Below, in pieces: positions 1 to 64,000 of a stretch of 64,000 nucleotides of DNA; the stretch's first letter is position 1, and the number at the start of each line of letters is the position of its first letter. The position numbers and the translations under genes are program-made. The notes beneath the pieces were generated by a model. The model was not told the DNA's origin and did no database searches. It saw only the letters and a list, made by a program, of their open reading frames with translations. The DNA is from Chitinophagales bacterium (GTDB lineage Bacteria; Bacteroidota; Bacteroidia; Chitinophagales; Chitinophagaceae): assembly GCA_030832085.1 (NCBI GenBank), contig JAURJU010000067.1, forward strand, positions 1 through 64,000. Reading direction: 5' to 3'.

Positions 1-1539
1 ATGGAATCAGGGTACCAACGTTGGCTGGCAGCATTCATGCGAAACCGTTGGATTGCATTCCTGATTGTCATCGCATGCGTTGGCGCGATTTACTTTGTGG
101 GTAAAAAGCTTCCTTCTGAGTTGGCTCCCATGGAAGACAGGAACAGGCTGAGAACAAGTATTCTTGCACCTGAAGGCACTGACTTTGATTACATGGACCA
201 GGTTGTGTATGATATAACCGAAAAGATCATGGACTCTGTTCCTGAACGCTATGTTGTCCTCTCTTTTGCACCAAATTTTTCAGGATCGGGTGGAGCAAAT
301 GCAGCTTCTATCAGCATGGGTTTGGTTGATGCCAGCGAGCGAAAACGCAGCCAGAACGAAATTGCACAAAGCATGAACAAAATGTTCAAGGACTATACGA
401 ATGTGCGTGTCTTGGTTTTGCAGGAACAAACAATTTCTGTAGGACAGGCCAGCCGTGGTCAATTGCCTGTGCAATTTGTTTTGCAAAACCTCAACTTTGA
501 CAAACTCAAGGAAAAGGTACCCCTGTTCATGGATGAGGTGGTCAAGAGCAATGTTTTTCAGGGCAACGATGTGAACCTCAAATTCAACAAACCGGAGCTG
601 CAGGTGACCATTGATCGACTCAAGGCTGGGGAATTGGGCATTTCAATACTTGACATATCCAATACATTGCAACTTGCCCTTAGCGGAAGAAGGTTTGGAT
701 ATTTCATCAGAAACGGAAAGCAATATGAAGTGATTGGCCAGGTAGACAGAAAAAACAGGGATGCTCCATTGGACCTGAAATCATTTTACCTGAGGAGCCG
801 GGCCGGACAGCTTATCCAATTGGATAACCTCGTGTCGATTTCCGAAACTGCCACTCCCCCAACCATTTACCATTACAACAGGCTGAAGAGTGCTATTGTT
901 TCAGCGGGTCTCGCCAATGGCAAAACCCTGGGAGATGGCATCAAGGAGATGGAGCGCATATCAAAAAAAGTATTGGATGAATCTTTTACTACCAGCCTTA
1001 GCGGATCTTCAAGGGACTTTGCAGAAAGCGCTTCTAACACTCAAAACGCATTTTTATTGGCACTGGTCTTGATCTTCCTTGTATTGGCAGCACAGTTTGA
1101 AAGTTTTGTTGACCCGCTCATCATCATGATTACTGTTCCTTTGGCACTTGCCGGTGCAGTAATCAGTCTTTCGGCATTTGGCCAATCGCTGAATATTTTC
1201 TCTCAAATTGGCATCATCATGTTGATTGGATTGGTAACAAAAAATGGTATCCTGATCGTTGAATTTGCCAATCAGCAAAGGGAAAATGGAATGAACAAGA
1301 TTGATGCTGTGCTGGATGCATCTGTGGCAAGGTTAAGACCTATTCTGATGACAACATTGGCCACCGCCCTTGGAGCGCTTCCAATTGCCATGGCACTGGG
1401 TTCAGCCGGTAAAAGCAGGATACCTCTTGGCATTGTCATCATCGGTGGACTTTTGTTTGCCCTCGTGCTCACATTGTTTGTCGTACCCGCACTTTACAGT
1501 TACATTTCAAGGAAAAAAAGAGAGACCCATGAAAATTAA
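1..1539 (+). CDS. RND multidrug efflux permease, C-terminal half (5' truncated)
   Basis: Inner-membrane proton-driven pump subunit of the AcrB/MexB (HAE1) family. It would export drugs or other small molecules through a tripartite complex with a periplasmic adaptor and an outer-membrane channel. The 512 visible residues match roughly the second half of the usual ~1,040-residue protein: one membrane helix near residues 17-36, a large periplasmic porter region to about 335, then a block of membrane helices from about 350 to 505. The motif GLVTKNGILIVEFAN (about 404-418) is characteristic of the family. The ATG at base 1 is almost certainly internal, so the gene begins before the window. The stop overlaps the next gene, a TolC-like channel, by 11 bases, which indicates one operon. 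Confidence 0.93.
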   Translation: MESGYQRWLAAFMRNRWIAFLIVIACVGAIYFVGKKLPSELAPMEDRNRLRTSILAPEGTDFDYMDQVVYDITEKIMDSVPERYVVLSFAPNFSGSGGANAASISMGLVDASERKRSQNEIAQSMNKMFKDYTNVRVLVLQEQTISVGQASRGQLPVQFVLQNLNFDKLKEKVPLFMDEVVKSNVFQGNDVNLKFNKPELQVTIDRLKAGELGISILDISNTLQLALSGRRFGYFIRNGKQYEVIGQVDRKNRDAPLDLKSFYLRSRAGQLIQLDNLVSISETATPPTIYHYNRLKSAIVSAGLANGKTLGDGIKEMERISKKVLDESFTTSLSGSSRDFAESASNTQNAFLLALVLIFLVLAAQFESFVDPLIIMITVPLALAGAVISLSAFGQSLNIFSQIGIIMLIGLVTKNGILIVEFANQQRENGMNKIDAVLDASVARLRPILMTTLATALGALPIAMALGSAGKSRIPLGIVIIGGLLFALVLTLFVVPALYSYISRKKRETHEN

Positions 1540-2833
1540 AGCAGCATTGTTCAGTCTCCTGATGGCAAATGCGGCATGGTCGCAGGACAGCAGTTTCAGT
1601 GCAAAAGAGGTCATCGATATTGCACTGAAGCAAAACCTTGACATTCAAATTGCAGCAACGGATTTGGAAACTGCAAAAATCAACAACAACTGGGGGAATG
1701 CCGGTGGTTTACCAACCGTTATTGGAAACATTACCAATACCGAAGCCGTATCCAATATCAACCAAAAGTTGTCCAACGGCAACAGCATTGAAAGAAACAA
1801 TGTTTCCAACAACAGCATCAATGCAAACCTTGCCATCAGCTGGAGAATATACAATGGTTTGAGGGTGAGGTCAACAAAAGAAAGGTTTGATGCATTTGAA
1901 AAAATGGGAACAATTGCCGTAGCCCAACAAATCGATCAAGTCGTTTTTGACGTATTGAACATCTATTACAACCTCGTCAGGTTGAACAAGCAGGTGATTG
2001 CCACAAAAGCCATTATTGATCTCTCTCGAGAGCGCTTGAAAATCGCCGAAACAAGGTTCAACGTAGGCAATGGAGCCAAAACAGACATGTTGCAGGCCAA
2101 GATTGACTTGAACACGCAGGAAGTCAACCTTCAAAACCTCCACAGACAGATTGCCAATACAACAACTGCAATGAACGCATTGCTTAAAAAAGACCCTGGT
2201 GCACCATTCTATCCAAAGGATGATCAATTCAGCATTCCTTTGATTGAATATGCTGCAGTATCTGCAAAAATTGACCTGCAAAACCCACAGGTGCTGTTAT
2301 CCCAACAGGAAAAACTGAACCTGTTGATTGAGCGTAAAATCATCAATGCACAACGGATGCCATCGGTATCACTGAATTCGAACACTGTATTGAACAGGTC
2401 AAAATCAACTGCAGGATTCTTTCTGACCAATCAAACATTTGGTCCGGCTGTGGGTTTGGGTATAGGTATTCCCATTTTCAATGGCAACATTGCAAAAACA
2501 CAACTCAAGGTCAATACCATACAGCAAAAAAAACAGGACCTTCAGCTTGAACAACTCAGGCAGCTTTTACAAAGGGATTTGTTGATTGCATACCAAGAAT
2601 ACCAGAATGCAATTTCCGTTTTGAAAATAGAGGAAAACAACGTGAAACTTGCTGAAGAAAACAACTTCATCTCAACCGAAAGGTTTAAAAAGCTACAGAG
2701 CAATTCCATTGAGCTCAGGCAGGCGCAATTGAGCCTGATAGAAGCGCAGGACAGGCAAATCAATGCACAATTCAGGGCTCAAATGGCAGCCAATTCCATA
2801 CAATACTTAACAGGAGAAATCAGTAAAAATTAG
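1529..2833 (+). CDS. TolC-family outer-membrane efflux channel
   Basis: Outer-membrane factor that forms the exit duct for the RND pump encoded just upstream. The 434-residue protein starts with a signal peptide (MKIKAALFSLLMANAAWSQ). Two repeated alpha-helical, coiled-coil-rich halves follow (about 25-215 and 235-430), with glutamine- and asparagine-rich heptads typical of outer efflux proteins. I chose the ATG at 1529 because it places the signal peptide at the N-terminus. The frame is open further upstream, but that part lies inside the permease gene in another frame. The 11-base overlap with the permease suggests translational coupling. The gene converges on cdd, with only 3 bases between the two stops. 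Confidence 0.92.
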   Translation: MKIKAALFSLLMANAAWSQDSSFSAKEVIDIALKQNLDIQIAATDLETAKINNNWGNAGGLPTVIGNITNTEAVSNINQKLSNGNSIERNNVSNNSINANLAISWRIYNGLRVRSTKERFDAFEKMGTIAVAQQIDQVVFDVLNIYYNLVRLNKQVIATKAIIDLSRERLKIAETRFNVGNGAKTDMLQAKIDLNTQEVNLQNLHRQIANTTTAMNALLKKDPGAPFYPKDDQFSIPLIEYAAVSAKIDLQNPQVLLSQQEKLNLLIERKIINAQRMPSVSLNSNTVLNRSKSTAGFFLTNQTFGPAVGLGIGIPIFNGNIAKTQLKVNTIQQKKQDLQLEQLRQLLQRDLLIAYQEYQNAISVLKIEENNVKLAEENNFISTERFKKLQSNSIELRQAQLSLIEAQDRQINAQFRAQMAANSIQYLTGEISKN

Positions 2834-2836
2834 GTC

Positions 2837-3325
2837 TTATTTACCCAGGTGATAATGCTTGAAAGCCATGGGAAGCAAATCAGCAGGACTTTCAAATTCA
2901 AACACTTCTCCTGAAGACCCCGTCAACAAAAGACGCATGGACTGTTTGAACCTGGACTCAAACTCTACCAATGCCTGCCTGCACATCCCGCAGGGTGCGA
3001 TGGGTTCGGAACTGTCAACTGCATCAGATTGATAGGTAATCGCCATGGTTTCTATCGGCAGACCTGGAGAAATGGAAGATACAGCAGCCAGCAATACCCT
3101 TTCAGCACAAATTCCAATTGGATAAGAGGCATTTTCCTGGTTGGTACCCATCACCAATTTATCATCTTGCATTCTTGCCACTGCACAAACCCGGAATCCG
3201 GAATAAGGCGCATAGGCAGTGGCTGACAGTTCCCGCGCACGAACAACAAGGTCAATGTCTGCATCAGTCAAGGCTGAGGCATCAGCATAAACCTTGAAAC
3301 TGGTGTTGATCTTTCTTGTTTCCAT
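2837..3325 (-). CDS. cdd: Cytidine deaminase
   Basis: Cytosolic zinc enzyme that deaminates cytidine and deoxycytidine to uridine and deoxyuridine in pyrimidine salvage. The 162-residue protein shows the family signature: the zinc ligand and catalytic glutamate in CAERV (preceded by NASYPIG), and the paired zinc cysteines in PCGMCRQAL. The length fits a homotetrameric-type Cdd with a small C-terminal extension. I chose the ATG at 3325 (METRKI). A longer frame starting with TTG at 3391 would overlap the end of lepB by 49 bases and adds nothing family-like. The start is 17 bases after the lepB stop, so the two are probably co-transcribed. Confidence 0.93.
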   Translation of the reverse strand: METRKINTSFKVYADASALTDADIDLVVRARELSATAYAPYSGFRVCAVARMQDDKLVMGTNQENASYPIGICAERVLLAAVSSISPGLPIETMAITYQSDAVDSSEPIAPCGMCRQALVEFESRFKQSMRLLLTGSSGEVFEFESPADLLPMAFKHYHLGK

Positions 3326-3342
3326 GGGTTGGGGTTTTGCGA

Positions 3343-4869
3343 CTAATGTATGCTCCTGAAAATCCTGTTCCACCTGGGACCATTTTGCCAACTGAACCAG
3401 ATCAGTGAAGCTTTTCCTACAATATGGTCTTCTGGAACAAAGCCCCAGAACCTGGAATCCTGGGAGTTGTGGCGGTTGTCACCCATCATCCAGTAGTAGT
3501 TCATTTTAAATGTATACGCGGTTGCAGGTTTTCCATTGATCAGCACTTTTCCATCGCGTTCCTCCCAATCATTGTTTTCGTAGACATCAATCACACGTTT
3601 GTACAAGGCAATGTTCCTGCTGGTCAGCTCAATTGATTTACCTTTTTGCGGTACCCACAGTGGACCAAAATTATCCTCACTCCACTTGAACTGGGTTGTA
3701 TCATATGGAAATGTATTCCCAAAACCACTGGTGTTCAAGTCTGGAACTATAGAGCCTTTTACTACAAATGGAAACGACTCAACTTGCTTCAATTGAGCTG
3801 GCGTAAGCGTCAACCGATAGGTATTGGCTTTGTCCTGCATTTGTAAAAGGTCGCGTTGCTCAGGATCCTGTGGATCGATATTCAATTCGTTTTTTATGAA
3901 CTCATCAGAAAAGAAACCATTTCCATTTAGCGTCACATAATAAGGCATTTCAGATGCAGGTGGAATGGGATTGATGGTATTGGACACATAAAGCGTTCCA
4001 TTCCTGATGAAAAGCGTATCACCAGCAATGGCCACACAGCGTTTGATGAAATTCTCCCGCTTGTCTACTGGTCTTGAAATGATATCATCCCTTTCCGCAA
4101 AAAGCATGTCTCTTGTACCACCCCTTGATTCATACGCCCTGAGGTAATCATAATAGTTTATTTCAGATTGAAATTCCCGGATGACAGTATCCCCTACTGG
4201 ATAATTGAACACGACAACATCGTTGCGCTCTACCGGCTTTGCAAAAAAGCGCTGGTAAGGAAGGCTGATCCATTCCAGGTAAGATTTAGATGTTCCAATC
4301 GGGAGGGTATGGTGAACAAAAGGAAATGCTAGTGGTGTATTGGGGATGCGGGGGCCATAGCTGGTTTTGCTTACAAAAAGAAAGTCGTTGACCAACAAGG
4401 TTTTTTCCATAGAGCCGGTGGGAATGACATAGGCCTCAAAAACAAAGGTTCTGATGATGGTGGCTGCAACAATGGCAAAAACAGCCGCATCAATCCATTC
4501 CCTGGTTCCCGATTTTTGGTAATTCTTTACGACAGGGATGCCTGCATAACGCTCATTGCTTGAAAAACCAAGATAAGGAAAATAGATAAAGGGTACCAAA
4601 ACGGTTGCTGCGTGGTGCAAAACTGAAAACCTCCCAAAATGCTCAACAAATTTAATGCACAACCAGATCGTTACAAATTGGCCGGCAATGGGAATCAACT
4701 GAAAGAAGAACCATTGTGTCTTCAGTTCCATTTTTTTTACCATCAACCAGGTATTGTAAAAAGGAACCAGGGCTTTCCAGCCATCCAGTCCAGCCTTTTT
4801 AAACATCCCATAAAGTCCTGCGTGAAATCCTGCAGTTGCAACAATAAAAATCAGCCAACCTGTGCCCAT
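3343..4869 (-). CDS. lepB: Signal peptidase I, long Bacteroidota form
   Basis: Membrane-bound serine/lysine-dyad protease that removes signal peptides from exported proteins. The 508-residue protein begins with a hydrophobic region containing several membrane helices (about 1-100). A further membrane anchor (about 125-145) leads into the S26 catalytic domain. The nucleophile Ser153 lies in PTGSMEKTL and the general-base Lys276 in KRCVAIAGD. The box GDNRHNSQDSRFWG lies near the C-terminus. The roughly 120 residues between the two catalytic boxes carry an insertion, which together with the N-terminal domain makes it much longer than the ~320-residue Escherichia coli enzyme. A perfect -7 element lies at 4890-4897. 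Confidence 0.95.
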   Translation of the reverse strand: MGTGWLIFIVATAGFHAGLYGMFKKAGLDGWKALVPFYNTWLMVKKMELKTQWFFFQLIPIAGQFVTIWLCIKFVEHFGRFSVLHHAATVLVPFIYFPYLGFSSNERYAGIPVVKNYQKSGTREWIDAAVFAIVAATIIRTFVFEAYVIPTGSMEKTLLVNDFLFVSKTSYGPRIPNTPLAFPFVHHTLPIGTSKSYLEWISLPYQRFFAKPVERNDVVVFNYPVGDTVIREFQSEINYYDYLRAYESRGGTRDMLFAERDDIISRPVDKRENFIKRCVAIAGDTLFIRNGTLYVSNTINPIPPASEMPYYVTLNGNGFFSDEFIKNELNIDPQDPEQRDLLQMQDKANTYRLTLTPAQLKQVESFPFVVKGSIVPDLNTSGFGNTFPYDTTQFKWSEDNFGPLWVPQKGKSIELTSRNIALYKRVIDVYENNDWEERDGKVLINGKPATAYTFKMNYYWMMGDNRHNSQDSRFWGFVPEDHIVGKASLIWFSWQNGPRWNRIFRSIH

Positions 4870-4889
4870 CGTAATATGCTTTTCAAGTC

Positions 4890-4897
4890 CAAATGTA
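4890..4897 (-). promoter_or_regulatory. Bacteroidota -7 promoter element for lepB-cdd
   Basis: On the minus strand this reads TACATTTG, a perfect match to the Bacteroidota TAnnTTTG element, about 20 bases before the lepB ATG. No clear TTG '-33' element sits at the usual 17-23-base spacing, so the call rests on the -7 match and its position. Confidence 0.5.
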
Positions 4898-5013
4898 ACA
4901 TAAAAGAGGGATTAAAACCTTATGGCAGGGCAACTGTTCCAATATTAATGTGATCGGTCACCACAAAGGATGAAAGTCATTTTTCAAAGCAAATTACAAC
5001 AGGAAAATAATGA

Positions 5014-5502
5014 TTATGAAACTGCAGATACCTTGCGGGATGACTTGATAACTACATCCTTTATAGTGGCATCCATATCCATGAGTGCAATATCCATATC
5101 GGCACATCCATTGGCTGTAGCAGAAGTACAAAAACGCATGGCGGTCCACACATGGTCAATGACCACTTCATCAACCTTGAAAAAACCTTTTGACTGAAGA
5201 CATTCCCAATTGCAGTCGCGGTTCAGGTCACTGACAATTTTAGAAGTGGGTTTGGGATAAGCAATCCAAAGTTTTCCTTGAGAACGCAAAGCAGGAATAA
5301 CATCCTTTAGAATAACGGAAAGCTGCGTATAGTTGAGGGCAAAGACCAGTGCAAAATCTATTTTCCTGGTTTTCAGCAAGGGAGTCACATTTTTGGCAAA
5401 CGAAAGTTTGGTAAAAAACTTTTCCAAGGTAGAAGGAATGCCCTGGATGAGTAGGTTTTTTTCTTCACCTAGTTGAAGCCTGTCAAAGATGTTGATGAGC
5501 AT
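5014..5502 (-). CDS. DUF3052-like conserved protein
   Basis: A 162-residue soluble protein of unknown function. The middle and C-terminal parts (LWIAYPKPTSKIVSDLNRD at about 98-116, then a DEVVIDHVWTAMRF segment) resemble the small DUF3052 family as I remember it. That family looks like a degenerate nucleotide-fold protein without evident catalytic residues. The C-terminal ~30 residues are rich in Met, Asp and Ala (MDIALMDMDA) and look low-complexity. It has no signal peptide or membrane helix. It lies between plsY and lepB on the same strand, with its own -7 element at 5529-5536, so it may be independently transcribed. Family assignment is from memory and moderately sure. Confidence 0.75.
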   Translation of the reverse strand: MLINIFDRLQLGEEKNLLIQGIPSTLEKFFTKLSFAKNVTPLLKTRKIDFALVFALNYTQLSVILKDVIPALRSQGKLWIAYPKPTSKIVSDLNRDCNWECLQSKGFFKVDEVVIDHVWTAMRFCTSATANGCADMDIALMDMDATIKDVVIKSSRKVSAVS

Positions 5503-5528
5503 TCGTTGGAAGTTTTGGTTTGGGTAGA

Positions 5529-5536
5529 CAAAATTA
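5529..5536 (-). promoter_or_regulatory. Bacteroidota -7 promoter element for the DUF3052-like gene
   Basis: On the minus strand this reads TAATTTTG, a perfect TAnnTTTG match, 26 bases before the ATG at 5502. No obvious TTG -33 partner was found. Confidence 0.45.
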
Positions 5537-5601
5537 ACATTTTTTCCACATATTTAATGCTTCTTTAAAAACATTTTAAAGTCGGGGTGGAAACAAGAAA
5601 A

Positions 5602-6264
5602 TTATTGAAACTCTTGTTGACTTTTACGAGACTTTCTTTTGTCGCGGTTCTTGAAAATGGGCACTTTGTTTTCACTTCCAGAGAGGAGTCTGGTGATGTT
5701 CTTTTGGTGTGTAAGAATTACAAGCAGGGCGACGGCAATGGCAAATATCCTGTATGCAATGTTGTCTACATTGAAAATAATCAAAATGAAAACGGGAAAA
5801 GCCATGCTTGCCAGGATGGAGCTCAGCGAAACAAAGCGTGTAAGATAAAGCACAACCAGAAAAACGGCCACACAACTCAATGCGGTCAGTGGAGAAATGG
5901 CTATGATCAAACCAAAAAGTGTTGCAACACCCTTCCCACCCCTAAAATCAGCCCATATTGGAAAAATATGACCAATCACAGCTGCCAAGCCCAGTCCAAT
6001 TTGAAAATTGGTTCGCTCAAATTCATTGGTAATATAATAAGGAAGCAGAAGAGCAAGTTTTACAGCAATCAATCCTTTCAACATGTCGAGCACCATTACG
6101 AAACTGCCCCATTTTGAACCAAGCACCCTGAATGTATTGGTAGCGCCGGCATTTCCACTGCCATAATCCCGAATATCAATATTGAATTGGGTCTTGCTGA
6201 TGATGACCGATGTTGGAATCGATCCTATCATGTATGCCAATATGATCAATAATACTTCATTCAT
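5602..6264 (-). CDS. plsY: Glycerol-3-phosphate acyltransferase PlsY
   Basis: Integral membrane enzyme that acylates glycerol-3-phosphate from acyl-phosphate, the first step of phospholipid synthesis. The 220-residue protein is hydrophobic with about five membrane helices. It shows the three PlsY motifs: GSIPTSVIISK (about 13-23), YGSGNAGATNTFRVLG (about 34-49) and GGKGVATLFG (about 108-117). The C-terminus is a short basic tail. The likely -7 element TAAATTTG is at 6292-6299. It lies between prmA and the DUF3052-like gene on the same strand. Confidence 0.95.
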   Translation of the reverse strand: MNEVLLIILAYMIGSIPTSVIISKTQFNIDIRDYGSGNAGATNTFRVLGSKWGSFVMVLDMLKGLIAVKLALLLPYYITNEFERTNFQIGLGLAAVIGHIFPIWADFRGGKGVATLFGLIIAISPLTALSCVAVFLVVLYLTRFVSLSSILASMAFPVFILIIFNVDNIAYRIFAIAVALLVILTHQKNITRLLSGSENKVPIFKNRDKRKSRKSQQEFQ

Positions 6265-6291
6265 CTTCTTGTGGTTTGGCTAAAGGGTATA

Positions 6292-6299
6292 CAAATTTA
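6292..6299 (-). promoter_or_regulatory. Bacteroidota -7 promoter element for plsY
   Basis: Minus-strand TAAATTTG, a perfect TAnnTTTG match, 27 bases before the plsY ATG, in the 67-base gap between prmA and plsY. No convincing -33 TTG was seen. Confidence 0.45.
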
Positions 6300-6331
6300 A
6301 TAAAAATTTAATAAACCTCATTTCCGGGAAG

Positions 6332-7153
6332 TTAAAATGGATGACGGAAGGACAATGCAATCCATCCACTGTCTGTATACCTTTGTACAGGTTGACCCAA
6401 ATAAGGGGAAAAAGCTTCTACAATATCCGTGTAGTCCGACTCCAACAATCCGCTCATTAGCAAAATGCCACCTGGCTGAAGGAGGTTGACCATCGGAGCA
6501 ACTTGTTCTAAAAGCACATGCTTGTTGATATTGGCAAGCATCAGATCACATGGTGAGGAATCATCCAAGTTGTCAGCTTGTGCGACCCTGATTCTAGTGG
6601 CATGGTTCAACGCAATGTTTTCTCTGACATTTGAAATGCTCCAGTTGTCATTGTCGATTGCCTCAATTTCAGATGCACCAAGTCTTTCTGCAAGTATAGC
6701 AAGTATGCCAGTGCCTGTTCCAAAGTCGAGCACCGTTTTTTCGCTAACATTCATTTCAAGCATTCCCTTCATCATCATGCGGGTGGTTGCATGATGTCCG
6801 GTACCAAAACTCATTTTGGGAGTAATCAGTATTTCATGTTCAAATCCATCCAAAGAAGGATGAAAATGTGCCCGCACATGAATTTTGCCTGGAATCACAA
6901 CCGGATCAAAATTGGATTCCCAACTGGAATTCCAGTTCTGCTCTTCCAAAATTGTATTCGTATACTGAACCTTCAGTTGCGAACAAAGTGCATCCAGGGT
7001 CAACATGTCTTCCATTCCTTTCATGGCGTAAGCCTTTAGGCCAAATTCCGTCTCTTCCATTCCTGAAAAACCAAATGAAGGCAGCATGGCGACAAGTAAA
7101 TCTCTGGTATCCGCTTGAAGCACGTCAAAATGTATTTCTATGTAATTCATCAT
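6332..7153 (-). CDS. prmA: Ribosomal protein L11 methyltransferase
   Basis: Cytosolic SAM-dependent enzyme that trimethylates ribosomal protein L11. The 273-residue protein has an N-terminal substrate-recognition region (1-~90) and a class I methyltransferase fold. The SAM-binding motif is VLDFGTGTGILAILAERLGA and is followed by the acidic loop IEAIDNDNWS. The FGTGHHATT stretch upstream of motif I is typical of PrmA, and LMLANINKHVL matches motif IV. Two adjacent ATGs (7153 and 7150) could serve as start. A run of seven T, the tail of a terminator hairpin after pnp, ends directly at this ATG. Expression may therefore depend on read-through from pnp. Confidence 0.94.
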   Translation of the reverse strand: MMNYIEIHFDVLQADTRDLLVAMLPSFGFSGMEETEFGLKAYAMKGMEDMLTLDALCSQLKVQYTNTILEEQNWNSSWESNFDPVVIPGKIHVRAHFHPSLDGFEHEILITPKMSFGTGHHATTRMMMKGMLEMNVSEKTVLDFGTGTGILAILAERLGASEIEAIDNDNWSISNVRENIALNHATRIRVAQADNLDDSSPCDLMLANINKHVLLEQVAPMVNLLQPGGILLMSGLLESDYTDIVEAFSPYLGQPVQRYTDSGWIALSFRHPF

Positions 7154-7182
7154 AAAAAAAGCCGGCAGAAGCCGGCATTTTT
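7154..7182 (-). terminator. Intrinsic terminator after pnp, abutting the prmA start
   Basis: On the minus strand, just after the pnp stop, GCCGGC-TTCT-GCCGGC forms a 6-bp all-GC stem with a 4-base loop. It is followed by seven T and then directly by ATG ATG of prmA. The shape is that of a classic rho-independent terminator. Its position makes it a possible attenuator of prmA. Confidence 0.75.
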
Positions 7183-7183
7183 G

Positions 7184-9340
7184 TTAGTTTGAAGCATTGG
7201 ATCCGCCATCTTCCTGTTTAAAGTCAGGCTTTGGAATCAACACTTTTCTGCTCAATTTGAATTTTCCAGTCTTGTGGTCTATACCGATCAACTTGACCCT
7301 TACTGCATCACCTTCTTTGAGGATGCCATCCAACGTTTCCAGGCGTTTCCAGCTTACTTCACTGATGTGAAGCAACCCTTGCTTGCCAGGCATGAATTCA
7401 ACAAAAGCACCGTAAGGCATCACTGACTTCACCTTGGAATCGTATTCATCACCCACCTCTGGCATGGCCACAATGCCCTTGATCCAGGATACAGCCCTGT
7501 CAAGCCCTTCTTTGGCTGGGCTGAATACGCTTACTTCACCCTGGTTGCCTACTTCCTCTATATTGATTGTAGTACCTGTTTCACGCTGAATTTCCTGGAT
7601 GATTTTTCCTTGCGGTCCGATTACAGCACCAATGAATTCCTTGTCGATAAACAGCTTCTGCATTCTCGGAGCATGCGGCTTCACTTCAGGACGGTAAGCG
7701 GGCATGCAATCATACATTTGGTCAAGGATGTGCAAACGACCATGCCTTGCCTGTTCGAGTGCGGCCATCATGGTCTCCATGCTCAAACCATCAATTTTGA
7801 TGTCCATTTGAATTCCACAAATACCATCGCGGGTTCCTGTTACTTTGAAATCCATGTCTCCCAAGTGATCTTCATCACCAAGGATATCAGTAAGAATGGC
7901 ATATTTTCCGTCTGAAGCCCTGGTAATCAATCCCATCGCAACACCACTTACGTGTTTTGGAATGGGAACACCAGCGTCCATGAGTGCCAGAGAACCAGCA
8001 CAAACCGTTGCCATGGAAGAGGATCCGTTTGATTCAAGGATATCAGATACAACACGAACAGTGTATGCATAATCATTGCCCGGCATCATTTGCTTGAGAG
8101 AGCGAAGGGCCAGGTTACCATGACCCACTTCTCTCCTTCCAGGACCTCTCATTGGCTTCACTTCTCCGGTTGAAAAAGGAGGAAAATTATAATGAAGTAT
8201 GAACTTCGTATAATCTGATTTTGCAGCACTTTCCACCAACAATTCATCCAATGGTGTACCAAAAGTAATGGTGGTCAGGGATTGTGTTTCCCCACGGGTA
8301 AACAAAGCTGAGCCGTGTGGTGTAGGCAATACGTCAATTTCCATGTTCAACGGACGCACCTGATCGAGTGAGCGACCATCAAGCCTGATCCTATCGTCCA
8401 GGATCATGTTGCGAACAACATCCCACTTGAGATCCTCGTAATATTTCTTGGCAAGCTTAACATGTTCGGAAGTTGCTTCTTCACCGAGCATGGCAACGAC
8501 TTCTTTTTTCAGCTCATCGTAAGCCTTGCTGCGATCGTATTTGCTGCTGCCCGCCTTGGAAATGGCATACACCCTTTCTGTGGCAAAATCGTTTACTTTT
8601 TGTTGTATTTCGTCGTTGGTAACGGGTTTTGTATAATCACGCTTGCCCTCAACACCAACTTTCTGCCTGAGTTCTTCTTGTGCATTGATCTGAACACGTA
8701 TGGCATCATGTGCGATCTCAAGCGCCTTGACGACATCAGCCTCAAGACATTCCTTGGATTCACCTTCCACCATCATCAGGTTTTTGGCAGTTGCACCAAT
8801 CATGAAATCCATGTCGGCAGAAGCCAGCTCCGTCCTGCTAGGGTTGACAATGAAATTGCCGTTTATTCTTGCAACACGGACCTCAGAAATAACTTCCTTG
8901 ATGGGAATATTGGAAACAGCGAGTGCAGCAGATGCAGCAAGGCATGCCAAAGCGTCTGGCATGATTTCTGGGTCAGATGAAATTAGGCTCACCAAAACCT
9001 GAACATCGCAGAGGTAATCTTCAGGGAAAAGCGGACGCAGTGCCCTATCTATCAAACGGCTGATCAGGATTTCAGAATCTGTAATACGGCCTTCGCGTTT
9101 GAAAAAAGATCCAGGAATTCTACCTGCAGAAGCAAATTTTTCTTGGTAATCCACTGAAAGGGGGAAGAAATCTTGTCCTTCGCGGGGTTCCTTGTTGGCA
9201 CATACTGTTGCCAATAAGATGCAATTTCCTTGCCTTACAGTAACTGATCCATCGGCCTGACGGGCAAGCCTTCCGGTCTCTATTGTAACAATTCGACCGT
9301 TACCAAGGTCGAAGCTTGATTGAAATGGTTGTTGTAGCAT
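7184..9340 (-). CDS. pnp: Polyribonucleotide nucleotidyltransferase (PNPase)
   Basis: Phosphorolytic 3'-5' exoribonuclease of the RNA degradation machinery; it forms a trimer. The 718-residue protein has two RNase PH domains (about 10-230 and 315-545) flanking a helical domain. A KH domain follows (GAVIGPQGKIIQEIQRETG, about 565-620), then an S1 RNA-binding domain (VKSVMPYGAFVEFMPGKQG, about 630-700). I chose the ATG at 9340 (MLQQPF), which matches how homologues begin. The in-frame GTG at 9364 would start within the leader. It lies directly downstream of rpsO, as in many bacteria, with a stable hairpin in between. Confidence 0.97.
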   Translation of the reverse strand: MLQQPFQSSFDLGNGRIVTIETGRLARQADGSVTVRQGNCILLATVCANKEPREGQDFFPLSVDYQEKFASAGRIPGSFFKREGRITDSEILISRLIDRALRPLFPEDYLCDVQVLVSLISSDPEIMPDALACLAASAALAVSNIPIKEVISEVRVARINGNFIVNPSRTELASADMDFMIGATAKNLMMVEGESKECLEADVVKALEIAHDAIRVQINAQEELRQKVGVEGKRDYTKPVTNDEIQQKVNDFATERVYAISKAGSSKYDRSKAYDELKKEVVAMLGEEATSEHVKLAKKYYEDLKWDVVRNMILDDRIRLDGRSLDQVRPLNMEIDVLPTPHGSALFTRGETQSLTTITFGTPLDELLVESAAKSDYTKFILHYNFPPFSTGEVKPMRGPGRREVGHGNLALRSLKQMMPGNDYAYTVRVVSDILESNGSSSMATVCAGSLALMDAGVPIPKHVSGVAMGLITRASDGKYAILTDILGDEDHLGDMDFKVTGTRDGICGIQMDIKIDGLSMETMMAALEQARHGRLHILDQMYDCMPAYRPEVKPHAPRMQKLFIDKEFIGAVIGPQGKIIQEIQRETGTTINIEEVGNQGEVSVFSPAKEGLDRAVSWIKGIVAMPEVGDEYDSKVKSVMPYGAFVEFMPGKQGLLHISEVSWKRLETLDGILKEGDAVRVKLIGIDHKTGKFKLSRKVLIPKPDFKQEDGGSNASN

Positions 9341-9371
9341 GATATTTTTTTGGGATTGTACCAAAAAGCAA

Positions 9372-9398
9372 TATTCCCAACAGCATTTGTTGGGAATA
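9372..9398 (-). promoter_or_regulatory. rpsO-pnp intergenic hairpin (possible RNase processing or attenuation site)
   Basis: A perfect 11-bp inverted repeat (TATTCCCAACA / TGTTGGGAATA) with a 5-base loop lies in the 74-base gap between the rpsO stop and the pnp start. In Escherichia coli a double-stranded stem at this place is cut by RNase III and lets PNPase regulate its own mRNA. Whether this stem serves that role is inference. The bases after it (TTGCTTTTTGG) make it a weak terminator at best. Confidence 0.7.
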
Positions 9399-9414
9399 GT
9401 ACAATTCAGTTGTG

Positions 9415-9687
9415 TTATTTCCTTAACCCTAATTTCTCAAGGAGGGCACGGTAGCCAAGTAGATTGGTTCTGCTCAAGTAGATCAACAACCTTTTACGGC
9501 GACCAACTTTGGTCATCAGACCTCTGTTTGAAGAGAAATCTTTCTTGTTTTGCTTGAGGTGTTTTGAAATTTCGCTGATTTCTTCAGTAAGAACGGCAAT
9601 TTGACCTTCTATAGATCCGGTATTTTTTGTGTTGCCACCGAATTCAGCAATGATTGAAGACTTTTTTTCTTTTGTTACGCTTGACAT
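9415..9687 (-). CDS. rpsO: 30S ribosomal protein S15
   Basis: Small-subunit ribosomal protein that binds 16S rRNA early in assembly of the platform. At 90 residues it has the standard family length. It contains the conserved core NTGSIEGQIAVLTEEISEIS and the C-terminal LMTKVGRRKRLLIYLSRTN block. It starts with ATG at 9687, with a promoter-like sequence at 9735-9764. It is the first gene of a presumed rpsO-pnp transcript. Confidence 0.98.
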   Translation of the reverse strand: MSSVTKEKKSSIIAEFGGNTKNTGSIEGQIAVLTEEISEISKHLKQNKKDFSSNRGLMTKVGRRKRLLIYLSRTNLLGYRALLEKLGLRK

Positions 9688-9734
9688 CTCAGTTTATTTT
9701 AATTCATCTATAATTTTACCGGGAAAATTGGCTG

Positions 9735-9764
9735 CGAAGGTAATGATTTTTTTAATACAAACAA
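9735..9764 (-). promoter_or_regulatory. Probable promoter of rpsO-pnp
   Basis: Minus-strand -7 element TACCTTCG (one mismatch to TAnnTTTG) at 9735-9742 and a TTG at 9762-9764, 19 bases apart. That falls within the 17-23-base spacing of Bacteroidota promoters. The ATG of rpsO is about 48 bases downstream. Confidence 0.5.
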
Positions 9765-9796
9765 AGATTTGAAACAATTGGCGATAGACAGAAAAA

Positions 9797-10312
9797 TCAC
9801 TCCATGTATTTCATTTTCAATGCATAAAGAAAAATGAACAAGGCGCCAGACAGGCCAGACATCAGCGCAAGAGAAAAGCCAAGGATATTGTTTGAACCAA
9901 AAACGAGCAAGGGGGCAACCACAGCAATGATGCATCCCAGAAAGTAAAGGTGAAAACCCTTTTTCTTCAGCCGCAGCATCAGGAATGCTCCTATCAGGGT
10001 GAGCAGATTGGAGACCAAAGAAAAAAAACTGTTGTCACGCATGTTGGAACTGGTATTGGCAAAAGAGATATCTTCCAGAAGTCCGTCTATTTTCTGTTGC
10101 CCGGCTGGGTCGGATTTTGTTGCATCCTGAAGCACAGCTTCCCAACTTTCCAGGCTTTGGGTCATGGCCTTGGAAACGCTATCTGGATCAGAGAGACCTG
10201 AGAAAGCAGAAAAAATCATGTAGGTACTGGCAAAAATGGTGAGGTAGCATAAAATGGTCAAAAACTTGGGCCTGAGGGGTAAAATAACCGGGTTTTGGTC
10301 TGAATCATCCAT
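9797..10312 (-). CDS. Small four-helix membrane protein, unknown function
   Basis: I do not recognise a named family. The 171-residue protein has four predicted membrane helices: about 17-38, 98-117, 122-142 and 145-168. A soluble loop of about 55 residues between helices 1 and 2 is rich in Asp, Ser and Ala. There is no signal peptide; the N-terminus is acidic (MDDSDQNP). I chose the ATG at 10312 over an in-frame TTG at 10378, because a perfect -7 element at 10329-10336 lies just upstream of this ATG. It is transcribed away from the glycosyltransferase gene. It could be a small inner-membrane protein with a periplasmic loop. Confidence 0.75.
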   Translation of the reverse strand: MDDSDQNPVILPLRPKFLTILCYLTIFASTYMIFSAFSGLSDPDSVSKAMTQSLESWEAVLQDATKSDPAGQQKIDGLLEDISFANTSSNMRDNSFFSLVSNLLTLIGAFLMLRLKKKGFHLYFLGCIIAVVAPLLVFGSNNILGFSLALMSGLSGALFIFLYALKMKYME

Positions 10313-10328
10313 TTTATTAAAATTTAAA

Positions 10329-10336
10329 CAAAGGTA
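10329..10336 (-). promoter_or_regulatory. Bacteroidota -7 promoter element for the four-helix membrane protein
   Basis: Minus-strand TACCTTTG, a perfect TAnnTTTG match, 16 bases before the ATG at 10312. Its position also argues that the longer TTG-started frame is not used. Confidence 0.5.
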
Positions 10337-10377
10337 ACAAGAACAATTGACCCCTTGAATGTATTTTGTATAGTACA

Positions 10378-11493
10378 ATGGATAAGTATTTGCATGTTGT
10401 TGCTCCAGATCTACCCAGACCCTCCGATTCAGGGCTGCTGAAAGACCTTTTTTATCTTATCAGGGGCCTTCACAACAAGGGGGTACATGTTTTGCTGCAT
10501 TGTTTTGGAGAAGTAAATGAGCAGGATCTGCTACCCTTTTGCAAGGAAGTTCATTCCTATCCCAAAAAATCTGGCCATGAAGGATTCTCGTTGAAAATTC
10601 CTTTTGCGGTGGCCTCGAGATCATCAGAAAAGCTCAACATCAGGTTGATGAATGATCATCATCCTGTACTTTTTGTGGGTTTCCAAACTGTTTTTCCTTT
10701 GTTGGATGAAACCACCATGGAAAAAAGGAACGTTGTGGTCAGGGTGCTCAGAAATGAACACAAATATTTCAATGACCTGGTTCATCTTCAAACTTGGGGA
10801 GCCCAAAAGCTTTTTTGCAAGGCAGAAGCATTTCGATTCAAAGGAATGATGAAAAGGCTGAGCAAGTCCAATATCCCGTTTGCAACTGCCATTGAATTGG
10901 AAACATTGCCCCACACACAGGTCCATGTCAAACATGCTTTTGTTGCTCCTTTCATGCCCATGCCTATCCAATTGCAAACGGAAGGAACGGGCAATTACTG
11001 TTTTTTTTACGGCAACCTGGGAGAAGTAGAAAACGAGTATGCAGCCCTATGGTTGCTGAACAATGTCTTTGCAAAACTTGAGCTGCCCTTTGTTATTGCA
11101 GGCGACCATCCATCAGAAAAACTTGAAAGGGCAGCCCACCTCCGGATGCATACCTGCCTTGTTGCCAATCCGGGAGAAAAGGAACTGCAAGACCTCATCA
11201 AAAAGGCACAGGTCAACATTCTTCCCAGTTTTGTATCAGGTGGACCATCGAATAACATTCTTCAGGCACTGGCCTTGGGAAGACATGTGGTCACCAATAC
11301 CATGGGTTCTAAGGAGTCTGAAATTCAAGCATACTGCCATATTGCGGAGCATCCTGCAGAATTCATCAAAACAATTTCAGCATTGTTCAACAAAGCCATG
11401 GATTCGACCGAACATGAGAAAAGAGCATCCCTGTTGAACAGGAACTTCAACAATGAAAAGGGTATTCAAGAATTACTCAGGATGCTATACTAG
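10378..11493 (+). CDS. Glycosyltransferase, divergent GT4/GT-B type
   Basis: A 371-residue soluble protein with the two-lobe layout of GT-B glycosyltransferases. An N-terminal acceptor lobe opens with VVAPDLPRPSDSG, and a C-terminal nucleotide-sugar lobe starts around YCFFYGNLGEVENE. The segment ANPGEKELQDLIKKAQVNIL followed by GPSNNILQALALGRHVV matches the GT4 pattern in which a conserved glutamate binds the sugar nucleotide, though here that position reads Asn-Asn-Ile. Donor and acceptor cannot be told. I chose the ATG at 10378 (MDKYLH); a start at 10366 would add four residues. The 3' end overlaps ftsE (opposite strand) by 17 bases. Confidence 0.82.
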   Translation: MDKYLHVVAPDLPRPSDSGLLKDLFYLIRGLHNKGVHVLLHCFGEVNEQDLLPFCKEVHSYPKKSGHEGFSLKIPFAVASRSSEKLNIRLMNDHHPVLFVGFQTVFPLLDETTMEKRNVVVRVLRNEHKYFNDLVHLQTWGAQKLFCKAEAFRFKGMMKRLSKSNIPFATAIELETLPHTQVHVKHAFVAPFMPMPIQLQTEGTGNYCFFYGNLGEVENEYAALWLLNNVFAKLELPFVIAGDHPSEKLERAAHLRMHTCLVANPGEKELQDLIKKAQVNILPSFVSGGPSNNILQALALGRHVVTNTMGSKESEIQAYCHIAEHPAEFIKTISALFNKAMDSTEHEKRASLLNRNFNNEKGIQELLRMLY

Positions 11494-12163
11494 CATTGTC
11501 GATCACTTTACCTCCCTCGGTACGGATCATTCTTGCTGGATATTTATTGATGACAATGTAATCGTGCGTTGCCATCACAATGGCTGTACCAAAGTCTTTG
11601 CTGATTTGGAACAAAAGGTTCATGATTTCTTCGGTAGTCTCAGGATCAAGGTTACCAGTGGGCTCGTCTGCCAAAATAAGCTTGGGTGAGTTGAGCAAAG
11701 CTCTGGCGATGTCAATCCGTTGCTGCTCGCCACCGGACAATTCAAAAGGATATTTGAAACCTTTTGTTTTCAATCCCACCTTGCCCAGAACTTCTTCAAT
11801 CTTGTCTTCAATCAGCATTTCATCTTTCCAGCCTGTGGCATTCAACACGAACTTTAGGTTGTCGTGGACGTTCCTGTCGGTCAGCAATTGAAAATCCTGG
11901 AAAACAATGCCGATGTTTCTTCTTAGAAAGGGAACGGTTTTCCAGGTAAGGTCTTTCAGGTCAAATCCGGCAACATTGGCGGTTCCACTTTTCAGGGGAA
12001 GTTCTCCATACAGTGTTTTGAGAAGGCTGGATTTACCTGTGCCTGTTTTTCCTACTAGATAAACAAATTCACTTCTTGAGACAACTATGTTTACGTCACT
12101 GAGAATCAACGATTCACCTTGGTAGATATTTGCATTTTTGATGGACAGAACTGCTTCGCTCAT
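11477..12163 (-). CDS. ftsE: FtsE-like cell-division ABC transporter ATPase
   Basis: ATPase that in the FtsEX complex drives activation of septal peptidoglycan hydrolases at the inner membrane. The 228-residue protein is a compact ABC domain: Walker A GKTGTGKSS (about 38-46), Q-loop FQDFQLL, signature LSGGEQQR (about 142-149), Walker B LILADEP, and the H-loop ATHD. FLRRNIGIVFQDFQLL is close to the FtsE consensus. The partner ftsX is not adjacent, as is common in this phylum. It starts 9 bases after the purM stop, so it is in the purM transcript. Its 3' end overlaps the convergent glycosyltransferase gene by 17 bases. Confidence 0.88.
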   Translation of the reverse strand: MSEAVLSIKNANIYQGESLILSDVNIVVSRSEFVYLVGKTGTGKSSLLKTLYGELPLKSGTANVAGFDLKDLTWKTVPFLRRNIGIVFQDFQLLTDRNVHDNLKFVLNATGWKDEMLIEDKIEEVLGKVGLKTKGFKYPFELSGGEQQRIDIARALLNSPKLILADEPTGNLDPETTEEIMNLLFQISKDFGTAIVMATHDYIVINKYPARMIRTEGGKVIDNASIAS

Positions 12164-12172
12164 GGTAGGCTT

Positions 12173-13348
12173 TTAAGCTTTAAAAGTATATTTTTCACCA
12201 CCCAGGTGAACATCCAAACATTTGTGGTCTGCGGCTTCAACCTTTCCAATGATTTTTGCATCGACTCCAAATCTTTGGGAAATGTCAATCATTTGCTGGG
12301 CATTCTTTTGATCGGTATAGATTTCCATTCTGCAGCCCATGTTGAAGACCTGTAGCATTTCCCGGTTGTCGGATCCGCTTGCCTGTTGGATGAGTTGAAA
12401 AACGGGAGGAACAGAAAAAAGGTTATCCTTGACCACCCGCATCGGGCCGGGCAAGTATTTGAGGCACTTTGTTTGACCACCTCCACTGCAATGAACCATG
12501 CCGTGTACGGCTTCAAAATCAGATTCAAGGATTTCCCGGATGATTGGCGCAAAGGTTCTTGTTGGACTCAATACCATTTTTCCTGCAGTCATTACAAATC
12601 CTTCGATTTCAACCGGGTCAGTCATGCGATGTTCACCAATGTAAACAACTTCATGTGGAAGATGGGGATCAAAAGACTCCGGGTACTGCCCTGCATAGGC
12701 TTTGGCAAACATGTCATGCCTGGCGCTGGTAAGTCCGTTGCTGCCAATGCCACTGTTGTATGCCGCTTCGTAATTCGCCTTACCTGCACTTGAAAGTCCG
12801 ACAATCACATCACCAACTGCAATCCTTTCGTTGGTCACCAAACGGTTTTTAGGCCAACGGGCCGTCATGGTGCCATTGACGGCAACTGTTCTTACCACAT
12901 CTCCCACATCAGCGGTTTCTCCGCCAAGGTAATGGATTTTGACGCCCATTTTTTTAAGGTCCGCAAAAAGGGCACTCGTCCCGTCTATGATTTCCTTGAG
13001 GACTTCACCTGTGATCAGGTGCTTGTTCCTGTCAATGGTTGAATTGAAAACAATGTTGTTGTATACTCCTATGCAAAGCAAATCATCCAGGTTCATCACT
13101 ACAGCATCTTGCGCAATGCCACGCCAAACGGAGATGTCCCCGGTTTCTTTCCAGTACAGGTATGCAAGAATGCTTTTGGTACCTGCCCCGTCGGCATGCA
13201 TGATGTTTACATGGTCGTTATCTCCCCCTAGGTAATCAGGATAAATTTTGCAGAATGCATTTGCATACAAACCCTGGTCCAAATCCTGGATGGCGGCATG
13301 GACTTCTTCCTTTTGGGCTGAAACGCCTCTTTTTTGGTATAAACTCAT
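12173..13348 (-). CDS. purM: Phosphoribosylformylglycinamidine cyclo-ligase (AIR synthase)
   Basis: Cytosolic enzyme that closes the imidazole ring of AIR in de novo purine synthesis, using ATP. At 391 residues it is longer than the ~345-residue E. coli enzyme, as in other Bacteroidota. Supporting stretches are HADGAGTKSILAYLYWKETG, the conserved DAVVMNLDDLLCIG (about 82-95) and LGGETADVGDVVRT in the ATP-grasping region. It starts at 13348, with a well-formed promoter (TTG, 19-base spacer, TAAATTTG) at 13366-13395. It is followed after 9 bases by ftsE. Confidence 0.94.
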   Translation of the reverse strand: MSLYQKRGVSAQKEEVHAAIQDLDQGLYANAFCKIYPDYLGGDNDHVNIMHADGAGTKSILAYLYWKETGDISVWRGIAQDAVVMNLDDLLCIGVYNNIVFNSTIDRNKHLITGEVLKEIIDGTSALFADLKKMGVKIHYLGGETADVGDVVRTVAVNGTMTARWPKNRLVTNERIAVGDVIVGLSSAGKANYEAAYNSGIGSNGLTSARHDMFAKAYAGQYPESFDPHLPHEVVYIGEHRMTDPVEIEGFVMTAGKMVLSPTRTFAPIIREILESDFEAVHGMVHCSGGGQTKCLKYLPGPMRVVKDNLFSVPPVFQLIQQASGSDNREMLQVFNMGCRMEIYTDQKNAQQMIDISQRFGVDAKIIGKVEAADHKCLDVHLGGEKYTFKA

Positions 13349-13365
13349 GTATTGGGTGGTATTCG

Positions 13366-13395
13366 CAAATTTACTTTAGAACACTGAAATGACAA
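13366..13395 (-). promoter_or_regulatory. Promoter of purM-ftsE
   Basis: Minus strand: -33 TTG at 13393-13395, 19-base spacer, then a perfect -7 element TAAATTTG at 13366-13373, 17 bases before the purM ATG. This is one of the best-formed Bacteroidota promoters in the window. Confidence 0.7.
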
Positions 13396-13443
13396 TATTT
13401 AAATCCTTCTGAAACAAGAAGGTGTCAATTCTTTCAATTGAAT

Positions 13444-13451
13444 TAATTTTG
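13444..13451 (+). promoter_or_regulatory. Bacteroidota -7 promoter element for ribF, possibly leaderless
   Basis: TAATTTTG, a perfect TAnnTTTG match, ends only 8 bases before the ribF ATG at 13460. Transcription normally begins a few bases after this element, so the mRNA would have almost no leader. No TTG occurs at the preferred spacing. Confidence 0.5.
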
Positions 13452-13459
13452 CAAATCTT

Positions 13460-14413
13460 ATGCAAGTTCATTTTCAAACAGAAAATTTACCATTGTTTCG
13501 CAATGCTGTGCTGACCATTGGCACCTTTGACGGCGTTCATACAGGACATACTGCTATCCTGGATAAAGTGAAATCCGAAGCGCTGTCCTGCAATGGTGAG
13601 ACCGTTGTGATTACCTTTCATCCCCATCCAAGAAGGATTTTGAGCAACGCAGATGCCCCTGCACTGTTGACCAGCCTTGAGGAAAGAATTGATCGCTTCA
13701 ATGCAATTGGGATTGATCATCTTGTGATTGTTGCCTTTGACCCGGTTTTTTCGGCACTTTCTGCGAATGATTATATCCAGGAATTCATTGTGAACCTTTT
13801 TCACCCAAAGATTATTGTCATAGGCTATGACCATCGGTTTGGACAAGGCAGGACTGGAGATTATGCGTTGCTGAAACAAATGGGTACAACTTACGGGTAC
13901 TCGGTCTGTGAAATTCCAGAAAAGATGCTGGATGCATCAAGGGTCAGTTCGACCCATATCCGGCATGCATTGCTGGATGGTGACCTTGCTACTGCAAACA
14001 CCCTGCTCTCCTACCCATATCAGCTTCAGGGAGAAGTGATTGAAGGGGACAAACTGGGCAGAACACTTGGTTTTCCAACCGCAAACCTGGCCTTGCATGA
14101 CAGTGACAAACTTATCCCTGCATCAGGTGTGTATGCCGTAAAGGTAGAACTGAACCAAAACGGGTTGATCAGGCATGAAACAGGCATGATGAACATCGGC
14201 TACAGGCCCACTGTGAATGGAAGGGAGCGAAGAATTGAAGTGCACATCTTCAATTTTGACGAGGACATTTACCACCAAACGTTGAAGGTTTCGCTCATTG
14301 CCTATACGAGAAAGGAAATGAAATTTTCAGGACTTGAAGCGCTTAAGCAACAACTCAGCAAAGACAGGGACAGCATAGCAGCAATGTTGGAAAAGATCAA
14401 GACGGAAGAATAA
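13460..14413 (+). CDS. ribF: Bifunctional riboflavin kinase / FMN adenylyltransferase
   Basis: Makes FMN and then FAD from riboflavin and ATP in the cytosol. The 317-residue protein has the N-terminal nucleotidyltransferase domain with TIGTFDGVHTGH (about 21-32), a GYDHRFGQGRTGD loop, and SSTHIRHALLDGD. The C-terminal flavokinase domain carries GDKLGRTLGFPTANL (about 196-210). Length and domain order are standard. It starts 111 bases from the divergent purM gene and ends in a 17-base tail-to-tail overlap with holA. Confidence 0.96.
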   Translation: MQVHFQTENLPLFRNAVLTIGTFDGVHTGHTAILDKVKSEALSCNGETVVITFHPHPRRILSNADAPALLTSLEERIDRFNAIGIDHLVIVAFDPVFSALSANDYIQEFIVNLFHPKIIVIGYDHRFGQGRTGDYALLKQMGTTYGYSVCEIPEKMLDASRVSSTHIRHALLDGDLATANTLLSYPYQLQGEVIEGDKLGRTLGFPTANLALHDSDKLIPASGVYAVKVELNQNGLIRHETGMMNIGYRPTVNGRERRIEVHIFNFDEDIYHQTLKVSLIAYTRKEMKFSGLEALKQQLSKDRDSIAAMLEKIKTEE

Positions 14414-15401
14414 TCTTGGCTACCAGCTCCTTCATCAGGGAGGAATCCTCAGTGTCAATCTGCCCAATACCGATGCTTTTTAGGTTGTAATGGTTCAGCA
14501 AGACCAATGCCTTTTCGATGTCATTGAAACTGTACCGTTGCATGGCCTGAACGTATTGCTTCGCGAAAAAGGCTTTGATGCCCAAGGCTGCAGCAATGGC
14601 ATATTCATCCTTTGAACCACCCGCTGCTGCAATGTACAGCTTGCTGAAAAAAGCGTACAGGGTAGGAAGTGTTAACTGAATGGGGCCAGCTTTGGGATTC
14701 GATGCAAAATAATTGAGAATTTTCAGCGTGTTTGGAAGGTCTCGGTTTCCAAGCGCGGCTTGCAACTCAAAAACATTGAATTCTTTGCTGATCCCCACGT
14801 ATTGCTCAATGTGGTCCTCAGTTACCTGTTTTTTCCCTTTCAGGTTGACCGTCAGTTTTTCAATTTCATTCTCCATGCGCTGAAGATCATTGCCAATATG
14901 GTCAACCAACATGAAAAGTGCCTTGGGTTGAATCTCAAGCCCCTTTTCACGTACCATGTTCGAGGCCCACTCAGGCAATTCATTGTCGTACATTTTTTTT
15001 GTGGTGATGACAACGGCCTTTCCCTTGAGGCTTTTGGCCAGTTTCCCTCGTCCATCCAATTTTTTATCCTTGTGGGCAACGATAAAAATGGTGGACATCA
15101 GGGGATGATCGAGATAGGCTTCAAGCCGGTCAATATCTTTCATGTGCTGGGCTTCCTTCAGGATTACAACCTGTTTTTCGGCAAACATAGGGTAACGTCG
15201 ACAGGCGTTGAGGACATCCTCCACCTTGCTGTCGCGACCGTAAAAAATGGAAAGGTTGAATTCTGCTTCATGCGCTGGCAGGATTTCCTGTTCCGCAAAA
15301 GCTGTAAGCTTATCGATATAGTAAGACTCTTCGCCTTCCAACCAATAGACTGGGTGAAACGCTCCCCTTTTCCAATCTGATATGATTTGCTCGGTACTCA
15401 T
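14397..15401 (-). CDS. holA: DNA polymerase III subunit delta
   Basis: Clamp-loader subunit that opens the beta sliding clamp during replication. The 334-residue protein has the expected length. It begins with a divergent P-loop-like domain (VYWLEGEESYYIDKLTAF), followed by the region VVILKEAQHMKDIDRLEAYLDHP. A helical middle domain has LVDHIGNDLQRMENEIEKL and a C-terminal collar domain follows. It has no intact Walker A motif, as is normal for delta. Its stop overlaps the end of ribF by 17 bases. No perfect promoter element was seen upstream; CAATTTTG at about 15442-15449 (minus strand) has one mismatch. Confidence 0.92.
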   Translation of the reverse strand: MSTEQIISDWKRGAFHPVYWLEGEESYYIDKLTAFAEQEILPAHEAEFNLSIFYGRDSKVEDVLNACRRYPMFAEKQVVILKEAQHMKDIDRLEAYLDHPLMSTIFIVAHKDKKLDGRGKLAKSLKGKAVVITTKKMYDNELPEWASNMVREKGLEIQPKALFMLVDHIGNDLQRMENEIEKLTVNLKGKKQVTEDHIEQYVGISKEFNVFELQAALGNRDLPNTLKILNYFASNPKAGPIQLTLPTLYAFFSKLYIAAAGGSKDEYAIAAALGIKAFFAKQYVQAMQRYSFNDIEKALVLLNHYNLKSIGIGQIDTEDSSLMKELVAKIILPS

Positions 15402-15503
15402 TCAAATGGTGTTAAAAAATAATTCCTGCAATGAAAACTGACAAAATTGGTGCACAATGTTTTTTTTAACAGGTACATCAACTTTTGAAGCAAAGAAATT
15501 CTT

Positions 15504-15511
15504 TTTCTTTG
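15504..15511 (+). promoter_or_regulatory. Possible -7 element for the coiled-coil membrane protein gene
   Basis: TTTCTTTG has one mismatch to TAnnTTTG. A TTG at 15485-15487 lies 16 bases upstream. The element is 56 bases before the ATG. The call is weak. Confidence 0.3.
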
Positions 15512-15567
15512 TAGTGGATACGAATTTATCAAATAGCGATGAACTTTCACCATTAATCATTTGAACC

Positions 15568-16527
15568 ATGAGCACAAATTACCCCAATGCGGGAAACTAT
15601 TCTTCAGCGCCCCAAAAAGACAACAAGAACACGATCATCATTTTACTGGTCATCGCACTTGTCGGTTCCTGGATTTATTTTGTATTTGCCAAGAATCAGG
15701 CCACAGCAGTGATCAACGAAAAAGATGCGCAATATGCTACACTGGACTCTGCCAGAAACAATGTTCAGAAAGAATATGATCAAGCCATTGCCAAACTGGA
15801 TGAGATGACGGCCACCAACAACGGACTGGACAGTTTGGTCAAAACACGCAACAATGAACTTGGCATTCTCAAATCAAAATTCAAGGCTCTTGTAGGCAAA
15901 CAAAATGCCACATCCGCCGATCTTGCAGAAGCAAGAAAGCTCGTCAGTGAGCTCAACGGCAGGATTGATGATTATGTAAAGGAAATTGAGCGCCTTCAAG
16001 GTGAAAACATTCAATTGACAGCAGACAAAACCAACCTCACCAATGAAAATAAGAACCTCAGTACCAATCTCGCCAATACAGAAGCTGCCAAAAAAGATGC
16101 AGAAGGAAAGGTGGATGTTGGTTCTACCCTGCATGCATCAGGTTTCAATATTGTGGCCATCAACGAAAAGAATTCAGGCAAAGAAAAAAACACTTCATCC
16201 GCCAAAAGGGCAGACAAACTAAGGGTTTCATTCAATCTTGATGAGAACAGGATTGCCACTTCTGGAGGCAAACAACTTTTCATCATCGCGAAAGATCCTG
16301 CAGGGAAGGTGATCAGGGAAGAAGCACTTGCTTCAGGTACCATCAACACCAGGCAGGATGGGCAGGTTGATTTTACCACCAAAATTGATGTTGACTACAA
16401 ACAAAGTGAGGCAAAATTTGTCAGTTTCGATTTGCGCCAGGCGGATAGATATGTAAAAGGAAACTATTCCATCATTGTTTACCAAAATGGTTTCAAGATT
16501 GGTGAAGGGATTGCCATTTTAAAGTAA
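15568..16527 (+). CDS. Membrane-anchored coiled-coil protein, unknown function
   Basis: No family I can name. The 319-residue protein has a short cytoplasmic N-terminus, one membrane helix (about 22-41) and a long heptad-rich coiled coil (about 45-180, rich in Asn, Lys, Glu). A C-terminal globular part (about 185-319) looks beta-rich: LRVSFNLDENRIATSGGKQLFIIAKDPAG, given here only to show the alternating pattern. The layout suggests a periplasmic rod that presents a beta domain, perhaps as a structural or tethering protein. It stands alone between holA and a convergent outer-membrane protein gene, and ends in a strong terminator. Confidence 0.8.
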   Translation: MSTNYPNAGNYSSAPQKDNKNTIIILLVIALVGSWIYFVFAKNQATAVINEKDAQYATLDSARNNVQKEYDQAIAKLDEMTATNNGLDSLVKTRNNELGILKSKFKALVGKQNATSADLAEARKLVSELNGRIDDYVKEIERLQGENIQLTADKTNLTNENKNLSTNLANTEAAKKDAEGKVDVGSTLHASGFNIVAINEKNSGKEKNTSSAKRADKLRVSFNLDENRIATSGGKQLFIIAKDPAGKVIREEALASGTINTRQDGQVDFTTKIDVDYKQSEAKFVSFDLRQADRYVKGNYSIIVYQNGFKIGEGIAILK

Positions 16528-16545
16528 AACTCAATTTGCAGAAAT

Positions 16546-16580
16546 AAAAGCCGCGTGTAAAATTTGCACGCGGCTTTTTT
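16546..16580. terminator. Bidirectional intrinsic terminator
   Basis: A perfect 12-bp stem (AAAAGCCGCGTG / CACGCGGCTTTT) with a 9-base loop is flanked by A-rich and T-rich tails. It lies in the 51-base gap between two converging genes and can end transcription from both sides. Its distal T run overlaps the last bases of the minus-strand gene. Confidence 0.9.
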
Positions 16581-19500
16581 ATAGAATGGCCCTTACCTGT
16601 GCCCTACCGACATGCACAAATGCTGAGTTGCCAGACCTTCTGCCTTCATATTGAATAGACATTTCAAGAAAATCGCTGATACGCTTGGTCAAATCGACGG
16701 TCCACATGAAGTTTTTACCGGGCTGCAGACCATCCAGCATGACATGACCCGGACTGGATAAGACAATTCCATTGAAATAAACATTGCTGATCGTGACACC
16801 TGAACTGATGGATGTGTTGGAAACAAGGTTATATTTCCCATCCAGCATGAATGACCGAATCATTGCATTTTCAGTAGCAATGTTTTCCTTGATATCCCAT
16901 TTGAAGGAAGTTTGCAAACGCAGGTTGGTTCTTTTTACAAAGCTGATCCGGGGCTCAATGACTTGTGAAAGGATGTTAAAATTGCGGTTTCCAACATTTG
17001 GGACTTCAAGGATATTCCTTTTCATTTTTCCCACCAGGTCGAGAGTTAATATTTTCCACCAACTGCTCCATAGCTTGATAGAAAAGTCCCTTGTGTGGCG
17101 TGTTTCAAAGCCATAAGTCATGAATGTGCGGTTGCTGGATTGCATAAAATGTATGTCCATGCTCCAAATTTGGCTGAATTTATTGATGGAAAAAGAATGG
17201 CTTTGATGATGGTCAAAAGCAATCAAATTGGTATCCCTTGTCATGCCCTTGATTGGGCTCACAGCACCGCGGTCCTCGGCAAATTGCTGTTGTGAAATTT
17301 GCATTGAGGACTGGAGATAAATTCTTTTGAGGAAAGCATGCAAGGTTGATATCCTTGTGTCATCCAAGGCCATTGACGGCTGAAAGGTGAAATTGTAATT
17401 GCATTGAAGGTTGTTGGACCGGATGAAATCATTGGTTGGTATAAAAACTCTCAGGTATTTTGCCTGGTCAGGATACTTTGCTTCTTCAAATTCAGTCAAT
17501 TGCGGGATGCCATCTTTGTTAAAATCAATCCAGGTATGTTTTCCTAGTCCCGCAGGCACTTCTACAAAGGTGAAATTCCTCTTCGGCTCTTGCCCACCAC
17601 CCCAATCATATTGCATATTTCCTATAATTGCATCTTTCCAAAGTTTTGCAATGTATTCAACCCTTCCAAGCATGCTTTCTTCGGAAGTTTTTCCGTTTCC
17701 TTTTCCCAATATGTTCAATTTTCTGTAGGTGACATTTCCCCTTAACTGGTGATGAACATTTGACATCCACACTCCGCTGATGTTGATGCTGTTGCTATGG
17801 TCTTGAGCATGCATCAGTTTACCCATAGGATGTGCATCAGCCCGTTTAAAATAACTGATGCCCCACTTGTTCAATCGCGAGGGATCGGATTGTGTAGAAA
17901 GCTGAAAGGTAGAAAAGAAAAAGCTTCCAGGAGTGATGGAATCATTCTGGTTGAAGTGTGATGTATTTTTTTCAGCGCTGTATCTTATTCTAAATTCCCG
18001 GCCTTGAAGGGCTCGAATTCGTTTTGAGAGATCAAGGCTTGGCCTGATGAAACGCCCAGTTTTTTGTTCGTCTTTAAAATGGGTGAATGCAAATTGATTG
18101 TTGATGATCCAACCCTTGAAGTTCAGGCGGTGTTCAATTTGATGACGATCAGCCTTGAAATTGGCATTTCGAAAATAGGACTCAAATGCGTATTTCAATC
18201 GATGTTCCTGGAAGTTCTCCAGCACAAATGCAGCATTGAATATTTTTTCTTTTGCAATTTCATGCTGAGGCTCAAGCCCCCAATCGCGTAAAAATTCCAC
18301 AGCACGCAGTTTTTCAATTGGCATAAAGCCTGCTGAAGCATAGTCTGCACTCAGGTTTGTTTGAAGCGAAAGACCACTTGACGCATGCAATATTTTTTTG
18401 TTTTTCACCATCAGTCTGGCGGCATATCCATCATTTAGTTTGTCTTTCGAAGAAAAGCTGTTGGTGTCATATCTATTGAAAGCCAGATCTGTCAATACCT
18501 GGGTTTGCTCATTCATTGCCCATGCTGCAGCCATTGAGGCCATGCGTTGCTTTTGGGGTGCCACCAACAAAAACACGGGTTCATATTTCCCATTTTTTAC
18601 CCCTGTTTGTGGGTTTGGTGTCACCCATTTGTAAACCTTACCAATGGCGGTTGCGTCCAGGTCAATGGTATAGTTTCCATTCCCTTCACCCACTTCAATG
18701 AATGACAAAGAATACAAGCCATTGGTTTTACCCGGATGGTAAACATAGATTGTTTCCATTTTCCCCGGAGCATAAACCGAGTCTATTTTTTTATACAATA
18801 TATTTCCCAAAGAATTGACTATAAGGTGTTGATGGATGGGTGAATTTATGGCATCTCCATTGCCTACAATGGCCAACGCCAGTTTAAGCTTTTTGCTGAT
18901 TTCAGACTTGTTGTTGATGTAGAATTGTGTGTTGAGGTAATTGCGATCGAGATATTCGAATTCAATCTGAATGCGTTTGTCTTGGGATATCATTTGTTTT
19001 GACGTGAAACTTAATTCCGCAGTATTGTAATTGATGGTATAGTCCTTTTCTTCTCCCCTTTGCATCAATATGCCATCAATAAAAACCCTTTCCGTACCTG
19101 CAAGCACCATCAAAACAAATTCTTGGTTTGGCCCTTTCAACCTATATGGTCCTTGGTTTCCCTCAATGCCACGAAAGATGTGTCGGGTGAATTTTCCTTT
19201 TGCGATGGCAGCACTGACCAAGAAGTTGTTGTTTATTTTTTTATTGATGCGGCTTTCTGTTTCAAATGAAAATCCTTGCAGTCGTTTATTAAAATGCATA
19301 AAATAAAGGCCTACAAGGTGCATATTCAAGTCACCCAAAGAAAGTTTCCATTTGTCTTTTGAAAACCGGATCATGGCCTGGTCAAATTCATCGAGGTTTT
19401 GTGTATTGCCATCTGGCTGAATGGCCATGTTGTTGTCCGAAATGGCAGCATTGATCAGGATACTATCGCCCATGTATCCATTTAGATGTAGGTTGAGGCT

Positions 19501-19950
19501 TGAGTTGAACATTGCGTCCTGTCGGTTTCCTAAAGACAAGGACCTAACAATGCTTCCATTTGAATTGATGTTACCGAAATCGAGCGGCTTGACATGTGGA
19601 TTTTTGACTGTAAACTGGCTTCTTGAATCTTTAAATCGGTAGAAAATGCTATCAAAAGACATTCTCCTGGTTGGTGCTGCAATCAAAAAAGGAAAAACCC
19701 GGTACTCAAGGTCCACTGTTTTCGCTACAGGTTTTTTAACCCAAACCAGCACAGCCGTTGAATGGTTAATGGAATAGTCTGCTGCTGAAACATTTTTGAC
19801 ATGTAGCGAATTTGGCACGATGCTCAAGCTGTCAAGCTGAACATGTGCACTGTTTGTGCTGATTGTTTTTTGGCGCAGGTTGCTGAGTGGCTGTGAAAAT
19901 GCCACCGTAACAAGAAAATGGCTGATGAACAATTGCAGAAACTGCTTCAA
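16579..19950 (-). CDS. Large predicted outer-membrane beta-barrel protein, unknown function
   Basis: A 1,123-residue secreted protein that I cannot assign to a named family. It starts with a signal peptide (MKQFLQLFISHFLVTVAFSQ). A mixed N-terminal region to about 330 includes FIDGILMQRGEEKDYTINY (about 279-297). That resembles a motif found in other very large Bacteroidota/Chlorobi surface proteins in which a beta module precedes a barrel. From about 400 to the end, alternating hydrophobic/polar strands with aromatic girdles are typical of an outer-membrane barrel. The final residues AQVRAIL could be the last strand but lack the usual terminal aromatic. It is monocistronic. No perfect promoter element was found upstream. 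Confidence 0.75.
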   Translation of the reverse strand: MKQFLQLFISHFLVTVAFSQPLSNLRQKTISTNSAHVQLDSLSIVPNSLHVKNVSAADYSINHSTAVLVWVKKPVAKTVDLEYRVFPFLIAAPTRRMSFDSIFYRFKDSRSQFTVKNPHVKPLDFGNINSNGSIVRSLSLGNRQDAMFNSSLNLHLNGYMGDSILINAAISDNNMAIQPDGNTQNLDEFDQAMIRFSKDKWKLSLGDLNMHLVGLYFMHFNKRLQGFSFETESRINKKINNNFLVSAAIAKGKFTRHIFRGIEGNQGPYRLKGPNQEFVLMVLAGTERVFIDGILMQRGEEKDYTINYNTAELSFTSKQMISQDKRIQIEFEYLDRNYLNTQFYINNKSEISKKLKLALAIVGNGDAINSPIHQHLIVNSLGNILYKKIDSVYAPGKMETIYVYHPGKTNGLYSLSFIEVGEGNGNYTIDLDATAIGKVYKWVTPNPQTGVKNGKYEPVFLLVAPQKQRMASMAAAWAMNEQTQVLTDLAFNRYDTNSFSSKDKLNDGYAARLMVKNKKILHASSGLSLQTNLSADYASAGFMPIEKLRAVEFLRDWGLEPQHEIAKEKIFNAAFVLENFQEHRLKYAFESYFRNANFKADRHQIEHRLNFKGWIINNQFAFTHFKDEQKTGRFIRPSLDLSKRIRALQGREFRIRYSAEKNTSHFNQNDSITPGSFFFSTFQLSTQSDPSRLNKWGISYFKRADAHPMGKLMHAQDHSNSINISGVWMSNVHHQLRGNVTYRKLNILGKGNGKTSEESMLGRVEYIAKLWKDAIIGNMQYDWGGGQEPKRNFTFVEVPAGLGKHTWIDFNKDGIPQLTEFEEAKYPDQAKYLRVFIPTNDFIRSNNLQCNYNFTFQPSMALDDTRISTLHAFLKRIYLQSSMQISQQQFAEDRGAVSPIKGMTRDTNLIAFDHHQSHSFSINKFSQIWSMDIHFMQSSNRTFMTYGFETRHTRDFSIKLWSSWWKILTLDLVGKMKRNILEVPNVGNRNFNILSQVIEPRISFVKRTNLRLQTSFKWDIKENIATENAMIRSFMLDGKYNLVSNTSISSGVTISNVYFNGIVLSSPGHVMLDGLQPGKNFMWTVDLTKRISDFLEMSIQYEGRRSGNSAFVHVGRAQVRAIL

Positions 19951-20049
19951 TCGTATTGGATTGTAGATCCGTTGAATAAAGCTTCAAATTATCCATTACC
20001 CATGTATTGCTTTTGGTGTAAACCATTGATTTCAATGGGATTTTTCACA

Positions 20050-20077
20050 AAAAAATGCGCCTTTTTGGGGCGCATTT
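20050..20077 (-). terminator. Intrinsic terminator after sdhB
   Basis: On the minus strand, AAATGCGCC and GGCGCATTT form a 9-bp stem with a 7-base loop, followed by a T run. It lies about 25 bases after the sdhB stop and ends the sdhCAB transcript. Confidence 0.8.
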
Positions 20078-20100
20078 CTACATGTCTTGAAATAAAAAGG

Positions 20101-20862
20101 TTATTGGCCAGAGAGGTTGGCATTGAGGTATTCCCTGTTCAACCTTGCAATGTTCAGTACAGAAATCTCCTTGGGACATTCTGCCTCACAAGCATAGGTA
20201 TTTGTGCAGCTACCAAACCCTTCTTTATCCATTTGGGCAATCATGCTTACCACACGTTGTTTCCTTTCAGGTGCACCCTGAGGAAGCAAGGCGAGATGAG
20301 ATACTTTTGCAGAAACAAACAACATGGCTGATGCATTCTTGCATGCAGCAACACATGCACCACAACCAATACAGGCAGCAGCTGCAAATGATTCATCCGC
20401 CATGTCTTTATCGATGGGCAATGTGTTTCCATCTACTGCGTTTCCAGTATTCACGGAAATGTATCCTCCAGCCTGAATGATCCTGTCAAAAGCAGTTCTG
20501 CTGACCATCAAATCTTTTACAACAGGAAAGGCATTTGCCCTGAAAGGTTCGATGGTGATCTGATCACCATCCTTGAACGCACGCATGTGCAATTGACAGG
20601 TAGTGGTTCCTTTCCAAGGACCATGGGGTTGTCCATTGATGACCATGGAGCACATTCCGCAAATGCCTTCTCTGCAATCGTGGTCGAAAGCAATTGAATC
20701 ACTTCCTTCTGAAATCAACCGCTCGTTGAGCACATCAATCATCTCCAGGAATGACATCTCGGATGAAATGTTGTTGACATCATACTCTTCAAAATGACCT
20801 TGATCGTTGATGTTCTTTTGACGCCAAATCTTAAGTTTCAGGTTCATCGAATAATGCTGCAT
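20101..20862 (-). CDS. sdhB: Succinate dehydrogenase / fumarate reductase iron-sulfur subunit
   Basis: Carries electrons from the flavoprotein to the membrane cytochrome in respiratory complex II, on the inner face of the inner membrane. In the 253-residue protein the [2Fe-2S] ligands lie in CREGICGMC (about 63-71) with a further cysteine near 87. The [4Fe-4S]/[3Fe-4S] ligands lie in [11 protein letters not shown] (about 149-159) and CEAECPKE (about 206-213). An alternative ATG at 20847 (MNLKLKI) would shorten it by five residues. The gene starts 27 bases after the sdhA stop and closes the operon before a terminator. Confidence 0.96.
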
Positions 20863-20889
20863 ATGATCAGATTAGCTGTTTTGTAAAAA

Positions 20890-22860
20890 TTATTTGTAAC
20901 TGCGTTGACTTGGTTTGACCACTTCATAGTTAAGGGGCTCTTTGTGAAGGTTCCAGCTGTTTTCCTGGTGTTCCCAGGCAGCCACATACATGTATCCTTC
21001 ATCATCCCTCAATGCTTCACCATCTGGTGTCTGGTATTCTTCACGGAAATGTCCGCCACAACTCTCATTTCTTTCCAACGCATCAAGACACATCAATTCT
21101 CCGAGTTCAATGAAGTCTGCTACCCTTCCGGCTTTGTCCAACTCAGGATTCATTGCATTGATTTCACCTGGAATCCGAACATCAGACCAGAATTCAGCCT
21201 TCAATGCCCTGACTTCTTCTATGGCCTGTTTAAGCCCTTCAGCGTTGCGGGCCATGCCACATTTGTCCCAAATGATTTTTCCAAGGCGTTTGTGGAAGCT
21301 TTCAACAGTTTGCTTGCCCTTGATGGACATCAGTTTGTTGATGCGATCGGATGCTTTTTGTTCTGCCGCAACAAAGGCTGGGTGATCAGTAGGAATGGAA
21401 GTTGTCCGGATATCATCAGCAAGGTAATTGCCCAATGTATAAGGAATGACGAAATAACCATCGGCCAAACCTTGCATCAGCGCAGATGCACCCAAACGGT
21501 TGGCACCATGCTCACTGAAATTGGCTTCACCGAGTGCATAGAGTCCATCAATGGTGGTCTTGAGTTCATAGTCTACCCAAAGCCCACCCATGGTGTAGTG
21601 GACTGCAGGATAGATTCGCATAGGCACTTCATAGGGGTTCTCACCAGTGATTTTTTCATACATGGCAAACAGATTGCCATATTTTTCTTTTACCACTTCT
21701 TTTCCAAGATTGGTAATGACTTCGGCAGATACGTTGCCCAGGTTTTTCTTGCTCACTTCAGCCTTGCCATAGCGTTGAATGGCTGCAGCATAATCGAGGT
21801 AGACCGCCTGCTTAGAGGAGCCTACGCCAAAGCCTGCGTCACAACGCTCTTTGGCTGCCCTGGAAGCAACATCCCTGGGAACAAGGTTTCCAAAGGCAGG
21901 GTACCTTCTTTCCAGGTAGTAATCACGCTCTTCTTCAGGAATTTCATTGGCAGGCCTGTTATCGCCTTGTTTTGCAGGTACCCAGATTCTACCATCATTC
22001 CTGAGTGATTCTGACATGAGGGTCAATTTGGACTGATGGTCTCCTGAAACAGGGATACAGGTAGGATGTATTTGTGTGAAACAAGGGTTGGCAAAAAATG
22101 CTCCCTGTTTGTGGGCTTTCCATGCAGCAGTAACATTTGAGCCCATCGCATTGGTGGACAAGTAGAAAACGTTACCGTATCCGCCCGTACACAGCAAGAC
22201 TGCATGGGCAAAATGCCTTTCCAATTCACCAGTAACAAGGTTCCGGGCAATGATACCACGGGCCTTACCGTCAATGATAACCAACTCCACCATTTCATGG
22301 CGGGCATGCATTTCAACTGTCCCCAAGGCAACCTGTCTTTCTAGCGCCTGATAGGCACCTATCAACAACTGTTGACCAGTTTGACCAGCAGCATAGAAGG
22401 TACGCTGTACCTGTGTTCCACCGAATGAGCGGTTGCTCAGCAAACCGCCATATTCCCGCGCAAAAGGAACACCTTGTGCGACGCATTGGTCGATGATGCT
22501 GGTGCTCACTTCAGCCAGCCTGTGAACATTTCCTTCACGGGCACGGTAATCGCCACCTTTGATGGTATCATAAAACAAACGGTACACAGAATCACCATCG
22601 TTTTGATAATTTTTTGCAGCATTGATTCCACCTTGTGCTGCTATAGAGTGCGCACGGCGTGGGGAATCTTGGAAACAGAAGGCTTTCACCTTGTAGCCCA
22701 TTTCACCAAGACTGGCTGCTGCAGAAGAACCGGCCAGCCCGGTACCTACAACGATAATCTCAAGCTTCCTTTTGTTGGCCGGATTTACGAGTTTAACGGT
22801 ACCCTTGTATTTGGTCCACTTTTCGTCAAGTTTTCCGGCAGGAATTTTAGCATCAAGCAT
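20890..22860 (-). CDS. sdhA: Succinate dehydrogenase / fumarate reductase flavoprotein subunit
   Basis: Catalytic subunit of complex II that interconverts succinate and fumarate with covalently bound FAD. The 656-residue protein has the dinucleotide-binding motif [12 protein letters not shown] (about 37-48). The FAD-linking histidine is in [17 protein letters not shown] (about 68-84). Active-site stretches include [13 protein letters not shown] and [20 protein letters not shown]. Its length and the sdhC-sdhA-sdhB order match the Bacteroidota type, which can work in either direction. Spacing to sdhC is 23 bases and to sdhB 27 bases. Confidence 0.97.
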
Positions 22861-22883
22861 GGTATGATGATTTATTGAAATGT

Positions 22884-23594
22884 TTAGAATAGCAATGTGA
22901 TGTTTTCCAAATCAAGCTGTAGGCCAAAGTACAGGGCCAAGGGCATCAACGCAAAAATCAGGGGAACAAGGATGGAAAATACAATGCCAATGTTCCTGAT
23001 CATGGGGAAGTACTTCTTGTTGGTCCAACCAAGTGTTTGAGCAGCACTTTGAACACCATGGAGCAGATGCCAAGACAATGAGATGCAACCCAAAACATAA
23101 ACGATCACCACCCAGGGGGCAGCAAACGTATTTTTCATTTTCAAATAAAGATTATGGAATTTCTCTCCATCGTAATAGACTTCATCCAATCCTCCAAACC
23201 TTGAAGGCACCCAAAAATGGGCCAGGTGTATGATGAGGAACAACAGAATCAGGGTACCCAAAATTGCCATGGACCTTGAATACCATTTGGAGGTCTTGTT
23301 GCCTGCAGTAACGGCATAGCGTGACTTCCTGCTGGCCCTGTTTTTAATCTCCAATTGATAACCTTGGAAAATATGCAAGATAAAGCCTGCAAAAAGACCA
23401 ATTTCAGTAATGCGGATCAACAGGTTGGATCCCATAAAATGGGCTGCACGGTTGAAATTTTCTTCTGCATTGGGAAAGAAAACATTTGCATTCACATAGC
23501 AATGTACAACAAGAAAAACCACCAGGAAAATCCCAGTAAGTGCCATTACAATTTTTTTACCGATGGACGATGAAAACATTAAGCTCCAGTTCAT
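22884..23594 (-). CDS. sdhC: Succinate dehydrogenase cytochrome b subunit
   Basis: Membrane anchor that binds heme b and passes electrons to menaquinone. The 236-residue protein has five membrane helices. Histidines lie in or near the helices ([27 protein letters not shown]), which fits a single-polypeptide diheme cytochrome of the Bacteroidota/epsilon type. I chose the ATG at 23594 ([14 protein letters not shown]). The longer frame to 23687 crosses the promoter and reads as non-protein-like sequence. It is the first gene of sdhCAB. Confidence 0.94.
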
Positions 23595-23624
23595 AGATGA
23601 AAATTTCTCTGATTTGAATTCGTG

Positions 23625-23658
23625 CAAAGTTACGTCACAAACATCTAATATGATACAA
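23625..23658 (-). promoter_or_regulatory. Promoter of sdhCAB
   Basis: Minus-strand -33 TTG at 23656-23658, 23-base spacer, and a perfect -7 element TAACTTTG at 23625-23632. The sdhC ATG follows 30 bases later. The spacing is at the upper end of the known range. Confidence 0.65.
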
Positions 23659-23720
23659 TGTTTGATGTATTGTACGCAGAAAAACAATAAAATAGACAGG
23701 ATTACGAAAACGTTTTCAAA

Positions 23721-24287
23721 TCAATTGTTCAACCTTTTGAGGAGGATATTGTCAACTTTGGTAAACAAGTTGGCTGGGGTGAATGGACGCCAATCCGGCA
23801 GGTCAACCATCTGAACGAAACGATCAATGCCTGCCCTTGTAAAATCATACTTGGATTGTTCAGGAAGACCAATGATGGATATCCAACCTCCCTCTTCAAC
23901 TATGTCATCCATCCATTCTTCGTAATAACAATCGTCGCTGCTGTGAAAATTGAGTACGTTTTCTGCAATCAGAATGAATTTGCGGATGCCATGGACGGTC
24001 ATCCGGTCGATGACATCTCGTTTCAGCGTCATGATATCATTTTCGATGGCATCGTTCCACTCTCCAATCATTTCAATGATGGCAAAACCAACTTCATAAT
24101 CAACAAAAAGTATTTTGATGTACAGTGTTGAAGATCCAAAATCATCCCACTGCGGATGAATATAAAAGTTGTATACCGTTTGGGAATATTGGAATTCAGA
24201 GTACTCCCTGCCAAAGAAAGGAGACTTCGGGTCTTCATCAGCAATGTAAACATGTCTCCAGTTGAAAAAGGGTTCAATTTCGTGCAC
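23721..24287 (-). CDS. Conserved protein of unknown function in the cell-wall recycling cluster
   Basis: A 188-residue soluble, acidic, aromatic-rich protein with no signal peptide or membrane helix. I recall similar proteins of unknown function in related Bacteroidota, but no function. The N-terminal third is rich in Trp, Tyr, Phe, Asp (FNWRHVYIADEDPKSPFFG). The middle contains LNFHSSDDCYYEEW (about 112-125), with clustered Asp/Glu/His that could bind metal. The start codon is GTG at 24287; no upstream ATG fits. It begins 7 bases after the murQ stop, so it is the third gene of the kinase-murQ transcript. It may serve amino-sugar recycling, but nothing in the sequence proves this. Confidence 0.8.
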   Translation of the reverse strand: MHEIEPFFNWRHVYIADEDPKSPFFGREYSEFQYSQTVYNFYIHPQWDDFGSSTLYIKILFVDYEVGFAIIEMIGEWNDAIENDIMTLKRDVIDRMTVHGIRKFILIAENVLNFHSSDDCYYEEWMDDIVEEGGWISIIGLPEQSKYDFTRAGIDRFVQMVDLPDWRPFTPANLFTKVDNILLKRLNN

Positions 24288-24294
24288 CGGGCAG

Positions 24295-25104
24295 TTATTT
24301 AAGGGATTCCATTGCTTTTTTTACAGATCCGTGTTTGATCAGCAGGTTCTTTGATCTTTCGTAAGATGCAATAGATGCTTTTTCCATCAGCATCTTTACC
24401 CCCCGATCGATCAATTTGTCATTTGTCAGTTGCATGTTGACCATTTTGTTGTCTTCCACCCTTCCGAGCTGTATCATGATGGCGGTGGACACCATGTTGA
24501 GGACCAGCTTTTGTGCTGTACCACTTTTCATCCTGGTGCTTCCGGTAACAAATTCCGGACCTACCACCACCTCAACGGCATGGTCTGCCGCTGCGGAAAC
24601 TGGTGAATTTGCATTACAGGAAATGGAGCCTGTAAGGATGTTGTTTTGTCGGCAGGCAGTCAATCCACCAATCACATAGGGTGTTGTACCACTTGCAGCA
24701 ATGCCGATGACAGTATCTTTTGCATTGATATCAAAAGCACTCAGGTCTTTCCATGCCTGCTGACTGTCATCTTCGGCAAATTCTACTGCATTGAACATGG
24801 CTTCTTTACCTCCAGCGATGATTCCGATGACAAGGTCTGCAGAAACGCCAAATGTTGGGGGGCACTCTGATGCATCAACAACGCCTAGCCTTCCACTGGT
24901 GCCAGCACCGATGTAAAACAACCTACCTCCTGCAAGCATCCGGTCTGCAGCTGCCTCAACCAACCTGGTGATCTGTGGAATGGCTTTTTCCACTGCTTCT
25001 GGAACACGTTTGTCTTCTGCATTGATGTTTTCAAGAATTTCAGCAACAGGCATTTTTTCAAGGTGCCTGTAATAAGAGTCCTGTTCGGTAGTTCTGGCAT
25101 TCAT
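24295..25104 (-). CDS. murQ: N-acetylmuramic acid 6-phosphate etherase
   Basis: Cytosolic lyase that cleaves the D-lactyl ether of MurNAc-6-phosphate to give GlcNAc-6-phosphate and lactate during peptidoglycan recycling. The 269-residue protein has a SIS sugar-phosphate domain. The substrate loop is IGAGTSGRLGVVDASECPPT (about 66-85), which holds the conserved catalytic glutamate of ASECPPT, and GIAASGTTPYVIGG is a second phosphate loop. It is about 30 residues shorter than the E. coli enzyme but complete. It starts 15 bases after the kinase gene stop, pointing to a joint recycling operon. Confidence 0.95.
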   Translation of the reverse strand: MNARTTEQDSYYRHLEKMPVAEILENINAEDKRVPEAVEKAIPQITRLVEAAADRMLAGGRLFYIGAGTSGRLGVVDASECPPTFGVSADLVIGIIAGGKEAMFNAVEFAEDDSQQAWKDLSAFDINAKDTVIGIAASGTTPYVIGGLTACRQNNILTGSISCNANSPVSAAADHAVEVVVGPEFVTGSTRMKSGTAQKLVLNMVSTAIMIQLGRVEDNKMVNMQLTNDKLIDRGVKMLMEKASIASYERSKNLLIKHGSVKKAMESLK

Positions 25105-25119
25105 GATTGATGTATTGCC

Positions 25120-25968
25120 TTAATGTTTTTTATGGAATTTCGCCAATCCATCCATGGGTTGCTTGATGATCACTCCCATCCTGAATCCGAAGTCATTGCA
25201 AAGTTCGGCAATTTTATCCTTGAAATAAAAAGCAATGCTCCCTACAAAATGAATCGGAATGTTAAAACGCTGGGGGTATGCCCCAAGGTGTTGCTCAAAA
25301 AAATCCCTCAAGCCGTCTTCAATGATGTTTTCGATGATAAAATGTCCCCTGTGCATAGACAGGAACGACGCAAATCCAGCAAGATAGCGGTTCGCAAAGG
25401 GTTCTTTGTATACCTTTTGGAGGATTTCATTTTTATCCGTCCTGAAATGGTTCTTGAAAGATTTCATCAATGCGGCATCAAATGTGCCATAGAGAAAATG
25501 TTGAACCACCTTGCGTCCCAAATATGCCCCACTACCCTCATCCCCCAAAATATATCCCAGACCCGGTGAATTGAAGATGATTTTTTTCCCATTGAAAGAA
25601 CAGGAATTTGAGCCCGTGCCAAGTATACAAGCAATACCTTGCGTGTTGCCACAGGTGGCGAGTGCTGCCCCCATCAGGTCATGGGTAACATGAACGGTAG
25701 CCTCGGGGAAAACATCCTCCAGCGCTTTTTTGACTATATTGGCATTGGCCTTGGTCTTGCAACCCGTCCCATAATAATGGATGGCAATAATGTTTTTCTT
25801 CAACAAGGGTTTTGGAAACTCCTTGAGCAGCAGTTCACGTATCTGGCTGCGGTTCATGTGATAAGGGCTGATACCGGTTGTAAAAAAAGACCTGAACGAA
25901 GATTTACCGACCAATCTCCATTCGGTTTTTGTTGCCCCACTGTCTGCGATCAGTTTTAATCCATCCAT
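25120..25968 (-). CDS. BadF/BadG-type amino-sugar kinase (GlcNAc/MurNAc kinase-like)
   Basis: Cytosolic ATP-dependent kinase of the ASKHA fold, BadF/BadG/BcrA/BcrD family. The 282-residue protein has the N-terminal phosphate-1 motif DSGATKTEWRLVG (about 8-20), phosphate-2 region CILGTGSNSC (about 118-127), and GLGYILGDEGSGAYLG (about 136-151). Family members phosphorylate N-acetylglucosamine. In Clostridium acetobutylicum a member (MurK), encoded near MurQ, acts on both MurNAc and GlcNAc. The direct link to murQ here suggests the same role: making MurNAc-6-phosphate for MurQ (inference). Confidence 0.87.
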   Translation of the reverse strand: MDGLKLIADSGATKTEWRLVGKSSFRSFFTTGISPYHMNRSQIRELLLKEFPKPLLKKNIIAIHYYGTGCKTKANANIVKKALEDVFPEATVHVTHDLMGAALATCGNTQGIACILGTGSNSCSFNGKKIIFNSPGLGYILGDEGSGAYLGRKVVQHFLYGTFDAALMKSFKNHFRTDKNEILQKVYKEPFANRYLAGFASFLSMHRGHFIIENIIEDGLRDFFEQHLGAYPQRFNIPIHFVGSIAFYFKDKIAELCNDFGFRMGVIIKQPMDGLAKFHKKH

Positions 25969-25993
25969 AATTCAGGTTAATTCAGGAACTTTG

Positions 25994-26025
25994 CAAAATT
26001 AGAATTGAAAGAACATTATGAGCAA
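25994..26025 (-). promoter_or_regulatory. Promoter of the kinase-murQ operon, overlapping the S41 protease start
   Basis: Minus-strand TTG at 26023-26025, 21-base spacer, and a perfect -7 element TAATTTTG at 25994-26001. Its inner half shares the palindrome TTTGCAAA (25990-25997) with a plus-strand GAACTTTG (25986-25993, one mismatch) that could serve the divergent protease gene. Confidence 0.6.
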
Positions 26026-27604
26026 CAGGAAGATCAATGTAGCGACCCCTATCCTATTTTCAATTGCCGTGGTATTGGGCATGTTCATCGGATACAAATT
26101 ACGCAGCAATATGCCAATGGCGAAAAGTTTTTTGACTTCGCCTGGCAACAATACACTGAATGAAGTGATGCAACTCATCAAACAGCGCTATGTCGACAAG
26201 GTAAATCTTGACGCTGCTTCCTCGAGTGCCATCAATGGCCTGGTCAATACCCTTGATCCACATTCGGTATTTATTCCAACCACTGAGCTGATGGACATCA
26301 CGGAAGACCTGGAGGGAAAGTTTCAGGGAATTGGCATTGAGTTCAATATATTTAATGATACCGTGCATGTTCTTTCCGTACTTGAGAATGGCCCTGCAAA
26401 AAAAGCAGGACTTACTGTTGGTGACAGAATACTTGCGGTAAATGACAGCAATGCAACTGGACTCAAGGACAGTGAACAATTGAAAAAATGGGTCAAGGGT
26501 CCAGCAGGATCATCAGTTGTTATCCGATTGATGCATGAAGGAAAAATCTTCGAAAAGTCGGTTGTACGTGGCAGCATTCCCATCACCTCTCTTGATGCCT
26601 CTTACATGATAGACAAGGACAAGGGATACATTCGACTGAACCGTTTCTCCAGCAATACCTACAAGGAGTTCCTGGAAGCGTTGGAAAAGTTGAAGGCATT
26701 GGGTATGAAATCACTGGTGCTTGACCTTCGGGACAATGGCGGTGGTATTCTTGAGGAAGCCATTGACATCATTGATGAGTTCATAGGAGGAGAAAAACTG
26801 ATTGTTTATACTGAAGGACTAAACAGCCCCAAAAAAGAATACAAGGCCAAAAGATCAGGGCTCTTTGAATCAGGGGACTTGGTAATATTGATGAATGAAG
26901 GATCAGCATCTGCCAGTGAGGTAATAGCCGGCGCCCTTCAGGACCATGACAGGGCCACCATTGTTGGAAGGAGAAGTTTCGGCAAAGGACTTGTGCAGGA
27001 ACAATATGTATTGTCTGATGGATCGGCACTCCGACTTACCATTGCCAGGTACTACACTCCTTTGGGAAGAAGCATCCAAAAACCATACAATGAGGGTCAT
27101 GCCAAATACAACATGGAGGTGATGAACAGGGTGCACAACAATGACAGTATTGCATCAAATGCAGGGGTGAATTTGGGCAAGCCTTTCAAAACAGCCAAAG
27201 GAAAAGTCCTGTATGGGGGTGGTGGAATAACACCTGACGCAATTGTAGGAATTGATCCTGTTTTGTTTGATACGAGCCTCAACAGCCTTTACAAAAAGAA
27301 TGCAATTGGCAATTTTGCCTATCGTTATTTTATGGCCAACAACAGCAAGATCAAGGCATTTAAAGATGCTGAAGCCTTTGCTAACGGATTCGCTATCGAT
27401 GAAAATGTCATTTCCCAATTGATTGATTTTGCGCAAAAACAAGCCATCCCGGTTAAATTGAGCAGTCCTGCTGCCATCAACTGGACAAAAAATAGAATTA
27501 AGGCCATGGTGGCCAGGATTGCTTGGAATGAAACTGCTTATTTTCAGGTATTGAACAAAAACGACAATGCCATGCTGAAGGCAGTTGAGGCCTTTAGGAA
27601 ATGA
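26018..27604 (+). CDS. S41 family C-terminal processing peptidase
   Basis: Periplasmic serine protease of the CtpA/Prc type that trims or degrades envelope proteins by their C-termini. The 528-residue protein has an N-terminal signal anchor (about 8-26) and a PDZ domain (about 95-180). The S41 core has the dyad Ser298 in GSASASE and Lys323 in SFGKG, 25 residues apart as in known members. A C-terminal helical extension covers about 430-528. LDLRDNGGGILEEA is the usual substrate-pocket motif. The ATG at 26018 lies 49 bases from the divergent kinase gene. It ends 2 bases before the stop of the convergent methyltransferase gene. Confidence 0.94.
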   Translation: MSNRKINVATPILFSIAVVLGMFIGYKLRSNMPMAKSFLTSPGNNTLNEVMQLIKQRYVDKVNLDAASSSAINGLVNTLDPHSVFIPTTELMDITEDLEGKFQGIGIEFNIFNDTVHVLSVLENGPAKKAGLTVGDRILAVNDSNATGLKDSEQLKKWVKGPAGSSVVIRLMHEGKIFEKSVVRGSIPITSLDASYMIDKDKGYIRLNRFSSNTYKEFLEALEKLKALGMKSLVLDLRDNGGGILEEAIDIIDEFIGGEKLIVYTEGLNSPKKEYKAKRSGLFESGDLVILMNEGSASASEVIAGALQDHDRATIVGRRSFGKGLVQEQYVLSDGSALRLTIARYYTPLGRSIQKPYNEGHAKYNMEVMNRVHNNDSIASNAGVNLGKPFKTAKGKVLYGGGGITPDAIVGIDPVLFDTSLNSLYKKNAIGNFAYRYFMANNSKIKAFKDAEAFANGFAIDENVISQLIDFAQKQAIPVKLSSPAAINWTKNRIKAMVARIAWNETAYFQVLNKNDNAMLKAVEAFRK

Positions 27605-27606
27605 TC

Positions 27607-28482
27607 TTACTTGGTGATGATGTAAATCTGTGAGCTGCAAACCCCCTTGTTTAAAAAGGCCTTCAGGTTGGAAACCAGGCCAGTCAAAATAGCGGGAAAC
27701 AAATTCATGTTGCCTGTTTTGTATTTTTCACTCAGCAGGCTTACATAAAAGGCATCATACCACATGGGAAGCACTTCACTGACCTGAAAACCGTGCATTT
27801 TCATCAGATGGGCAATGCTTGCCGGACTGAAATGATACAGGTGTCGCGGAACATCATAGGCAGCCCAATGTTCAGCATAATGCATCGCATCATGTGACAA
27901 ATGGTTTGGGACAGCCACCACCAGCAGTCCATTTTCCTTGAGCACTCTGTTTACCTGGGACAATGTTTGGTGCAGTTCGTGCACATGCTCAAGAACATGC
28001 CACATGGTAACCACATCAACACTTTCGCTGTCCAATGCATGCAACATGTCCGGCTCCAAGATTTTTGAACCGGTAAGGGCCTCTGCCCTGGAACGTGCTC
28101 CAGGATCGGGCTCCATGCCTTTCACAAGCCATCCTGCAGATTTCATTTCCATCAAAAATGCTCCTGTACCACAGCCATAATCGAGCAATTCTCCAGTTTT
28201 GCGCTGGCTGAAATGACCGATCAATTTTCGCTTGGATTGTACAGCCTGTCTTCTGATCAGCTGATAAATGTTGTTAAAAAAACCTTTATTGCTATCGGTA
28301 TGGGAAATATAGGATTCAGATTGGTAATAGCTTCCTATCTTTTCTTGGGAAGGCGGATTTTGGGTAAACCTGAAGCCGCATGCAGTGCAATCTACCAAAT
28401 CAAATGTTTCGCCAGAAACTGTATAATCTTTGACAGTCAGTTGTTTACTGAAATGAGGATGGTCGCAAACAGGGCAAGACAT
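27607..28482 (-). CDS. SAM-dependent methyltransferase with N-terminal zinc ribbon
   Basis: A 291-residue soluble protein. The N-terminus has two CxxC pairs (CPVCDH at 3-8 and CTACGF around 33-38) that likely bind zinc. A class I methyltransferase domain follows, with LLDYGCGTGAFLMEMKSAGW and the acidic end GMEPDPG, then MWHVLEHVHELHQTL typical of the Methyltransf_23/UbiG-like group. Proteins of this layout often act on sugars, lipids or natural products; the substrate here is unknown. It is the last gene of a four-gene minus-strand operon and starts 18 bases after the HU-CCDC81 gene. Confidence 0.88.
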   Translation of the reverse strand: MSCPVCDHPHFSKQLTVKDYTVSGETFDLVDCTACGFRFTQNPPSQEKIGSYYQSESYISHTDSNKGFFNNIYQLIRRQAVQSKRKLIGHFSQRKTGELLDYGCGTGAFLMEMKSAGWLVKGMEPDPGARSRAEALTGSKILEPDMLHALDSESVDVVTMWHVLEHVHELHQTLSQVNRVLKENGLLVVAVPNHLSHDAMHYAEHWAAYDVPRHLYHFSPASIAHLMKMHGFQVSEVLPMWYDAFYVSLLSEKYKTGNMNLFPAILTGLVSNLKAFLNKGVCSSQIYIITK

Positions 28483-28500
28483 GAAAAAAAGTTTAGTGAA

Positions 28501-29169
28501 TTAAATGACCCTGTAACTTGAAGCAGGCGTATTGATTTTCAAAGGGTTATACCGTGATTCAAGAAAATCAAAGCTGCCCACCATGAAGCGTGACAACAAA
28601 AGCAGTGCAGCAAGAATCAACAGCATTAACGCAGCCTTGTGCCACAAATTCTTTCCGGTGTTTGCACGCTGCTCATCAAAAAACTCTTCCATTGCCTTGC
28701 TGGTGCTTTCGCCATCACCGACCAGGATGGAATGCGCTGCATTGTTGCGTATGACATGGACATATTCAACGGGACTGAAAAATTGAATGCTTGTTTTGGA
28801 AACAAATTCAATTACACCCTCTTCAGAAATGGAAAAAGTGCCCAGATCCTTCCATTCCAAGGTACGTTCCATCTCAAGTCGATGCTGTAACTCTTGTCCC
28901 AATTTTTTCAATCCAGTGACCACAACCTCTTTTTCCTTGCCAGAGATCCGTGCAAGATAGTTGGTCTGATCATCCATCACTTGGTCATTGACCGGATTGA
29001 ACTTCAATGTCCTTGAAGGTGGCAACATCCTCCTTCCAATAAAATCATTGGCAGCGGCAGTCCTGACTAGGGTCAATGTGCCTAAACCGGGTATGGATAC
29101 ATTTCCACTCAGTGAAAAGTACCTGTGCAACAAGCCCGGAAAATCTAATTGGTACATTGACACGCTCAT
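28501..29169 (-). CDS. HU-CCDC81-type domain protein with a C-terminal membrane helix
   Basis: A 222-residue protein with two small HU-like modules. The first carries SIPGLGTLTLV (about 25-35). The second carries WKDLGTFSISEEGVIEFV (about 106-123). Both match the 'GLGTF' pattern of the bacterial HU-CCDC81 family. One membrane helix (about 177-196) is followed by a ~25-residue tail. Many relatives end in a periplasmic SPOR domain, which is absent here. The layout suggests a cytoplasmic HU part tethered to the membrane; DNA binding is not shown. Its ATG overlaps the stop of the preceding barrel gene by 4 bases (ATGA), so the two are translationally coupled. Confidence 0.82.
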   Translation of the reverse strand: MSVSMYQLDFPGLLHRYFSLSGNVSIPGLGTLTLVRTAAANDFIGRRMLPPSRTLKFNPVNDQVMDDQTNYLARISGKEKEVVVTGLKKLGQELQHRLEMERTLEWKDLGTFSISEEGVIEFVSKTSIQFFSPVEYVHVIRNNAAHSILVGDGESTSKAMEEFFDEQRANTGKNLWHKAALMLLILAALLLLSRFMVGSFDFLESRYNPLKINTPASSYRVI

Positions 29170-30839
29170 TTGGATTTGATGAAGGAATACCGAAGTCCAG
29201 CGATGAAATTGAAACCAAAAACATTGTATTGGTTCCAGCGTTGGTACTGGATATTCGCAATATTATTCAAATCGGTCCATAGTGCCCATTTTTTATTCAA
29301 TTTATAATCCACACCAAGGTTAATATCTGCAGCATCTTTCAATCTTTTTGTAGGCAAACCCGGAGACCGGGACAAAGCCCCACGCCAGAAGTCTGCATTG
29401 ATCCTTGTGGTCAATCCCTTGAAAGGTTTCCACAAGAAACCCAATTTCAACTCCAATGGAAGAAGACCGTATGGCTCGTTATAACTGGCTTGTGCATCAA
29501 AGGCATCAATTTTTAAGGTAGACCGAAATTCCATTTCAGGTGTAAAGGAGTAATTGACTTCACCCTCCAGGTTAATGGCGTTCAACTTGGATTCATTCAA
29601 GACAAGCATTTCCTTGCCGGAGCTTCCATGGTTGATGAACAGGGGAAGGTTCTTGAACTGGCTAAAGCCTGTCTTGAACTTGAGATGAAGGCCTTTCTCA
29701 CTCTGCCACTCCACCCCTGCATAGATATCCTGCTGGTGAAAAATGGTAAGGGAATCCGGCAATACGAGAAAAGGATTCAATACATACAATTTGTGCAATG
29801 AATTGATATTAAAGTCATTGACATAGGCCACCTTAAGCTTTACTTTGGTTTCTCCCAATTGGTATGCTATTTGAATATTGGGCACAACGGTGAAATCATT
29901 GCCCTTGAGTAAGGGCACTACACTTCCTGAAGTGGAGATATTTTTATTATTGAATGACAGGGAAATGGGAACCTGCACCAAACTGGTGGTTGAATTTGTC
30001 TGTATCTTGTTCTTTAAAGATGCCGTTTGCGCATCAAGGGCAATTCCTGCACCCATGTTTTCATTGACCTTGTACTGGAAAGGAATAGAAAGCCTCATGG
30101 TGAACTCAGATTGTTTTCTGCCAGCAGCCAAAAAATCAGCACGCAGCTCAGGATTCAAGGATGCCGAACCGTCTTCTCCCAATTTTTGATCAAAGTTTGC
30201 CCCAAAATGAACATTGTCAAATATTTGTCGGAGGTCTGCTGGTAAAAAATTGTACCTCAAATGGTCAAATCCATATAAGCGATAGCGCTGCCTGTTGTAC
30301 CCGGCATTCAAATTGACAATCTTGTTTTCAGCAAGGGTATTTTTATAGGAAAAATTCAGGGATGACCTTGCATATTGCTGATCGGGCAGGGTCCCTTTTG
30401 ATGAAATGTGGTCAATGTTTCCCGTGAATTGTTCATTGGCCTTTAGGGTGTTAAAGCCCATTGCAGCAAAAGGGGTGGATAGATTACCCAAGCCAAATTT
30501 CATGAAGACATCATCGTGGATCACCGAATTTTCAATGCTTCTCATCGATAAAGGTTTGATGATAAAGGAACTCATGGGGGTGCTGAACTGTATAGGAAGC
30601 GTTGGATAAGTCAGCCGTGGTGATGTAGTGTCTTTGGGCGGCAGTTCGGCCTGGAATTCCAGCTTTCCTGTCTTTACAATGCTCGGCTTGAAGCTGGATG
30701 TAATGCTGATTTCCTCTTTTTTGCTTTTTTTGTCTTGCGCCATTGCATCTCTCCTTCCAAGGATGAACAGCAATAACAAGGTGGCAACAAGCAAATCCAA
30801 GCGCTTTGAAGATCTTATGTTTTGAATGGATAACAGCAT
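29166..30839 (-). CDS. Predicted outer-membrane beta-barrel protein
   Basis: A 557-residue exported protein without a named family. It has a signal peptide ending near AMAQ (about 33-36), then a short region including SITSSFKPSIVKTGKL (about 44-59). The rest is a long series of amphipathic strands ending in GFNFIAGLRYSFIKSK, whose terminal aromatic strand resembles TonB-dependent-receptor-like barrels. It has no plug domain. I chose the ATG at 30839 (MLLSIQNIRSSK) rather than a TTG at 30872. It begins 4 bases after the TPR gene stop and overlaps the HU-CCDC81 gene, so it is central to the operon. It may form a pore or scaffold partner of the TPR protein (inference). Confidence 0.82.
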   Translation of the reverse strand: MLLSIQNIRSSKRLDLLVATLLLLFILGRRDAMAQDKKSKKEEISITSSFKPSIVKTGKLEFQAELPPKDTTSPRLTYPTLPIQFSTPMSSFIIKPLSMRSIENSVIHDDVFMKFGLGNLSTPFAAMGFNTLKANEQFTGNIDHISSKGTLPDQQYARSSLNFSYKNTLAENKIVNLNAGYNRQRYRLYGFDHLRYNFLPADLRQIFDNVHFGANFDQKLGEDGSASLNPELRADFLAAGRKQSEFTMRLSIPFQYKVNENMGAGIALDAQTASLKNKIQTNSTTSLVQVPISLSFNNKNISTSGSVVPLLKGNDFTVVPNIQIAYQLGETKVKLKVAYVNDFNINSLHKLYVLNPFLVLPDSLTIFHQQDIYAGVEWQSEKGLHLKFKTGFSQFKNLPLFINHGSSGKEMLVLNESKLNAINLEGEVNYSFTPEMEFRSTLKIDAFDAQASYNEPYGLLPLELKLGFLWKPFKGLTTRINADFWRGALSRSPGLPTKRLKDAADINLGVDYKLNKKWALWTDLNNIANIQYQRWNQYNVFGFNFIAGLRYSFIKSK

Positions 30840-30843
30840 GTTG

Positions 30844-33800
30844 TTATTTTTTTGTGCCGGTTTTTTCGGCAAGTTCTGCAGCTTTCAATTTTTCTGTTGC
30901 ATCTGCCACGAGTGCTGGAATCGAACAATTCTCGACCACACTTTTCAAGGTGGCTTTGGCATTGAAAAAATCCTTTTGTTGTAAGAAAATGTCACCCAGG
31001 AGCAAATAGGATTTGGTAATCCAAAATTCGTAAGACCCTGAATTTTCTATGCAAGCAAGGGCAGCAGTTTCAGCAGCAGCCAAATTGGACATGCTGAAAG
31101 CATTGAATGCCAATTGGTGTCTGGCTTCAGCAGCCAAAGAAGAATAGTTGTTGGCCAGCACCGTATTGAAAGATGCATTAGACTGGTCGAAATTTCCTGA
31201 TGCCTGAGCAGCATAGCCAGTGACAATTGCGGAAAAGGCTTTATCGTCTTGGTTTGCCGCCCCATTGGCGGACAAGGCATTCGCGGCATCAATACCGTCT
31301 TTCCACTGCTTGAGCTGGTAGTATGCACGCACTTCCCCACGCAATGATTCTACCAAAACATCAGGTTTGGTAGTTAGCTTGCTCAATTGTTTGAAGATGC
31401 CCAATGAGGCTGCATAATCCTTTACTTCAAAAAAGTACAATTTGCCTGCCTGCCGCAATGCTCTCTCTTGGTACCGGCTGGTTCCCTTTGCAGCAAGCTG
31501 GTCAAACAGTACAGCAGCATCTCTCAGGTTCTTGTCCTTGATCAGCAGTTCTCCTTTGTAGTTCATCACTTCCGCAATAAAGAGCCCGTTTGGAAACTTT
31601 GAAATGTATTCATCCAATGCCTTGTAGGAGTCCTGAGACTTTCCATCCGCATAGGTGGTTTGCACAAACCTGAACATAAGGGAATCCTTTTGTATCATGT
31701 CCATTGTTTTGCCACCTGACTCAAGGAATTGTTGGTACTCCTCTATCCGACCACTGTCTACATAAAGACTCTTTGCACTTTCGATTGCCTCTGCCGCTTG
31801 CTCCGAGGCAGGAAAATCACTTACCAACTTTTTATATTGTATGATGGCTTCATCAATGTTATCTATGTTATAAAAGGCAATGCCCAACTTGAGCAAGGAT
31901 TCGGGAATCATTTCATCGTCTTTTTCTACAAGGGATGGTATTTTCTTGAGATAAGGGATTGCGTTTTCAAATTCCTCCTCAGACATATATGTATCTGCCA
32001 ACTCCATGGCAATCAGTGGATTGTAGACAGAACCTGGATATTGTTGTTCTGCCAGTTTCAGCAGGGATATTTTTTCAGCTGGAGACTTAATGCCTGCAAT
32101 CAAGGCAAGTTGGAAGGCAGCATAATCAGCGCCATAACCTGGACTCTTTTGGATATTGGTATAGAGCAGCTTTGCCTTTGTTGTATTTTTTTCCATGAAC
32201 GCACAATCCGCAGCCCTCAACATGGCTTCCCTGCTCAACGGTGAGTTGATGTTTCGGTTGGATGCATGGATGCGCTCAAAAAAAGAAGCTGCTTTTGCAT
32301 ATTCTTCCAATTCAAAATAACAATAACCAAGGTTGTACAAGGTATTGTCTAGGTTGGCCTCACCGAGTGACCTTGCGGGAAGTTTGGCATACTCCTGGAA
32401 CAATGGTATGGCTTTTTCAAATGCTTCTTCCCGCATTGCCAGCTCTCCGCGCCAAAACAATGATGGGCCATAGAATGGAGTATTTTTGAATGCAGCAATG
32501 GATGTCAACATTTTAAGGGCTGCTTCATATTGCAGGTCGTTGATCAATTCAATTCCGCGGCCAAAAAAAATACGGGGTGCCAGATTTTTATAGTCAGCAT
32601 TGGAATTTCCTATCCTTTCCAACAATACCAATGCTTGCCTGAAATTGTTGGTCCGGGCATAGTAGGAAAGTAAAAGATCATTGGCTTCCTTGGCATATAA
32701 CGAAGAGGGATAATCGTTCACAAAATCACCAAGTCCCTTCAAGGCCTGGTCTTCAAATCCCATATCCAGCGACAATTTGGAAAGCAGGAAACGTGCTTTC
32801 TCTTTTTTGTCTGCAGAGAGGTTACCTGCAATACAGTACTGAAACGCAGTTCTTGCATTAGACTTTTCATTCAACTGGAGATAGGAATCCCCAAGTATAA
32901 ACATGGATTGCAGGGCCACTGTATCTTTTCCTGCAGAGAGTGGTTTCAATTGTTCAACGGCTTTGGTGAATTTACCGGTGAAATGATAGCCAGACCCCAA
33001 CTCAAAACGTTGAACAGGGTTGAGAACAGTGCCTGAAGCGATTGCTTTTTCATAGAGCAATACGCTTTTTTGTTGTTCCCCACGGTTAAAGTAAACGGAT
33101 GCCAGCAATTGCAGCATTTCATTGTTGTGAAGCCCATCACCTGCCTTCAGGTAGGTCTCACCGTAGGAAATCGCTTTGGCATCTTGCCCAGTTTCATGAA
33201 AAATGTATGCAAGATAAAATGGCACTGCCAATTTGTAATGTTGGTCTTTTTCAATTGCCAAAAACAATTGCTGCGCTTCCTGGTATTGCTGCTCTGAAAA
33301 AGCTACGAACCCCAGGTAATATTGTACATCTGCAGCATACATTGTAGCGCCTGCATCAAGCAATTGCTTGAAATATGGTTTTGCGTTGTCAAATTTTTTC
33401 TGTGAAAAATAAGCGACACCCTTTTCGAAAGAAACACGTTCTTGCTCATCTTTTGATAGGTAGAGCCGGTCTGTCATTTCCAAAAAACGGATCGCATCTT
33501 CAAACATTGCCAATCTGAAATAATAGTGTCCCAAATGATAAGCCAATTGGACACCAGTGACAGGCGATTCAACCTTGCTCATCAGCTGGATGGCGCGATT
33601 TACAGCAGGCAATTCGCCTTGCGCCATACCGGCAGCAAGCCTGATAAAATCAAGTGCTTCTAAATCAACCTTTGAGAGATTTGTTATGGCACTATGGTTT
33701 GAAAGATACTCAGATACGGATGCAAATGCAGTTTGATAATGGCCTTCATCAAGAAGGGCTTTTGCCTTTCGCATCACCAGGGCTGCTGATGAAGATGATC

Positions 33801-33885
33801 TTGTATCTTGACCACATACAACCGTGGTGAATGTTACACAGATGAAAAAAGAAAGCAATTGAAGCAGCCAAGGGGGTCGAAACAT
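30844..33885 (-). CDS. Secreted tetratricopeptide-repeat protein
   Basis: A 1,013-residue exported protein with a signal peptide (MFRPPWLLQLLSFFICVTFTTVVCG). The rest of the length is filled with TPR and Sel1/BamD-like helical repeats (for example LGHYYFRLAMFEDAIRFLE, and YNIDNIDEAIIQYKKLVSDFP). Such repeats form a superhelical scaffold for protein contacts, here likely in the periplasm. No catalytic motif is seen. It heads a four-gene operon with a barrel protein, an HU-CCDC81 protein and a methyltransferase. A promoter lies at 33911-33944. It may act in outer-membrane assembly or as a scaffold for the neighbouring barrel (inference). Confidence 0.87.
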   Translation of the reverse strand: MFRPPWLLQLLSFFICVTFTTVVCGQDTRSSSSAALVMRKAKALLDEGHYQTAFASVSEYLSNHSAITNLSKVDLEALDFIRLAAGMAQGELPAVNRAIQLMSKVESPVTGVQLAYHLGHYYFRLAMFEDAIRFLEMTDRLYLSKDEQERVSFEKGVAYFSQKKFDNAKPYFKQLLDAGATMYAADVQYYLGFVAFSEQQYQEAQQLFLAIEKDQHYKLAVPFYLAYIFHETGQDAKAISYGETYLKAGDGLHNNEMLQLLASVYFNRGEQQKSVLLYEKAIASGTVLNPVQRFELGSGYHFTGKFTKAVEQLKPLSAGKDTVALQSMFILGDSYLQLNEKSNARTAFQYCIAGNLSADKKEKARFLLSKLSLDMGFEDQALKGLGDFVNDYPSSLYAKEANDLLLSYYARTNNFRQALVLLERIGNSNADYKNLAPRIFFGRGIELINDLQYEAALKMLTSIAAFKNTPFYGPSLFWRGELAMREEAFEKAIPLFQEYAKLPARSLGEANLDNTLYNLGYCYFELEEYAKAASFFERIHASNRNINSPLSREAMLRAADCAFMEKNTTKAKLLYTNIQKSPGYGADYAAFQLALIAGIKSPAEKISLLKLAEQQYPGSVYNPLIAMELADTYMSEEEFENAIPYLKKIPSLVEKDDEMIPESLLKLGIAFYNIDNIDEAIIQYKKLVSDFPASEQAAEAIESAKSLYVDSGRIEEYQQFLESGGKTMDMIQKDSLMFRFVQTTYADGKSQDSYKALDEYISKFPNGLFIAEVMNYKGELLIKDKNLRDAAVLFDQLAAKGTSRYQERALRQAGKLYFFEVKDYAASLGIFKQLSKLTTKPDVLVESLRGEVRAYYQLKQWKDGIDAANALSANGAANQDDKAFSAIVTGYAAQASGNFDQSNASFNTVLANNYSSLAAEARHQLAFNAFSMSNLAAAETAALACIENSGSYEFWITKSYLLLGDIFLQQKDFFNAKATLKSVVENCSIPALVADATEKLKAAELAEKTGTKK

Positions 33886-33910
33886 AAAAGATTCAGCTTT
33901 TTGTCTGTCT

Positions 33911-33944
33911 CAAAAATAACCTTTAAATCATCAGATCCGATCAA
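33911..33944 (-). promoter_or_regulatory. Promoter of the TPR/barrel/HU-CCDC81/methyltransferase operon
   Basis: Minus-strand TTG at 33942-33944, 23-base spacer, and a perfect -7 element TATTTTTG at 33911-33918, 25 bases before the ATG at 33885. Confidence 0.55.
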
Positions 33945-33949
33945 TATTG

Positions 33950-33957
33950 TACCTTTG
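33950..33957 (+). promoter_or_regulatory. Bacteroidota -7 promoter element for cinA
   Basis: TACCTTTG, a perfect TAnnTTTG match, 26 bases before the cinA ATG, divergent from the TPR operon promoter. No TTG lies at the expected distance upstream. Confidence 0.5.
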
Positions 33958-33983
33958 CTACAAAAGTTTTAACGAAGAATTAA

Positions 33984-35234
33984 ATGATTGAAAAGAAAGG
34001 AGTTGTGGCTGTTATTCTGACCATCGGTGATGAATTGCTGATTGGTCAAACCATCGACACAAACAGTGCATGGATGGCCACTGCACTGAACCATGCTGGA
34101 ATAGCTGTCAGAAGACGTGTAGCTGTCGGTGACGACTGGGATGCCATCTGGACTGCCCTTACTGAGGAAGGAAAATCGTCAGACATTGTATTGATCACGG
34201 GTGGGCTGGGACCCACTTCGGATGACATTACCAAGCCATTGCTCTGTAGTTTTTTTGGGGGGGAAATGATCACTGATAAAGGTGCATTGGACAATGTTGT
34301 GGAAATCTTTTCCAAAAAACTGAACAGGCCATTGTTAGAAAGAAACCTAAAGCAGGCTGATGTCCCAGACAATTGTAGGGTAATACCCAACAAAAGGGGA
34401 ACAGCACCCGGGATGTGGTTTGAAAAGGAAGGAACCATTTATGTAAGCATGCCTGGTGTTCCCCATGAGATGAAGGGAATGATGACCGACGATGTCATTC
34501 CGGAGCTGAAGAAAAGATTTGATGTTTCACCAGTACAACACAGAACATTGCTGACAGCAGGCATCGGTGAATCCTTTTTGGCTGAGCGTTTGTTGGACTT
34601 TGAAGCAGCCCTTCCTAAAGGTATCAAACTTGCATATTTGCCCAATTATGGCATGGTGCGACTGAGGCTGACTGCCGCAGGTGCCAAAGACGTCGAGGCT
34701 ATGATTGACCATCAATTTGAACAGCTCAAAAGCCTTGTAAAGGAGCACCTGGTCATCGACCAGGACCTCACACTTCAGGAAACCGTAGCACAAATGTTGC
34801 TGACAAAAAACAAGACCCTTGCCATAGCGGAAAGCTGCACAGGTGGCTATATTTCTCACTTGTTTACATTGCTTCCGGGAAGCAGTGCATATTACCTGGG
34901 AGGCATTGTCAGCTATTCCAACGCATTGAAGATTGACTTGCTGGGTGTTGATCCGGCCATTATCGAACAATTTGGAGCGGTAAGCATTGAAACTGTTTCA
35001 CAAATGGCAGATGGCATCAGAAAAAAAACAGGGGCAGATTTCAGCATTGCCACTTCCGGCATCATGGGACCAAGTGGTGAAACAGCTCAAAAACAGATTG
35101 GTTTTGTGTGTGTTGCATTCTCTTCAAAGGAACATACAAGCACAACCACCTTCCAATTTCGGTTTGATCGTCAAAGAAACATTGAATTGACAGCAGCCCA
35201 TGCGCTTGACTTTTTGAGGAAAAACATGGGATAA
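33984..35234 (+). CDS. cinA: CinA-family nicotinamide-nucleotide amidohydrolase
   Basis: Cytosolic enzyme of NAD recycling that deamidates nicotinamide mononucleotide; some members also act as ADP-ribose pyrophosphatases. The 416-residue protein has the full two-domain form. The N-terminal molybdopterin-binding-like domain has ILTIGDELLIGQTIDTNS (about 11-28) and VLITGGLGPTSDD. The C-terminal PncC amidase domain has LAIAESCTGGYISHLFT (about 280-296) and FSIATSGIMGPSG. Start and length fit homologues. The name refers to competence/damage induction in other bacteria, which is not implied here. The E2 gene follows after 77 bases. Confidence 0.94.
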   Translation: MIEKKGVVAVILTIGDELLIGQTIDTNSAWMATALNHAGIAVRRRVAVGDDWDAIWTALTEEGKSSDIVLITGGLGPTSDDITKPLLCSFFGGEMITDKGALDNVVEIFSKKLNRPLLERNLKQADVPDNCRVIPNKRGTAPGMWFEKEGTIYVSMPGVPHEMKGMMTDDVIPELKKRFDVSPVQHRTLLTAGIGESFLAERLLDFEAALPKGIKLAYLPNYGMVRLRLTAAGAKDVEAMIDHQFEQLKSLVKEHLVIDQDLTLQETVAQMLLTKNKTLAIAESCTGGYISHLFTLLPGSSAYYLGGIVSYSNALKIDLLGVDPAIIEQFGAVSIETVSQMADGIRKKTGADFSIATSGIMGPSGETAQKQIGFVCVAFSSKEHTSTTTFQFRFDRQRNIELTAAHALDFLRKNMG

Positions 35235-35272
35235 GTTAATGAATTTCAATACGAAAGAACCATTAAAACAGT

Positions 35273-35280
35273 TAACTTTA
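35273..35280 (+). promoter_or_regulatory. Possible -7 element for the E2 / radical SAM genes
   Basis: TAACTTTA has one mismatch to TAnnTTTG and lies 32 bases before the E2 ATG at 35312. No -33 partner is seen. The call is weak. Confidence 0.3.
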
Positions 35281-35311
35281 CATCAGGTAAAAATCCCTCT
35301 CAAACGCATAA

Positions 35312-36646
35312 ATGGCCTTAGTCAACATCATAATGCCCAAGCTCGGTGAGAGCATCATGGAAGCCACAGTGCTCAAATGGCACAAAAAAGTGGGTGATTT
35401 GGTCAGGCTGGATGAGACATTATTGGACATTGCCACAGACAAGGTGGACAGCGAAGTTCCCTCTACAGCGGAGGGAATTCTTGAAGAAATTCTTTGTCAA
35501 GAAAACGATGTCATTACCATTGGATCTGTCATCGGCAAGATAAGGACCAGTGCAATAGAGACAGCGTCTGAAAGAACAACACCCAAAACTGATCAGCCAT
35601 CCCAGTACAGTGCACATCAGCAACAAGAACAGGCTGTAAGGGTTCCCTTTCAACCAAGCGAGGTATCAGTTCCCCCAAAAACAGAAAAAGGAAGATTTTT
35701 TTCACCATTGGTGATGAACATTGCCTCAAGGGAGGGAATTCCATTATCAGAACTGGAGCGTATTAAGGGTTCAGGAAATGATGGGCGCATTACCAAAACC
35801 GATGTCCTGGATTATTTGAACACAAGAACTGGTCATCAATTCACCAATCCTGTGCAGGTTGAACATGCAAATGCACCAGTATCTCTTCATTCAACTGTGC
35901 CTGAAGGACATCTTTCATCCCAATCCACTTCTAATGCAAATGTAGAGGTCATAGAAATGGACAGGATGAGAAAGTACATTTCAGACCATATGACCCGAAG
36001 CCTCTCTACCAGCGCTCATGTAACAAGCTTCGCAGAAGCTGATGTTACCAACCTTGTTGCATGGAGGGATAGATCCAAAAAAGATTTTGAAAAACGAGAA
36101 GGCGAAAAAATCACCTTTACTCCCCTTTTTATTGAAGCCATTGTAAAGTGCATCAAGAAATATCCCATGTTGAACTCCAGTGTAATTGGAGACAAAATCA
36201 TCATCAAAAAAGATATTCATGTGGGAATGGCTACCGCACTGCCCAATGGAAACCTGATTGTGCCTGTCATCAAACATGCAGACCAATTCAACATCATCGG
36301 GCTGGCCAAACAAGTCAACCGGCTGGCCAATAGTGCCAGGTTTGGAAAACTACAGCCAACAGATACTCAGGATGGGACTTTTACATTTACGAATGTGGGT
36401 ACCTTTGGAAGCCTCATGGGAACCCCCATCATCAACCAACCACAGGTCGCCATCCTTGCTACTGGTGCCATCAAGAAAAAGCCTGTTGTCATAGAATCCG
36501 ACAAAGGAGACAGCATCGCAATCCGTCATATGATGTTTGTTTCCATGTCTTACGATCACCGGATCATAGATGGAGGAATGGGTTCACTTTTTCTGGCTGC
36601 CTTTGTGGACGCTTTGGAATCTTTTGATGTCAACCGTAGTTTCTAG
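35312..36646 (+). CDS. Dihydrolipoamide acyltransferase (E2) of a 2-oxo acid dehydrogenase complex
   Basis: Core acyltransferase of a 2-oxo acid dehydrogenase complex that moves the acyl group from lipoyl-lysine to CoA. The 444-residue protein has one lipoyl domain (1-~78) with Lys44 in ATDKVDSE. A flexible linker follows, then a peripheral-subunit-binding domain (LVMNIASREGIPLSELERIKG, about 134-172). The catalytic CoA-acyltransferase domain (about 210-444) has His416 in SYDHRIIDGG. Branched-chain or 2-oxoglutarate type cannot be settled from sequence; the single lipoyl domain fits the branched-chain type. No E1 or E3 gene is adjacent. Its stop overlaps the start of a radical SAM gene by one base. 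Confidence 0.93.
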   Translation: MALVNIIMPKLGESIMEATVLKWHKKVGDLVRLDETLLDIATDKVDSEVPSTAEGILEEILCQENDVITIGSVIGKIRTSAIETASERTTPKTDQPSQYSAHQQQEQAVRVPFQPSEVSVPPKTEKGRFFSPLVMNIASREGIPLSELERIKGSGNDGRITKTDVLDYLNTRTGHQFTNPVQVEHANAPVSLHSTVPEGHLSSQSTSNANVEVIEMDRMRKYISDHMTRSLSTSAHVTSFAEADVTNLVAWRDRSKKDFEKREGEKITFTPLFIEAIVKCIKKYPMLNSSVIGDKIIIKKDIHVGMATALPNGNLIVPVIKHADQFNIIGLAKQVNRLANSARFGKLQPTDTQDGTFTFTNVGTFGSLMGTPIINQPQVAILATGAIKKKPVVIESDKGDSIAIRHMMFVSMSYDHRIIDGGMGSLFLAAFVDALESFDVNRSF

Positions 36647-38841
36647 TGGGCAGCTCCATTTTTCTCATCACTCCCCCATTTACGCAACTGAATACGCCTT
36701 ATCCGGCAACAGCCTACATCACTGGATTCTTACAGACCAAAAATATCAACAGCAAGCAGGCAGATCTTGGCATTGAAACCATCTTGTCCATCTTCAGCAG
36801 CAAAGGCCTGCATCAATTGTTTCAGCAAATCAAGACATGCGGAAAACCGATGTCTCCCAATGCCAAACGGATGCTGGCCCTGGAGCAAGAATACATGGAT
36901 ACAGTTGACCATGTGATTGGTTTCCTGCAAGGCAAGAATCCCACTTTGGCCTATCACATCAGCAAGCGAAAATTTCTACCCGAAGCTTCAAGATTCGAAC
37001 AAACGGAACACCTTGATTGGGCTTTTGGAAACATGGGAAACAATGACCTCTCCAAGTTCCTCTGTACCATGTACATGGAAGACCTTTCTGACCTGATCAA
37101 AGAAATGGTTGATGAACATTTCGGTTTCAGTCGCTACGCGGAACGCCTGGGAAGAAGCGCCAACAGCTTTGATGAGCTGTATACTGCACTCCATGGTCCA
37201 CTTACCTATATCGACAAGATTTACCTGAATCGGCTGGAACAATACATTTGTGAAATTGAACCAAGGATTGTGGCGCTTTCTGTTCCATTTCCTGGCAACC
37301 TTTACACGGCTTTCAGGTGTGCCCAATGGCTCAAACAAAACCGTACTGGCATCAAGATCGCCATGGGTGGTGGTTTTCCCAATACTGAACTGCGTTCCCT
37401 TTCTGATCCAAGGGTTTTTGAATTTTTTGATTTCATCACCCTCGATGATGGTGAAGCCCCGCTCGAAAACATGATTGGGTTTGTGGAAGGAACCAACAAA
37501 CTGGAAGACCTCAAAAGAACATTTTTGCTAGAAAATGGAAAGGTAAGTTACCGCAACAATGCTGTTTGTAAGGATTATAAGCAATCTGAGTTGGGTACAC
37601 CAGATTACGCGGGTCTATTGTTGGACCAATACATTTCTGCTGTTGAAATCGCCAATCCAATGCACAGACTTTGGAGTGACGGCAGGTGGAACAAACTGAC
37701 GATGGCGCATGGATGTTATTGGGGAAAGTGTACCTTTTGCGACATCAGCCTCGACTATATAAAGCTCTACGAACCCGTTGCAGCTTCATTGCTGTGCGAC
37801 AGGATGGAGGAAATGATCAAGAAAACTGGACAAAACGGTTTTCACTTTGTTGATGAGGCTGCACCACCGGCATTGATGCGCGCCATTGCATTAGAAATTC
37901 TCAAACGAAGGTTAGTAGTGAGTTGGTGGACCAATGTGCGTTTTGAAAAAAGCTTTACAAGGGATCTCTGCATTTTACTGCGTGCTGCAGGTTGCATTGC
38001 AGTAAGTGGTGGTCTGGAAGTGGCTTCGGATCGCTTATTGCAATTGATTGACAAGGGAATCACTGTTGCGCAAGTGGCAGTGGTGAACAAAAATTTTACG
38101 GAAGCAGGCATCATGGTGCATGCTTACCTCATGTATGGATTTCCAACCCAAAGTGAACAGGAAACAATAGATTCACTGGAGATGGTCCGACAATTGTTCA
38201 AAACTGGCGTACTGCAATCCGCCTTTTGGCATCAATTTGCCATGACGGCACACAGCCCCGTAGGGTTGAATCCTGAAAAGTTCAACGTAAAAAAAGAGCA
38301 TAAAACCATTGGCAGTTTTGCCAACAATGATGTAGCGCATATTGACCCAACAGGGGCAGACCATGAACGCTTCAGCTTTGGTTTGAAAAAATCACTCTTT
38401 AACTTTATGCAGCATATTGGAGTTGATGATCCATTGCAACAATGGTTTGATTTTAAAATTCCCAAAACGAGTATCGAGCCAGACCATATTCATAAGATTC
38501 TTTCGAATGATACACTACCCGTATTCAGGCCTTCAGCAAAAATGTTGTGGTTGGGAAAAACCCTGGATGTAGCGTATTATACAAAATCGAAAAAAGGGAT
38601 GCAGCGTGAAATGGCCAAGATCAGTTTTATCAACAAGAACACTGAATTGGTGGTTGACATTCCAAAGCAGGATGCCGATTGGCTGATACCGATCCTCGAA
38701 AGATTAAGGCCAGACCAACCCATGATGACCCTCCAGGAAATGAAAGAAAGCCATGAACTTGCAGGGCTGGAAAATTTTGAATTGTTCCTTGACAACAAAC
38801 CAATCAATGGAATGCACAAAGTAGGATTGATAAGGCTTTGA
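36646..38841 (+). CDS. Radical SAM protein with unusual CX4CX2C cluster motif
   Basis: A 731-residue soluble protein. The N-terminal region (1-~310) resembles the Rossmann-like cobalamin-binding domain of B12-dependent radical SAM enzymes (IFLITPPFTQLNTPYPATAY at the start). It lacks the DxHxxG histidine, so B12 binding is doubtful. The iron-sulfur ligands are Cys357, Cys362 and Cys365 in HGCYWGKCTFCD. This is CX4CX2C, one residue longer than the canonical CX3CX2C. A radical SAM barrel follows (VSGGLEVASDRLLQLIDKGI), then a C-terminal domain (~590-731). It starts with GTG overlapping the E2 stop by one base, so translation is likely coupled. Its reaction is unknown. Confidence 0.85.
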   Translation: MGSSIFLITPPFTQLNTPYPATAYITGFLQTKNINSKQADLGIETILSIFSSKGLHQLFQQIKTCGKPMSPNAKRMLALEQEYMDTVDHVIGFLQGKNPTLAYHISKRKFLPEASRFEQTEHLDWAFGNMGNNDLSKFLCTMYMEDLSDLIKEMVDEHFGFSRYAERLGRSANSFDELYTALHGPLTYIDKIYLNRLEQYICEIEPRIVALSVPFPGNLYTAFRCAQWLKQNRTGIKIAMGGGFPNTELRSLSDPRVFEFFDFITLDDGEAPLENMIGFVEGTNKLEDLKRTFLLENGKVSYRNNAVCKDYKQSELGTPDYAGLLLDQYISAVEIANPMHRLWSDGRWNKLTMAHGCYWGKCTFCDISLDYIKLYEPVAASLLCDRMEEMIKKTGQNGFHFVDEAAPPALMRAIALEILKRRLVVSWWTNVRFEKSFTRDLCILLRAAGCIAVSGGLEVASDRLLQLIDKGITVAQVAVVNKNFTEAGIMVHAYLMYGFPTQSEQETIDSLEMVRQLFKTGVLQSAFWHQFAMTAHSPVGLNPEKFNVKKEHKTIGSFANNDVAHIDPTGADHERFSFGLKKSLFNFMQHIGVDDPLQQWFDFKIPKTSIEPDHIHKILSNDTLPVFRPSAKMLWLGKTLDVAYYTKSKKGMQREMAKISFINKNTELVVDIPKQDADWLIPILERLRPDQPMMTLQEMKESHELAGLENFELFLDNKPINGMHKVGLIRL

Positions 38842-38855
38842 GTAAGTAGTTACAG

Positions 38856-38893
38856 TAAAAAATGCTGGGCCAAGGAAAAAGTTTGACCCAGCA
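38856..38893 (-). terminator. Probable terminator of the S9 peptidase gene
   Basis: On the minus strand TGCTGGG and CCCAGCA form a 7-bp stem with a 17-base loop, followed by six T. It lies between two converging genes. It lacks a T run on the plus strand, so it should act on the minus-strand gene only. Confidence 0.55.
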
Positions 38894-38905
38894 AGATTTA
38901 TCAGC

Positions 38906-41848
38906 CTATTGGTCCAATTTTGTCTCAAGGCCCCAGTTTCGGCCTTTTTCCGTGGCAGGTACCCCATCCGTCAGCCAAACAGCAGGCTTCTCACCTTTCA
39001 ACAACCAATCAAAAAATTGTTGTTCCCTGATTTGGATGTCTTTTCTGTTCTTTCTCTCAATCAAGTTATGTGCTTCACCATTGTAATTGAGCATCCAAAC
39101 TTTTTTATTGAGCCTGCGCAATGCTGTAAACATCTCAATTCCCTGGTACCAGGGCACTGCACCATCGTTGTCGTTTGACATGATTACCACAGGTGTTTTA
39201 ACCTTTGGCAAATGAAACAGAGGGGAATTCTCCAAATACAACTGTGGCTTTTCCCAAAGTGTTGTACCAATCCTGCTCTGTGTCTTTTCATATTGGAACT
39301 GCCTGTTCATGCCGCTCTCCCACCGGATTCCCCCATAGGCACTTGTCATGTTGACAACTGGGGCTCCAGCCCATGCGGCAGCAAAAAGGGGTGTTCGGGT
39401 GATGATATGGGCTACCTGGTAGCCACCCCAGCTTTGCCCTTGAATACCCATTCTGGTGCTGTCAACCCATCCCTTTTTGACCAACGCCCTTGCCCCACTC
39501 ACCACATAATCATATGCGGCCTTTCCCGGATATCCATCGGTATAATGGATATCCGGCGCAAGTACTATATAACCGCGGCTGACAAAGAAGGGTATGTTCA
39601 GGCGGCTTGGTGTTGGGGCTGGTGCCTGGTAACTGAACAATCCATCAGAAAGGGTTTCATAGAAATAAGCAATCATGGGATACTTCTTTTTGGGATCGAA
39701 ATTTTCTGGTTTGTATACGATGCCAGTTGTCATTTTTCCATCATATGCTTTCCACGAAAAAAGTTCGGCATTCATCCAGTTGTAATGCGCTTGTTGAGGA
39801 TTAATGTGGCTGAATTGAACTTCCCTGACCAAATCTCTGGAAAAATGAATGTTGGGCGATACAGCAGGCGTTTCCTTGGTGTAGATAAACGCATTCGCAT
39901 CCTTTGCCTTGAGGGGAAGGCCCATGGAATAGGCGCCCATCTGCAACAACTTGATGGGTGCATTGGGCAAGAGTTGCATTGAACCCATTCCAGCATGCTT
40001 TGTCTTTTCGTCGAATATGCGCAGGAATATGGATTGACCTTCAGCAACTGCCCTTTCCTCCTCATCCATGCTGAGGTAGCGATAGCGTTGGTGCAGCTTC
40101 CTTCCATTTCCACCAGTCATGTTGATGGGTGCTGAAACACCCTTGGGATCGAGCTTCCAGATGTCAAACCGATCATATACATACAATGCAGCATCATTCT
40201 TTTGCCATCTCATTTGTCCATAAGGGTTGGGGTCTGAAGGCATATCGTACTCCTCATCGTAAAGTTTTGTAGGCACTTGTTTGCTGATGTTCAGTGCAGT
40301 TCCATTGTGGTAGGAGAAATAATGTTTTTGCTTGGAATCATACCAAATAATATGGTTGCCATCGGGTGAAAACTGCGGCAATCCAGATAGATTCTTTAAT
40401 ATCAGTTTTTTTGAACCTGTAACGGGATCTATAAGATAAATATCTTTTTTTGTAGCACCTTCCCATTGTGATGCTACCCGTTTGCCAATATCGCTGATTC
40501 CCAGAAATTGTTTTCCATCACCTTCAGCAGCAATGATCACCTGGGGCAGATCAAGGCCACCCAACTGTGTTAATCGCTTGTTGTCGAGCTGGATCATGGC
40601 CAAAAAGGACTTCCGGTTTTCCATTTCGGCTGTCCTAAGCTGATATGGTTGCAGGTAATCATCATTGTAATGCCATACATCCAGTTTTACAAGGTCCATT
40701 TCAACGAGGGAAGTATCCTTTATCGGCTTGATGGGAGCAGTACCAAGGAAAAGCCTTTTGCCGGATTTGCTAAAATTGGGTAAATAATTTTCGCTGATGG
40801 TCCAATTGATGTTCATGCCAGGCGTGAATTTGTCTGCAAGAACAGCTGCTTGTGCGTCACCATTTTGCCAGTACCACAACTTGTAAAATTTCTGCAATGA
40901 CTTGAATGCACTGTCGCGTTCTGCAACAAAAGCAATTTGATATCCTTGTTGATCAATGGTGAAATTCCTAAAATCATTTCCACCAATCAAGAGGGTATCA
41001 AGACGTTCTTCAACCGATCGCCAGATATATACCATCGGTTTGATGGCCTTGTTGGCCTTGCTGGAAGAAGATTCAACCAGCAACAACTTTCCATTTTCAC
41101 TCCACAAATACTCACTGATCAAGGGCAATGTCATTGTTTTTTTATGACCCAATTTTACTACTACCAGATCAGTTCCTTCCTGTATGGGTGCTGCAGTACC
41201 CTCATCCCCTTCGGCATCGTTTGTTTCATCGAAATCGTTCTCCCCTTTGGCTGTCAATTTTCTTTTTTGCTTTTTATCGGGAACTTGCTCAATGATCAAA
41301 GGAATATGCTGCTTTGAACTGTCCGGCTTTTTTACAGTGCTGTCTTTGACAATGGAAATTTTGACGGAATCGATCGCTTTTTTTACCAATTGATAGGCCA
41401 GCAGACCCCCTGCTTTTTCCGGCATTTTATATGAACTCACCCCTGCCACCTTCTCAAGTGCCAATGTGCTGAGGTCGAAGATTGCCAACGAATCCTTTGG
41501 CATTTCATCGGCCCTTTTCTTTTTTAACTTTGCTGCTCTTGTTTCTGCAAACAGGGGCTTGATCTTGAACACCATGAATCGGTTGTCTTCTGAAAAATTC
41601 AGGCTATATCCCCTTGGGAATGAGGTGTAATAAGACGAGTCAGCCTTTTGTAAAATCAATTGTCCATCGCCCTCTTGAGGATCAACTGTATAAGCAAACC
41701 AAGTCCCATTGTTGCTGATCTTGCGTTCTCCAATGGATTGCCATCCGTCATACACTGAATGATCCAGTACTTTTTTTTGTCCCAAACCTACAAGGCTGAG
41801 GAATAAGAATGCCAGGACGATTGAATGAGACTTTTGACAAATGAGCAT
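38906..41848 (-). CDS. S9 family prolyl oligopeptidase-like serine peptidase
   Basis: Exported serine peptidase or aminopeptidase of the prolyl-oligopeptidase clan. The 980-residue protein has a signal peptide (1-~23) and a long N-terminal beta-propeller-like region with WD-style repeats. The alpha/beta-hydrolase domain is C-terminal, with the triad Ser806 in GQSWGG, Asp895 in SNDNDGAVP and His927 in GEAHNL. A Lys/Asp/Glu-rich insertion around residues 165-230 (KKPDSSKQH, FDETNDAEGDEG) is probably a disordered loop. The substrate is likely peptides taken up into the periplasm (inference). It follows the EamA transporter gene by 47 bases. Confidence 0.92.
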   Translation of the reverse strand: MLICQKSHSIVLAFLFLSLVGLGQKKVLDHSVYDGWQSIGERKISNNGTWFAYTVDPQEGDGQLILQKADSSYYTSFPRGYSLNFSEDNRFMVFKIKPLFAETRAAKLKKKRADEMPKDSLAIFDLSTLALEKVAGVSSYKMPEKAGGLLAYQLVKKAIDSVKISIVKDSTVKKPDSSKQHIPLIIEQVPDKKQKRKLTAKGENDFDETNDAEGDEGTAAPIQEGTDLVVVKLGHKKTMTLPLISEYLWSENGKLLLVESSSSKANKAIKPMVYIWRSVEERLDTLLIGGNDFRNFTIDQQGYQIAFVAERDSAFKSLQKFYKLWYWQNGDAQAAVLADKFTPGMNINWTISENYLPNFSKSGKRLFLGTAPIKPIKDTSLVEMDLVKLDVWHYNDDYLQPYQLRTAEMENRKSFLAMIQLDNKRLTQLGGLDLPQVIIAAEGDGKQFLGISDIGKRVASQWEGATKKDIYLIDPVTGSKKLILKNLSGLPQFSPDGNHIIWYDSKQKHYFSYHNGTALNISKQVPTKLYDEEYDMPSDPNPYGQMRWQKNDAALYVYDRFDIWKLDPKGVSAPINMTGGNGRKLHQRYRYLSMDEEERAVAEGQSIFLRIFDEKTKHAGMGSMQLLPNAPIKLLQMGAYSMGLPLKAKDANAFIYTKETPAVSPNIHFSRDLVREVQFSHINPQQAHYNWMNAELFSWKAYDGKMTTGIVYKPENFDPKKKYPMIAYFYETLSDGLFSYQAPAPTPSRLNIPFFVSRGYIVLAPDIHYTDGYPGKAAYDYVVSGARALVKKGWVDSTRMGIQGQSWGGYQVAHIITRTPLFAAAWAGAPVVNMTSAYGGIRWESGMNRQFQYEKTQSRIGTTLWEKPQLYLENSPLFHLPKVKTPVVIMSNDNDGAVPWYQGIEMFTALRRLNKKVWMLNYNGEAHNLIERKNRKDIQIREQQFFDWLLKGEKPAVWLTDGVPATEKGRNWGLETKLDQ

Positions 41849-41895
41849 ATGAATGAAATTTGAAATGAAATTAACGAATTGGCTTTAAATAGAGT

Positions 41896-42783
41896 TCAAT
41901 GCTTTCGTACCAACTGTTTAGAATTTTGCCAAACATTTAAGCTTTGCAGCACTACTGTAAGCAGTATGATGGAAAGTCCTACATAAAATGTTATACCCAG
42001 CGTTTTGTGTTCATTGTACAGCATAAAAGCGAGGGCAATACCATAAATAGGTTCAAGATTGAAACTGAGGTTTACCGTAAATGGCGATATCCTTGCCAAT
42101 GCCCTGACAGATAGGTTAAAAGCAAGAACAGTGCAAAAAAGACTGAGAACCATCAACCAAAACAGGTCTTTTGCTCCCGGCAAATAGGTATTAACAGGTG
42201 CATAAAAAAAATAAATGGGAGCAACAAGGTTCAGTGCCATCCAACCTCCACCCATTTCATAAAAAGTAATGGTTTCAGGACCATGCTTTTCAATGAGTCG
42301 TTTGTTCAAAATGGGAAACAAGGATGCTAAAAATGCGGAAATGACGCCAAAAATGATTCCAGTCCTAAATGCCTGGTCAAAATGAAATATAAGATAAACA
42401 CCCAGGATGGCCAGCAGTCCGAGACCAACCTCTGAGAACAAAATAAGGCGTTTGGAAAGAAGTGGATCTAGGAAGGAGGAAAAAAATCCTACCGCAGAAA
42501 AACAAACCAATGCGATGGAAACATTGGCATATTTGATGGCACCATAAAAGCTAACCCAATGCAAGGCAATGATGGCACCGATTCCAACCAAGGGAAGCAT
42601 ATCCTTTAAGTGGAGGAGTTTGATTTTTTTGGTAAAAACTGAGATGAACAACAAGAGAATTGCTGCGAAAAGCATTCTATACCATACCAGCATCAGCTCA
42701 TTGATTGAAATCAGCTTGCCCAAAACACCGGTAAATCCCGCAAGAAAAATTGCGAGATGAAGTTGCAGAAATGCTTTTTTCAT
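41896..42783 (-). CDS. EamA / DMT-family transporter
   Basis: Inner-membrane transporter of the drug/metabolite transporter superfamily, with ten predicted helices in two EamA repeats (about 5-130 and 145-280). The 295-residue length is standard. Family members export amino acids or other metabolites; the substrate cannot be predicted. The N-terminal KKAFLQLHLAIFLAGFTGVLG and the second-repeat LSFNLEPIYGIALAF are typical. It lies 30 bases after the GT2 gene on the same strand. Confidence 0.9.
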   Translation of the reverse strand: MKKAFLQLHLAIFLAGFTGVLGKLISINELMLVWYRMLFAAILLLFISVFTKKIKLLHLKDMLPLVGIGAIIALHWVSFYGAIKYANVSIALVCFSAVGFFSSFLDPLLSKRLILFSEVGLGLLAILGVYLIFHFDQAFRTGIIFGVISAFLASLFPILNKRLIEKHGPETITFYEMGGGWMALNLVAPIYFFYAPVNTYLPGAKDLFWLMVLSLFCTVLAFNLSVRALARISPFTVNLSFNLEPIYGIALAFMLYNEHKTLGITFYVGLSIILLTVVLQSLNVWQNSKQLVRKH

Positions 42784-42813
42784 GAAATCGGTTGATAAAT
42801 GAGGGTGCCAGTT

Positions 42814-43551
42814 TTATTTAAAACTTTTACGACGGCCTCCAAACAGGTATTGCAATTGCATTGAAAGCACCCCGAGAATGCCCTCTTTAATGATTCCTTT
42901 GGTCATTTTCGAAGCACCAAATTTCCTGTCACGGAACACAATGGGTACTTCCTTTATGCGAAAGCCCAGCTTCCACGTAACAAATTTCATTTCAATCTGA
43001 AAGGCATATCCGATGAACTGAATGGCTCGCAGGTCAATAGCAGACAGTACTTTTCTTGAATAGCAAACAAAACCTGAAGTAGCATCATTTACAGGCAACC
43101 ACGTGATGATCTTGCTGTAGAGTGCGCCTGCTTTGGAAATCAATTTTCTGCTTAAAGGCCAATTTTCAATCATTCCACCCCTGACATACCTTGAACCCAC
43201 AGCCATGTCTGCACCTCCGGTATGACATGCATCAAACAACCTTTCCAGATCGTTGGGGTCGTGGGAAAAGTCTGCATCCATTTCAAAAATAAAATCATAA
43301 CCGTTGGACAAAGCCCATTCAAATCCTGCTATATAGGCTGTACCAAGACCAAGTTTGCCAGAACGTTCAATTAGAAAAAGTTCGTTGGGGTGATTTTGTT
43401 GGAGGTCTTTTACTATGAGTGCAGTTCCATCAGGTGAATTGTCATCGATGACAAGTACATGGTATTGCTGACCAAGGTTGAAGATAGCATCAAGGATATG
43501 CTGAACATTTTCCTTTTCCTTATAAGTTGGTATAATGACGAGTTTCTTCAA
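42814..43551 (-). CDS. Polyprenol monophosphomannose synthase-like GT2 glycosyltransferase
   Basis: Transfers a sugar (mannose in the best-known relatives) from a GDP-sugar to a polyprenol phosphate at the inner face of the membrane. The 245-residue GT2 protein has IPTYKEKENVQHILDAIF near the start, the first aspartate motif VIDDNSPDGT (about 34-43), and the metal-binding DADFSHDP (about 92-99). VGSRYVRGG and the basic RDRKFGASKM tail match the DPM1 group. There is no C-terminal membrane domain, as in the soluble DPM1 form. It sits between the exonuclease and EamA genes, about 30 bases from each. Confidence 0.92.
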   Translation of the reverse strand: MKKLVIIPTYKEKENVQHILDAIFNLGQQYHVLVIDDNSPDGTALIVKDLQQNHPNELFLIERSGKLGLGTAYIAGFEWALSNGYDFIFEMDADFSHDPNDLERLFDACHTGGADMAVGSRYVRGGMIENWPLSRKLISKAGALYSKIITWLPVNDATSGFVCYSRKVLSAIDLRAIQFIGYAFQIEMKFVTWKLGFRIKEVPIVFRDRKFGASKMTKGIIKEGILGVLSMQLQYLFGGRRKSFK

Positions 43552-43579
43552 ATCAGATTGTCTGGTTCTTGGCCCGGAT

Positions 43580-44350
43580 TTATTTGCTTTTCAGCATTGT
43601 GCGGTTAAAAATCTCTGTCAGTTTCAGTTTTGTGTGCATGGCAAATTCACTTTTCATCATCCAATCATAATAGGATGGTTCACTCTTCAAAACATCTTCG
43701 ACTGGCCTTCCCTTGTGCTTGCCGAAGTTAAAGGTTTCCTTTCCGTTTTCCATCACCATTCTTCGTGCAAAATCAACAATTTGGTCTTCTCCCACTACTT
43801 TCATAACAGTATCTATGGAATTACCCAATTGGGGATAGCGTTCAATTTGAGCCAAAAAAACATCCCAGGTAGCGTTGATGTCAGTCTCGGCGGAATGGGC
43901 ATTCTCAAGTTCTTTTTCGCAATAAAACCGATACGCTGCAGAGAGGTTTCGGGGTTCCATCTGGTGATAAATCTTTTGGACATCCAACAATTTCCTCCCC
44001 TGTATATCAAATTGAAGGCCCGCTCGAAGGAATTCCTCCACCAACAAAGGCCAATCAAATTTATTTGAATTGTATCCACCCAAATCAGCACCCTCGAGGT
44101 ATTGCCTTATTTCATTGGCCATTTGCTTGAAGGTCGGGGCATCCTTGACCATTTCATCGGTAATGCCATGAATGGCAGATACCTCAGCAGGAATGGATTT
44201 TTCAGGATTCACCAATTTTCTTTTCATTTGCCTGCTACCATCAGGTGATATCTTCAACATGGCAATCTCTACAATCCTGTCTTGGGTGAGGCTCAATCCT
44301 GTTGTTTCAAGGTCAAGGAATACAATTGATCGCTGCAGTTGAATGTTCAT
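43580..44350 (-). CDS. DnaQ-like 3'-5' exonuclease with C-terminal DUF3820-like domain
   Basis: A 256-residue DEDDh exonuclease. The N-terminal domain has FLDLETTGL (Exo I, about 11-19), a middle NSNKFDWPLLVEEF (Exo II) and HSAETDINATWDVF (Exo III, with the His and final Asp). The last ~60 residues (FNFGKHKGRPVEDVL) match the DUF3820-type module often fused to such exonucleases in Bacteroidota. It may proofread or process DNA ends. It is separate from the polymerase III alpha subunit. I chose the ATG at 44350 over a GTG at 44368. A perfect -7 element (TAATTTTG, minus strand, 44522-44529) lies about 170 bases upstream and could serve it. Confidence 0.88.
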   Translation of the reverse strand: MNIQLQRSIVFLDLETTGLSLTQDRIVEIAMLKISPDGSRQMKRKLVNPEKSIPAEVSAIHGITDEMVKDAPTFKQMANEIRQYLEGADLGGYNSNKFDWPLLVEEFLRAGLQFDIQGRKLLDVQKIYHQMEPRNLSAAYRFYCEKELENAHSAETDINATWDVFLAQIERYPQLGNSIDTVMKVVGEDQIVDFARRMVMENGKETFNFGKHKGRPVEDVLKSEPSYYDWMMKSEFAMHTKLKLTEIFNRTMLKSK

Positions 44351-44507
44351 ATGATGAATTATCGCCACAAGATAAGCTGAAAAAGCATGGGCCAGGCAGT
44401 ATTTTATGATGAATTTGGGTGAAAAACAACTGTGATGAATGCGTTAAAATACCCCACCAGCAGAAAAAAACAATACAAAAGATACCGAAAGGGTGAAAAT
44501 AGAGTTC

Positions 44508-44515
44508 TATATTTG
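44508..44515 (+). promoter_or_regulatory. Bacteroidota -7 promoter element for the small lipoprotein
   Basis: TATATTTG, a perfect TAnnTTTG match, 19 bases before the ATG at 44535. It supports the reality of the short gene downstream. Confidence 0.55.
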
Positions 44516-44534
44516 TAAAATCAAAATTAAACAA

Positions 44535-44660
44535 ATGAGAAAGCCCATTGTTTTATTGCTCATTCTTGTAGCCATAATTTTTTTTAGTTCTTGCACCGCT
44601 TACCGTGGTTCTGCAGGCGGAGGTTGCCAGATGAACAGGAACCTTGTTGGTTATAGATAG
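44535..44660 (+). CDS. 41-residue small lipoprotein, unknown function
   Basis: A very short gene, below usual ORF cut-offs. The product begins MRKPIVLLLILVAIIFFSSC, a lipoprotein signal peptide with the lipobox FSSC and lipidation at Cys20. The mature peptide is only 22 residues, rich in Gly, Asn and Cys: a second cysteine at 31 in GGGCQMNRN and a C-terminal LVGYR. A perfect -7 element at 44508-44515 and a strong terminator at 44682-44708 make it a free-standing gene. I recall short Bacteroidota lipoproteins ending in a similar Cys-x(n)-Asn...GY motif, but know no function. Confidence 0.75.
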   Translation: MRKPIVLLLILVAIIFFSSCTAYRGSAGGGCQMNRNLVGYR

Positions 44661-44681
44661 TTGTCACCATCGACACCATGC

Positions 44682-44708
44682 AAAAAGAGGCCAATGGCCT
44701 CTTTTTTT
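44682..44708. terminator. Bidirectional intrinsic terminator
   Basis: AAAAAGAGGCC and GGCCTCTTTTT form an 11-bp stem with a 3-base loop, plus T runs on both strands. It lies between the converging lipoprotein and metY genes. Confidence 0.85.
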
Positions 44709-44737
44709 AATTGCAGCATTGGATCAAAAGAATATGA

Positions 44738-46051
<1,314 letters not shown>

Positions 46052-46071
46052 TTAAATATTTTATTAGTCTA

Positions 46072-46079
46072 CAAATATA
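46072..46079 (-). promoter_or_regulatory. Bacteroidota -7 promoter element for metY
   Basis: Minus-strand TATATTTG, a perfect TAnnTTTG match, in a very AT-rich 130-base gap between the sulfatase and metY genes. No clear -33 TTG is present. Confidence 0.45.
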
Positions 46080-46178
46080 GTAGAGTTATTTAATATTTAA
46101 AAATTTATTTTTTCGAACAGAAAAATAATGAAGCTTGGAATGTCTTATAAAATGACCCTTTGGGTTTTTGATGAGTAT

Positions 46179-47702
46179 TTATTTGATTTGCACGGCAATT
46201 GTTTTTGACTGTGCATTCCTGATTTGGTTCAACATGTTGGTCAATTCCAATGCTTTTTCTGGAAACTTCGCGTAAAGATTGTTGTCTTCATGTGGGTCTT
46301 TGGCAAGGTTATACAACTGACCCAATGGCTCTCCAGGTTTAGCCTTGAACTGCTTTGGAACAGTAAAACCTCCAGATCCCAGCCCTTCAATCAGTTTCCA
46401 ATTCCCTTTCCGAATGGCAAAATAACCAATTGATGAACTGTGCACTACCGCAGGCTGGTCCTCGACAATCGCTGATTTTCCTTTCAATACAGAAAGAATG
46501 CTATAGCTGTCTTCTGTACGGTATTTCTCTTCCGCAATGCCTAAAATCTCAGCAACAGTTGCCATCAGGTTTGCCAAAGTGGTCGTTGCGGGAGTTGTAC
46601 TTCCTGCTTTGATTGTTCCGGGCCAGCGTACAATAAAAGGCACACGGTGTCCTCCTTCGAAGGCATCTCCTTTCATACCCCGCCATGGCCCTGCAGACTT
46701 GTGCTGAAATTTGCTGACATAATCATCCCTCCAATAAGGGCCATTGTCACTGGTAAAAACAACCATGGTGCTGTTTGACAATCCCATGCTGTCAAGGGTT
46801 CGCATGATCTCACCCACTGAGGCGTCTACTTGTTGAACATAGTCACCATATTCTCCTGCACCTGATGTACCGACAAAACCAGTGATCGGCATCCAGGGAG
46901 TATGGGGAGCAGGCATGGGAAGATATAGAAAGAAAGGTTTTTGGTTGGTTTGAAGTTGGATAAACTGGTTTGCTTTTCTCGTAAACCCCGGCAATACATC
47001 AAAAAAATCAAAGGAAGGAGACATCAGGCCAGGTCTCCAGAAAGCCCCAGCATAACCCGTATCCGGCTTTTTTCCGGGTGTAAACGAAGTCAAGGGTTCA
47101 ACCAATTTTCCATTTTCAACATAGCAATACGGTTGCATGTCCAGGGAAGCTGGCAAGACATATGAATAGTCGAAGCCATTGGTCTTTGGGCTTACTGTCA
47201 TTGGTGCAGCCAAATCAACATGGTCAGGATTCATCTCTGCGTCGATGCCATACCGCTTGTTGCCCAAAAGATGGGCATATTCTCGTTTGGGTACCCACCC
47301 CAATCCCAAATGCCACTTTCCAACAACAGCAGTGTTGTAACCGTTTTCTTTCAACAGGGAAGCCACGGTTGCACGATCATTTTCCATGAGGGGTCTACTG
47401 AAACCATTCAATACGCCAACAGGTCGTTGGCTCCGCCAGGGATAGCGACCTGTCATGATTGAATAGCGTGTGGGAGTGCATACACCAGATGGTGAATGGG
47501 CGTCAGTGAAACGCATCCCCTGCTTGGCCAGCTTGTCTATATTGGGCGTGTTGATCTTTCCTTGCTTGTTGTAGACCTTTACATCTCCATATCCCAAATC
47601 ATCGGTAAGGATATAAATGATATTGGGCCTCTTTATTTGAGCCAAGGGTTGATGCTGAACGATGAAAAGTACCATCAAGGTCAGTAAAAATGATTTATGC
47701 AT
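46179..47702 (-). CDS. Secreted S1-family sulfatase
   Basis: Removes sulfate esters, here probably from a polysaccharide in the periplasm or at the cell surface. The 507-residue protein has a signal peptide (1-~21) and the S1 sulfatase start IIYILTDDLGYGD, whose aspartates bind calcium. The modification site is Cys75 in CTPTR, which must be turned into formylglycine. GKWHLGLGWVPKREY and FTSDNGPYWRDD supply other active-site residues. It is the last gene of the polysaccharide cluster and starts 18 bases after the cytochrome gene. The maturation enzyme is not in this window. Confidence 0.93.
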   Translation of the reverse strand: MHKSFLLTLMVLFIVQHQPLAQIKRPNIIYILTDDLGYGDVKVYNKQGKINTPNIDKLAKQGMRFTDAHSPSGVCTPTRYSIMTGRYPWRSQRPVGVLNGFSRPLMENDRATVASLLKENGYNTAVVGKWHLGLGWVPKREYAHLLGNKRYGIDAEMNPDHVDLAAPMTVSPKTNGFDYSYVLPASLDMQPYCYVENGKLVEPLTSFTPGKKPDTGYAGAFWRPGLMSPSFDFFDVLPGFTRKANQFIQLQTNQKPFFLYLPMPAPHTPWMPITGFVGTSGAGEYGDYVQQVDASVGEIMRTLDSMGLSNSTMVVFTSDNGPYWRDDYVSKFQHKSAGPWRGMKGDAFEGGHRVPFIVRWPGTIKAGSTTPATTTLANLMATVAEILGIAEEKYRTEDSYSILSVLKGKSAIVEDQPAVVHSSSIGYFAIRKGNWKLIEGLGSGGFTVPKQFKAKPGEPLGQLYNLAKDPHEDNNLYAKFPEKALELTNMLNQIRNAQSKTIAVQIK

Positions 47703-47720
47703 GTATCTTGTTTTAATGCG

Positions 47721-48770
47721 TTATGGTTTCATTGACTTTATCCAGTCACTGATGAGCTTTACGCCCTCCGCATGGATGCGTTTTCTGCTGACCTCTGGCA
47801 TCATCACGCCTGGATCTGTGGACTGCATGCGGAACAACAGAATACTTTCGCTTGGTTTTCCCGGATGAATATCATATCTAAGATTTCCAGATCCCCTGCC
47901 TGCAGCAATGGGGGTTTTATAGAACCCATAAGCAGATTTGTCTGTGGTCTTCCAATCCAGAAAAAGTCCGGAAGTCTGTGCAGGTCCTGTTTTGTTGTGA
48001 CAGTGTGCACAGTTGACATCGAGGTAAGCCTTGGCACGGTCATCAATGTTTTTGGCAGGATCACTGTAATTGACAAACTGCGGAACTACGGACATCTCTT
48101 GTGGAAGGCCTGTCATCATGGCATCCTGCGACCATTTCTTGAGTTGGTTTTGAGTTCCATCGACATATTCATGATCACCATTGAGTTGTCTTGCAGATGG
48201 GCCAATAGGCGTCATGATTCCATTGTTATCATGGCAGCTTTTGCATTGGTTCATGTTGGGTACAGTGTATTCAAAAGAAATCTTTTCACCTTTTTCATTG
48301 AGATAATTCACATTGGTACTTCCACCAGCCACTTCCAACAAGGCATCCGTCTGCTCCTGATTCCAAATGTAAGGAAGTGATCGCCAACCTTTGGGTTCAT
48401 GGATAAGAATACGTGTTTCAATGAGCCTCCTGCCTTTAGATGGATCTTTCTCATCGTTGAAAAAATAAAAGGTTTTGGCAATGGTAGTACCCACAGGAAA
48501 TTGAAAAACCGAATCCGGATTGTATTCCACATGTCCGCCACTGGGCAATTGCACGAAACGCAACTTGTGCGCATAGTCCGAAAACAAGGGTGAATTGAGT
48601 GAATAGGGCATCACGTTTTTCACGGGTTGCTGATCACTGATTTTCCCTTCAAAAATCCCGTATTCAGATAAGCGTTGTTTATAGGCATATTGTTCCACGC
48701 CCTTGAAAGACATGGAAAAAATGGTGATCGTCAACGCCAGAACAGCAATGGCTAGGTATCCCTTTTTCAT
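47721..48770 (-). CDS. Diheme c-type cytochrome, SO2930-like
   Basis: A 349-residue exported protein with a signal anchor (1-~20) and two heme c sites, CKSCH (176-180) and CAHCH (254-258). Composition and layout match the SO2930-like diheme family (TIGR03806 as I recall). That family is known to be encoded next to a parallel beta-helix protein, exactly as here. It should sit in the periplasm or be membrane-tethered and carry electrons. Its redox partner and purpose are unknown. It starts 9 bases after the beta-helix gene stop and is followed by the sulfatase, all within a polysaccharide-degradation cluster. Confidence 0.88.
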   Translation of the reverse strand: MKKGYLAIAVLALTITIFSMSFKGVEQYAYKQRLSEYGIFEGKISDQQPVKNVMPYSLNSPLFSDYAHKLRFVQLPSGGHVEYNPDSVFQFPVGTTIAKTFYFFNDEKDPSKGRRLIETRILIHEPKGWRSLPYIWNQEQTDALLEVAGGSTNVNYLNEKGEKISFEYTVPNMNQCKSCHDNNGIMTPIGPSARQLNGDHEYVDGTQNQLKKWSQDAMMTGLPQEMSVVPQFVNYSDPAKNIDDRAKAYLDVNCAHCHNKTGPAQTSGLFLDWKTTDKSAYGFYKTPIAAGRGSGNLRYDIHPGKPSESILLFRMQSTDPGVMMPEVSRKRIHAEGVKLISDWIKSMKP

Positions 48771-48779
48771 CCTAATTTC

Positions 48780-49988
48780 TTAGTGGTTATTGGCTATGTT
48801 GATCGCAGCCAGGGTACAATTGTGTTTCGTAACATCCCTAGAAATGCTTTTGAAATCATTTTCCGCGTCAATGTTCGCAAAACTTTGGTTTTTGTTGTTT
48901 TGGATGCAGATCATGAATTCTGGTTTGACGTTACCAACTGCATCGCGGTAAGCCGGATTGATGATGCCATCATATACAATATGGGGAACATTGCGACCAA
49001 ATTTCAATTTGAAATGATAAATCTGAGCAAAACGTCCTTCAAACGGCACTTTTCGATGTTTTCTCTCAAAGGTATTGTCATGCACAGATATTGCACTGGG
49101 GTATGGATTATATTCTTTGTCCTTGAATTTGTTTTCTGTGATATAATAACTGATGATACCAACCCCCATCGTACTGTTATTGATGATATCATTGTTGAAC
49201 ACCTCGACGTGATTGGAAGCCAGCAACATGAGTCCTGTTCCTTTTGGCACCTTTGCGACAATGTTTCCTTTGGGTGCAAAATTGGAAAGGTTGTTTTCCC
49301 TAATGATGTTGTTGTGCACTGACACATAGCCACCCTGTTTCTGGATCAATCCAGGAAGATCAAATACAAGGATACCACCAGTATTGCCTGTGGCCAGGTT
49401 GTTGTATACCTCGGCATAAAGAGAGTTTTCTATCTCTATTCCGGCCACATTGTTATATGCCGTGCAGTTTTTAACCACAATGTATTTGGATTGACCCACG
49501 TAAATGCCTGCATCTGAAGCACCTATTGCAATACAACTGTCAATCACTACATTTTCGCATTGTACGGGATAAAGTGCATATCCCCCATTTTTCTCATCCG
49601 GCTTGCCGGTCCATTCTGCCTTGACACGCCTGAAAGTGATGCCTTTGACGTGCATGGTCTTGATCAGATCACCCTTGGAATCCTGAACAGTCATGTCTTC
49701 CAATACAATGTTTTCGCAGTTGCTTACCCTTAAGCCCTCTGCTCCTGAGGTTTGATTCTTGAAACTAAGAATGGTCTTGTCAATGCCCTTTCCCCGGACA
49801 ACAATATTTTTCTTGCCATCCAAAGAAAGGCTTTTGGTAATGCTGAAAACACCTCCATCAAGGTTTACTATATCCCCATCCTCAGAAAGAATCAGATCCG
49901 TCTGGATTTTCTTTTCGATATCCGCCTGCGCGTTCAAATCAATTGTAATGCCGAGCACCATTGAAATCAACCATAATATCTTCTTCAT
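48780..49988 (-). CDS. Secreted parallel beta-helix protein (cytochrome partner family)
   Basis: A 402-residue exported protein with a signal peptide ending near LNAQ (about 20). Its body is a right-handed parallel beta-helix made of ~22-residue coils (for example VVIDSCIAIGASDAGIYVG, IVVKNCTAYNNVAGIEIEN), as in pectate lyase-like and carbohydrate-binding or -cleaving proteins. The family resembles TIGR03805, typically paired with an SO2930-like cytochrome. Lyase activity is not proven. It starts 6 bases before the GH92 stop end (7-base-scale spacing) and is followed after 9 bases by the cytochrome gene. Confidence 0.85.
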   Translation of the reverse strand: MKKILWLISMVLGITIDLNAQADIEKKIQTDLILSEDGDIVNLDGGVFSITKSLSLDGKKNIVVRGKGIDKTILSFKNQTSGAEGLRVSNCENIVLEDMTVQDSKGDLIKTMHVKGITFRRVKAEWTGKPDEKNGGYALYPVQCENVVIDSCIAIGASDAGIYVGQSKYIVVKNCTAYNNVAGIEIENSLYAEVYNNLATGNTGGILVFDLPGLIQKQGGYVSVHNNIIRENNLSNFAPKGNIVAKVPKGTGLMLLASNHVEVFNNDIINNSTMGVGIISYYITENKFKDKEYNPYPSAISVHDNTFERKHRKVPFEGRFAQIYHFKLKFGRNVPHIVYDGIINPAYRDAVGNVKPEFMICIQNNKNQSFANIDAENDFKSISRDVTKHNCTLAAINIANNH

Positions 49989-49994
49989 GTATTT

Positions 49995-52277
49995 CTAATT
50001 GAGTGATGGTTTTGAAATGGAATATGGAAATGAGGCAGGTGCTGTTCCTCGTTTTTTGTTGGGAGCAGAAACCATGTTAAACTTAAGCTGTCCACCCTTC
50101 ATAATGTCAAAATGATGAATATAATTTTTATCATGCTGTTTTCCATTCAACAAAGCTGATCCAATATAAATGTTGCCTGCATTGTTTTGTGGAGATTCAA
50201 TGATGAATTGCTTACCCTTCCCAAGATCAATGGTAACCTTTTTGAACAAGGGTGATCCGAATACATATTCATTCGAACCAGGGCAAACGGGATAGAATCC
50301 CATGGCACTGAACACATACCAGGCACTGGTTTGGCCATTGTCCTCGTCTCCACAAAAACCATCTGGCGTAGGTTTATAGAGTTTGTTCATTGCATCTCGG
50401 ACATGGAACTGGCTTTTCCATGGTGCACCACAATAGTTGTAGATGTACAACATGTGCTGAATGGGCTGGTTTCCATGGGCATACTGGCCCATGTTCATCA
50501 CCTGCATTTCCACCATTTCATGGATCGTTTTTTTGTAATATGCTGTGTCAAAAATGGGAGGAAGGATGAATACGCTGTCGAGCATGTTCTCAAGTGTTTT
50601 TCTTCCACCCATCAAGTTGGCCAATCCATTGAAATCATGAAATACACTCCAACTGTAATGCCAGCTGTTTCCTTCTACAAATTCAAATCCCCAACGGAAG
50701 GGATTGAAGCCGGTTTCAAAACTGCCATCGGCCTTTTTGCCACGCATCAGGTTGTGTGCAGGATCAAATATATTGGTATAATTCAGTGCCCGTTTTTGGA
50801 AAAGGTCAATCTCAGCCTGAGGTCTTTTGAGGGATTTTGCCACCTGACCAATGCAAAAATCTGCATAGGCATATTCAAGTGTTTTTGCAGCACTGCCACC
50901 AAATTGGTCAACAGGAACATAGCCTAACTTATTGTAAGCTTCTGCACCATTTCTTCCTATCGTTGGGATGGAACCCTCACTGTTGCTGCCTTTCAGCATT
51001 GCCTCATAGAGCAAATTGATGTCAAATCCTCGAATGCCTTTCATGTAGGCATCAGCAATAACAGATGACGAGTTGTTGCCAATCATGCTTTTCTTGTGGC
51101 CAGGGCTTGCCCATTCGGGAAGCCACCCACTCTCTTTGTAGGTATTGGCCAATCCCTCCATGATATGGCTGTCGACATCTGGAAAAACCAACGCTAAAAA
51201 GGGAAACAGCGATCGGAACGTATCCCAAAAACCAGTGTCGGTGAACATGTATCCCTTTTCAATGTTTCCGTTATAGGGACTGTAATGAACGATTTCGTTG
51301 TTGGAATTGTATTCATAAAACTTTCTTGGAAAGAGCAACATCCTGTACAAACAGGAATAGAATGTTTTCAACTGCTCTTCCGTTCCACCCTCGGCCTTTA
51401 CCTTTGATAGTTCCCTGTTCCATGATTGCTTTGCTTCTTTAACCACCTGATCAAAATGTTTGGATCCGATTTCCCGGCTCAAGTTAAACTCGGCCTGTTC
51501 CAGGGAAATGAATGAGGATGACACTTTCAGGTGCACCTTTTCACCGCGTCGGGTAGCAAAAGCAATGACCGCTTGGGCATGGTTGCCTGCAAATTCCTTT
51601 TCTCTTGAAGGAACCAATTGATCATCTACTGTGTAAAAAAGCTCAAAAGGCTTGTCGCACTGGATTACAAAATAATTTTTGAAATTGGCCGGAACACCAC
51701 CCCTGTTGCGGGTTGTATATCCCACAATCTTGTTTTGCTCAGGAATGATTTTGATGTAAGATCCTCTGTCAAATGCATCCACCAAAATAAAGGAACTATC
51801 TGTTTTTGGAAAGGTGAACCTGAACATAGAGGCCCTTTCAGTAGGTGCAATCTCTGTTTGAAGGTTGTCATCGGCCAGAAAAACGCTGTAGTAATAGGGC
51901 TTTGCCAATTCGGCTTTGTGTGAAAAAAAACTACCCCTTTGCTCTTCGTTCAACCTTGCTTTTCCTGTCATAGGCATGATGGAGAACTGTCCATAATCTC
52001 CAATCCAGGGAGATGGCTGATGGGTTTGCTTGAAACCCCGAATCCTGTCTGAAGCATACTGGTACTGCCATCCATTGCCATTGGGGCCTGTCTGTGGCGA
52101 CCAGAAATTCATGCCCCAGGGCACTGCAATGGCCGGATAAGTATTGCCATTGGAGAAGCTTTGCTTGGAATCTGTTCCCATCATGATATTGACGTACTCT
52201 TCAGGCTCAAAGCGTTGCTGCGCATTTGTACTGATGGTCAGAAATGAAAAAAGAATAAAAATGTTGCGCATGATCAT
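49995..52277 (-). CDS. GH92 family alpha-mannosidase
   Basis: Exo-acting, calcium-dependent alpha-mannosidase that trims alpha-linked mannose from glycans. The 760-residue protein has a signal peptide (1-~19). The GH92 N-terminal beta-domain has the NTYPAIAVPWGMNFW region, and the helical barrel carries GFWDTFRSLFPFLALVFPD and the hallmark GFCGDEDNGQTSAWYVFSAM (about 638-657). Length fits the family. Linkage specificity (1,2/1,3/1,4/1,6) cannot be read. The ATG overlaps the stop of the upstream gene by 4 bases (ATGA); an alternative ATG lies 6 bases further in. Confidence 0.94.
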   Translation of the reverse strand: MIMRNIFILFSFLTISTNAQQRFEPEEYVNIMMGTDSKQSFSNGNTYPAIAVPWGMNFWSPQTGPNGNGWQYQYASDRIRGFKQTHQPSPWIGDYGQFSIMPMTGKARLNEEQRGSFFSHKAELAKPYYYSVFLADDNLQTEIAPTERASMFRFTFPKTDSSFILVDAFDRGSYIKIIPEQNKIVGYTTRNRGGVPANFKNYFVIQCDKPFELFYTVDDQLVPSREKEFAGNHAQAVIAFATRRGEKVHLKVSSSFISLEQAEFNLSREIGSKHFDQVVKEAKQSWNRELSKVKAEGGTEEQLKTFYSCLYRMLLFPRKFYEYNSNNEIVHYSPYNGNIEKGYMFTDTGFWDTFRSLFPFLALVFPDVDSHIMEGLANTYKESGWLPEWASPGHKKSMIGNNSSSVIADAYMKGIRGFDINLLYEAMLKGSNSEGSIPTIGRNGAEAYNKLGYVPVDQFGGSAAKTLEYAYADFCIGQVAKSLKRPQAEIDLFQKRALNYTNIFDPAHNLMRGKKADGSFETGFNPFRWGFEFVEGNSWHYSWSVFHDFNGLANLMGGRKTLENMLDSVFILPPIFDTAYYKKTIHEMVEMQVMNMGQYAHGNQPIQHMLYIYNYCGAPWKSQFHVRDAMNKLYKPTPDGFCGDEDNGQTSAWYVFSAMGFYPVCPGSNEYVFGSPLFKKVTIDLGKGKQFIIESPQNNAGNIYIGSALLNGKQHDKNYIHHFDIMKGGQLKFNMVSAPNKKRGTAPASFPYSISKPSLN

Positions 52278-53983
52278 GATATATGTAGAGTATGTTTGAA
52301 TGGCGTTGATCCTGTGATGTATGCGGATGGAGCATTCATTGTTGGAAGACCGCCGCGAAGATTATAGCGCTTGTGTTCAGCCTTTCCTGGTCCAAATGAA
52401 ATGGATTGATTATCCACTGTATATTTTCCTTCTGCACCTTTCAGCACATAGGTTTGATTGGAAACAACTTCTTCCAAACCGGCAAAAACGCCGCCGGGTC
52501 TGAAGATCAGCTCCAATGATACCGGTACATGATCGGTTCCGGTTATTTCAATGTCAACATCAATGCCATTGTTTGCTTCCGTGATTTTCACTGTGGTGGT
52601 GAGATGTTGAATTTCAGACTGTGTTCTGTTTGCCTTGGGCATTTTCTCCCAGTCCCCATCGCCCAGAATTTTATTGGCTGGATAAGGCTGATAATATACC
52701 CCTTCAAGGGTGTTACGGAGAACCCATGCATTGCCATCCTGGGTAATTTCGGTTGATTGAAACTGTCCCTTCCCAAAAAATGATGATGCCACCCGCATGG
52801 CTTGCAACATCACTTTCTCCTTGTGAAAAGTCAACCAGCCTGCATTGTTGGACAAGATGGTTGCATCCCAGTCATTTCTGCGTATACGTACTACGCCTGA
52901 ATAGGGAAAGGCTTTTGCGTAACTGATGGGCAAAGGCTTGGGTGAAGGCAATTCCTTCCAAAGCATCTCATCCTGCAAAAAAACTGCAAGATTACCATTC
53001 GTTACATTGGGATTCCTTGTTTCAATCATTCTGCAAAGTTTTGCCATTTGACCGTCATTGTCCAATATTGACATGTAGCGACAGGCATAATAATACCCGT
53101 CCATGCTTCCTATGGTTCCCTTGTCCTGACGGTTAGAAGCTTCTGTAACCACTTCACCATTGGGATGAAGATAATAGTACATCATCTGAAGATTTTTCCT
53201 GACCGGATCCAAAAAACCTGGGTTCTTCAAACCTACAGACATAGTAACGAGACAATGATCAACAATGCCAGAATACCCTCCTGTACTTTTTTCTGTATAC
53301 TGTCCATCCGGATCCAGGTCTATTTTTTCTGCCAACCATTGGTTGATGCGATTAAGGTATCGCTGGTCTGGCCATACCTGGTGGAGTTCTGTCAGTGCAG
53401 CACAAACAACCCAACGATGGTTGGGTGTATGGAGGCCGCCAACAACAAGGCATTCGCCAGCATTTTTAAGCAACAGTTCAAAGGATGTACAGGCATTTTC
53501 AGCACCCTTGATGGATGCTGCCTTAAAACGTTTGTAAGCCGGAACCAGGGCCCTCACCATGAATCCGGTGTCTGGTGTTGAATGGAAATTGGTGTCCAAC
53601 AAATCGATGGTACCATCTTCGTGTTGCAAGGAATGCAAGCAAACAAGCACCTCTTCAATTTCCTTGAGAAGTGTTGGATCTTTGAAATACTTTGATTCCT
53701 CACAGGATATGGCAGTGGAGGCATTGATCAGAAAAGCATTGCAACTTCCAGGATTCACCAAATTGGAGCCGTCCCTGTATCCGCCAAAATAAACATCGGT
53801 AGGATCTGTTACTTTATAGGCAGCAAAACCTTTCAGCCCTTCATCATTGTCCCTGATGGACTTGAGCAGCCAAGACGGTTTTTCAAGGATGGTCTGCTGT
53901 GCTTTGTCAAAACCAGTGAAGCCCATAAAAGGTATGGACGCCAGGGCTGTTGATCCGAGTATGACAAAATTTCTTCTTTGCAT
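52274..53983 (-). CDS. Secreted helical-toroid protein, possible polysaccharide lyase, family unknown
   Basis: A 569-residue exported protein I cannot assign to a CAZy family. It begins with a Tat-like signal (MQRRNFVILGSTALASIPFM, twin Arg at 3-4). Residues ~40-340 read as repeated helical pairs of the (alpha/alpha)-toroid kind (HSTPDTGFMVRALVPAYKRF, TGGYSGIVDHCLVTMSVGL). About 370-569 is beta-rich, as in heparinase- or PL-type lyases with a C-terminal beta-sandwich. His and Tyr residues near STPDTGFMV and GGYSGIVDH could be catalytic, but this is inference. The ATG at 53983 is used; the longer frame lies inside the GH105 gene. It is tightly coupled to its neighbours. Confidence 0.82.
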   Translation of the reverse strand: MQRRNFVILGSTALASIPFMGFTGFDKAQQTILEKPSWLLKSIRDNDEGLKGFAAYKVTDPTDVYFGGYRDGSNLVNPGSCNAFLINASTAISCEESKYFKDPTLLKEIEEVLVCLHSLQHEDGTIDLLDTNFHSTPDTGFMVRALVPAYKRFKAASIKGAENACTSFELLLKNAGECLVVGGLHTPNHRWVVCAALTELHQVWPDQRYLNRINQWLAEKIDLDPDGQYTEKSTGGYSGIVDHCLVTMSVGLKNPGFLDPVRKNLQMMYYYLHPNGEVVTEASNRQDKGTIGSMDGYYYACRYMSILDNDGQMAKLCRMIETRNPNVTNGNLAVFLQDEMLWKELPSPKPLPISYAKAFPYSGVVRIRRNDWDATILSNNAGWLTFHKEKVMLQAMRVASSFFGKGQFQSTEITQDGNAWVLRNTLEGVYYQPYPANKILGDGDWEKMPKANRTQSEIQHLTTTVKITEANNGIDVDIEITGTDHVPVSLELIFRPGGVFAGLEEVVSNQTYVLKGAEGKYTVDNQSISFGPGKAEHKRYNLRGGLPTMNAPSAYITGSTPFKHTLHIS

Positions 53984-53984
53984 G

Positions 53985-55130
53985 TTATTTTCTTTTTCCG
54001 GTGAGTTGTTCATAGGCCAATCCGAACATGATGAAGGAGCCGTATCCAAAACCAGTGCCCTCACCCAACTTTCTGCCCAGGTAATATTGCTGGTCACCAA
54101 CACAGGTACCTCCTGAAACTCTAGTGGGTACAAGGCTGCTGGCATCTGGTCGCATGCTCATTTTCTGCAAACCGGCATAGGACGCTTCCACCATGGGTAA
54201 GTATTTTTTCTTGTCCAATATTTTCAATTGCATTCCCTTTGTTATGGCATAGGAAAACATGGCTGTACATGAACTTTCCAGAAAATTCCCTTGCAGCGCA
54301 GGAAGGGTGACCAACTGATACCAATGACCGGTAGACTTGTCTTGAAAAGGTGCCACAGCATTCACAAAATGTACCAAGCCTTTTTCAAGGGGTTTCCAGT
54401 ATTTGGATTTTCTTCCTACTGTTTCCAGTGCGTCTGCCAGTGCCATACCCACCCAACCATTGCCACGGGCCCAAATCTGATCATTCCTGTGTGTGATTTT
54501 ATCCGGCCAATTCTTGATGCTGCAACCATCATCATAAAAAACACTGTCTGCATCCCATCCATGCACCCAAAGACCTGTTTTTTCATCGGTCAGTTCCTTG
54601 TTGTGAACATCGAATTGTTCAAGAAAATGGGCAATGTATTTTTCATCACCGGTAAGCTTGTACATCTCCAGCAAAAACATGCTGAGCATGTACACCGTAT
54701 CGTCCCAGAGTTCAACTGTTTCGGCACGGTGGGATACACCGCCGTTAGAAGCGCGGGGAATGTTCAGGTAATCGGTATAGATGCCATTGGCTTTGTTGAT
54801 ATAGCTTTTATCTCCGGTAATGCGCGCCAGAAAAGCAATGCCATGGGCAGAGGCCACCGCGTTGGGGTGCTTGCCATTGGCCACCTTATCCGAAACTGCC
54901 ATGGCGGTTTTGATGTACTCAAAATAAGTTGCCCGTTTGTCTTCAGAACTGGCATGGTACAACTGCTTAAGGGAATTCAGGAAGGTTGCCTGCCCCCAAT
55001 CCCACTTGTATTTTTCAGCAGACATGTAGACTTCCCTGCCGTGGATTGCAATAGAATCAACCCAGGATTGCGCAGATAAGTTGATTAAAAAAATAAGCCC
55101 TATGAATGTTGCAGGAATGAATTTTTTCAT
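53985..55130 (-). CDS. GH105/GH88 unsaturated uronyl hydrolase
   Basis: Removes the unsaturated uronic acid left at the non-reducing end of oligosaccharides by polysaccharide lyases. The 381-residue protein has a signal peptide (1-~21) and an (alpha/alpha)6 barrel. Motifs typical of YteR-type enzymes are WDDTVYM (Asp143/144), WARGNGWV (220-227) and ESSCTAMFSYAI. GH105 acts on rhamnogalacturonan-type and GH88 on glycosaminoglycan-type products; the two are hard to separate here. Its presence implies that a lyase supplies its substrate. It lies between the GH95-like gene (78-base gap) and an unassigned toroid protein (1 base gap). Confidence 0.9.
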   Translation of the reverse strand: MKKFIPATFIGLIFLINLSAQSWVDSIAIHGREVYMSAEKYKWDWGQATFLNSLKQLYHASSEDKRATYFEYIKTAMAVSDKVANGKHPNAVASAHGIAFLARITGDKSYINKANGIYTDYLNIPRASNGGVSHRAETVELWDDTVYMLSMFLLEMYKLTGDEKYIAHFLEQFDVHNKELTDEKTGLWVHGWDADSVFYDDGCSIKNWPDKITHRNDQIWARGNGWVGMALADALETVGRKSKYWKPLEKGLVHFVNAVAPFQDKSTGHWYQLVTLPALQGNFLESSCTAMFSYAITKGMQLKILDKKKYLPMVEASYAGLQKMSMRPDASSLVPTRVSGGTCVGDQQYYLGRKLGEGTGFGYGSFIMFGLAYEQLTGKRK

Positions 55131-55208
55131 GGCAAAGCAGTTGATGTATGAATAAATTTAAATCGTTTTAGGTTATGTCGCAAATATGATTTTCAGCATC
55201 CAGAAAAA

Positions 55209-57554
55209 TCATTTCAACTGCTTAATAATTCGCTTTAAGCCCCATTGATTCAGGCTTTCCTTTGCCATTGGCATTGCATCAATGACAAAGATTGGAGGTT
55301 TAGGGCCCGTATACAAAATAGCCTCCTCCCCTTTTTTCAGATCAAGGATGATCTTGCCATTTTTTTCTTGAAGACGATTCGATGGCACACCGAAAACTTT
55401 TACATCAGCAGGCAAATCAGATTGAATGATGCATGGTTCTCCCGCAAGGCTCTTGACATGAATAAACGTCGTTTTACCATTTTCTCTTTTGGCACTGACC
55501 AAAAAAGCGCCTTCGGCCCTGAGCTGATAGAAACTGGCATCTTTCCATGAAGAAGGAGTTGCAGAAAAAACACGGATTACATTTCCCCAGCTTTGAATCA
55601 GCATGTCAAGCATGGCACGAGAGGAAGAAATCGGAGATTCAAAAGTCGGATTGCCTCTTTCGCAATACATTGTATTGGGCGTACAGGTGGGAATTTTAGG
55701 TATCTCTCCTATCCTTGGGAAAATATCCAATGATCGGTTGACCCATTTTAAAGCACTGTCTCCATTACCCAAAGAAGACCAAATGGAGGAAGCCCCTGAA
55801 AACTTATACATGCAATTGTCTCCATCCACATCGGTAAAATGTTGGACAGTTTTTTTGAGCATCGGTATGGAAGCCATATTGTCTTCGATGTTCGTTTCGT
55901 AAAAAGGGAAAACACCCAACATGTGGCTGTAATGGCGGTGGGGTTTAGCAAAGGGGACATCCTTGCCGATCATGATTCCATTTTCATTGGTATGGTAATC
56001 TGCCATTGTTGCCAAACGGTCTTTCCAAACAGGAACCAAAGGATCATTGAGCTTTAGACGTGAACAAATATCAAGCAATGTTTTGAATCCCCATCTGGCC
56101 AAAGCTATGTTCATGCTGGTTTCCTGAGCCTTTCCGTATTCATCTGAAAATGTCAATGGGATATGGTATAAGCCATCATCCCCTTTGTATAAAATCTTAA
56201 GGTAAACACTGTAGGTCTTTTTCATCAGTGGAAAAATGGAATTGCGAAGTCTCTCGTCATCCATCGTCCGCTTGTTGTGCAGATAAAATTGTTGCATCAG
56301 CCAGGGTAAGACTATGATGTTCATCTCACGATCTGTTGTCCGATCTGTAGTGAGAAATACGGGATTGACCAGCTCATCATATCCAACTGGATTACCCAAG
56401 GCTGCGCAATCATCCCTGAACGCCTCTGGAACATTCATTACGAGTTGATCCCTGTGTTTCTCGATGAGGCGGTACAAGGGTTCCTCAAGGTCAAGATGAT
56501 TGGTAATACCTGTTGTATAATAAGACAACTGCACATTGAGGTTCATCCACAAGCATGGCCAGACTGTTGGCTTGTACCATGGGCCCATCAGGTCAATGAC
56601 GGGCTTATCTGACCTTGTGGCACTGGCCAGTTTGTATTGCTGGATCCAGTAAAAACTCTCCATGCGGGCATCCGGAAAGGTAACAAAACTTTTGGGGTAA
56701 TAAGCATGCCACCAGTCACGGTGGACGCCCTCCAATGATGCCATTGATTTTTTCTCTGCATTTTTGATGGTTGCCACTGCATCAATAGCAGAGCCACTGG
56801 AAGGTTGACGTGTTTTAGCCCAGCGGTTGGCAACCGTAAGCATGATGGTTCTTGTACTGTCTGTTTGTTTGCGTTCATGCCAGGCCGTTGCAAAATCATC
56901 TCCCATGGTCAGTAGCTGTGTGACCACCGGAATGCCATTCAGGATTTCCTCCCTCAATGGAGGGTTAGGCATGTAAACAAAACCCTTATCTCTCAGGGGT
57001 TGTGCCAAATACCTTGAACTCACTGCCTGTTGTGGACGAAAACGGCAAATGGCCTTTTGTTCCTTGGAAGAAGTTTTTACATTCAATACGATCACGTTGT
57101 CACCGGTAGGAACAAAACAACGAAATGAAATCTTCCCCAGAGTTGTTTGAATGGTTCCACGGATCTCTGCATTCCAAAGATCTGTCCTCAGATTAATGTC
57201 CTTGATCTCACCTGCAGTAGAAAGCAGTAGTTGTCCGATGGGTATTCTTCCGCCATAATGTGCGATGGGAAGGTCTTTGGAGCGATGGTCGTATACATCC
57301 GTCCTGCCAATTTCAAACCGCAGTGTATTGTGTTGAAGATTGTCCTTGAAGACGATTGTACCCAGCAATCCATTACCAACAAAGGGGGCCTCAAAATAAT
57401 CTCCTGGCATGGTATCCCATACCATATCATGGTGTGAGAGGTATTCCTGCCAATTGACTTTAAGATTAACACCGGGTATCTTGGCTGGGTTTTGAGCAAC
57501 CACCAGAATGAATGAAGCAATGACGAGTATAAAAAAGAAAAAAACTTTTCGCAT
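55209..57554 (-). CDS. GH95-like glycoside hydrolase
   Basis: A secreted 781-residue enzyme with the layout of GH95 (alpha-L-fucosidase / alpha-L-galactosidase). A signal peptide (1-~21) is followed by an N-terminal beta-domain with APFVGNGLLGTIVF (about 56-69). That matches the GH95 'PxGNGxLGA' motif. An (alpha/alpha)6 barrel (about 300-660) and a C-terminal beta-domain complete it. KPHRHYSHMLGVFPFYET (about 563-580) matches the conserved H-Y/H-H-L-x-x-L/V-F-P stretch of the family. I chose the ATG at 57554; a TTG at 57557 would add one residue. Specificity is not readable. It starts 17 bases after the upstream gene. Confidence 0.85.
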   Translation of the reverse strand: MRKVFFFFILVIASFILVVAQNPAKIPGVNLKVNWQEYLSHHDMVWDTMPGDYFEAPFVGNGLLGTIVFKDNLQHNTLRFEIGRTDVYDHRSKDLPIAHYGGRIPIGQLLLSTAGEIKDINLRTDLWNAEIRGTIQTTLGKISFRCFVPTGDNVIVLNVKTSSKEQKAICRFRPQQAVSSRYLAQPLRDKGFVYMPNPPLREEILNGIPVVTQLLTMGDDFATAWHERKQTDSTRTIMLTVANRWAKTRQPSSGSAIDAVATIKNAEKKSMASLEGVHRDWWHAYYPKSFVTFPDARMESFYWIQQYKLASATRSDKPVIDLMGPWYKPTVWPCLWMNLNVQLSYYTTGITNHLDLEEPLYRLIEKHRDQLVMNVPEAFRDDCAALGNPVGYDELVNPVFLTTDRTTDREMNIIVLPWLMQQFYLHNKRTMDDERLRNSIFPLMKKTYSVYLKILYKGDDGLYHIPLTFSDEYGKAQETSMNIALARWGFKTLLDICSRLKLNDPLVPVWKDRLATMADYHTNENGIMIGKDVPFAKPHRHYSHMLGVFPFYETNIEDNMASIPMLKKTVQHFTDVDGDNCMYKFSGASSIWSSLGNGDSALKWVNRSLDIFPRIGEIPKIPTCTPNTMYCERGNPTFESPISSSRAMLDMLIQSWGNVIRVFSATPSSWKDASFYQLRAEGAFLVSAKRENGKTTFIHVKSLAGEPCIIQSDLPADVKVFGVPSNRLQEKNGKIILDLKKGEEAILYTGPKPPIFVIDAMPMAKESLNQWGLKRIIKQLK

Positions 57555-57571
57555 CAAAAAATATTTAATGA

Positions 57572-59488
57572 CTAACGGTATTTACCCATTATTTTCTTGC
57601 CATAATCAACGCCATCCACACTGAACAGGATATTTCGGTTCAATGGAGTTGGGTTATAATAACCCAACCTTATTTTCTTATTGAGGTCTGCTTTCAATCC
57701 AAGCCTTCCTGAAATTGTTTGTACAGATACATCTACAATTCCATTTGCTTCTGTGAATAAAACTGGAGCATCCAACACTGAATTTCTAAAGGCCTGAAAC
57801 TTTGCATCAGTAGTTATACCCTCTGCAGCTTTCCACCACATCACTATATTTCCTTTTCCATTGTTAGGATGCTTCAAAGTAAGGCGTAAAGCTTCATTGT
57901 GCACTAAATTAAAAGCTTCCCTGTTAGCGTTGTATTTGAAACCATCGTTGTACAATGTCGCCTTTTCACCATTTTCAGCATTGCTGTATATTATTTTGAT
58001 GGCAATGGCAACATCTTCAAAGGTTGCAAAAAAGGTATTGGTCGAATCAAGTGGGATTGCAGTTCCGGCGACGCGCTGCATGATACGCGTATTCCCAAAC
58101 CAAAGCTGATCAAAATAATTGGGAAGTATCACTGTCGAATTGACATAATCATAAATACAATTGTGGTCTTTTTCACCGCTGACCAACATCACAAATTCAT
58201 TCCTGTTTTGTGATGCCTGCATGAATGGCATCAAATGCCTTGTCTTGCCCCAACCACCATTTGAAGGATATTTTGGAGGCATCAGGTGCTTCATCTTATC
58301 GCCCATGCCTGTTGCACTCCAGGTTCCATAATGGTCATTCCGTCCTTCCATGACATAGACAATGTTGGGCATCTCAGGAATCCGCTGGCTGTTGAGATAC
58401 ATCACAAAGGACTTGTCGTCGGGACTGTAATACTGACTGGATGAAGCAATGGAGAATTTCTTTCCATGAAAATCCGTGGTAAAAGTATGGGGTAAACTGT
58501 CCCAGCGTTGTTCAATGAACCGGTTCGATCTTGTCATGAGCGATCGCTGGAATGCTGTCAAGCCACGCTCTTTTAAAATAGAATAGCAAACTTGATTAAA
58601 GAGCTGATTATTTTTATTTTCCCTGCCAAGCAAAGGATTGATATATTTTTCCTCCAGCAAATCTCGACCAAATACACGGTTATAATCCCTGCTGTGTGCG
58701 CCTGCCAGAAAACCACCCAATGGGTTGTAATGTGCAGCTAAATCTGTGATAAAAAAATCAAGCGCATCTGATGCTTTTTGATGGATGTCTGCATCTTTGG
58801 CAAATTGTACCATCAATAACAATGATTCGATGTCAACCCCGGAATACGTTGGGCTATCATATTCCCTGTTACCATAATTGGCGACATGCTTCAACCAAAT
58901 ATTAAAAGCCTTTCTACCTTCCTCCACAACAGCAGGATTGTTGTACACCTGACCGAGTGCAATAAAATTCCAACAACGCATCAAATAAATATTCGTGTAC
59001 GAAATCCTCACGGGTTGTCGGCGAATGCCAATCAATGTTTGGGCAAAAAGATTATCTAAAGAAGCCCTGGCTTCAGAAGAAAGGCGATCATTGAAAAGTA
59101 ATTTGATCAGTATCCCATACTGTACACAAAACTCTACATTGTTCCCATCTCCTACATCACCACCGGTTTCCGTCCAGCCCCAATACATGTTGCCAAAGGA
59201 TGGTTTAGTGCTATCTGTAATAATCCTTGTTTTCACCAAATCAATGGTCCACAAAACTTCTTCCGGCTTTAAAAACTTTGTGTCCAATGCATCCAACAAG
59301 AATAGAAAACAATCACGAACACCAAGCCTGGGAGGTCTCTGATGCAAGGCTTTCCATTGCTGTTGTAGATTTTCAAGTCGCATTTGCGGATTGGGGACTG
59401 CTGGAACAGCAAATTGCTTTTTGACCTGAGAGAAACCAGCATACTGTAAACCCAAGAAAAAAACCACTATCCAAAACTTCATTTTCAT
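57572..59488 (-). CDS. Secreted lyase-like helical protein, family unknown
   Basis: A 638-residue exported protein without a recognised family. It has a signal peptide (1-~20). Residues ~30-290 form a helical region with WGWTETGGDVGDGNNVEF (about 103-120) and YDSPTYSGVDIES (Tyr215), followed by GGFLAGAHSRDYNRVFGRD (His265). From ~330 on it is beta-rich. Helical toroid plus beta-sandwich, with a Tyr and a His on conserved-looking loops, is the pattern of several PL families; that is inference. I considered PL8 but did not see its Asn-Trp-Trp signature. The ATG at 59488 is used; GTG at 59494 is an alternative. It lies 18 bases after the CE15 gene. Confidence 0.8.
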   Translation of the reverse strand: MKMKFWIVVFFLGLQYAGFSQVKKQFAVPAVPNPQMRLENLQQQWKALHQRPPRLGVRDCFLFLLDALDTKFLKPEEVLWTIDLVKTRIITDSTKPSFGNMYWGWTETGGDVGDGNNVEFCVQYGILIKLLFNDRLSSEARASLDNLFAQTLIGIRRQPVRISYTNIYLMRCWNFIALGQVYNNPAVVEEGRKAFNIWLKHVANYGNREYDSPTYSGVDIESLLLMVQFAKDADIHQKASDALDFFITDLAAHYNPLGGFLAGAHSRDYNRVFGRDLLEEKYINPLLGRENKNNQLFNQVCYSILKERGLTAFQRSLMTRSNRFIEQRWDSLPHTFTTDFHGKKFSIASSSQYYSPDDKSFVMYLNSQRIPEMPNIVYVMEGRNDHYGTWSATGMGDKMKHLMPPKYPSNGGWGKTRHLMPFMQASQNRNEFVMLVSGEKDHNCIYDYVNSTVILPNYFDQLWFGNTRIMQRVAGTAIPLDSTNTFFATFEDVAIAIKIIYSNAENGEKATLYNDGFKYNANREAFNLVHNEALRLTLKHPNNGKGNIVMWWKAAEGITTDAKFQAFRNSVLDAPVLFTEANGIVDVSVQTISGRLGLKADLNKKIRLGYYNPTPLNRNILFSVDGVDYGKKIMGKYR

Positions 59489-59506
59489 CTGCACTTTTTT
59501 ACTTTA

Positions 59507-60703
59507 TTATTGAACAAACTTCTTCGCGAAGGATATATATTGATCCCAATCATAAGCCAAAATATTATGCTTGCCATTTCGAATATGATAGGACACTGTA
59601 GCTCCAACATGCATATTCAACTCAGGAAAATTAGGAGAATTGATTCCCTTCAATCCATACAATTTGTATACTTCTGTGGCCAACAATGCAGATTTAAATT
59701 CGTTTTTAGGATCAGCCCACGCATCTTCTGATGCGCTGGCGACATAGAGAGGTCTGGGAGCTACCATGGCCAGCACCATGTGCTGATCAAATGGAAGCAA
59801 AGATTCGTTTTCGGTATATTTTTTGAAATTCACTGCTGTCCATCTAGGAAACCGGTTGTTCATTTTCAACAAGGTTTCGCCGGCTTTTTCACGGTAAATA
59901 GAAGCACCACCACATCCAGAATTGTTTGAAATGACAGCCGCAAAACGCTTGTCTCTGGCACCTGCCCAAAGAGCAGCCTTTCCCAAACGGGAATGGCCAA
60001 TCACAATGACCTTGGATCCATCAACCTGCTTGTCGGTTTTCATATAATCCAGAGCTCGGGAAAGTCCCCAGGCCCAGGCTGCCAGCGATCCCCACTCATT
60101 GTTTGCGGGCTTTGTTTGACCTGCCTTGTACAACAAAGGATAGATGCCGATAGAAAAATCTTCTCTGTCCGGCGCAATGTCCCAATAATACATGGTAGCA
60201 ACGCCGCATCCAGCATTGATCAGTCTTTCCACTTCCCAATTGGAAGTCTCAACTCCCCGGGGTTTTGCCGCACCGTTCCATTCCTTGGCAATATGGATGG
60301 CGGTATCGCCGTAAATGGTGTGGTTTCCGCTAAAATTATATCCCAAAAATGTTGGGTATGATTTTTTACCCTTGGGCAGGTACATCAACAATTCAACACT
60401 TAATTCTTTTTGATTTCCACGAAAGGTCAGCTTTACCTGTTTGCGGATGGCCTTGCCTTGGAGCGCCTGAACATCCTGATCTAGTATATTGATTTCTGAT
60501 ATTTTCAACTCTCCCGGAACGATTCCGTACATTTCGGATTCAACCATGGCAAGGATTTCAGGCCTCCTGAGCTTTTCCCATTGTTTGCTGGAAGCAATGG
60601 TGTTGCCATTTTTAGCCATCAATAGCTCAGGTATATTTTGCTGTGAAAATGACTCAATAGAACACAAAATGATCAACGTGCAAAACAATACGATTTTATT
60701 CAT
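59507..60703 (-). CDS. CE15 glucuronoyl methylesterase-like enzyme
   Basis: Serine esterase of the alpha/beta-hydrolase fold that cleaves esters of (methyl)glucuronic acid, as between glucuronoxylan and lignin or other glucuronates. The 398-residue protein has a signal peptide (1-~20). The CE15 nucleophile motif is IGHSRLGKAALWAGA (Ser238), with the oxyanion Arg next to it, SNNSGCGGASIYREKAGE and AAWAWGLSRALDYM. A C-terminal RNGKHNILAYDW supplies the likely catalytic His. Bacterial CE15 members may act on pectin- or xylan-type substrates. It is followed by the lyase-like gene after 18 bases and preceded by the GH27 gene (10 bases). Confidence 0.9.
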   Translation of the reverse strand: MNKIVLFCTLIILCSIESFSQQNIPELLMAKNGNTIASSKQWEKLRRPEILAMVESEMYGIVPGELKISEINILDQDVQALQGKAIRKQVKLTFRGNQKELSVELLMYLPKGKKSYPTFLGYNFSGNHTIYGDTAIHIAKEWNGAAKPRGVETSNWEVERLINAGCGVATMYYWDIAPDREDFSIGIYPLLYKAGQTKPANNEWGSLAAWAWGLSRALDYMKTDKQVDGSKVIVIGHSRLGKAALWAGARDKRFAAVISNNSGCGGASIYREKAGETLLKMNNRFPRWTAVNFKKYTENESLLPFDQHMVLAMVAPRPLYVASASEDAWADPKNEFKSALLATEVYKLYGLKGINSPNFPELNMHVGATVSYHIRNGKHNILAYDWDQYISFAKKFVQ

Positions 60704-60713
60704 GTTATGGTGT

Positions 60714-62726
60714 TTATTTGATTGGATAAAGCCTGTACATCGTCACGCCATGGTGTGGAATGATGGATGTGAATGATGATTCTTTTACACCCAGATTTTT
60801 CTGACGCCATACATCATGAACACGCCATTTACCTTTCAACCCAAGCTTTGCAAATGTTACATTGAAATTCTTGGGCTTCTCTGTTCCCCAACGGAAAAAT
60901 GATTGCGGAAGTTTACCATAATCATCTGTGTTGAAAAACCCTACAGCATAGGATCCGTCTTGCATTGGTTTCAACCAGGTTTGAACACCACCCTCATCTG
61001 CAATCAACCTGGCAGATTTTCCCAAGGGGTCCTGATCGATGTCAATCACTTCATCGTTGGTCAACAAGTTCAATGTAAAAGCATCAAGCTGTTCAATCGG
61101 ACAACCAATCAGCAAGGGTGCTGACAGCAATGCAAACAGACTGATATGACTGTATTGCTCATCAGGTGTAAGCCTTGTTGGATGCATATCTGTTCCTGTG
61201 GTAACATTCCCAAGTATCATCATGTCTGGATCATTCCAATGCCCTGGACCCCCATAAGGACCCCATTTATCCAGGGTAAATGTACAACGGTACAAACCAT
61301 GCCAGCTGTCGCGAATATCTGGCCCAGTTCTGTACATATTGGAAATCCTGACCCAGTCTTTAACATCACTGAAAGGAGCAGAATTTGACAAACTGTATAT
61401 CATGTCACGGCCTGATTGTTTTAATGCGATGGACATCCTTTCAGCAGATGGCACTTCAAGCCTCCAGTCATACTTCAGAAAGTCTACACCCCAATCTGCC
61501 ATTTGTAGAGCATCTTCTTTTTCAAAGCGGTATTTTCCAATATACCTGAATGATCGTTTGTTGTTTTTGATAGAATCTGGAAAGGCACCATTTTCAAAAT
61601 TGGAAGAACCTCCAATATAGCCTGCATAGCTAGTAATCCATGGGGTTGAATACACTCCGAGCTTCAACCCCATGCCATGAATTTCATCTATCATTTCCTT
61701 GAAATTGGGAAATTTTTCATTGGCTTGCATGGCATTGTATTTTCCCGCCCTATTGCCTTGCCAGGCATCATCGATGTTTACATAATTCCATCCATGGTCT
61801 TTCAATCCCATGTTCACCATGGCTTTGGCAGAGGCGATAACCTTTCCACCATCAATCTGTCGAGCCCAGGAATTCCATCCATTCCAACCCATGGGCGGTG
61901 TCAAAGAAATGGTATCGCCTACTTTGATAAGCAATGATTTTTGTGATTCCCCTAATTTATTCCGTGCTTTTAAAACAATCTCATGATTGCCTTTCTCCAT
62001 CAATTTTCCTGTGATGATTCCCGTTTTTGAATCCAATGTCAATCCTTTGGGCAAACGATCTACAGCAAACTGCATGGGTTTTTCTCCGGTTGCAACAATG
62101 GTGAATAAAAATGGATTTCCGGGTGTAACACCAAAAACCGGTGCTGTATTGATTCTCGGCGAAGGTTTTGATGCTGGAGTCAGGATATATCTTTCACCAT
62201 CATTGGGTATATTCATGGGCTTTGTGTCTCCTATCATGGTGATTTGTGCATCGGCAAAGTTTGAATACACCTTGGTAAATCCCTGGTCATTCACCTTTAC
62301 CAGCAATCCCATGCGTTGAACGCCCCTTAGATCAACAGTAAATGATTTTGGCTTGTCGCCATATTTCATATCACCACTGGCAAACAAAACCTTGCCATCT
62401 GCCACCACATAAAACTGGTGTGGAAGAAATTGATTTCCCTGATCATCCACGCCCACTGCAGCTGAAAATTCAGTGGCATTGCCTTTCAGATAAAATGACA
62501 GGATGCTGGTTGCCTGAACACCAATTCCACGCTTGAAGACTTTGCCCGCAATCCTGATGCTATCCCCTCCTCCATTCATTTTTGCGTTCACACCCGGAAT
62601 CCCTTCTGAATATGTCTGAATCACAAGATCATCCAGCCAAAGCTTATTTGTTTGTTGGGCATGAACGACCTGTAAAATAAAAAACAAGAAAACCAGCTTC
62701 GAAAATTTATTGAGTACATTTTTCAT
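60714..62726 (-). CDS. GH27 alpha-galactosidase with N-terminal NPCBM domain
   Basis: Secreted exo-enzyme that removes alpha-linked galactose (some members: beta-L-arabinopyranose). The 670-residue protein has a signal peptide (1-~23), an NPCBM-type carbohydrate-binding domain (about 28-165) and a putative Ig-like domain (about 195-270). The GH27 barrel starts at PPMGWNGWNSW (278-287). The nucleophile is Asp420 in FLKYDW and the likely acid/base Asp470 in TGPDIRDSW. WGPYGGPGHWNDPDMMILG is also typical. It starts 63 bases after the esterase gene; no perfect promoter element was seen in that gap. Confidence 0.93.
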   Translation of the reverse strand: MKNVLNKFSKLVFLFFILQVVHAQQTNKLWLDDLVIQTYSEGIPGVNAKMNGGGDSIRIAGKVFKRGIGVQATSILSFYLKGNATEFSAAVGVDDQGNQFLPHQFYVVADGKVLFASGDMKYGDKPKSFTVDLRGVQRMGLLVKVNDQGFTKVYSNFADAQITMIGDTKPMNIPNDGERYILTPASKPSPRINTAPVFGVTPGNPFLFTIVATGEKPMQFAVDRLPKGLTLDSKTGIITGKLMEKGNHEIVLKARNKLGESQKSLLIKVGDTISLTPPMGWNGWNSWARQIDGGKVIASAKAMVNMGLKDHGWNYVNIDDAWQGNRAGKYNAMQANEKFPNFKEMIDEIHGMGLKLGVYSTPWITSYAGYIGGSSNFENGAFPDSIKNNKRSFRYIGKYRFEKEDALQMADWGVDFLKYDWRLEVPSAERMSIALKQSGRDMIYSLSNSAPFSDVKDWVRISNMYRTGPDIRDSWHGLYRCTFTLDKWGPYGGPGHWNDPDMMILGNVTTGTDMHPTRLTPDEQYSHISLFALLSAPLLIGCPIEQLDAFTLNLLTNDEVIDIDQDPLGKSARLIADEGGVQTWLKPMQDGSYAVGFFNTDDYGKLPQSFFRWGTEKPKNFNVTFAKLGLKGKWRVHDVWRQKNLGVKESSFTSIIPHHGVTMYRLYPIK

Positions 62727-62789
62727 AACTACTTAATTGTCTTTATGCTAACTTCCATTGTTACCATCAATAATTGGTGCACTTCTAAA

Positions 62790-64000
62790 TTATTTTTTTG
62801 CTTTTTCTGCCACCATCATCAACACATTCTTGTCGTTCCATTCCTGGGTATGGCCAGCCATCGGTGTAAATGAAATCTTGGCATCGGATTTGGGATTGGT
62901 TGTTGAATCTAAAAATGCTTTGAAAAAACGGGTAGAAAGATTTGAATAGAGTCCATCCATATCGCCAGTCCAAATCCAGATCTTTCCCTGCAACTTCGGG
63001 CCAAGCACTGACCAGTTTTTTTCAAGTACTTTTTTCAAGTCATACTTCTCCCATTGCTTCGCGATGGCATGGTTTATTTTTCCTGTGATGGGATCAAACA
63101 TCATGGTGGGCAATCCGTCTGAAGACTTTGGACCAAACACTGCATTGTAGGCACCAAACTGTCCGCCTGAAACCCGGTAATCATTTGTCCTGCTGTTTAC
63201 ATTCTCTCCTCTGATCCAATCCTTCATTGAAAAAGTGGGTTCTCCAAATGTGGTTCTTCTTCCTGGCTGCAAATATCCAAATCGGTTGTAAAAAATCGTT
63301 TCGTCTTCATAAATGTTGATGAGTCCATAATGAGAAAATTCGAGAGGGTCCGGGCTGTAAGACCAAGTACCATCAAAGAAATCAGGATAAAACACCTGTA
63401 ATCCCATGGCAACCCATCCGCCTGTTGAAGCACCTGCCAGGTATCTATTTTTAGATGAAGGATTGTAGTTGACCATCTTTTCAATAGCAGGGATGAGTTC
63501 CTCCGTCAATGCTTGGCCACAGGGGCCATTGTTCTCTGAATCTACCTGATAGGTATCACCATAAGGGCCCTGGGAGTCCAGGAAAACATAAATGACCTGA
63601 GGAGCTTGTTTAGAAAACCACCAATCGGCAAAGTCTTTTCTGGTCACCAGCCCATTGATTGCAGTATACCTGCCATTCAGGCCTGGAATGCGATAACAGA
63701 TTGGATATCGCTTTAATGAATCTTCAAAATAGCCAGAGGGCAGCAATACAGAGGCTTTCAGAAACCTTGGATGCCCTGAAAATGCTGTCAACAATTTGCT
63801 TTGTATGTGAATGGTCCGAACATGTGGATGACTGATGATGGTGGAAGGCGAAATGATTGAATCCAGGCTAAGTTGCAGGTTTAGTTTACCGGACTGCTCC
63901 AAATCAAAGGAGTCCACCTGGCTGTAAAGATTGCCTTCAACATTTTCATTGCCATCATCAATATTTTGTTTGTAAACAGCCTGATAATAGTATTTTCCGG
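62790..64000 (-). CDS. CE1-like putative esterase (5' end outside the window)
   Basis: A serine esterase of the alpha/beta-hydrolase fold, related to the Esterase D / CE1 group that removes acyl or feruloyl groups from polysaccharides. The frame stays open to the window edge, so the gene begins outside. The GTG at 63917 is probably internal (the 27 codons before it read as ordinary protein). A beta domain (KLNLQLSLDSIISPSTI) precedes the esterase part, which has the nucleophile in LAGASTGGWVAM (GASTGG). The catalytic His is probably in MAGHTQEW near the C-terminus. It is the most upstream visible gene of the polysaccharide cluster. Confidence 0.85.
   Translation of the reverse strand, partial: GKYYYQAVYKQNIDDGNENVEGNLYSQVDSFDLEQSGKLNLQLSLDSIISPSTIISHPHVRTIHIQSKLLTAFSGHPRFLKASVLLPSGYFEDSLKRYPICYRIPGLNGRYTAINGLVTRKDFADWWFSKQAPQVIYVFLDSQGPYGDTYQVDSENNGPCGQALTEELIPAIEKMVNYNPSSKNRYLAGASTGGWVAMGLQVFYPDFFDGTWSYSPDPLEFSHYGLINIYEDETIFYNRFGYLQPGRRTTFGEPTFSMKDWIRGENVNSRTNDYRVSGGQFGAYNAVFGPKSSDGLPTMMFDPITGKINHAIAKQWEKYDLKKVLEKNWSVLGPKLQGKIWIWTGDMDGLYSNLSTRFFKAFLDSTTNPKSDAKISFTPMAGHTQEWNDKNVLMMVAEKAKK

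Follow-up and report, generated by a model that had tools for sequence, protein, structure and literature searches.

Gene content of the locus

The window, the whole stretch of 64,000 nucleotides that was analysed, contains eleven ORFs on the minus strand from position 46179 to its end. This is the number given in a first-pass annotation of the sequence, whose family labels were borne out by the profile scores. The last gene of the cluster (46179..47702) encodes a sulfatase (PF00884, 168 bits) with a C-T-P-T-R formylglycine-type motif at residue 75. Upstream of it are the genes for an SO2930-family diheme c-type cytochrome (TIGR03806; 47721..48770), with two CXXCH motifs and, by eye, a signal-peptide-like start, and for its partner, a TIGR03805 right-handed beta-helix protein recognised by profile (48780..49988). 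Then come a GH92 gene (49995..52277; 572 bits), a gene encoding a protein with an RR-motif (Tat-like) leader, here called U1 (52274..53983), and, directly upstream of U1, a member of the GH88 family of unsaturated uronyl hydrolases (53985..55130; 220 bits). The mechanically listed start of U1 at 54145 is too early, and the conserved ATG is at 53983.

The next gene (55209..57554 from an ATG start, with a TTG at 57557 also possible) encodes a glycosidase of the GH95 superfamily. It is diverged, scoring 79.5 bits against a cut-off of 27, whereas a GH95 at the corresponding operon position in genome G016 scores 523. It is preceded by the unassigned U2 (57572..59488), which has a signal-peptide-like start, by a CE15-type glucuronoyl esterase (59507..60703; GCE_fung, 116 bits) with a GHSRLG motif, and by a protein in which the profiles recognise an NPCBM domain, a putative Ig domain, GH27 and a C-terminal domain (60714..62726). 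The outermost gene, a CE1-like esterase (PF00756, Esterase, 41 bits), covers 62790..64000 in the window and 62790-64343 as a whole. Counted upwards from the last gene, the intergenic gaps measure 18, 9, 6, -4, 1, 78, 14 or 17, 12 or 18, 10 and 63 bases, the alternatives reflecting the choice of a TTG/GTG or an ATG start. Spacings of 1-20 bases or 4-base overlaps, as first described, are thus seen for most neighbours, but not for the two gaps of 78 and 63 bases.

The contig ends at 67,382, in the middle of a gene and inside the same operon. The 3.4 kb between the window and this end hold another sulfatase gene and, cut short, a lyase gene of the PL15 type (exo-heparinase-like). Judged by profile labels, there is no SusC/SusD among the ORFs from 46179 to the contig end, and no linked regulator was seen on the portion of the contig that carries the cluster.

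Conservation in related genomes

The gene order is kept in several genomes of the same genus, and the cluster is therefore not a chance arrangement. In a relative, G263, 12 of the 13 cluster genes lie in a single same-strand run of about 61 kb with SusC/SusD at its head; CE15 has no match there. A Cytophagaceae MAG (L181) has six of the cluster genes following an ECF sigma factor, FecR, SusC and SusD. A co-directional cluster of CAZyme and sulfatase genes that is conserved between genomes, as found here, is characteristic of a polysaccharide utilization locus (PUL). Genome G007 contains a 343-aa ORF that was named LacI-type by eye from its sequence.

The beta-helix and cytochrome pair

Both members of the pair score above the cut-offs of their models (399.8 against 313.3 for the cytochrome, 354.1 against 141.5 for the beta-helix protein). 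The two genes are adjacent, as is known for the TIGR03805/TIGR03806 pair of the SO2930 family, but here they lie within a PUL rather than stand-alone or beside carotenoid genes. SO_2930 is entered in a table under outer membrane/extracellular (PMC4837345), and TIGR03805 in a table of a Burkholderia exopolysaccharide cluster (PMC3584217). No paper joining PUL wording, "diheme cytochrome" and "sulfatase" was found among the open-licence papers searched.

There is a real chance, though somewhat short of even, that the pair is carried along as a passenger and that its redox role is a general, unrelated one. It is found beside carotenoid-type genes in same-genus relatives, and 14 of 19 neighbourhoods in other genomes of the phylum sample have no further gene matching the glycan and cytochrome reference set. 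Against this, the trees of both proteins, beta-helix and cytochrome, place the PUL-linked copies in two well-supported clades that are separate from the copies beside carotenoid genes. One of these clades spans Cytophagaceae and Chitinophagaceae MAGs, and the pair therefore seems to move with the cluster. As read from the sequence trees, there are two clades in which the pair has been inherited together with PULs of this type. PUL-linked cytochrome clades would turn cytochrome-coupled glycan breakdown into a testable question.

A PL15-type lyase gene beyond the window

No recognised polysaccharide lyase had been noted in the window, and a known one in the extended locus had been named beforehand as grounds for giving up the first reading. 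Such a gene starts at 65836 (DUF4962 and Hepar_II_III_C) and, unlike BIexoHep (PMC7904915), is broken off by the contig end. A search of the rest of the assembly did not recover its N-terminal half and gave only one weak, 25%-identical match. The truncated copy is 84% identical to residues 354-866 of a full-length relative (L036, frame 9941-12538), which in turn, as 9938-12538, aligns over its residues 71-807 with the PL15 exo-heparinase BIexoHep (6lja; E 2.7e-103). The relative keeps the equivalents of His337, Tyr390 and His555 of BIexoHep, and Asn336 is replaced by Met. Reading of the alignment indicates that the truncated copy also keeps the Tyr and His of positions 390 and 555, residues whose roles are given in PMC7904915. 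By sequence similarity, and with the catalytic Tyr and His kept, the gene is assigned to PL15. Its presence removes the need for U1 to be a lyase, but not the evidence that U1 is one.

U1, a candidate lyase family

U1 gave no useful match in Pfam, NCBIfam or PDB-profile searches, solved lyase structures included. Members of the family, for which there is no Pfam model, turn up at hundreds of sites across the genome collection. The structural model (pLDDT 90.6) has the (alpha/alpha) toroid and antiparallel beta-sheet fold of uronate lyases, and the best whole-chain structural matches are lyases. Over about residues 32-569 the predicted fold is that of the PL8, PL12, PL15, PL17, PL33, PL35 and PL39 lyases (Z 15-18). 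The comparison with heparinase III (4fnv) gave a VIA Z of 18.1 and an rmsd of 4.5 with 442 residues aligned, and Foldseek gave an E of 7.6e-12 to a PL17-type alginate lyase. U1 differs from these lyases in its RR-type leader and in having no invariant candidate beta-domain His.

Two alignments of the family, A4 and A3, which have some sequences in common, were used for the conservation counts. N188 and H189 are present in all rows of both (42/42 and 14/14) and Y237 in 42/42 and 13/14. H387, the sole candidate beta-domain His, is found in 30/42 and 7/14 and is not conserved. Most lyases of the toroid and beta-sheet fold have an Asn/Tyr pattern according to Table 4 of PMC12088678, from which an Asn-Tyr spacing of 53-63 was computed. 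The invariant Asn-His of U1 with a Tyr 49 residues further on resembles this pattern when compared by sequence spacing.

Among 80 loci, all 15 that carry a GH88 gene have it immediately upstream of U1 on the same strand, with a gap of -4 to 38 bases; most of these 15 loci are related to each other. No GH88 gene lies directly upstream in 63 of 78 U1 genes.

A U1 that shares the toroid fold but acts as an epimerase, a hydrolase or a binding protein is unlikely, at perhaps one chance in a few. Such a role would agree with the likeness of the model to the human dermatan sulfate epimerase (6hzn, Z 15.2), with the GH127 entries in the Foldseek list and with the variable His. The lead of lyases among the whole-chain matches, the Asn-His and Tyr pattern and the adjacency to GH88 argue against it. 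U1 is best described as a candidate new kind of sugar-chain-cutting (lyase) enzyme, as predicted from its model. The earlier suggestion that one or both unassigned proteins may be a lyase stands for U1, by its predicted fold. Over part of its range the family goes together with GH88, and it can be assayed directly.

A sequence link between U1 and heparinase III was rejected. The two look alike by eye in an NHR...DGxxxExS..Y motif, but local alignment against shuffled sequences gave no support. The score of the window U1 was reached by 251 of 2000 shuffles, those of the other three comparisons (two heparinase III sequences were used) by 930 to 1962 of 2000. What aligned was not the motif. When the profile of U1 was compared with those of one Hepar_II_III protein, of U2 and of the U2-related family, every probability was below 1%.

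U2

U2 is linked by profile to a family of about 600 aa (98.2%, E 4.3e-14), one scanned member of which had no match in Pfam. Its model, built from eight alignment rows, reached a pLDDT of 54.8, a low-confidence prediction of a helical N-terminal half and a beta-rich C-terminal half. Fusions occur in relatives: G007 has GH27-GH27-U2 in one ORF, and G004 has GH27-U2 and U2-GH88 frames.

Oxidative routes

A periplasmic 3-keto glycoside route (DUF1080 and an oxidoreductase) was rejected for the window because DUF1080 is absent from the contig; the genome has 14 PF06439 matches, none of them on this contig. In other genomes, DUF1080 or GFO/IDH/MocA genes do occur close to U1; 26 of the 63 loci that span 12 kb or more have one. 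Eight genomes have 10-24 PF06439 matches each, so chance proximity to U1 is not negligible. The passages seen of PMC9007349 link DUF1080 to periplasmic 3-ketolactose use and do not mention a cytochrome. Among the open-licence papers searched, none combined two or more of the terms 3-keto-disaccharide, DUF1080 and PUL. Other U1 loci encode DUF6797-, DUF7133- or GSDH-cytochrome proteins. Among cultured relatives, Runella aurantiaca (L126) has SusC/SusD and U1 along with DUF6797- and DUF7133-cytochrome genes, and an Aquirufa strain has GH88-U1. A redox-assisted PUL, in which a U1 lyase would be combined with cytochrome-linked sugar oxidation and electrons would leave through the diheme cytochrome/beta-helix pair, or elsewhere through these DUF6797-, DUF7133- or GSDH-cytochromes, is improbable.

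Proposed degradation pathway and comparison with known loci

The cluster was first described as having no visible SusC/SusD pair. As a property of the cluster this lack is not supported, and homologous loci in relatives are headed by SusC/SusD. Since the contig stops at 67,382, within the operon, the lack is most likely an effect of the assembly edge. That the organism uses a non-canonical PUL truly devoid of SusC/SusD at this locus is very improbable, given the mid-gene contig end and the relatives' loci, even with none among the ORFs and with the closest SusC of the genome only 36% identical to that of G263. The kind of locus is already known, and its missing SusC/SusD is therefore probably no puzzle. 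The cluster is a truncated PUL of an ordinary kind; what sets it apart are a candidate new family of lyases and its unusual cytochrome module.

With good confidence, the locus can be described as the downstream part of a large PUL in a Chitinophagaceae-type draft genome, cut at 67,382, for which an order of degradation is proposed. SusC/SusD, encoded off this contig, would import a sulfated, esterified, uronate-containing heteropolysaccharide, which the sulfatases and the CE1 and CE15 esterases would unmask. The PL15-type lyase and U1 would cut uronyl links by beta-elimination, and GH88 would take off the unsaturated uronate left by them. Branches would be trimmed by GH27, GH92 and the GH95-like enzyme, U2 may act in a step tied to the GH27 and GH88 reactions, and the beta-helix/diheme cytochrome pair would be a co-inherited redox accessory. 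The target is likely a sulfated, acid-rich polysaccharide, and the original assignment of the cluster to a sulfated, uronate-containing heteropolysaccharide is supported. The host is probably a bacterium from a lake; no paper combining PUL, freshwater, sulfatase and Chitinophagaceae was found among the open-licence papers searched.

Known PULs of Bacteroidota, for example those for GAG or alginate, contain sulfatases, GH88 and a toroid-fold lyase. The present locus resembles them in its SusC/SusD (in relatives), sulfatases, lyase with GH88 and co-directional genes. It differs from them in bringing together GH27, GH92, a GH95-like enzyme, CE15 and CE1, and in its unnamed lyase-fold protein and embedded beta-helix/diheme cytochrome pair.

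The gene cluster and its borders

The contig has 67,382 bases, of which the window covers 1-64000, and belongs to a draft genome of 2.89 Mb in 111 contigs. The first-pass annotation had described eleven minus-strand genes for polysaccharide degradation from 46179 to the window end. The ORF listing contains all eleven, profile searches bear out the family labels, and the observation as such was right. The gaps, given as mostly 1-20 bases or overlaps of 4 bases, are mostly short, with two of 63 and 78 bases. A sequence motif check found C-x-P-x-R in both sulfatases; CE15 has GHSRLG and GH27 has KYD. The last sulfatase gene is followed by one for a Cys/Met-metabolism enzyme (44738-46048, profile match). 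Because 436-amino-acid ORFs, equal to it in length, come after the sulfatase in G017 and G005, two of the compared genomes, the 3' edge of the cluster is probably at this gene.

Beyond base 64000 the same strand continues with the remainder of the CE1 gene, a second sulfatase (64374-65831, minus strand) and a lyase-type gene with DUF4962 and Hepar_II_III_C domains (from 65836, minus strand, running off the contig), the last two found by profile match. The truncated gene is 84% identical to residues 354-866 of a full-length relative in G030, which matches the PL15 exo-heparinase 6lja (exoHep) with E 2.7e-103; the statement that no recognised polysaccharide lyase (PL) is present therefore fails in the extended locus. 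In the alignment, read by eye, the G030 relative has H, Y and H at exoHep positions 337, 390 and 555 and a Met in place of Asn336, and our truncated copy retains the Tyr and the second His (equivalents of 390 and 555). Activity was almost wholly lost in the mutants of residues 337, 390 and 555 described in PMC7904915. The remaining half of the gene was not found when the whole assembly was searched. In G030 the PL15-type gene is accompanied, upstream of the second sulfatase, by another two sulfatases, one more Hepar_II_III_C protein and DUF6807 (L036:9938-18170).

The U1 protein

U1, encoded by 52274-53983 (minus strand, ATG at 53983), matched no Pfam or NCBIfam family and gave no useful PDB sequence match in profile and sequence searches. 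Relatives were found in 12 of 119 related genomes and in 14 of 395 from the phylum sample, with our genome included in either figure. Among the 594 pattern-matched stretches listed by a scan of named genomes, at least 579 encode a U1 relative, and 80 loci were kept. The closest of the named U1 relatives belong to two Chitinophagaceae MAGs and to an uncultured bacterium from 'ErkenSummer'; the isolate names suggest that they come from lakes.

The structure model, with the window sequence and 41 of the 80 loci as input, has a pLDDT of 90.6; helices occupy residues 37-342, and strands 354-568. The best Foldseek matches are PL17, PL15 and PL8 lyases (E from 7.6e-12, TMq about 0.5). VIA-align gave Z 18.1 and rmsd 4.5 with heparinase III (4fnv; 442 aligned), and its best 50 rows comprise PL12, PL33, PL35, PL39, PL17 and PL8 lyases and exoHep at Z 15-18, with dermatan sulfate epimerase in row 50 (Z 15.2). 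Some of these family numbers are taken from PMC12088678.

The entries in Table 4 of PMC12088678 have Tyr and His as catalytic residues across the toroid-type lyase fold, with Asn in most entries, and Asn-Tyr spacings computed from that table are 53-63. In U1, N188-H189 is invariant and Y237 follows 49 residues later in 42/42 and 13/14 rows of two alignments that share some sequences; H387, the candidate for a beta-domain His, lacks such conservation (30/42 and 7/14 rows). The apparent motif in common with heparinase III was not supported by local alignment against shuffles. The leader has the pattern RR-x-x-F, with R3 and F6 invariant in the 14-row alignment, and is presumably Tat-like. U1 is a candidate for a new lyase family, worth follow-up.

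An ORF filter located U1 in 78 of the 80 loci (missed in L165 and L180). At least 18 loci have SusC, 17 SusD, 15 GH88, 22 GH92, 22 a sulfA-like gene and 16 GH27, all lower bounds, as the reference set was limited to proteins gathered in the analysis and many loci are short. In all 15 loci with GH88, this gene immediately precedes U1 in the same orientation, with a gap of -4 to 38; at the remaining 63 U1 genes that place is taken by a gene of some other family, by one that is unassigned or on the opposite strand, or by the end of the locus. Among the 15, L162 and L163 are from Aquirufa isolates, L181 and L190 from Cytophagaceae MAGs and L154 from a Saprospiraceae MAG; since the other ten records are labelled Chitinophagaceae, Sediminibacterium or Bacteroidetes, the cases are not independent. 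Distant U1 relatives occur with SusC/SusD and a sodium:solute symporter in G044 (plus GH28) and G065, and one in G113 adjoins a Pel9A-like beta-helix protein. In G003 the ORF listing shows no GH88 between U1 and the GH95-like gene (L035:6753-7867).

The U2 protein

Of the 119 relatives, 11 carry U2 (57572-59488, minus strand), our genome counted. The phylum sample adds a single genome with a full-length copy, G263, and seven of the 80 named loci have U2, some of them belonging to genomes already counted. In G007 a single 1933-residue ORF (L052:4253-10054) consists of two NPCBM-GH27-type units and U2. A GH27-U2-GH88 fusion, not seen whole, is likely in G004, because a GH27-U2 frame on one contig and a U2-GH88 frame on another share a 103-residue overlap that differs at one position. 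These fusions in relatives would tie the function of U2 to those of GH27 and GH88. A separate G007 ORF of 1048 residues (L052:10059-13205) has sulfatase-like (22-516) and GH28-like (515-1048) parts by BLAST.

The structure model of U2 is poor. Profile comparison shows homology to a family of about 600 residues over 491 columns (probability 98.2%, E 4.3e-14). An Asn and a later Tyr in E-x-x-S-P-x-Y recur in U2 (spacing 49) and in that family (spacing 61), which resembles the lyase pattern and is no proof.

The beta-helix and cytochrome pair

The beta-helix protein (48780-49988, minus strand) and the SO2930-family diheme cytochrome (47721-48770, minus strand) exceed the curated cut-offs of TIGR03805 and TIGR03806. 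TIGR03805 is above cut-off in 21 of 296 genomes of the phylum sample, and the beta-helix is found in 50 of 119 relatives at E <= 1e-30, as a single match in 44 of them. One pair neighbourhood was fetched from each of 19 genomes, our genome and G263 apart. Fourteen hold no further gene matching the reference set, L238 and L248 have a SusC-like gene, L240 and L242 a symporter-like gene, and L243 a GFO and a DUF7133-type gene.

Quick trees of 60 beta-helix and 45 cytochrome proteins, with SH-aLRT support and no bootstrap, agree. Copies linked to a polysaccharide utilization locus (PUL) form two clades in both (SH-aLRT 99 and 100). The first also contains two same-genus genomes with the beta-helix beside a GH16-type gene (domain confirmed for L255) and L257 (G016), labelled 'other' in the beta-helix tree although adjoining GH92. 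Carotenoid-linked copies group elsewhere in both trees, with other same-genus copies. Five same-genus genomes carry that label by ORF lengths and sequence starts, the domains (Amino_oxidase and Caroten_synth) being confirmed for one, L259. At L259:3-4156 and other same-genus loci the pair lies between a phytoene-desaturase-like FAD enzyme and a carotenoid biosynthesis gene. Two CXXCH motifs are present in each of the 45 cytochromes. The cytochrome pair, apparently recruited to the cluster, deserves follow-up.

Other U1 loci hold DUF6797-, DUF7133- or, once, ThuA-GSDH-cytochrome-CBM6 proteins. One of the three cytochrome types is present in 27 of 63 U1 loci of at least 12 kb, and the association is no more than a lead. 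Directly after U1 in Rhabdobacter roseus (L173:11858-15379), ThuA, glucose/sorbosone dehydrogenase, PKD, cytochrome c and CBM6 are found in one protein.

Substrate and homologous loci

By the activities of their families, the sulfatases, CE15, PL15 and GH88 point to a uronate polymer that is sulfated and has ester linkages; the branches to which GH27, GH92 and the GH95-like enzyme point are of galactose or arabinose type, mannose type, and fucose or galactose type. If the host is a lake bacterium, a phytoplankton or microbial exopolysaccharide is plausible.

In G263, from another genus of the same family, 12 of the 13 genes at our contig end are found in one same-strand ORF run, from SusC at C3:172,272 to a GH92 at C3:111,308; only CE15 has no match. 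The domain scan confirmed the SusD domains, and SusC matched in the plug and carboxypeptidase-regulatory domains but not in the barrel. Extra genes are GH43, GH3, GH28, GH2, GH78, DUF1080 and more sulfatase-like genes. Three proteins of about 720 residues in this locus (L083:15235-17403, L083:17403-19562, L084:12214-14379) have no Pfam match at E 0.01. The Cytophagaceae locus L181 has six of the 13 genes, in the order ECF sigma, FecR, SusC, SusD, GH88, U1, GFO/IDH/MocA protein, GH92, beta-helix, cytochrome, sulfatase. Because our contig ends mid-gene and both these loci carry SusC/SusD, the simplest reading, though unproven for our genome, is that the cluster is cut off by the contig end, and the absence of SusC/SusD, the headline of the first-pass annotation, is most likely an assembly artefact. 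The kind of system is already known.
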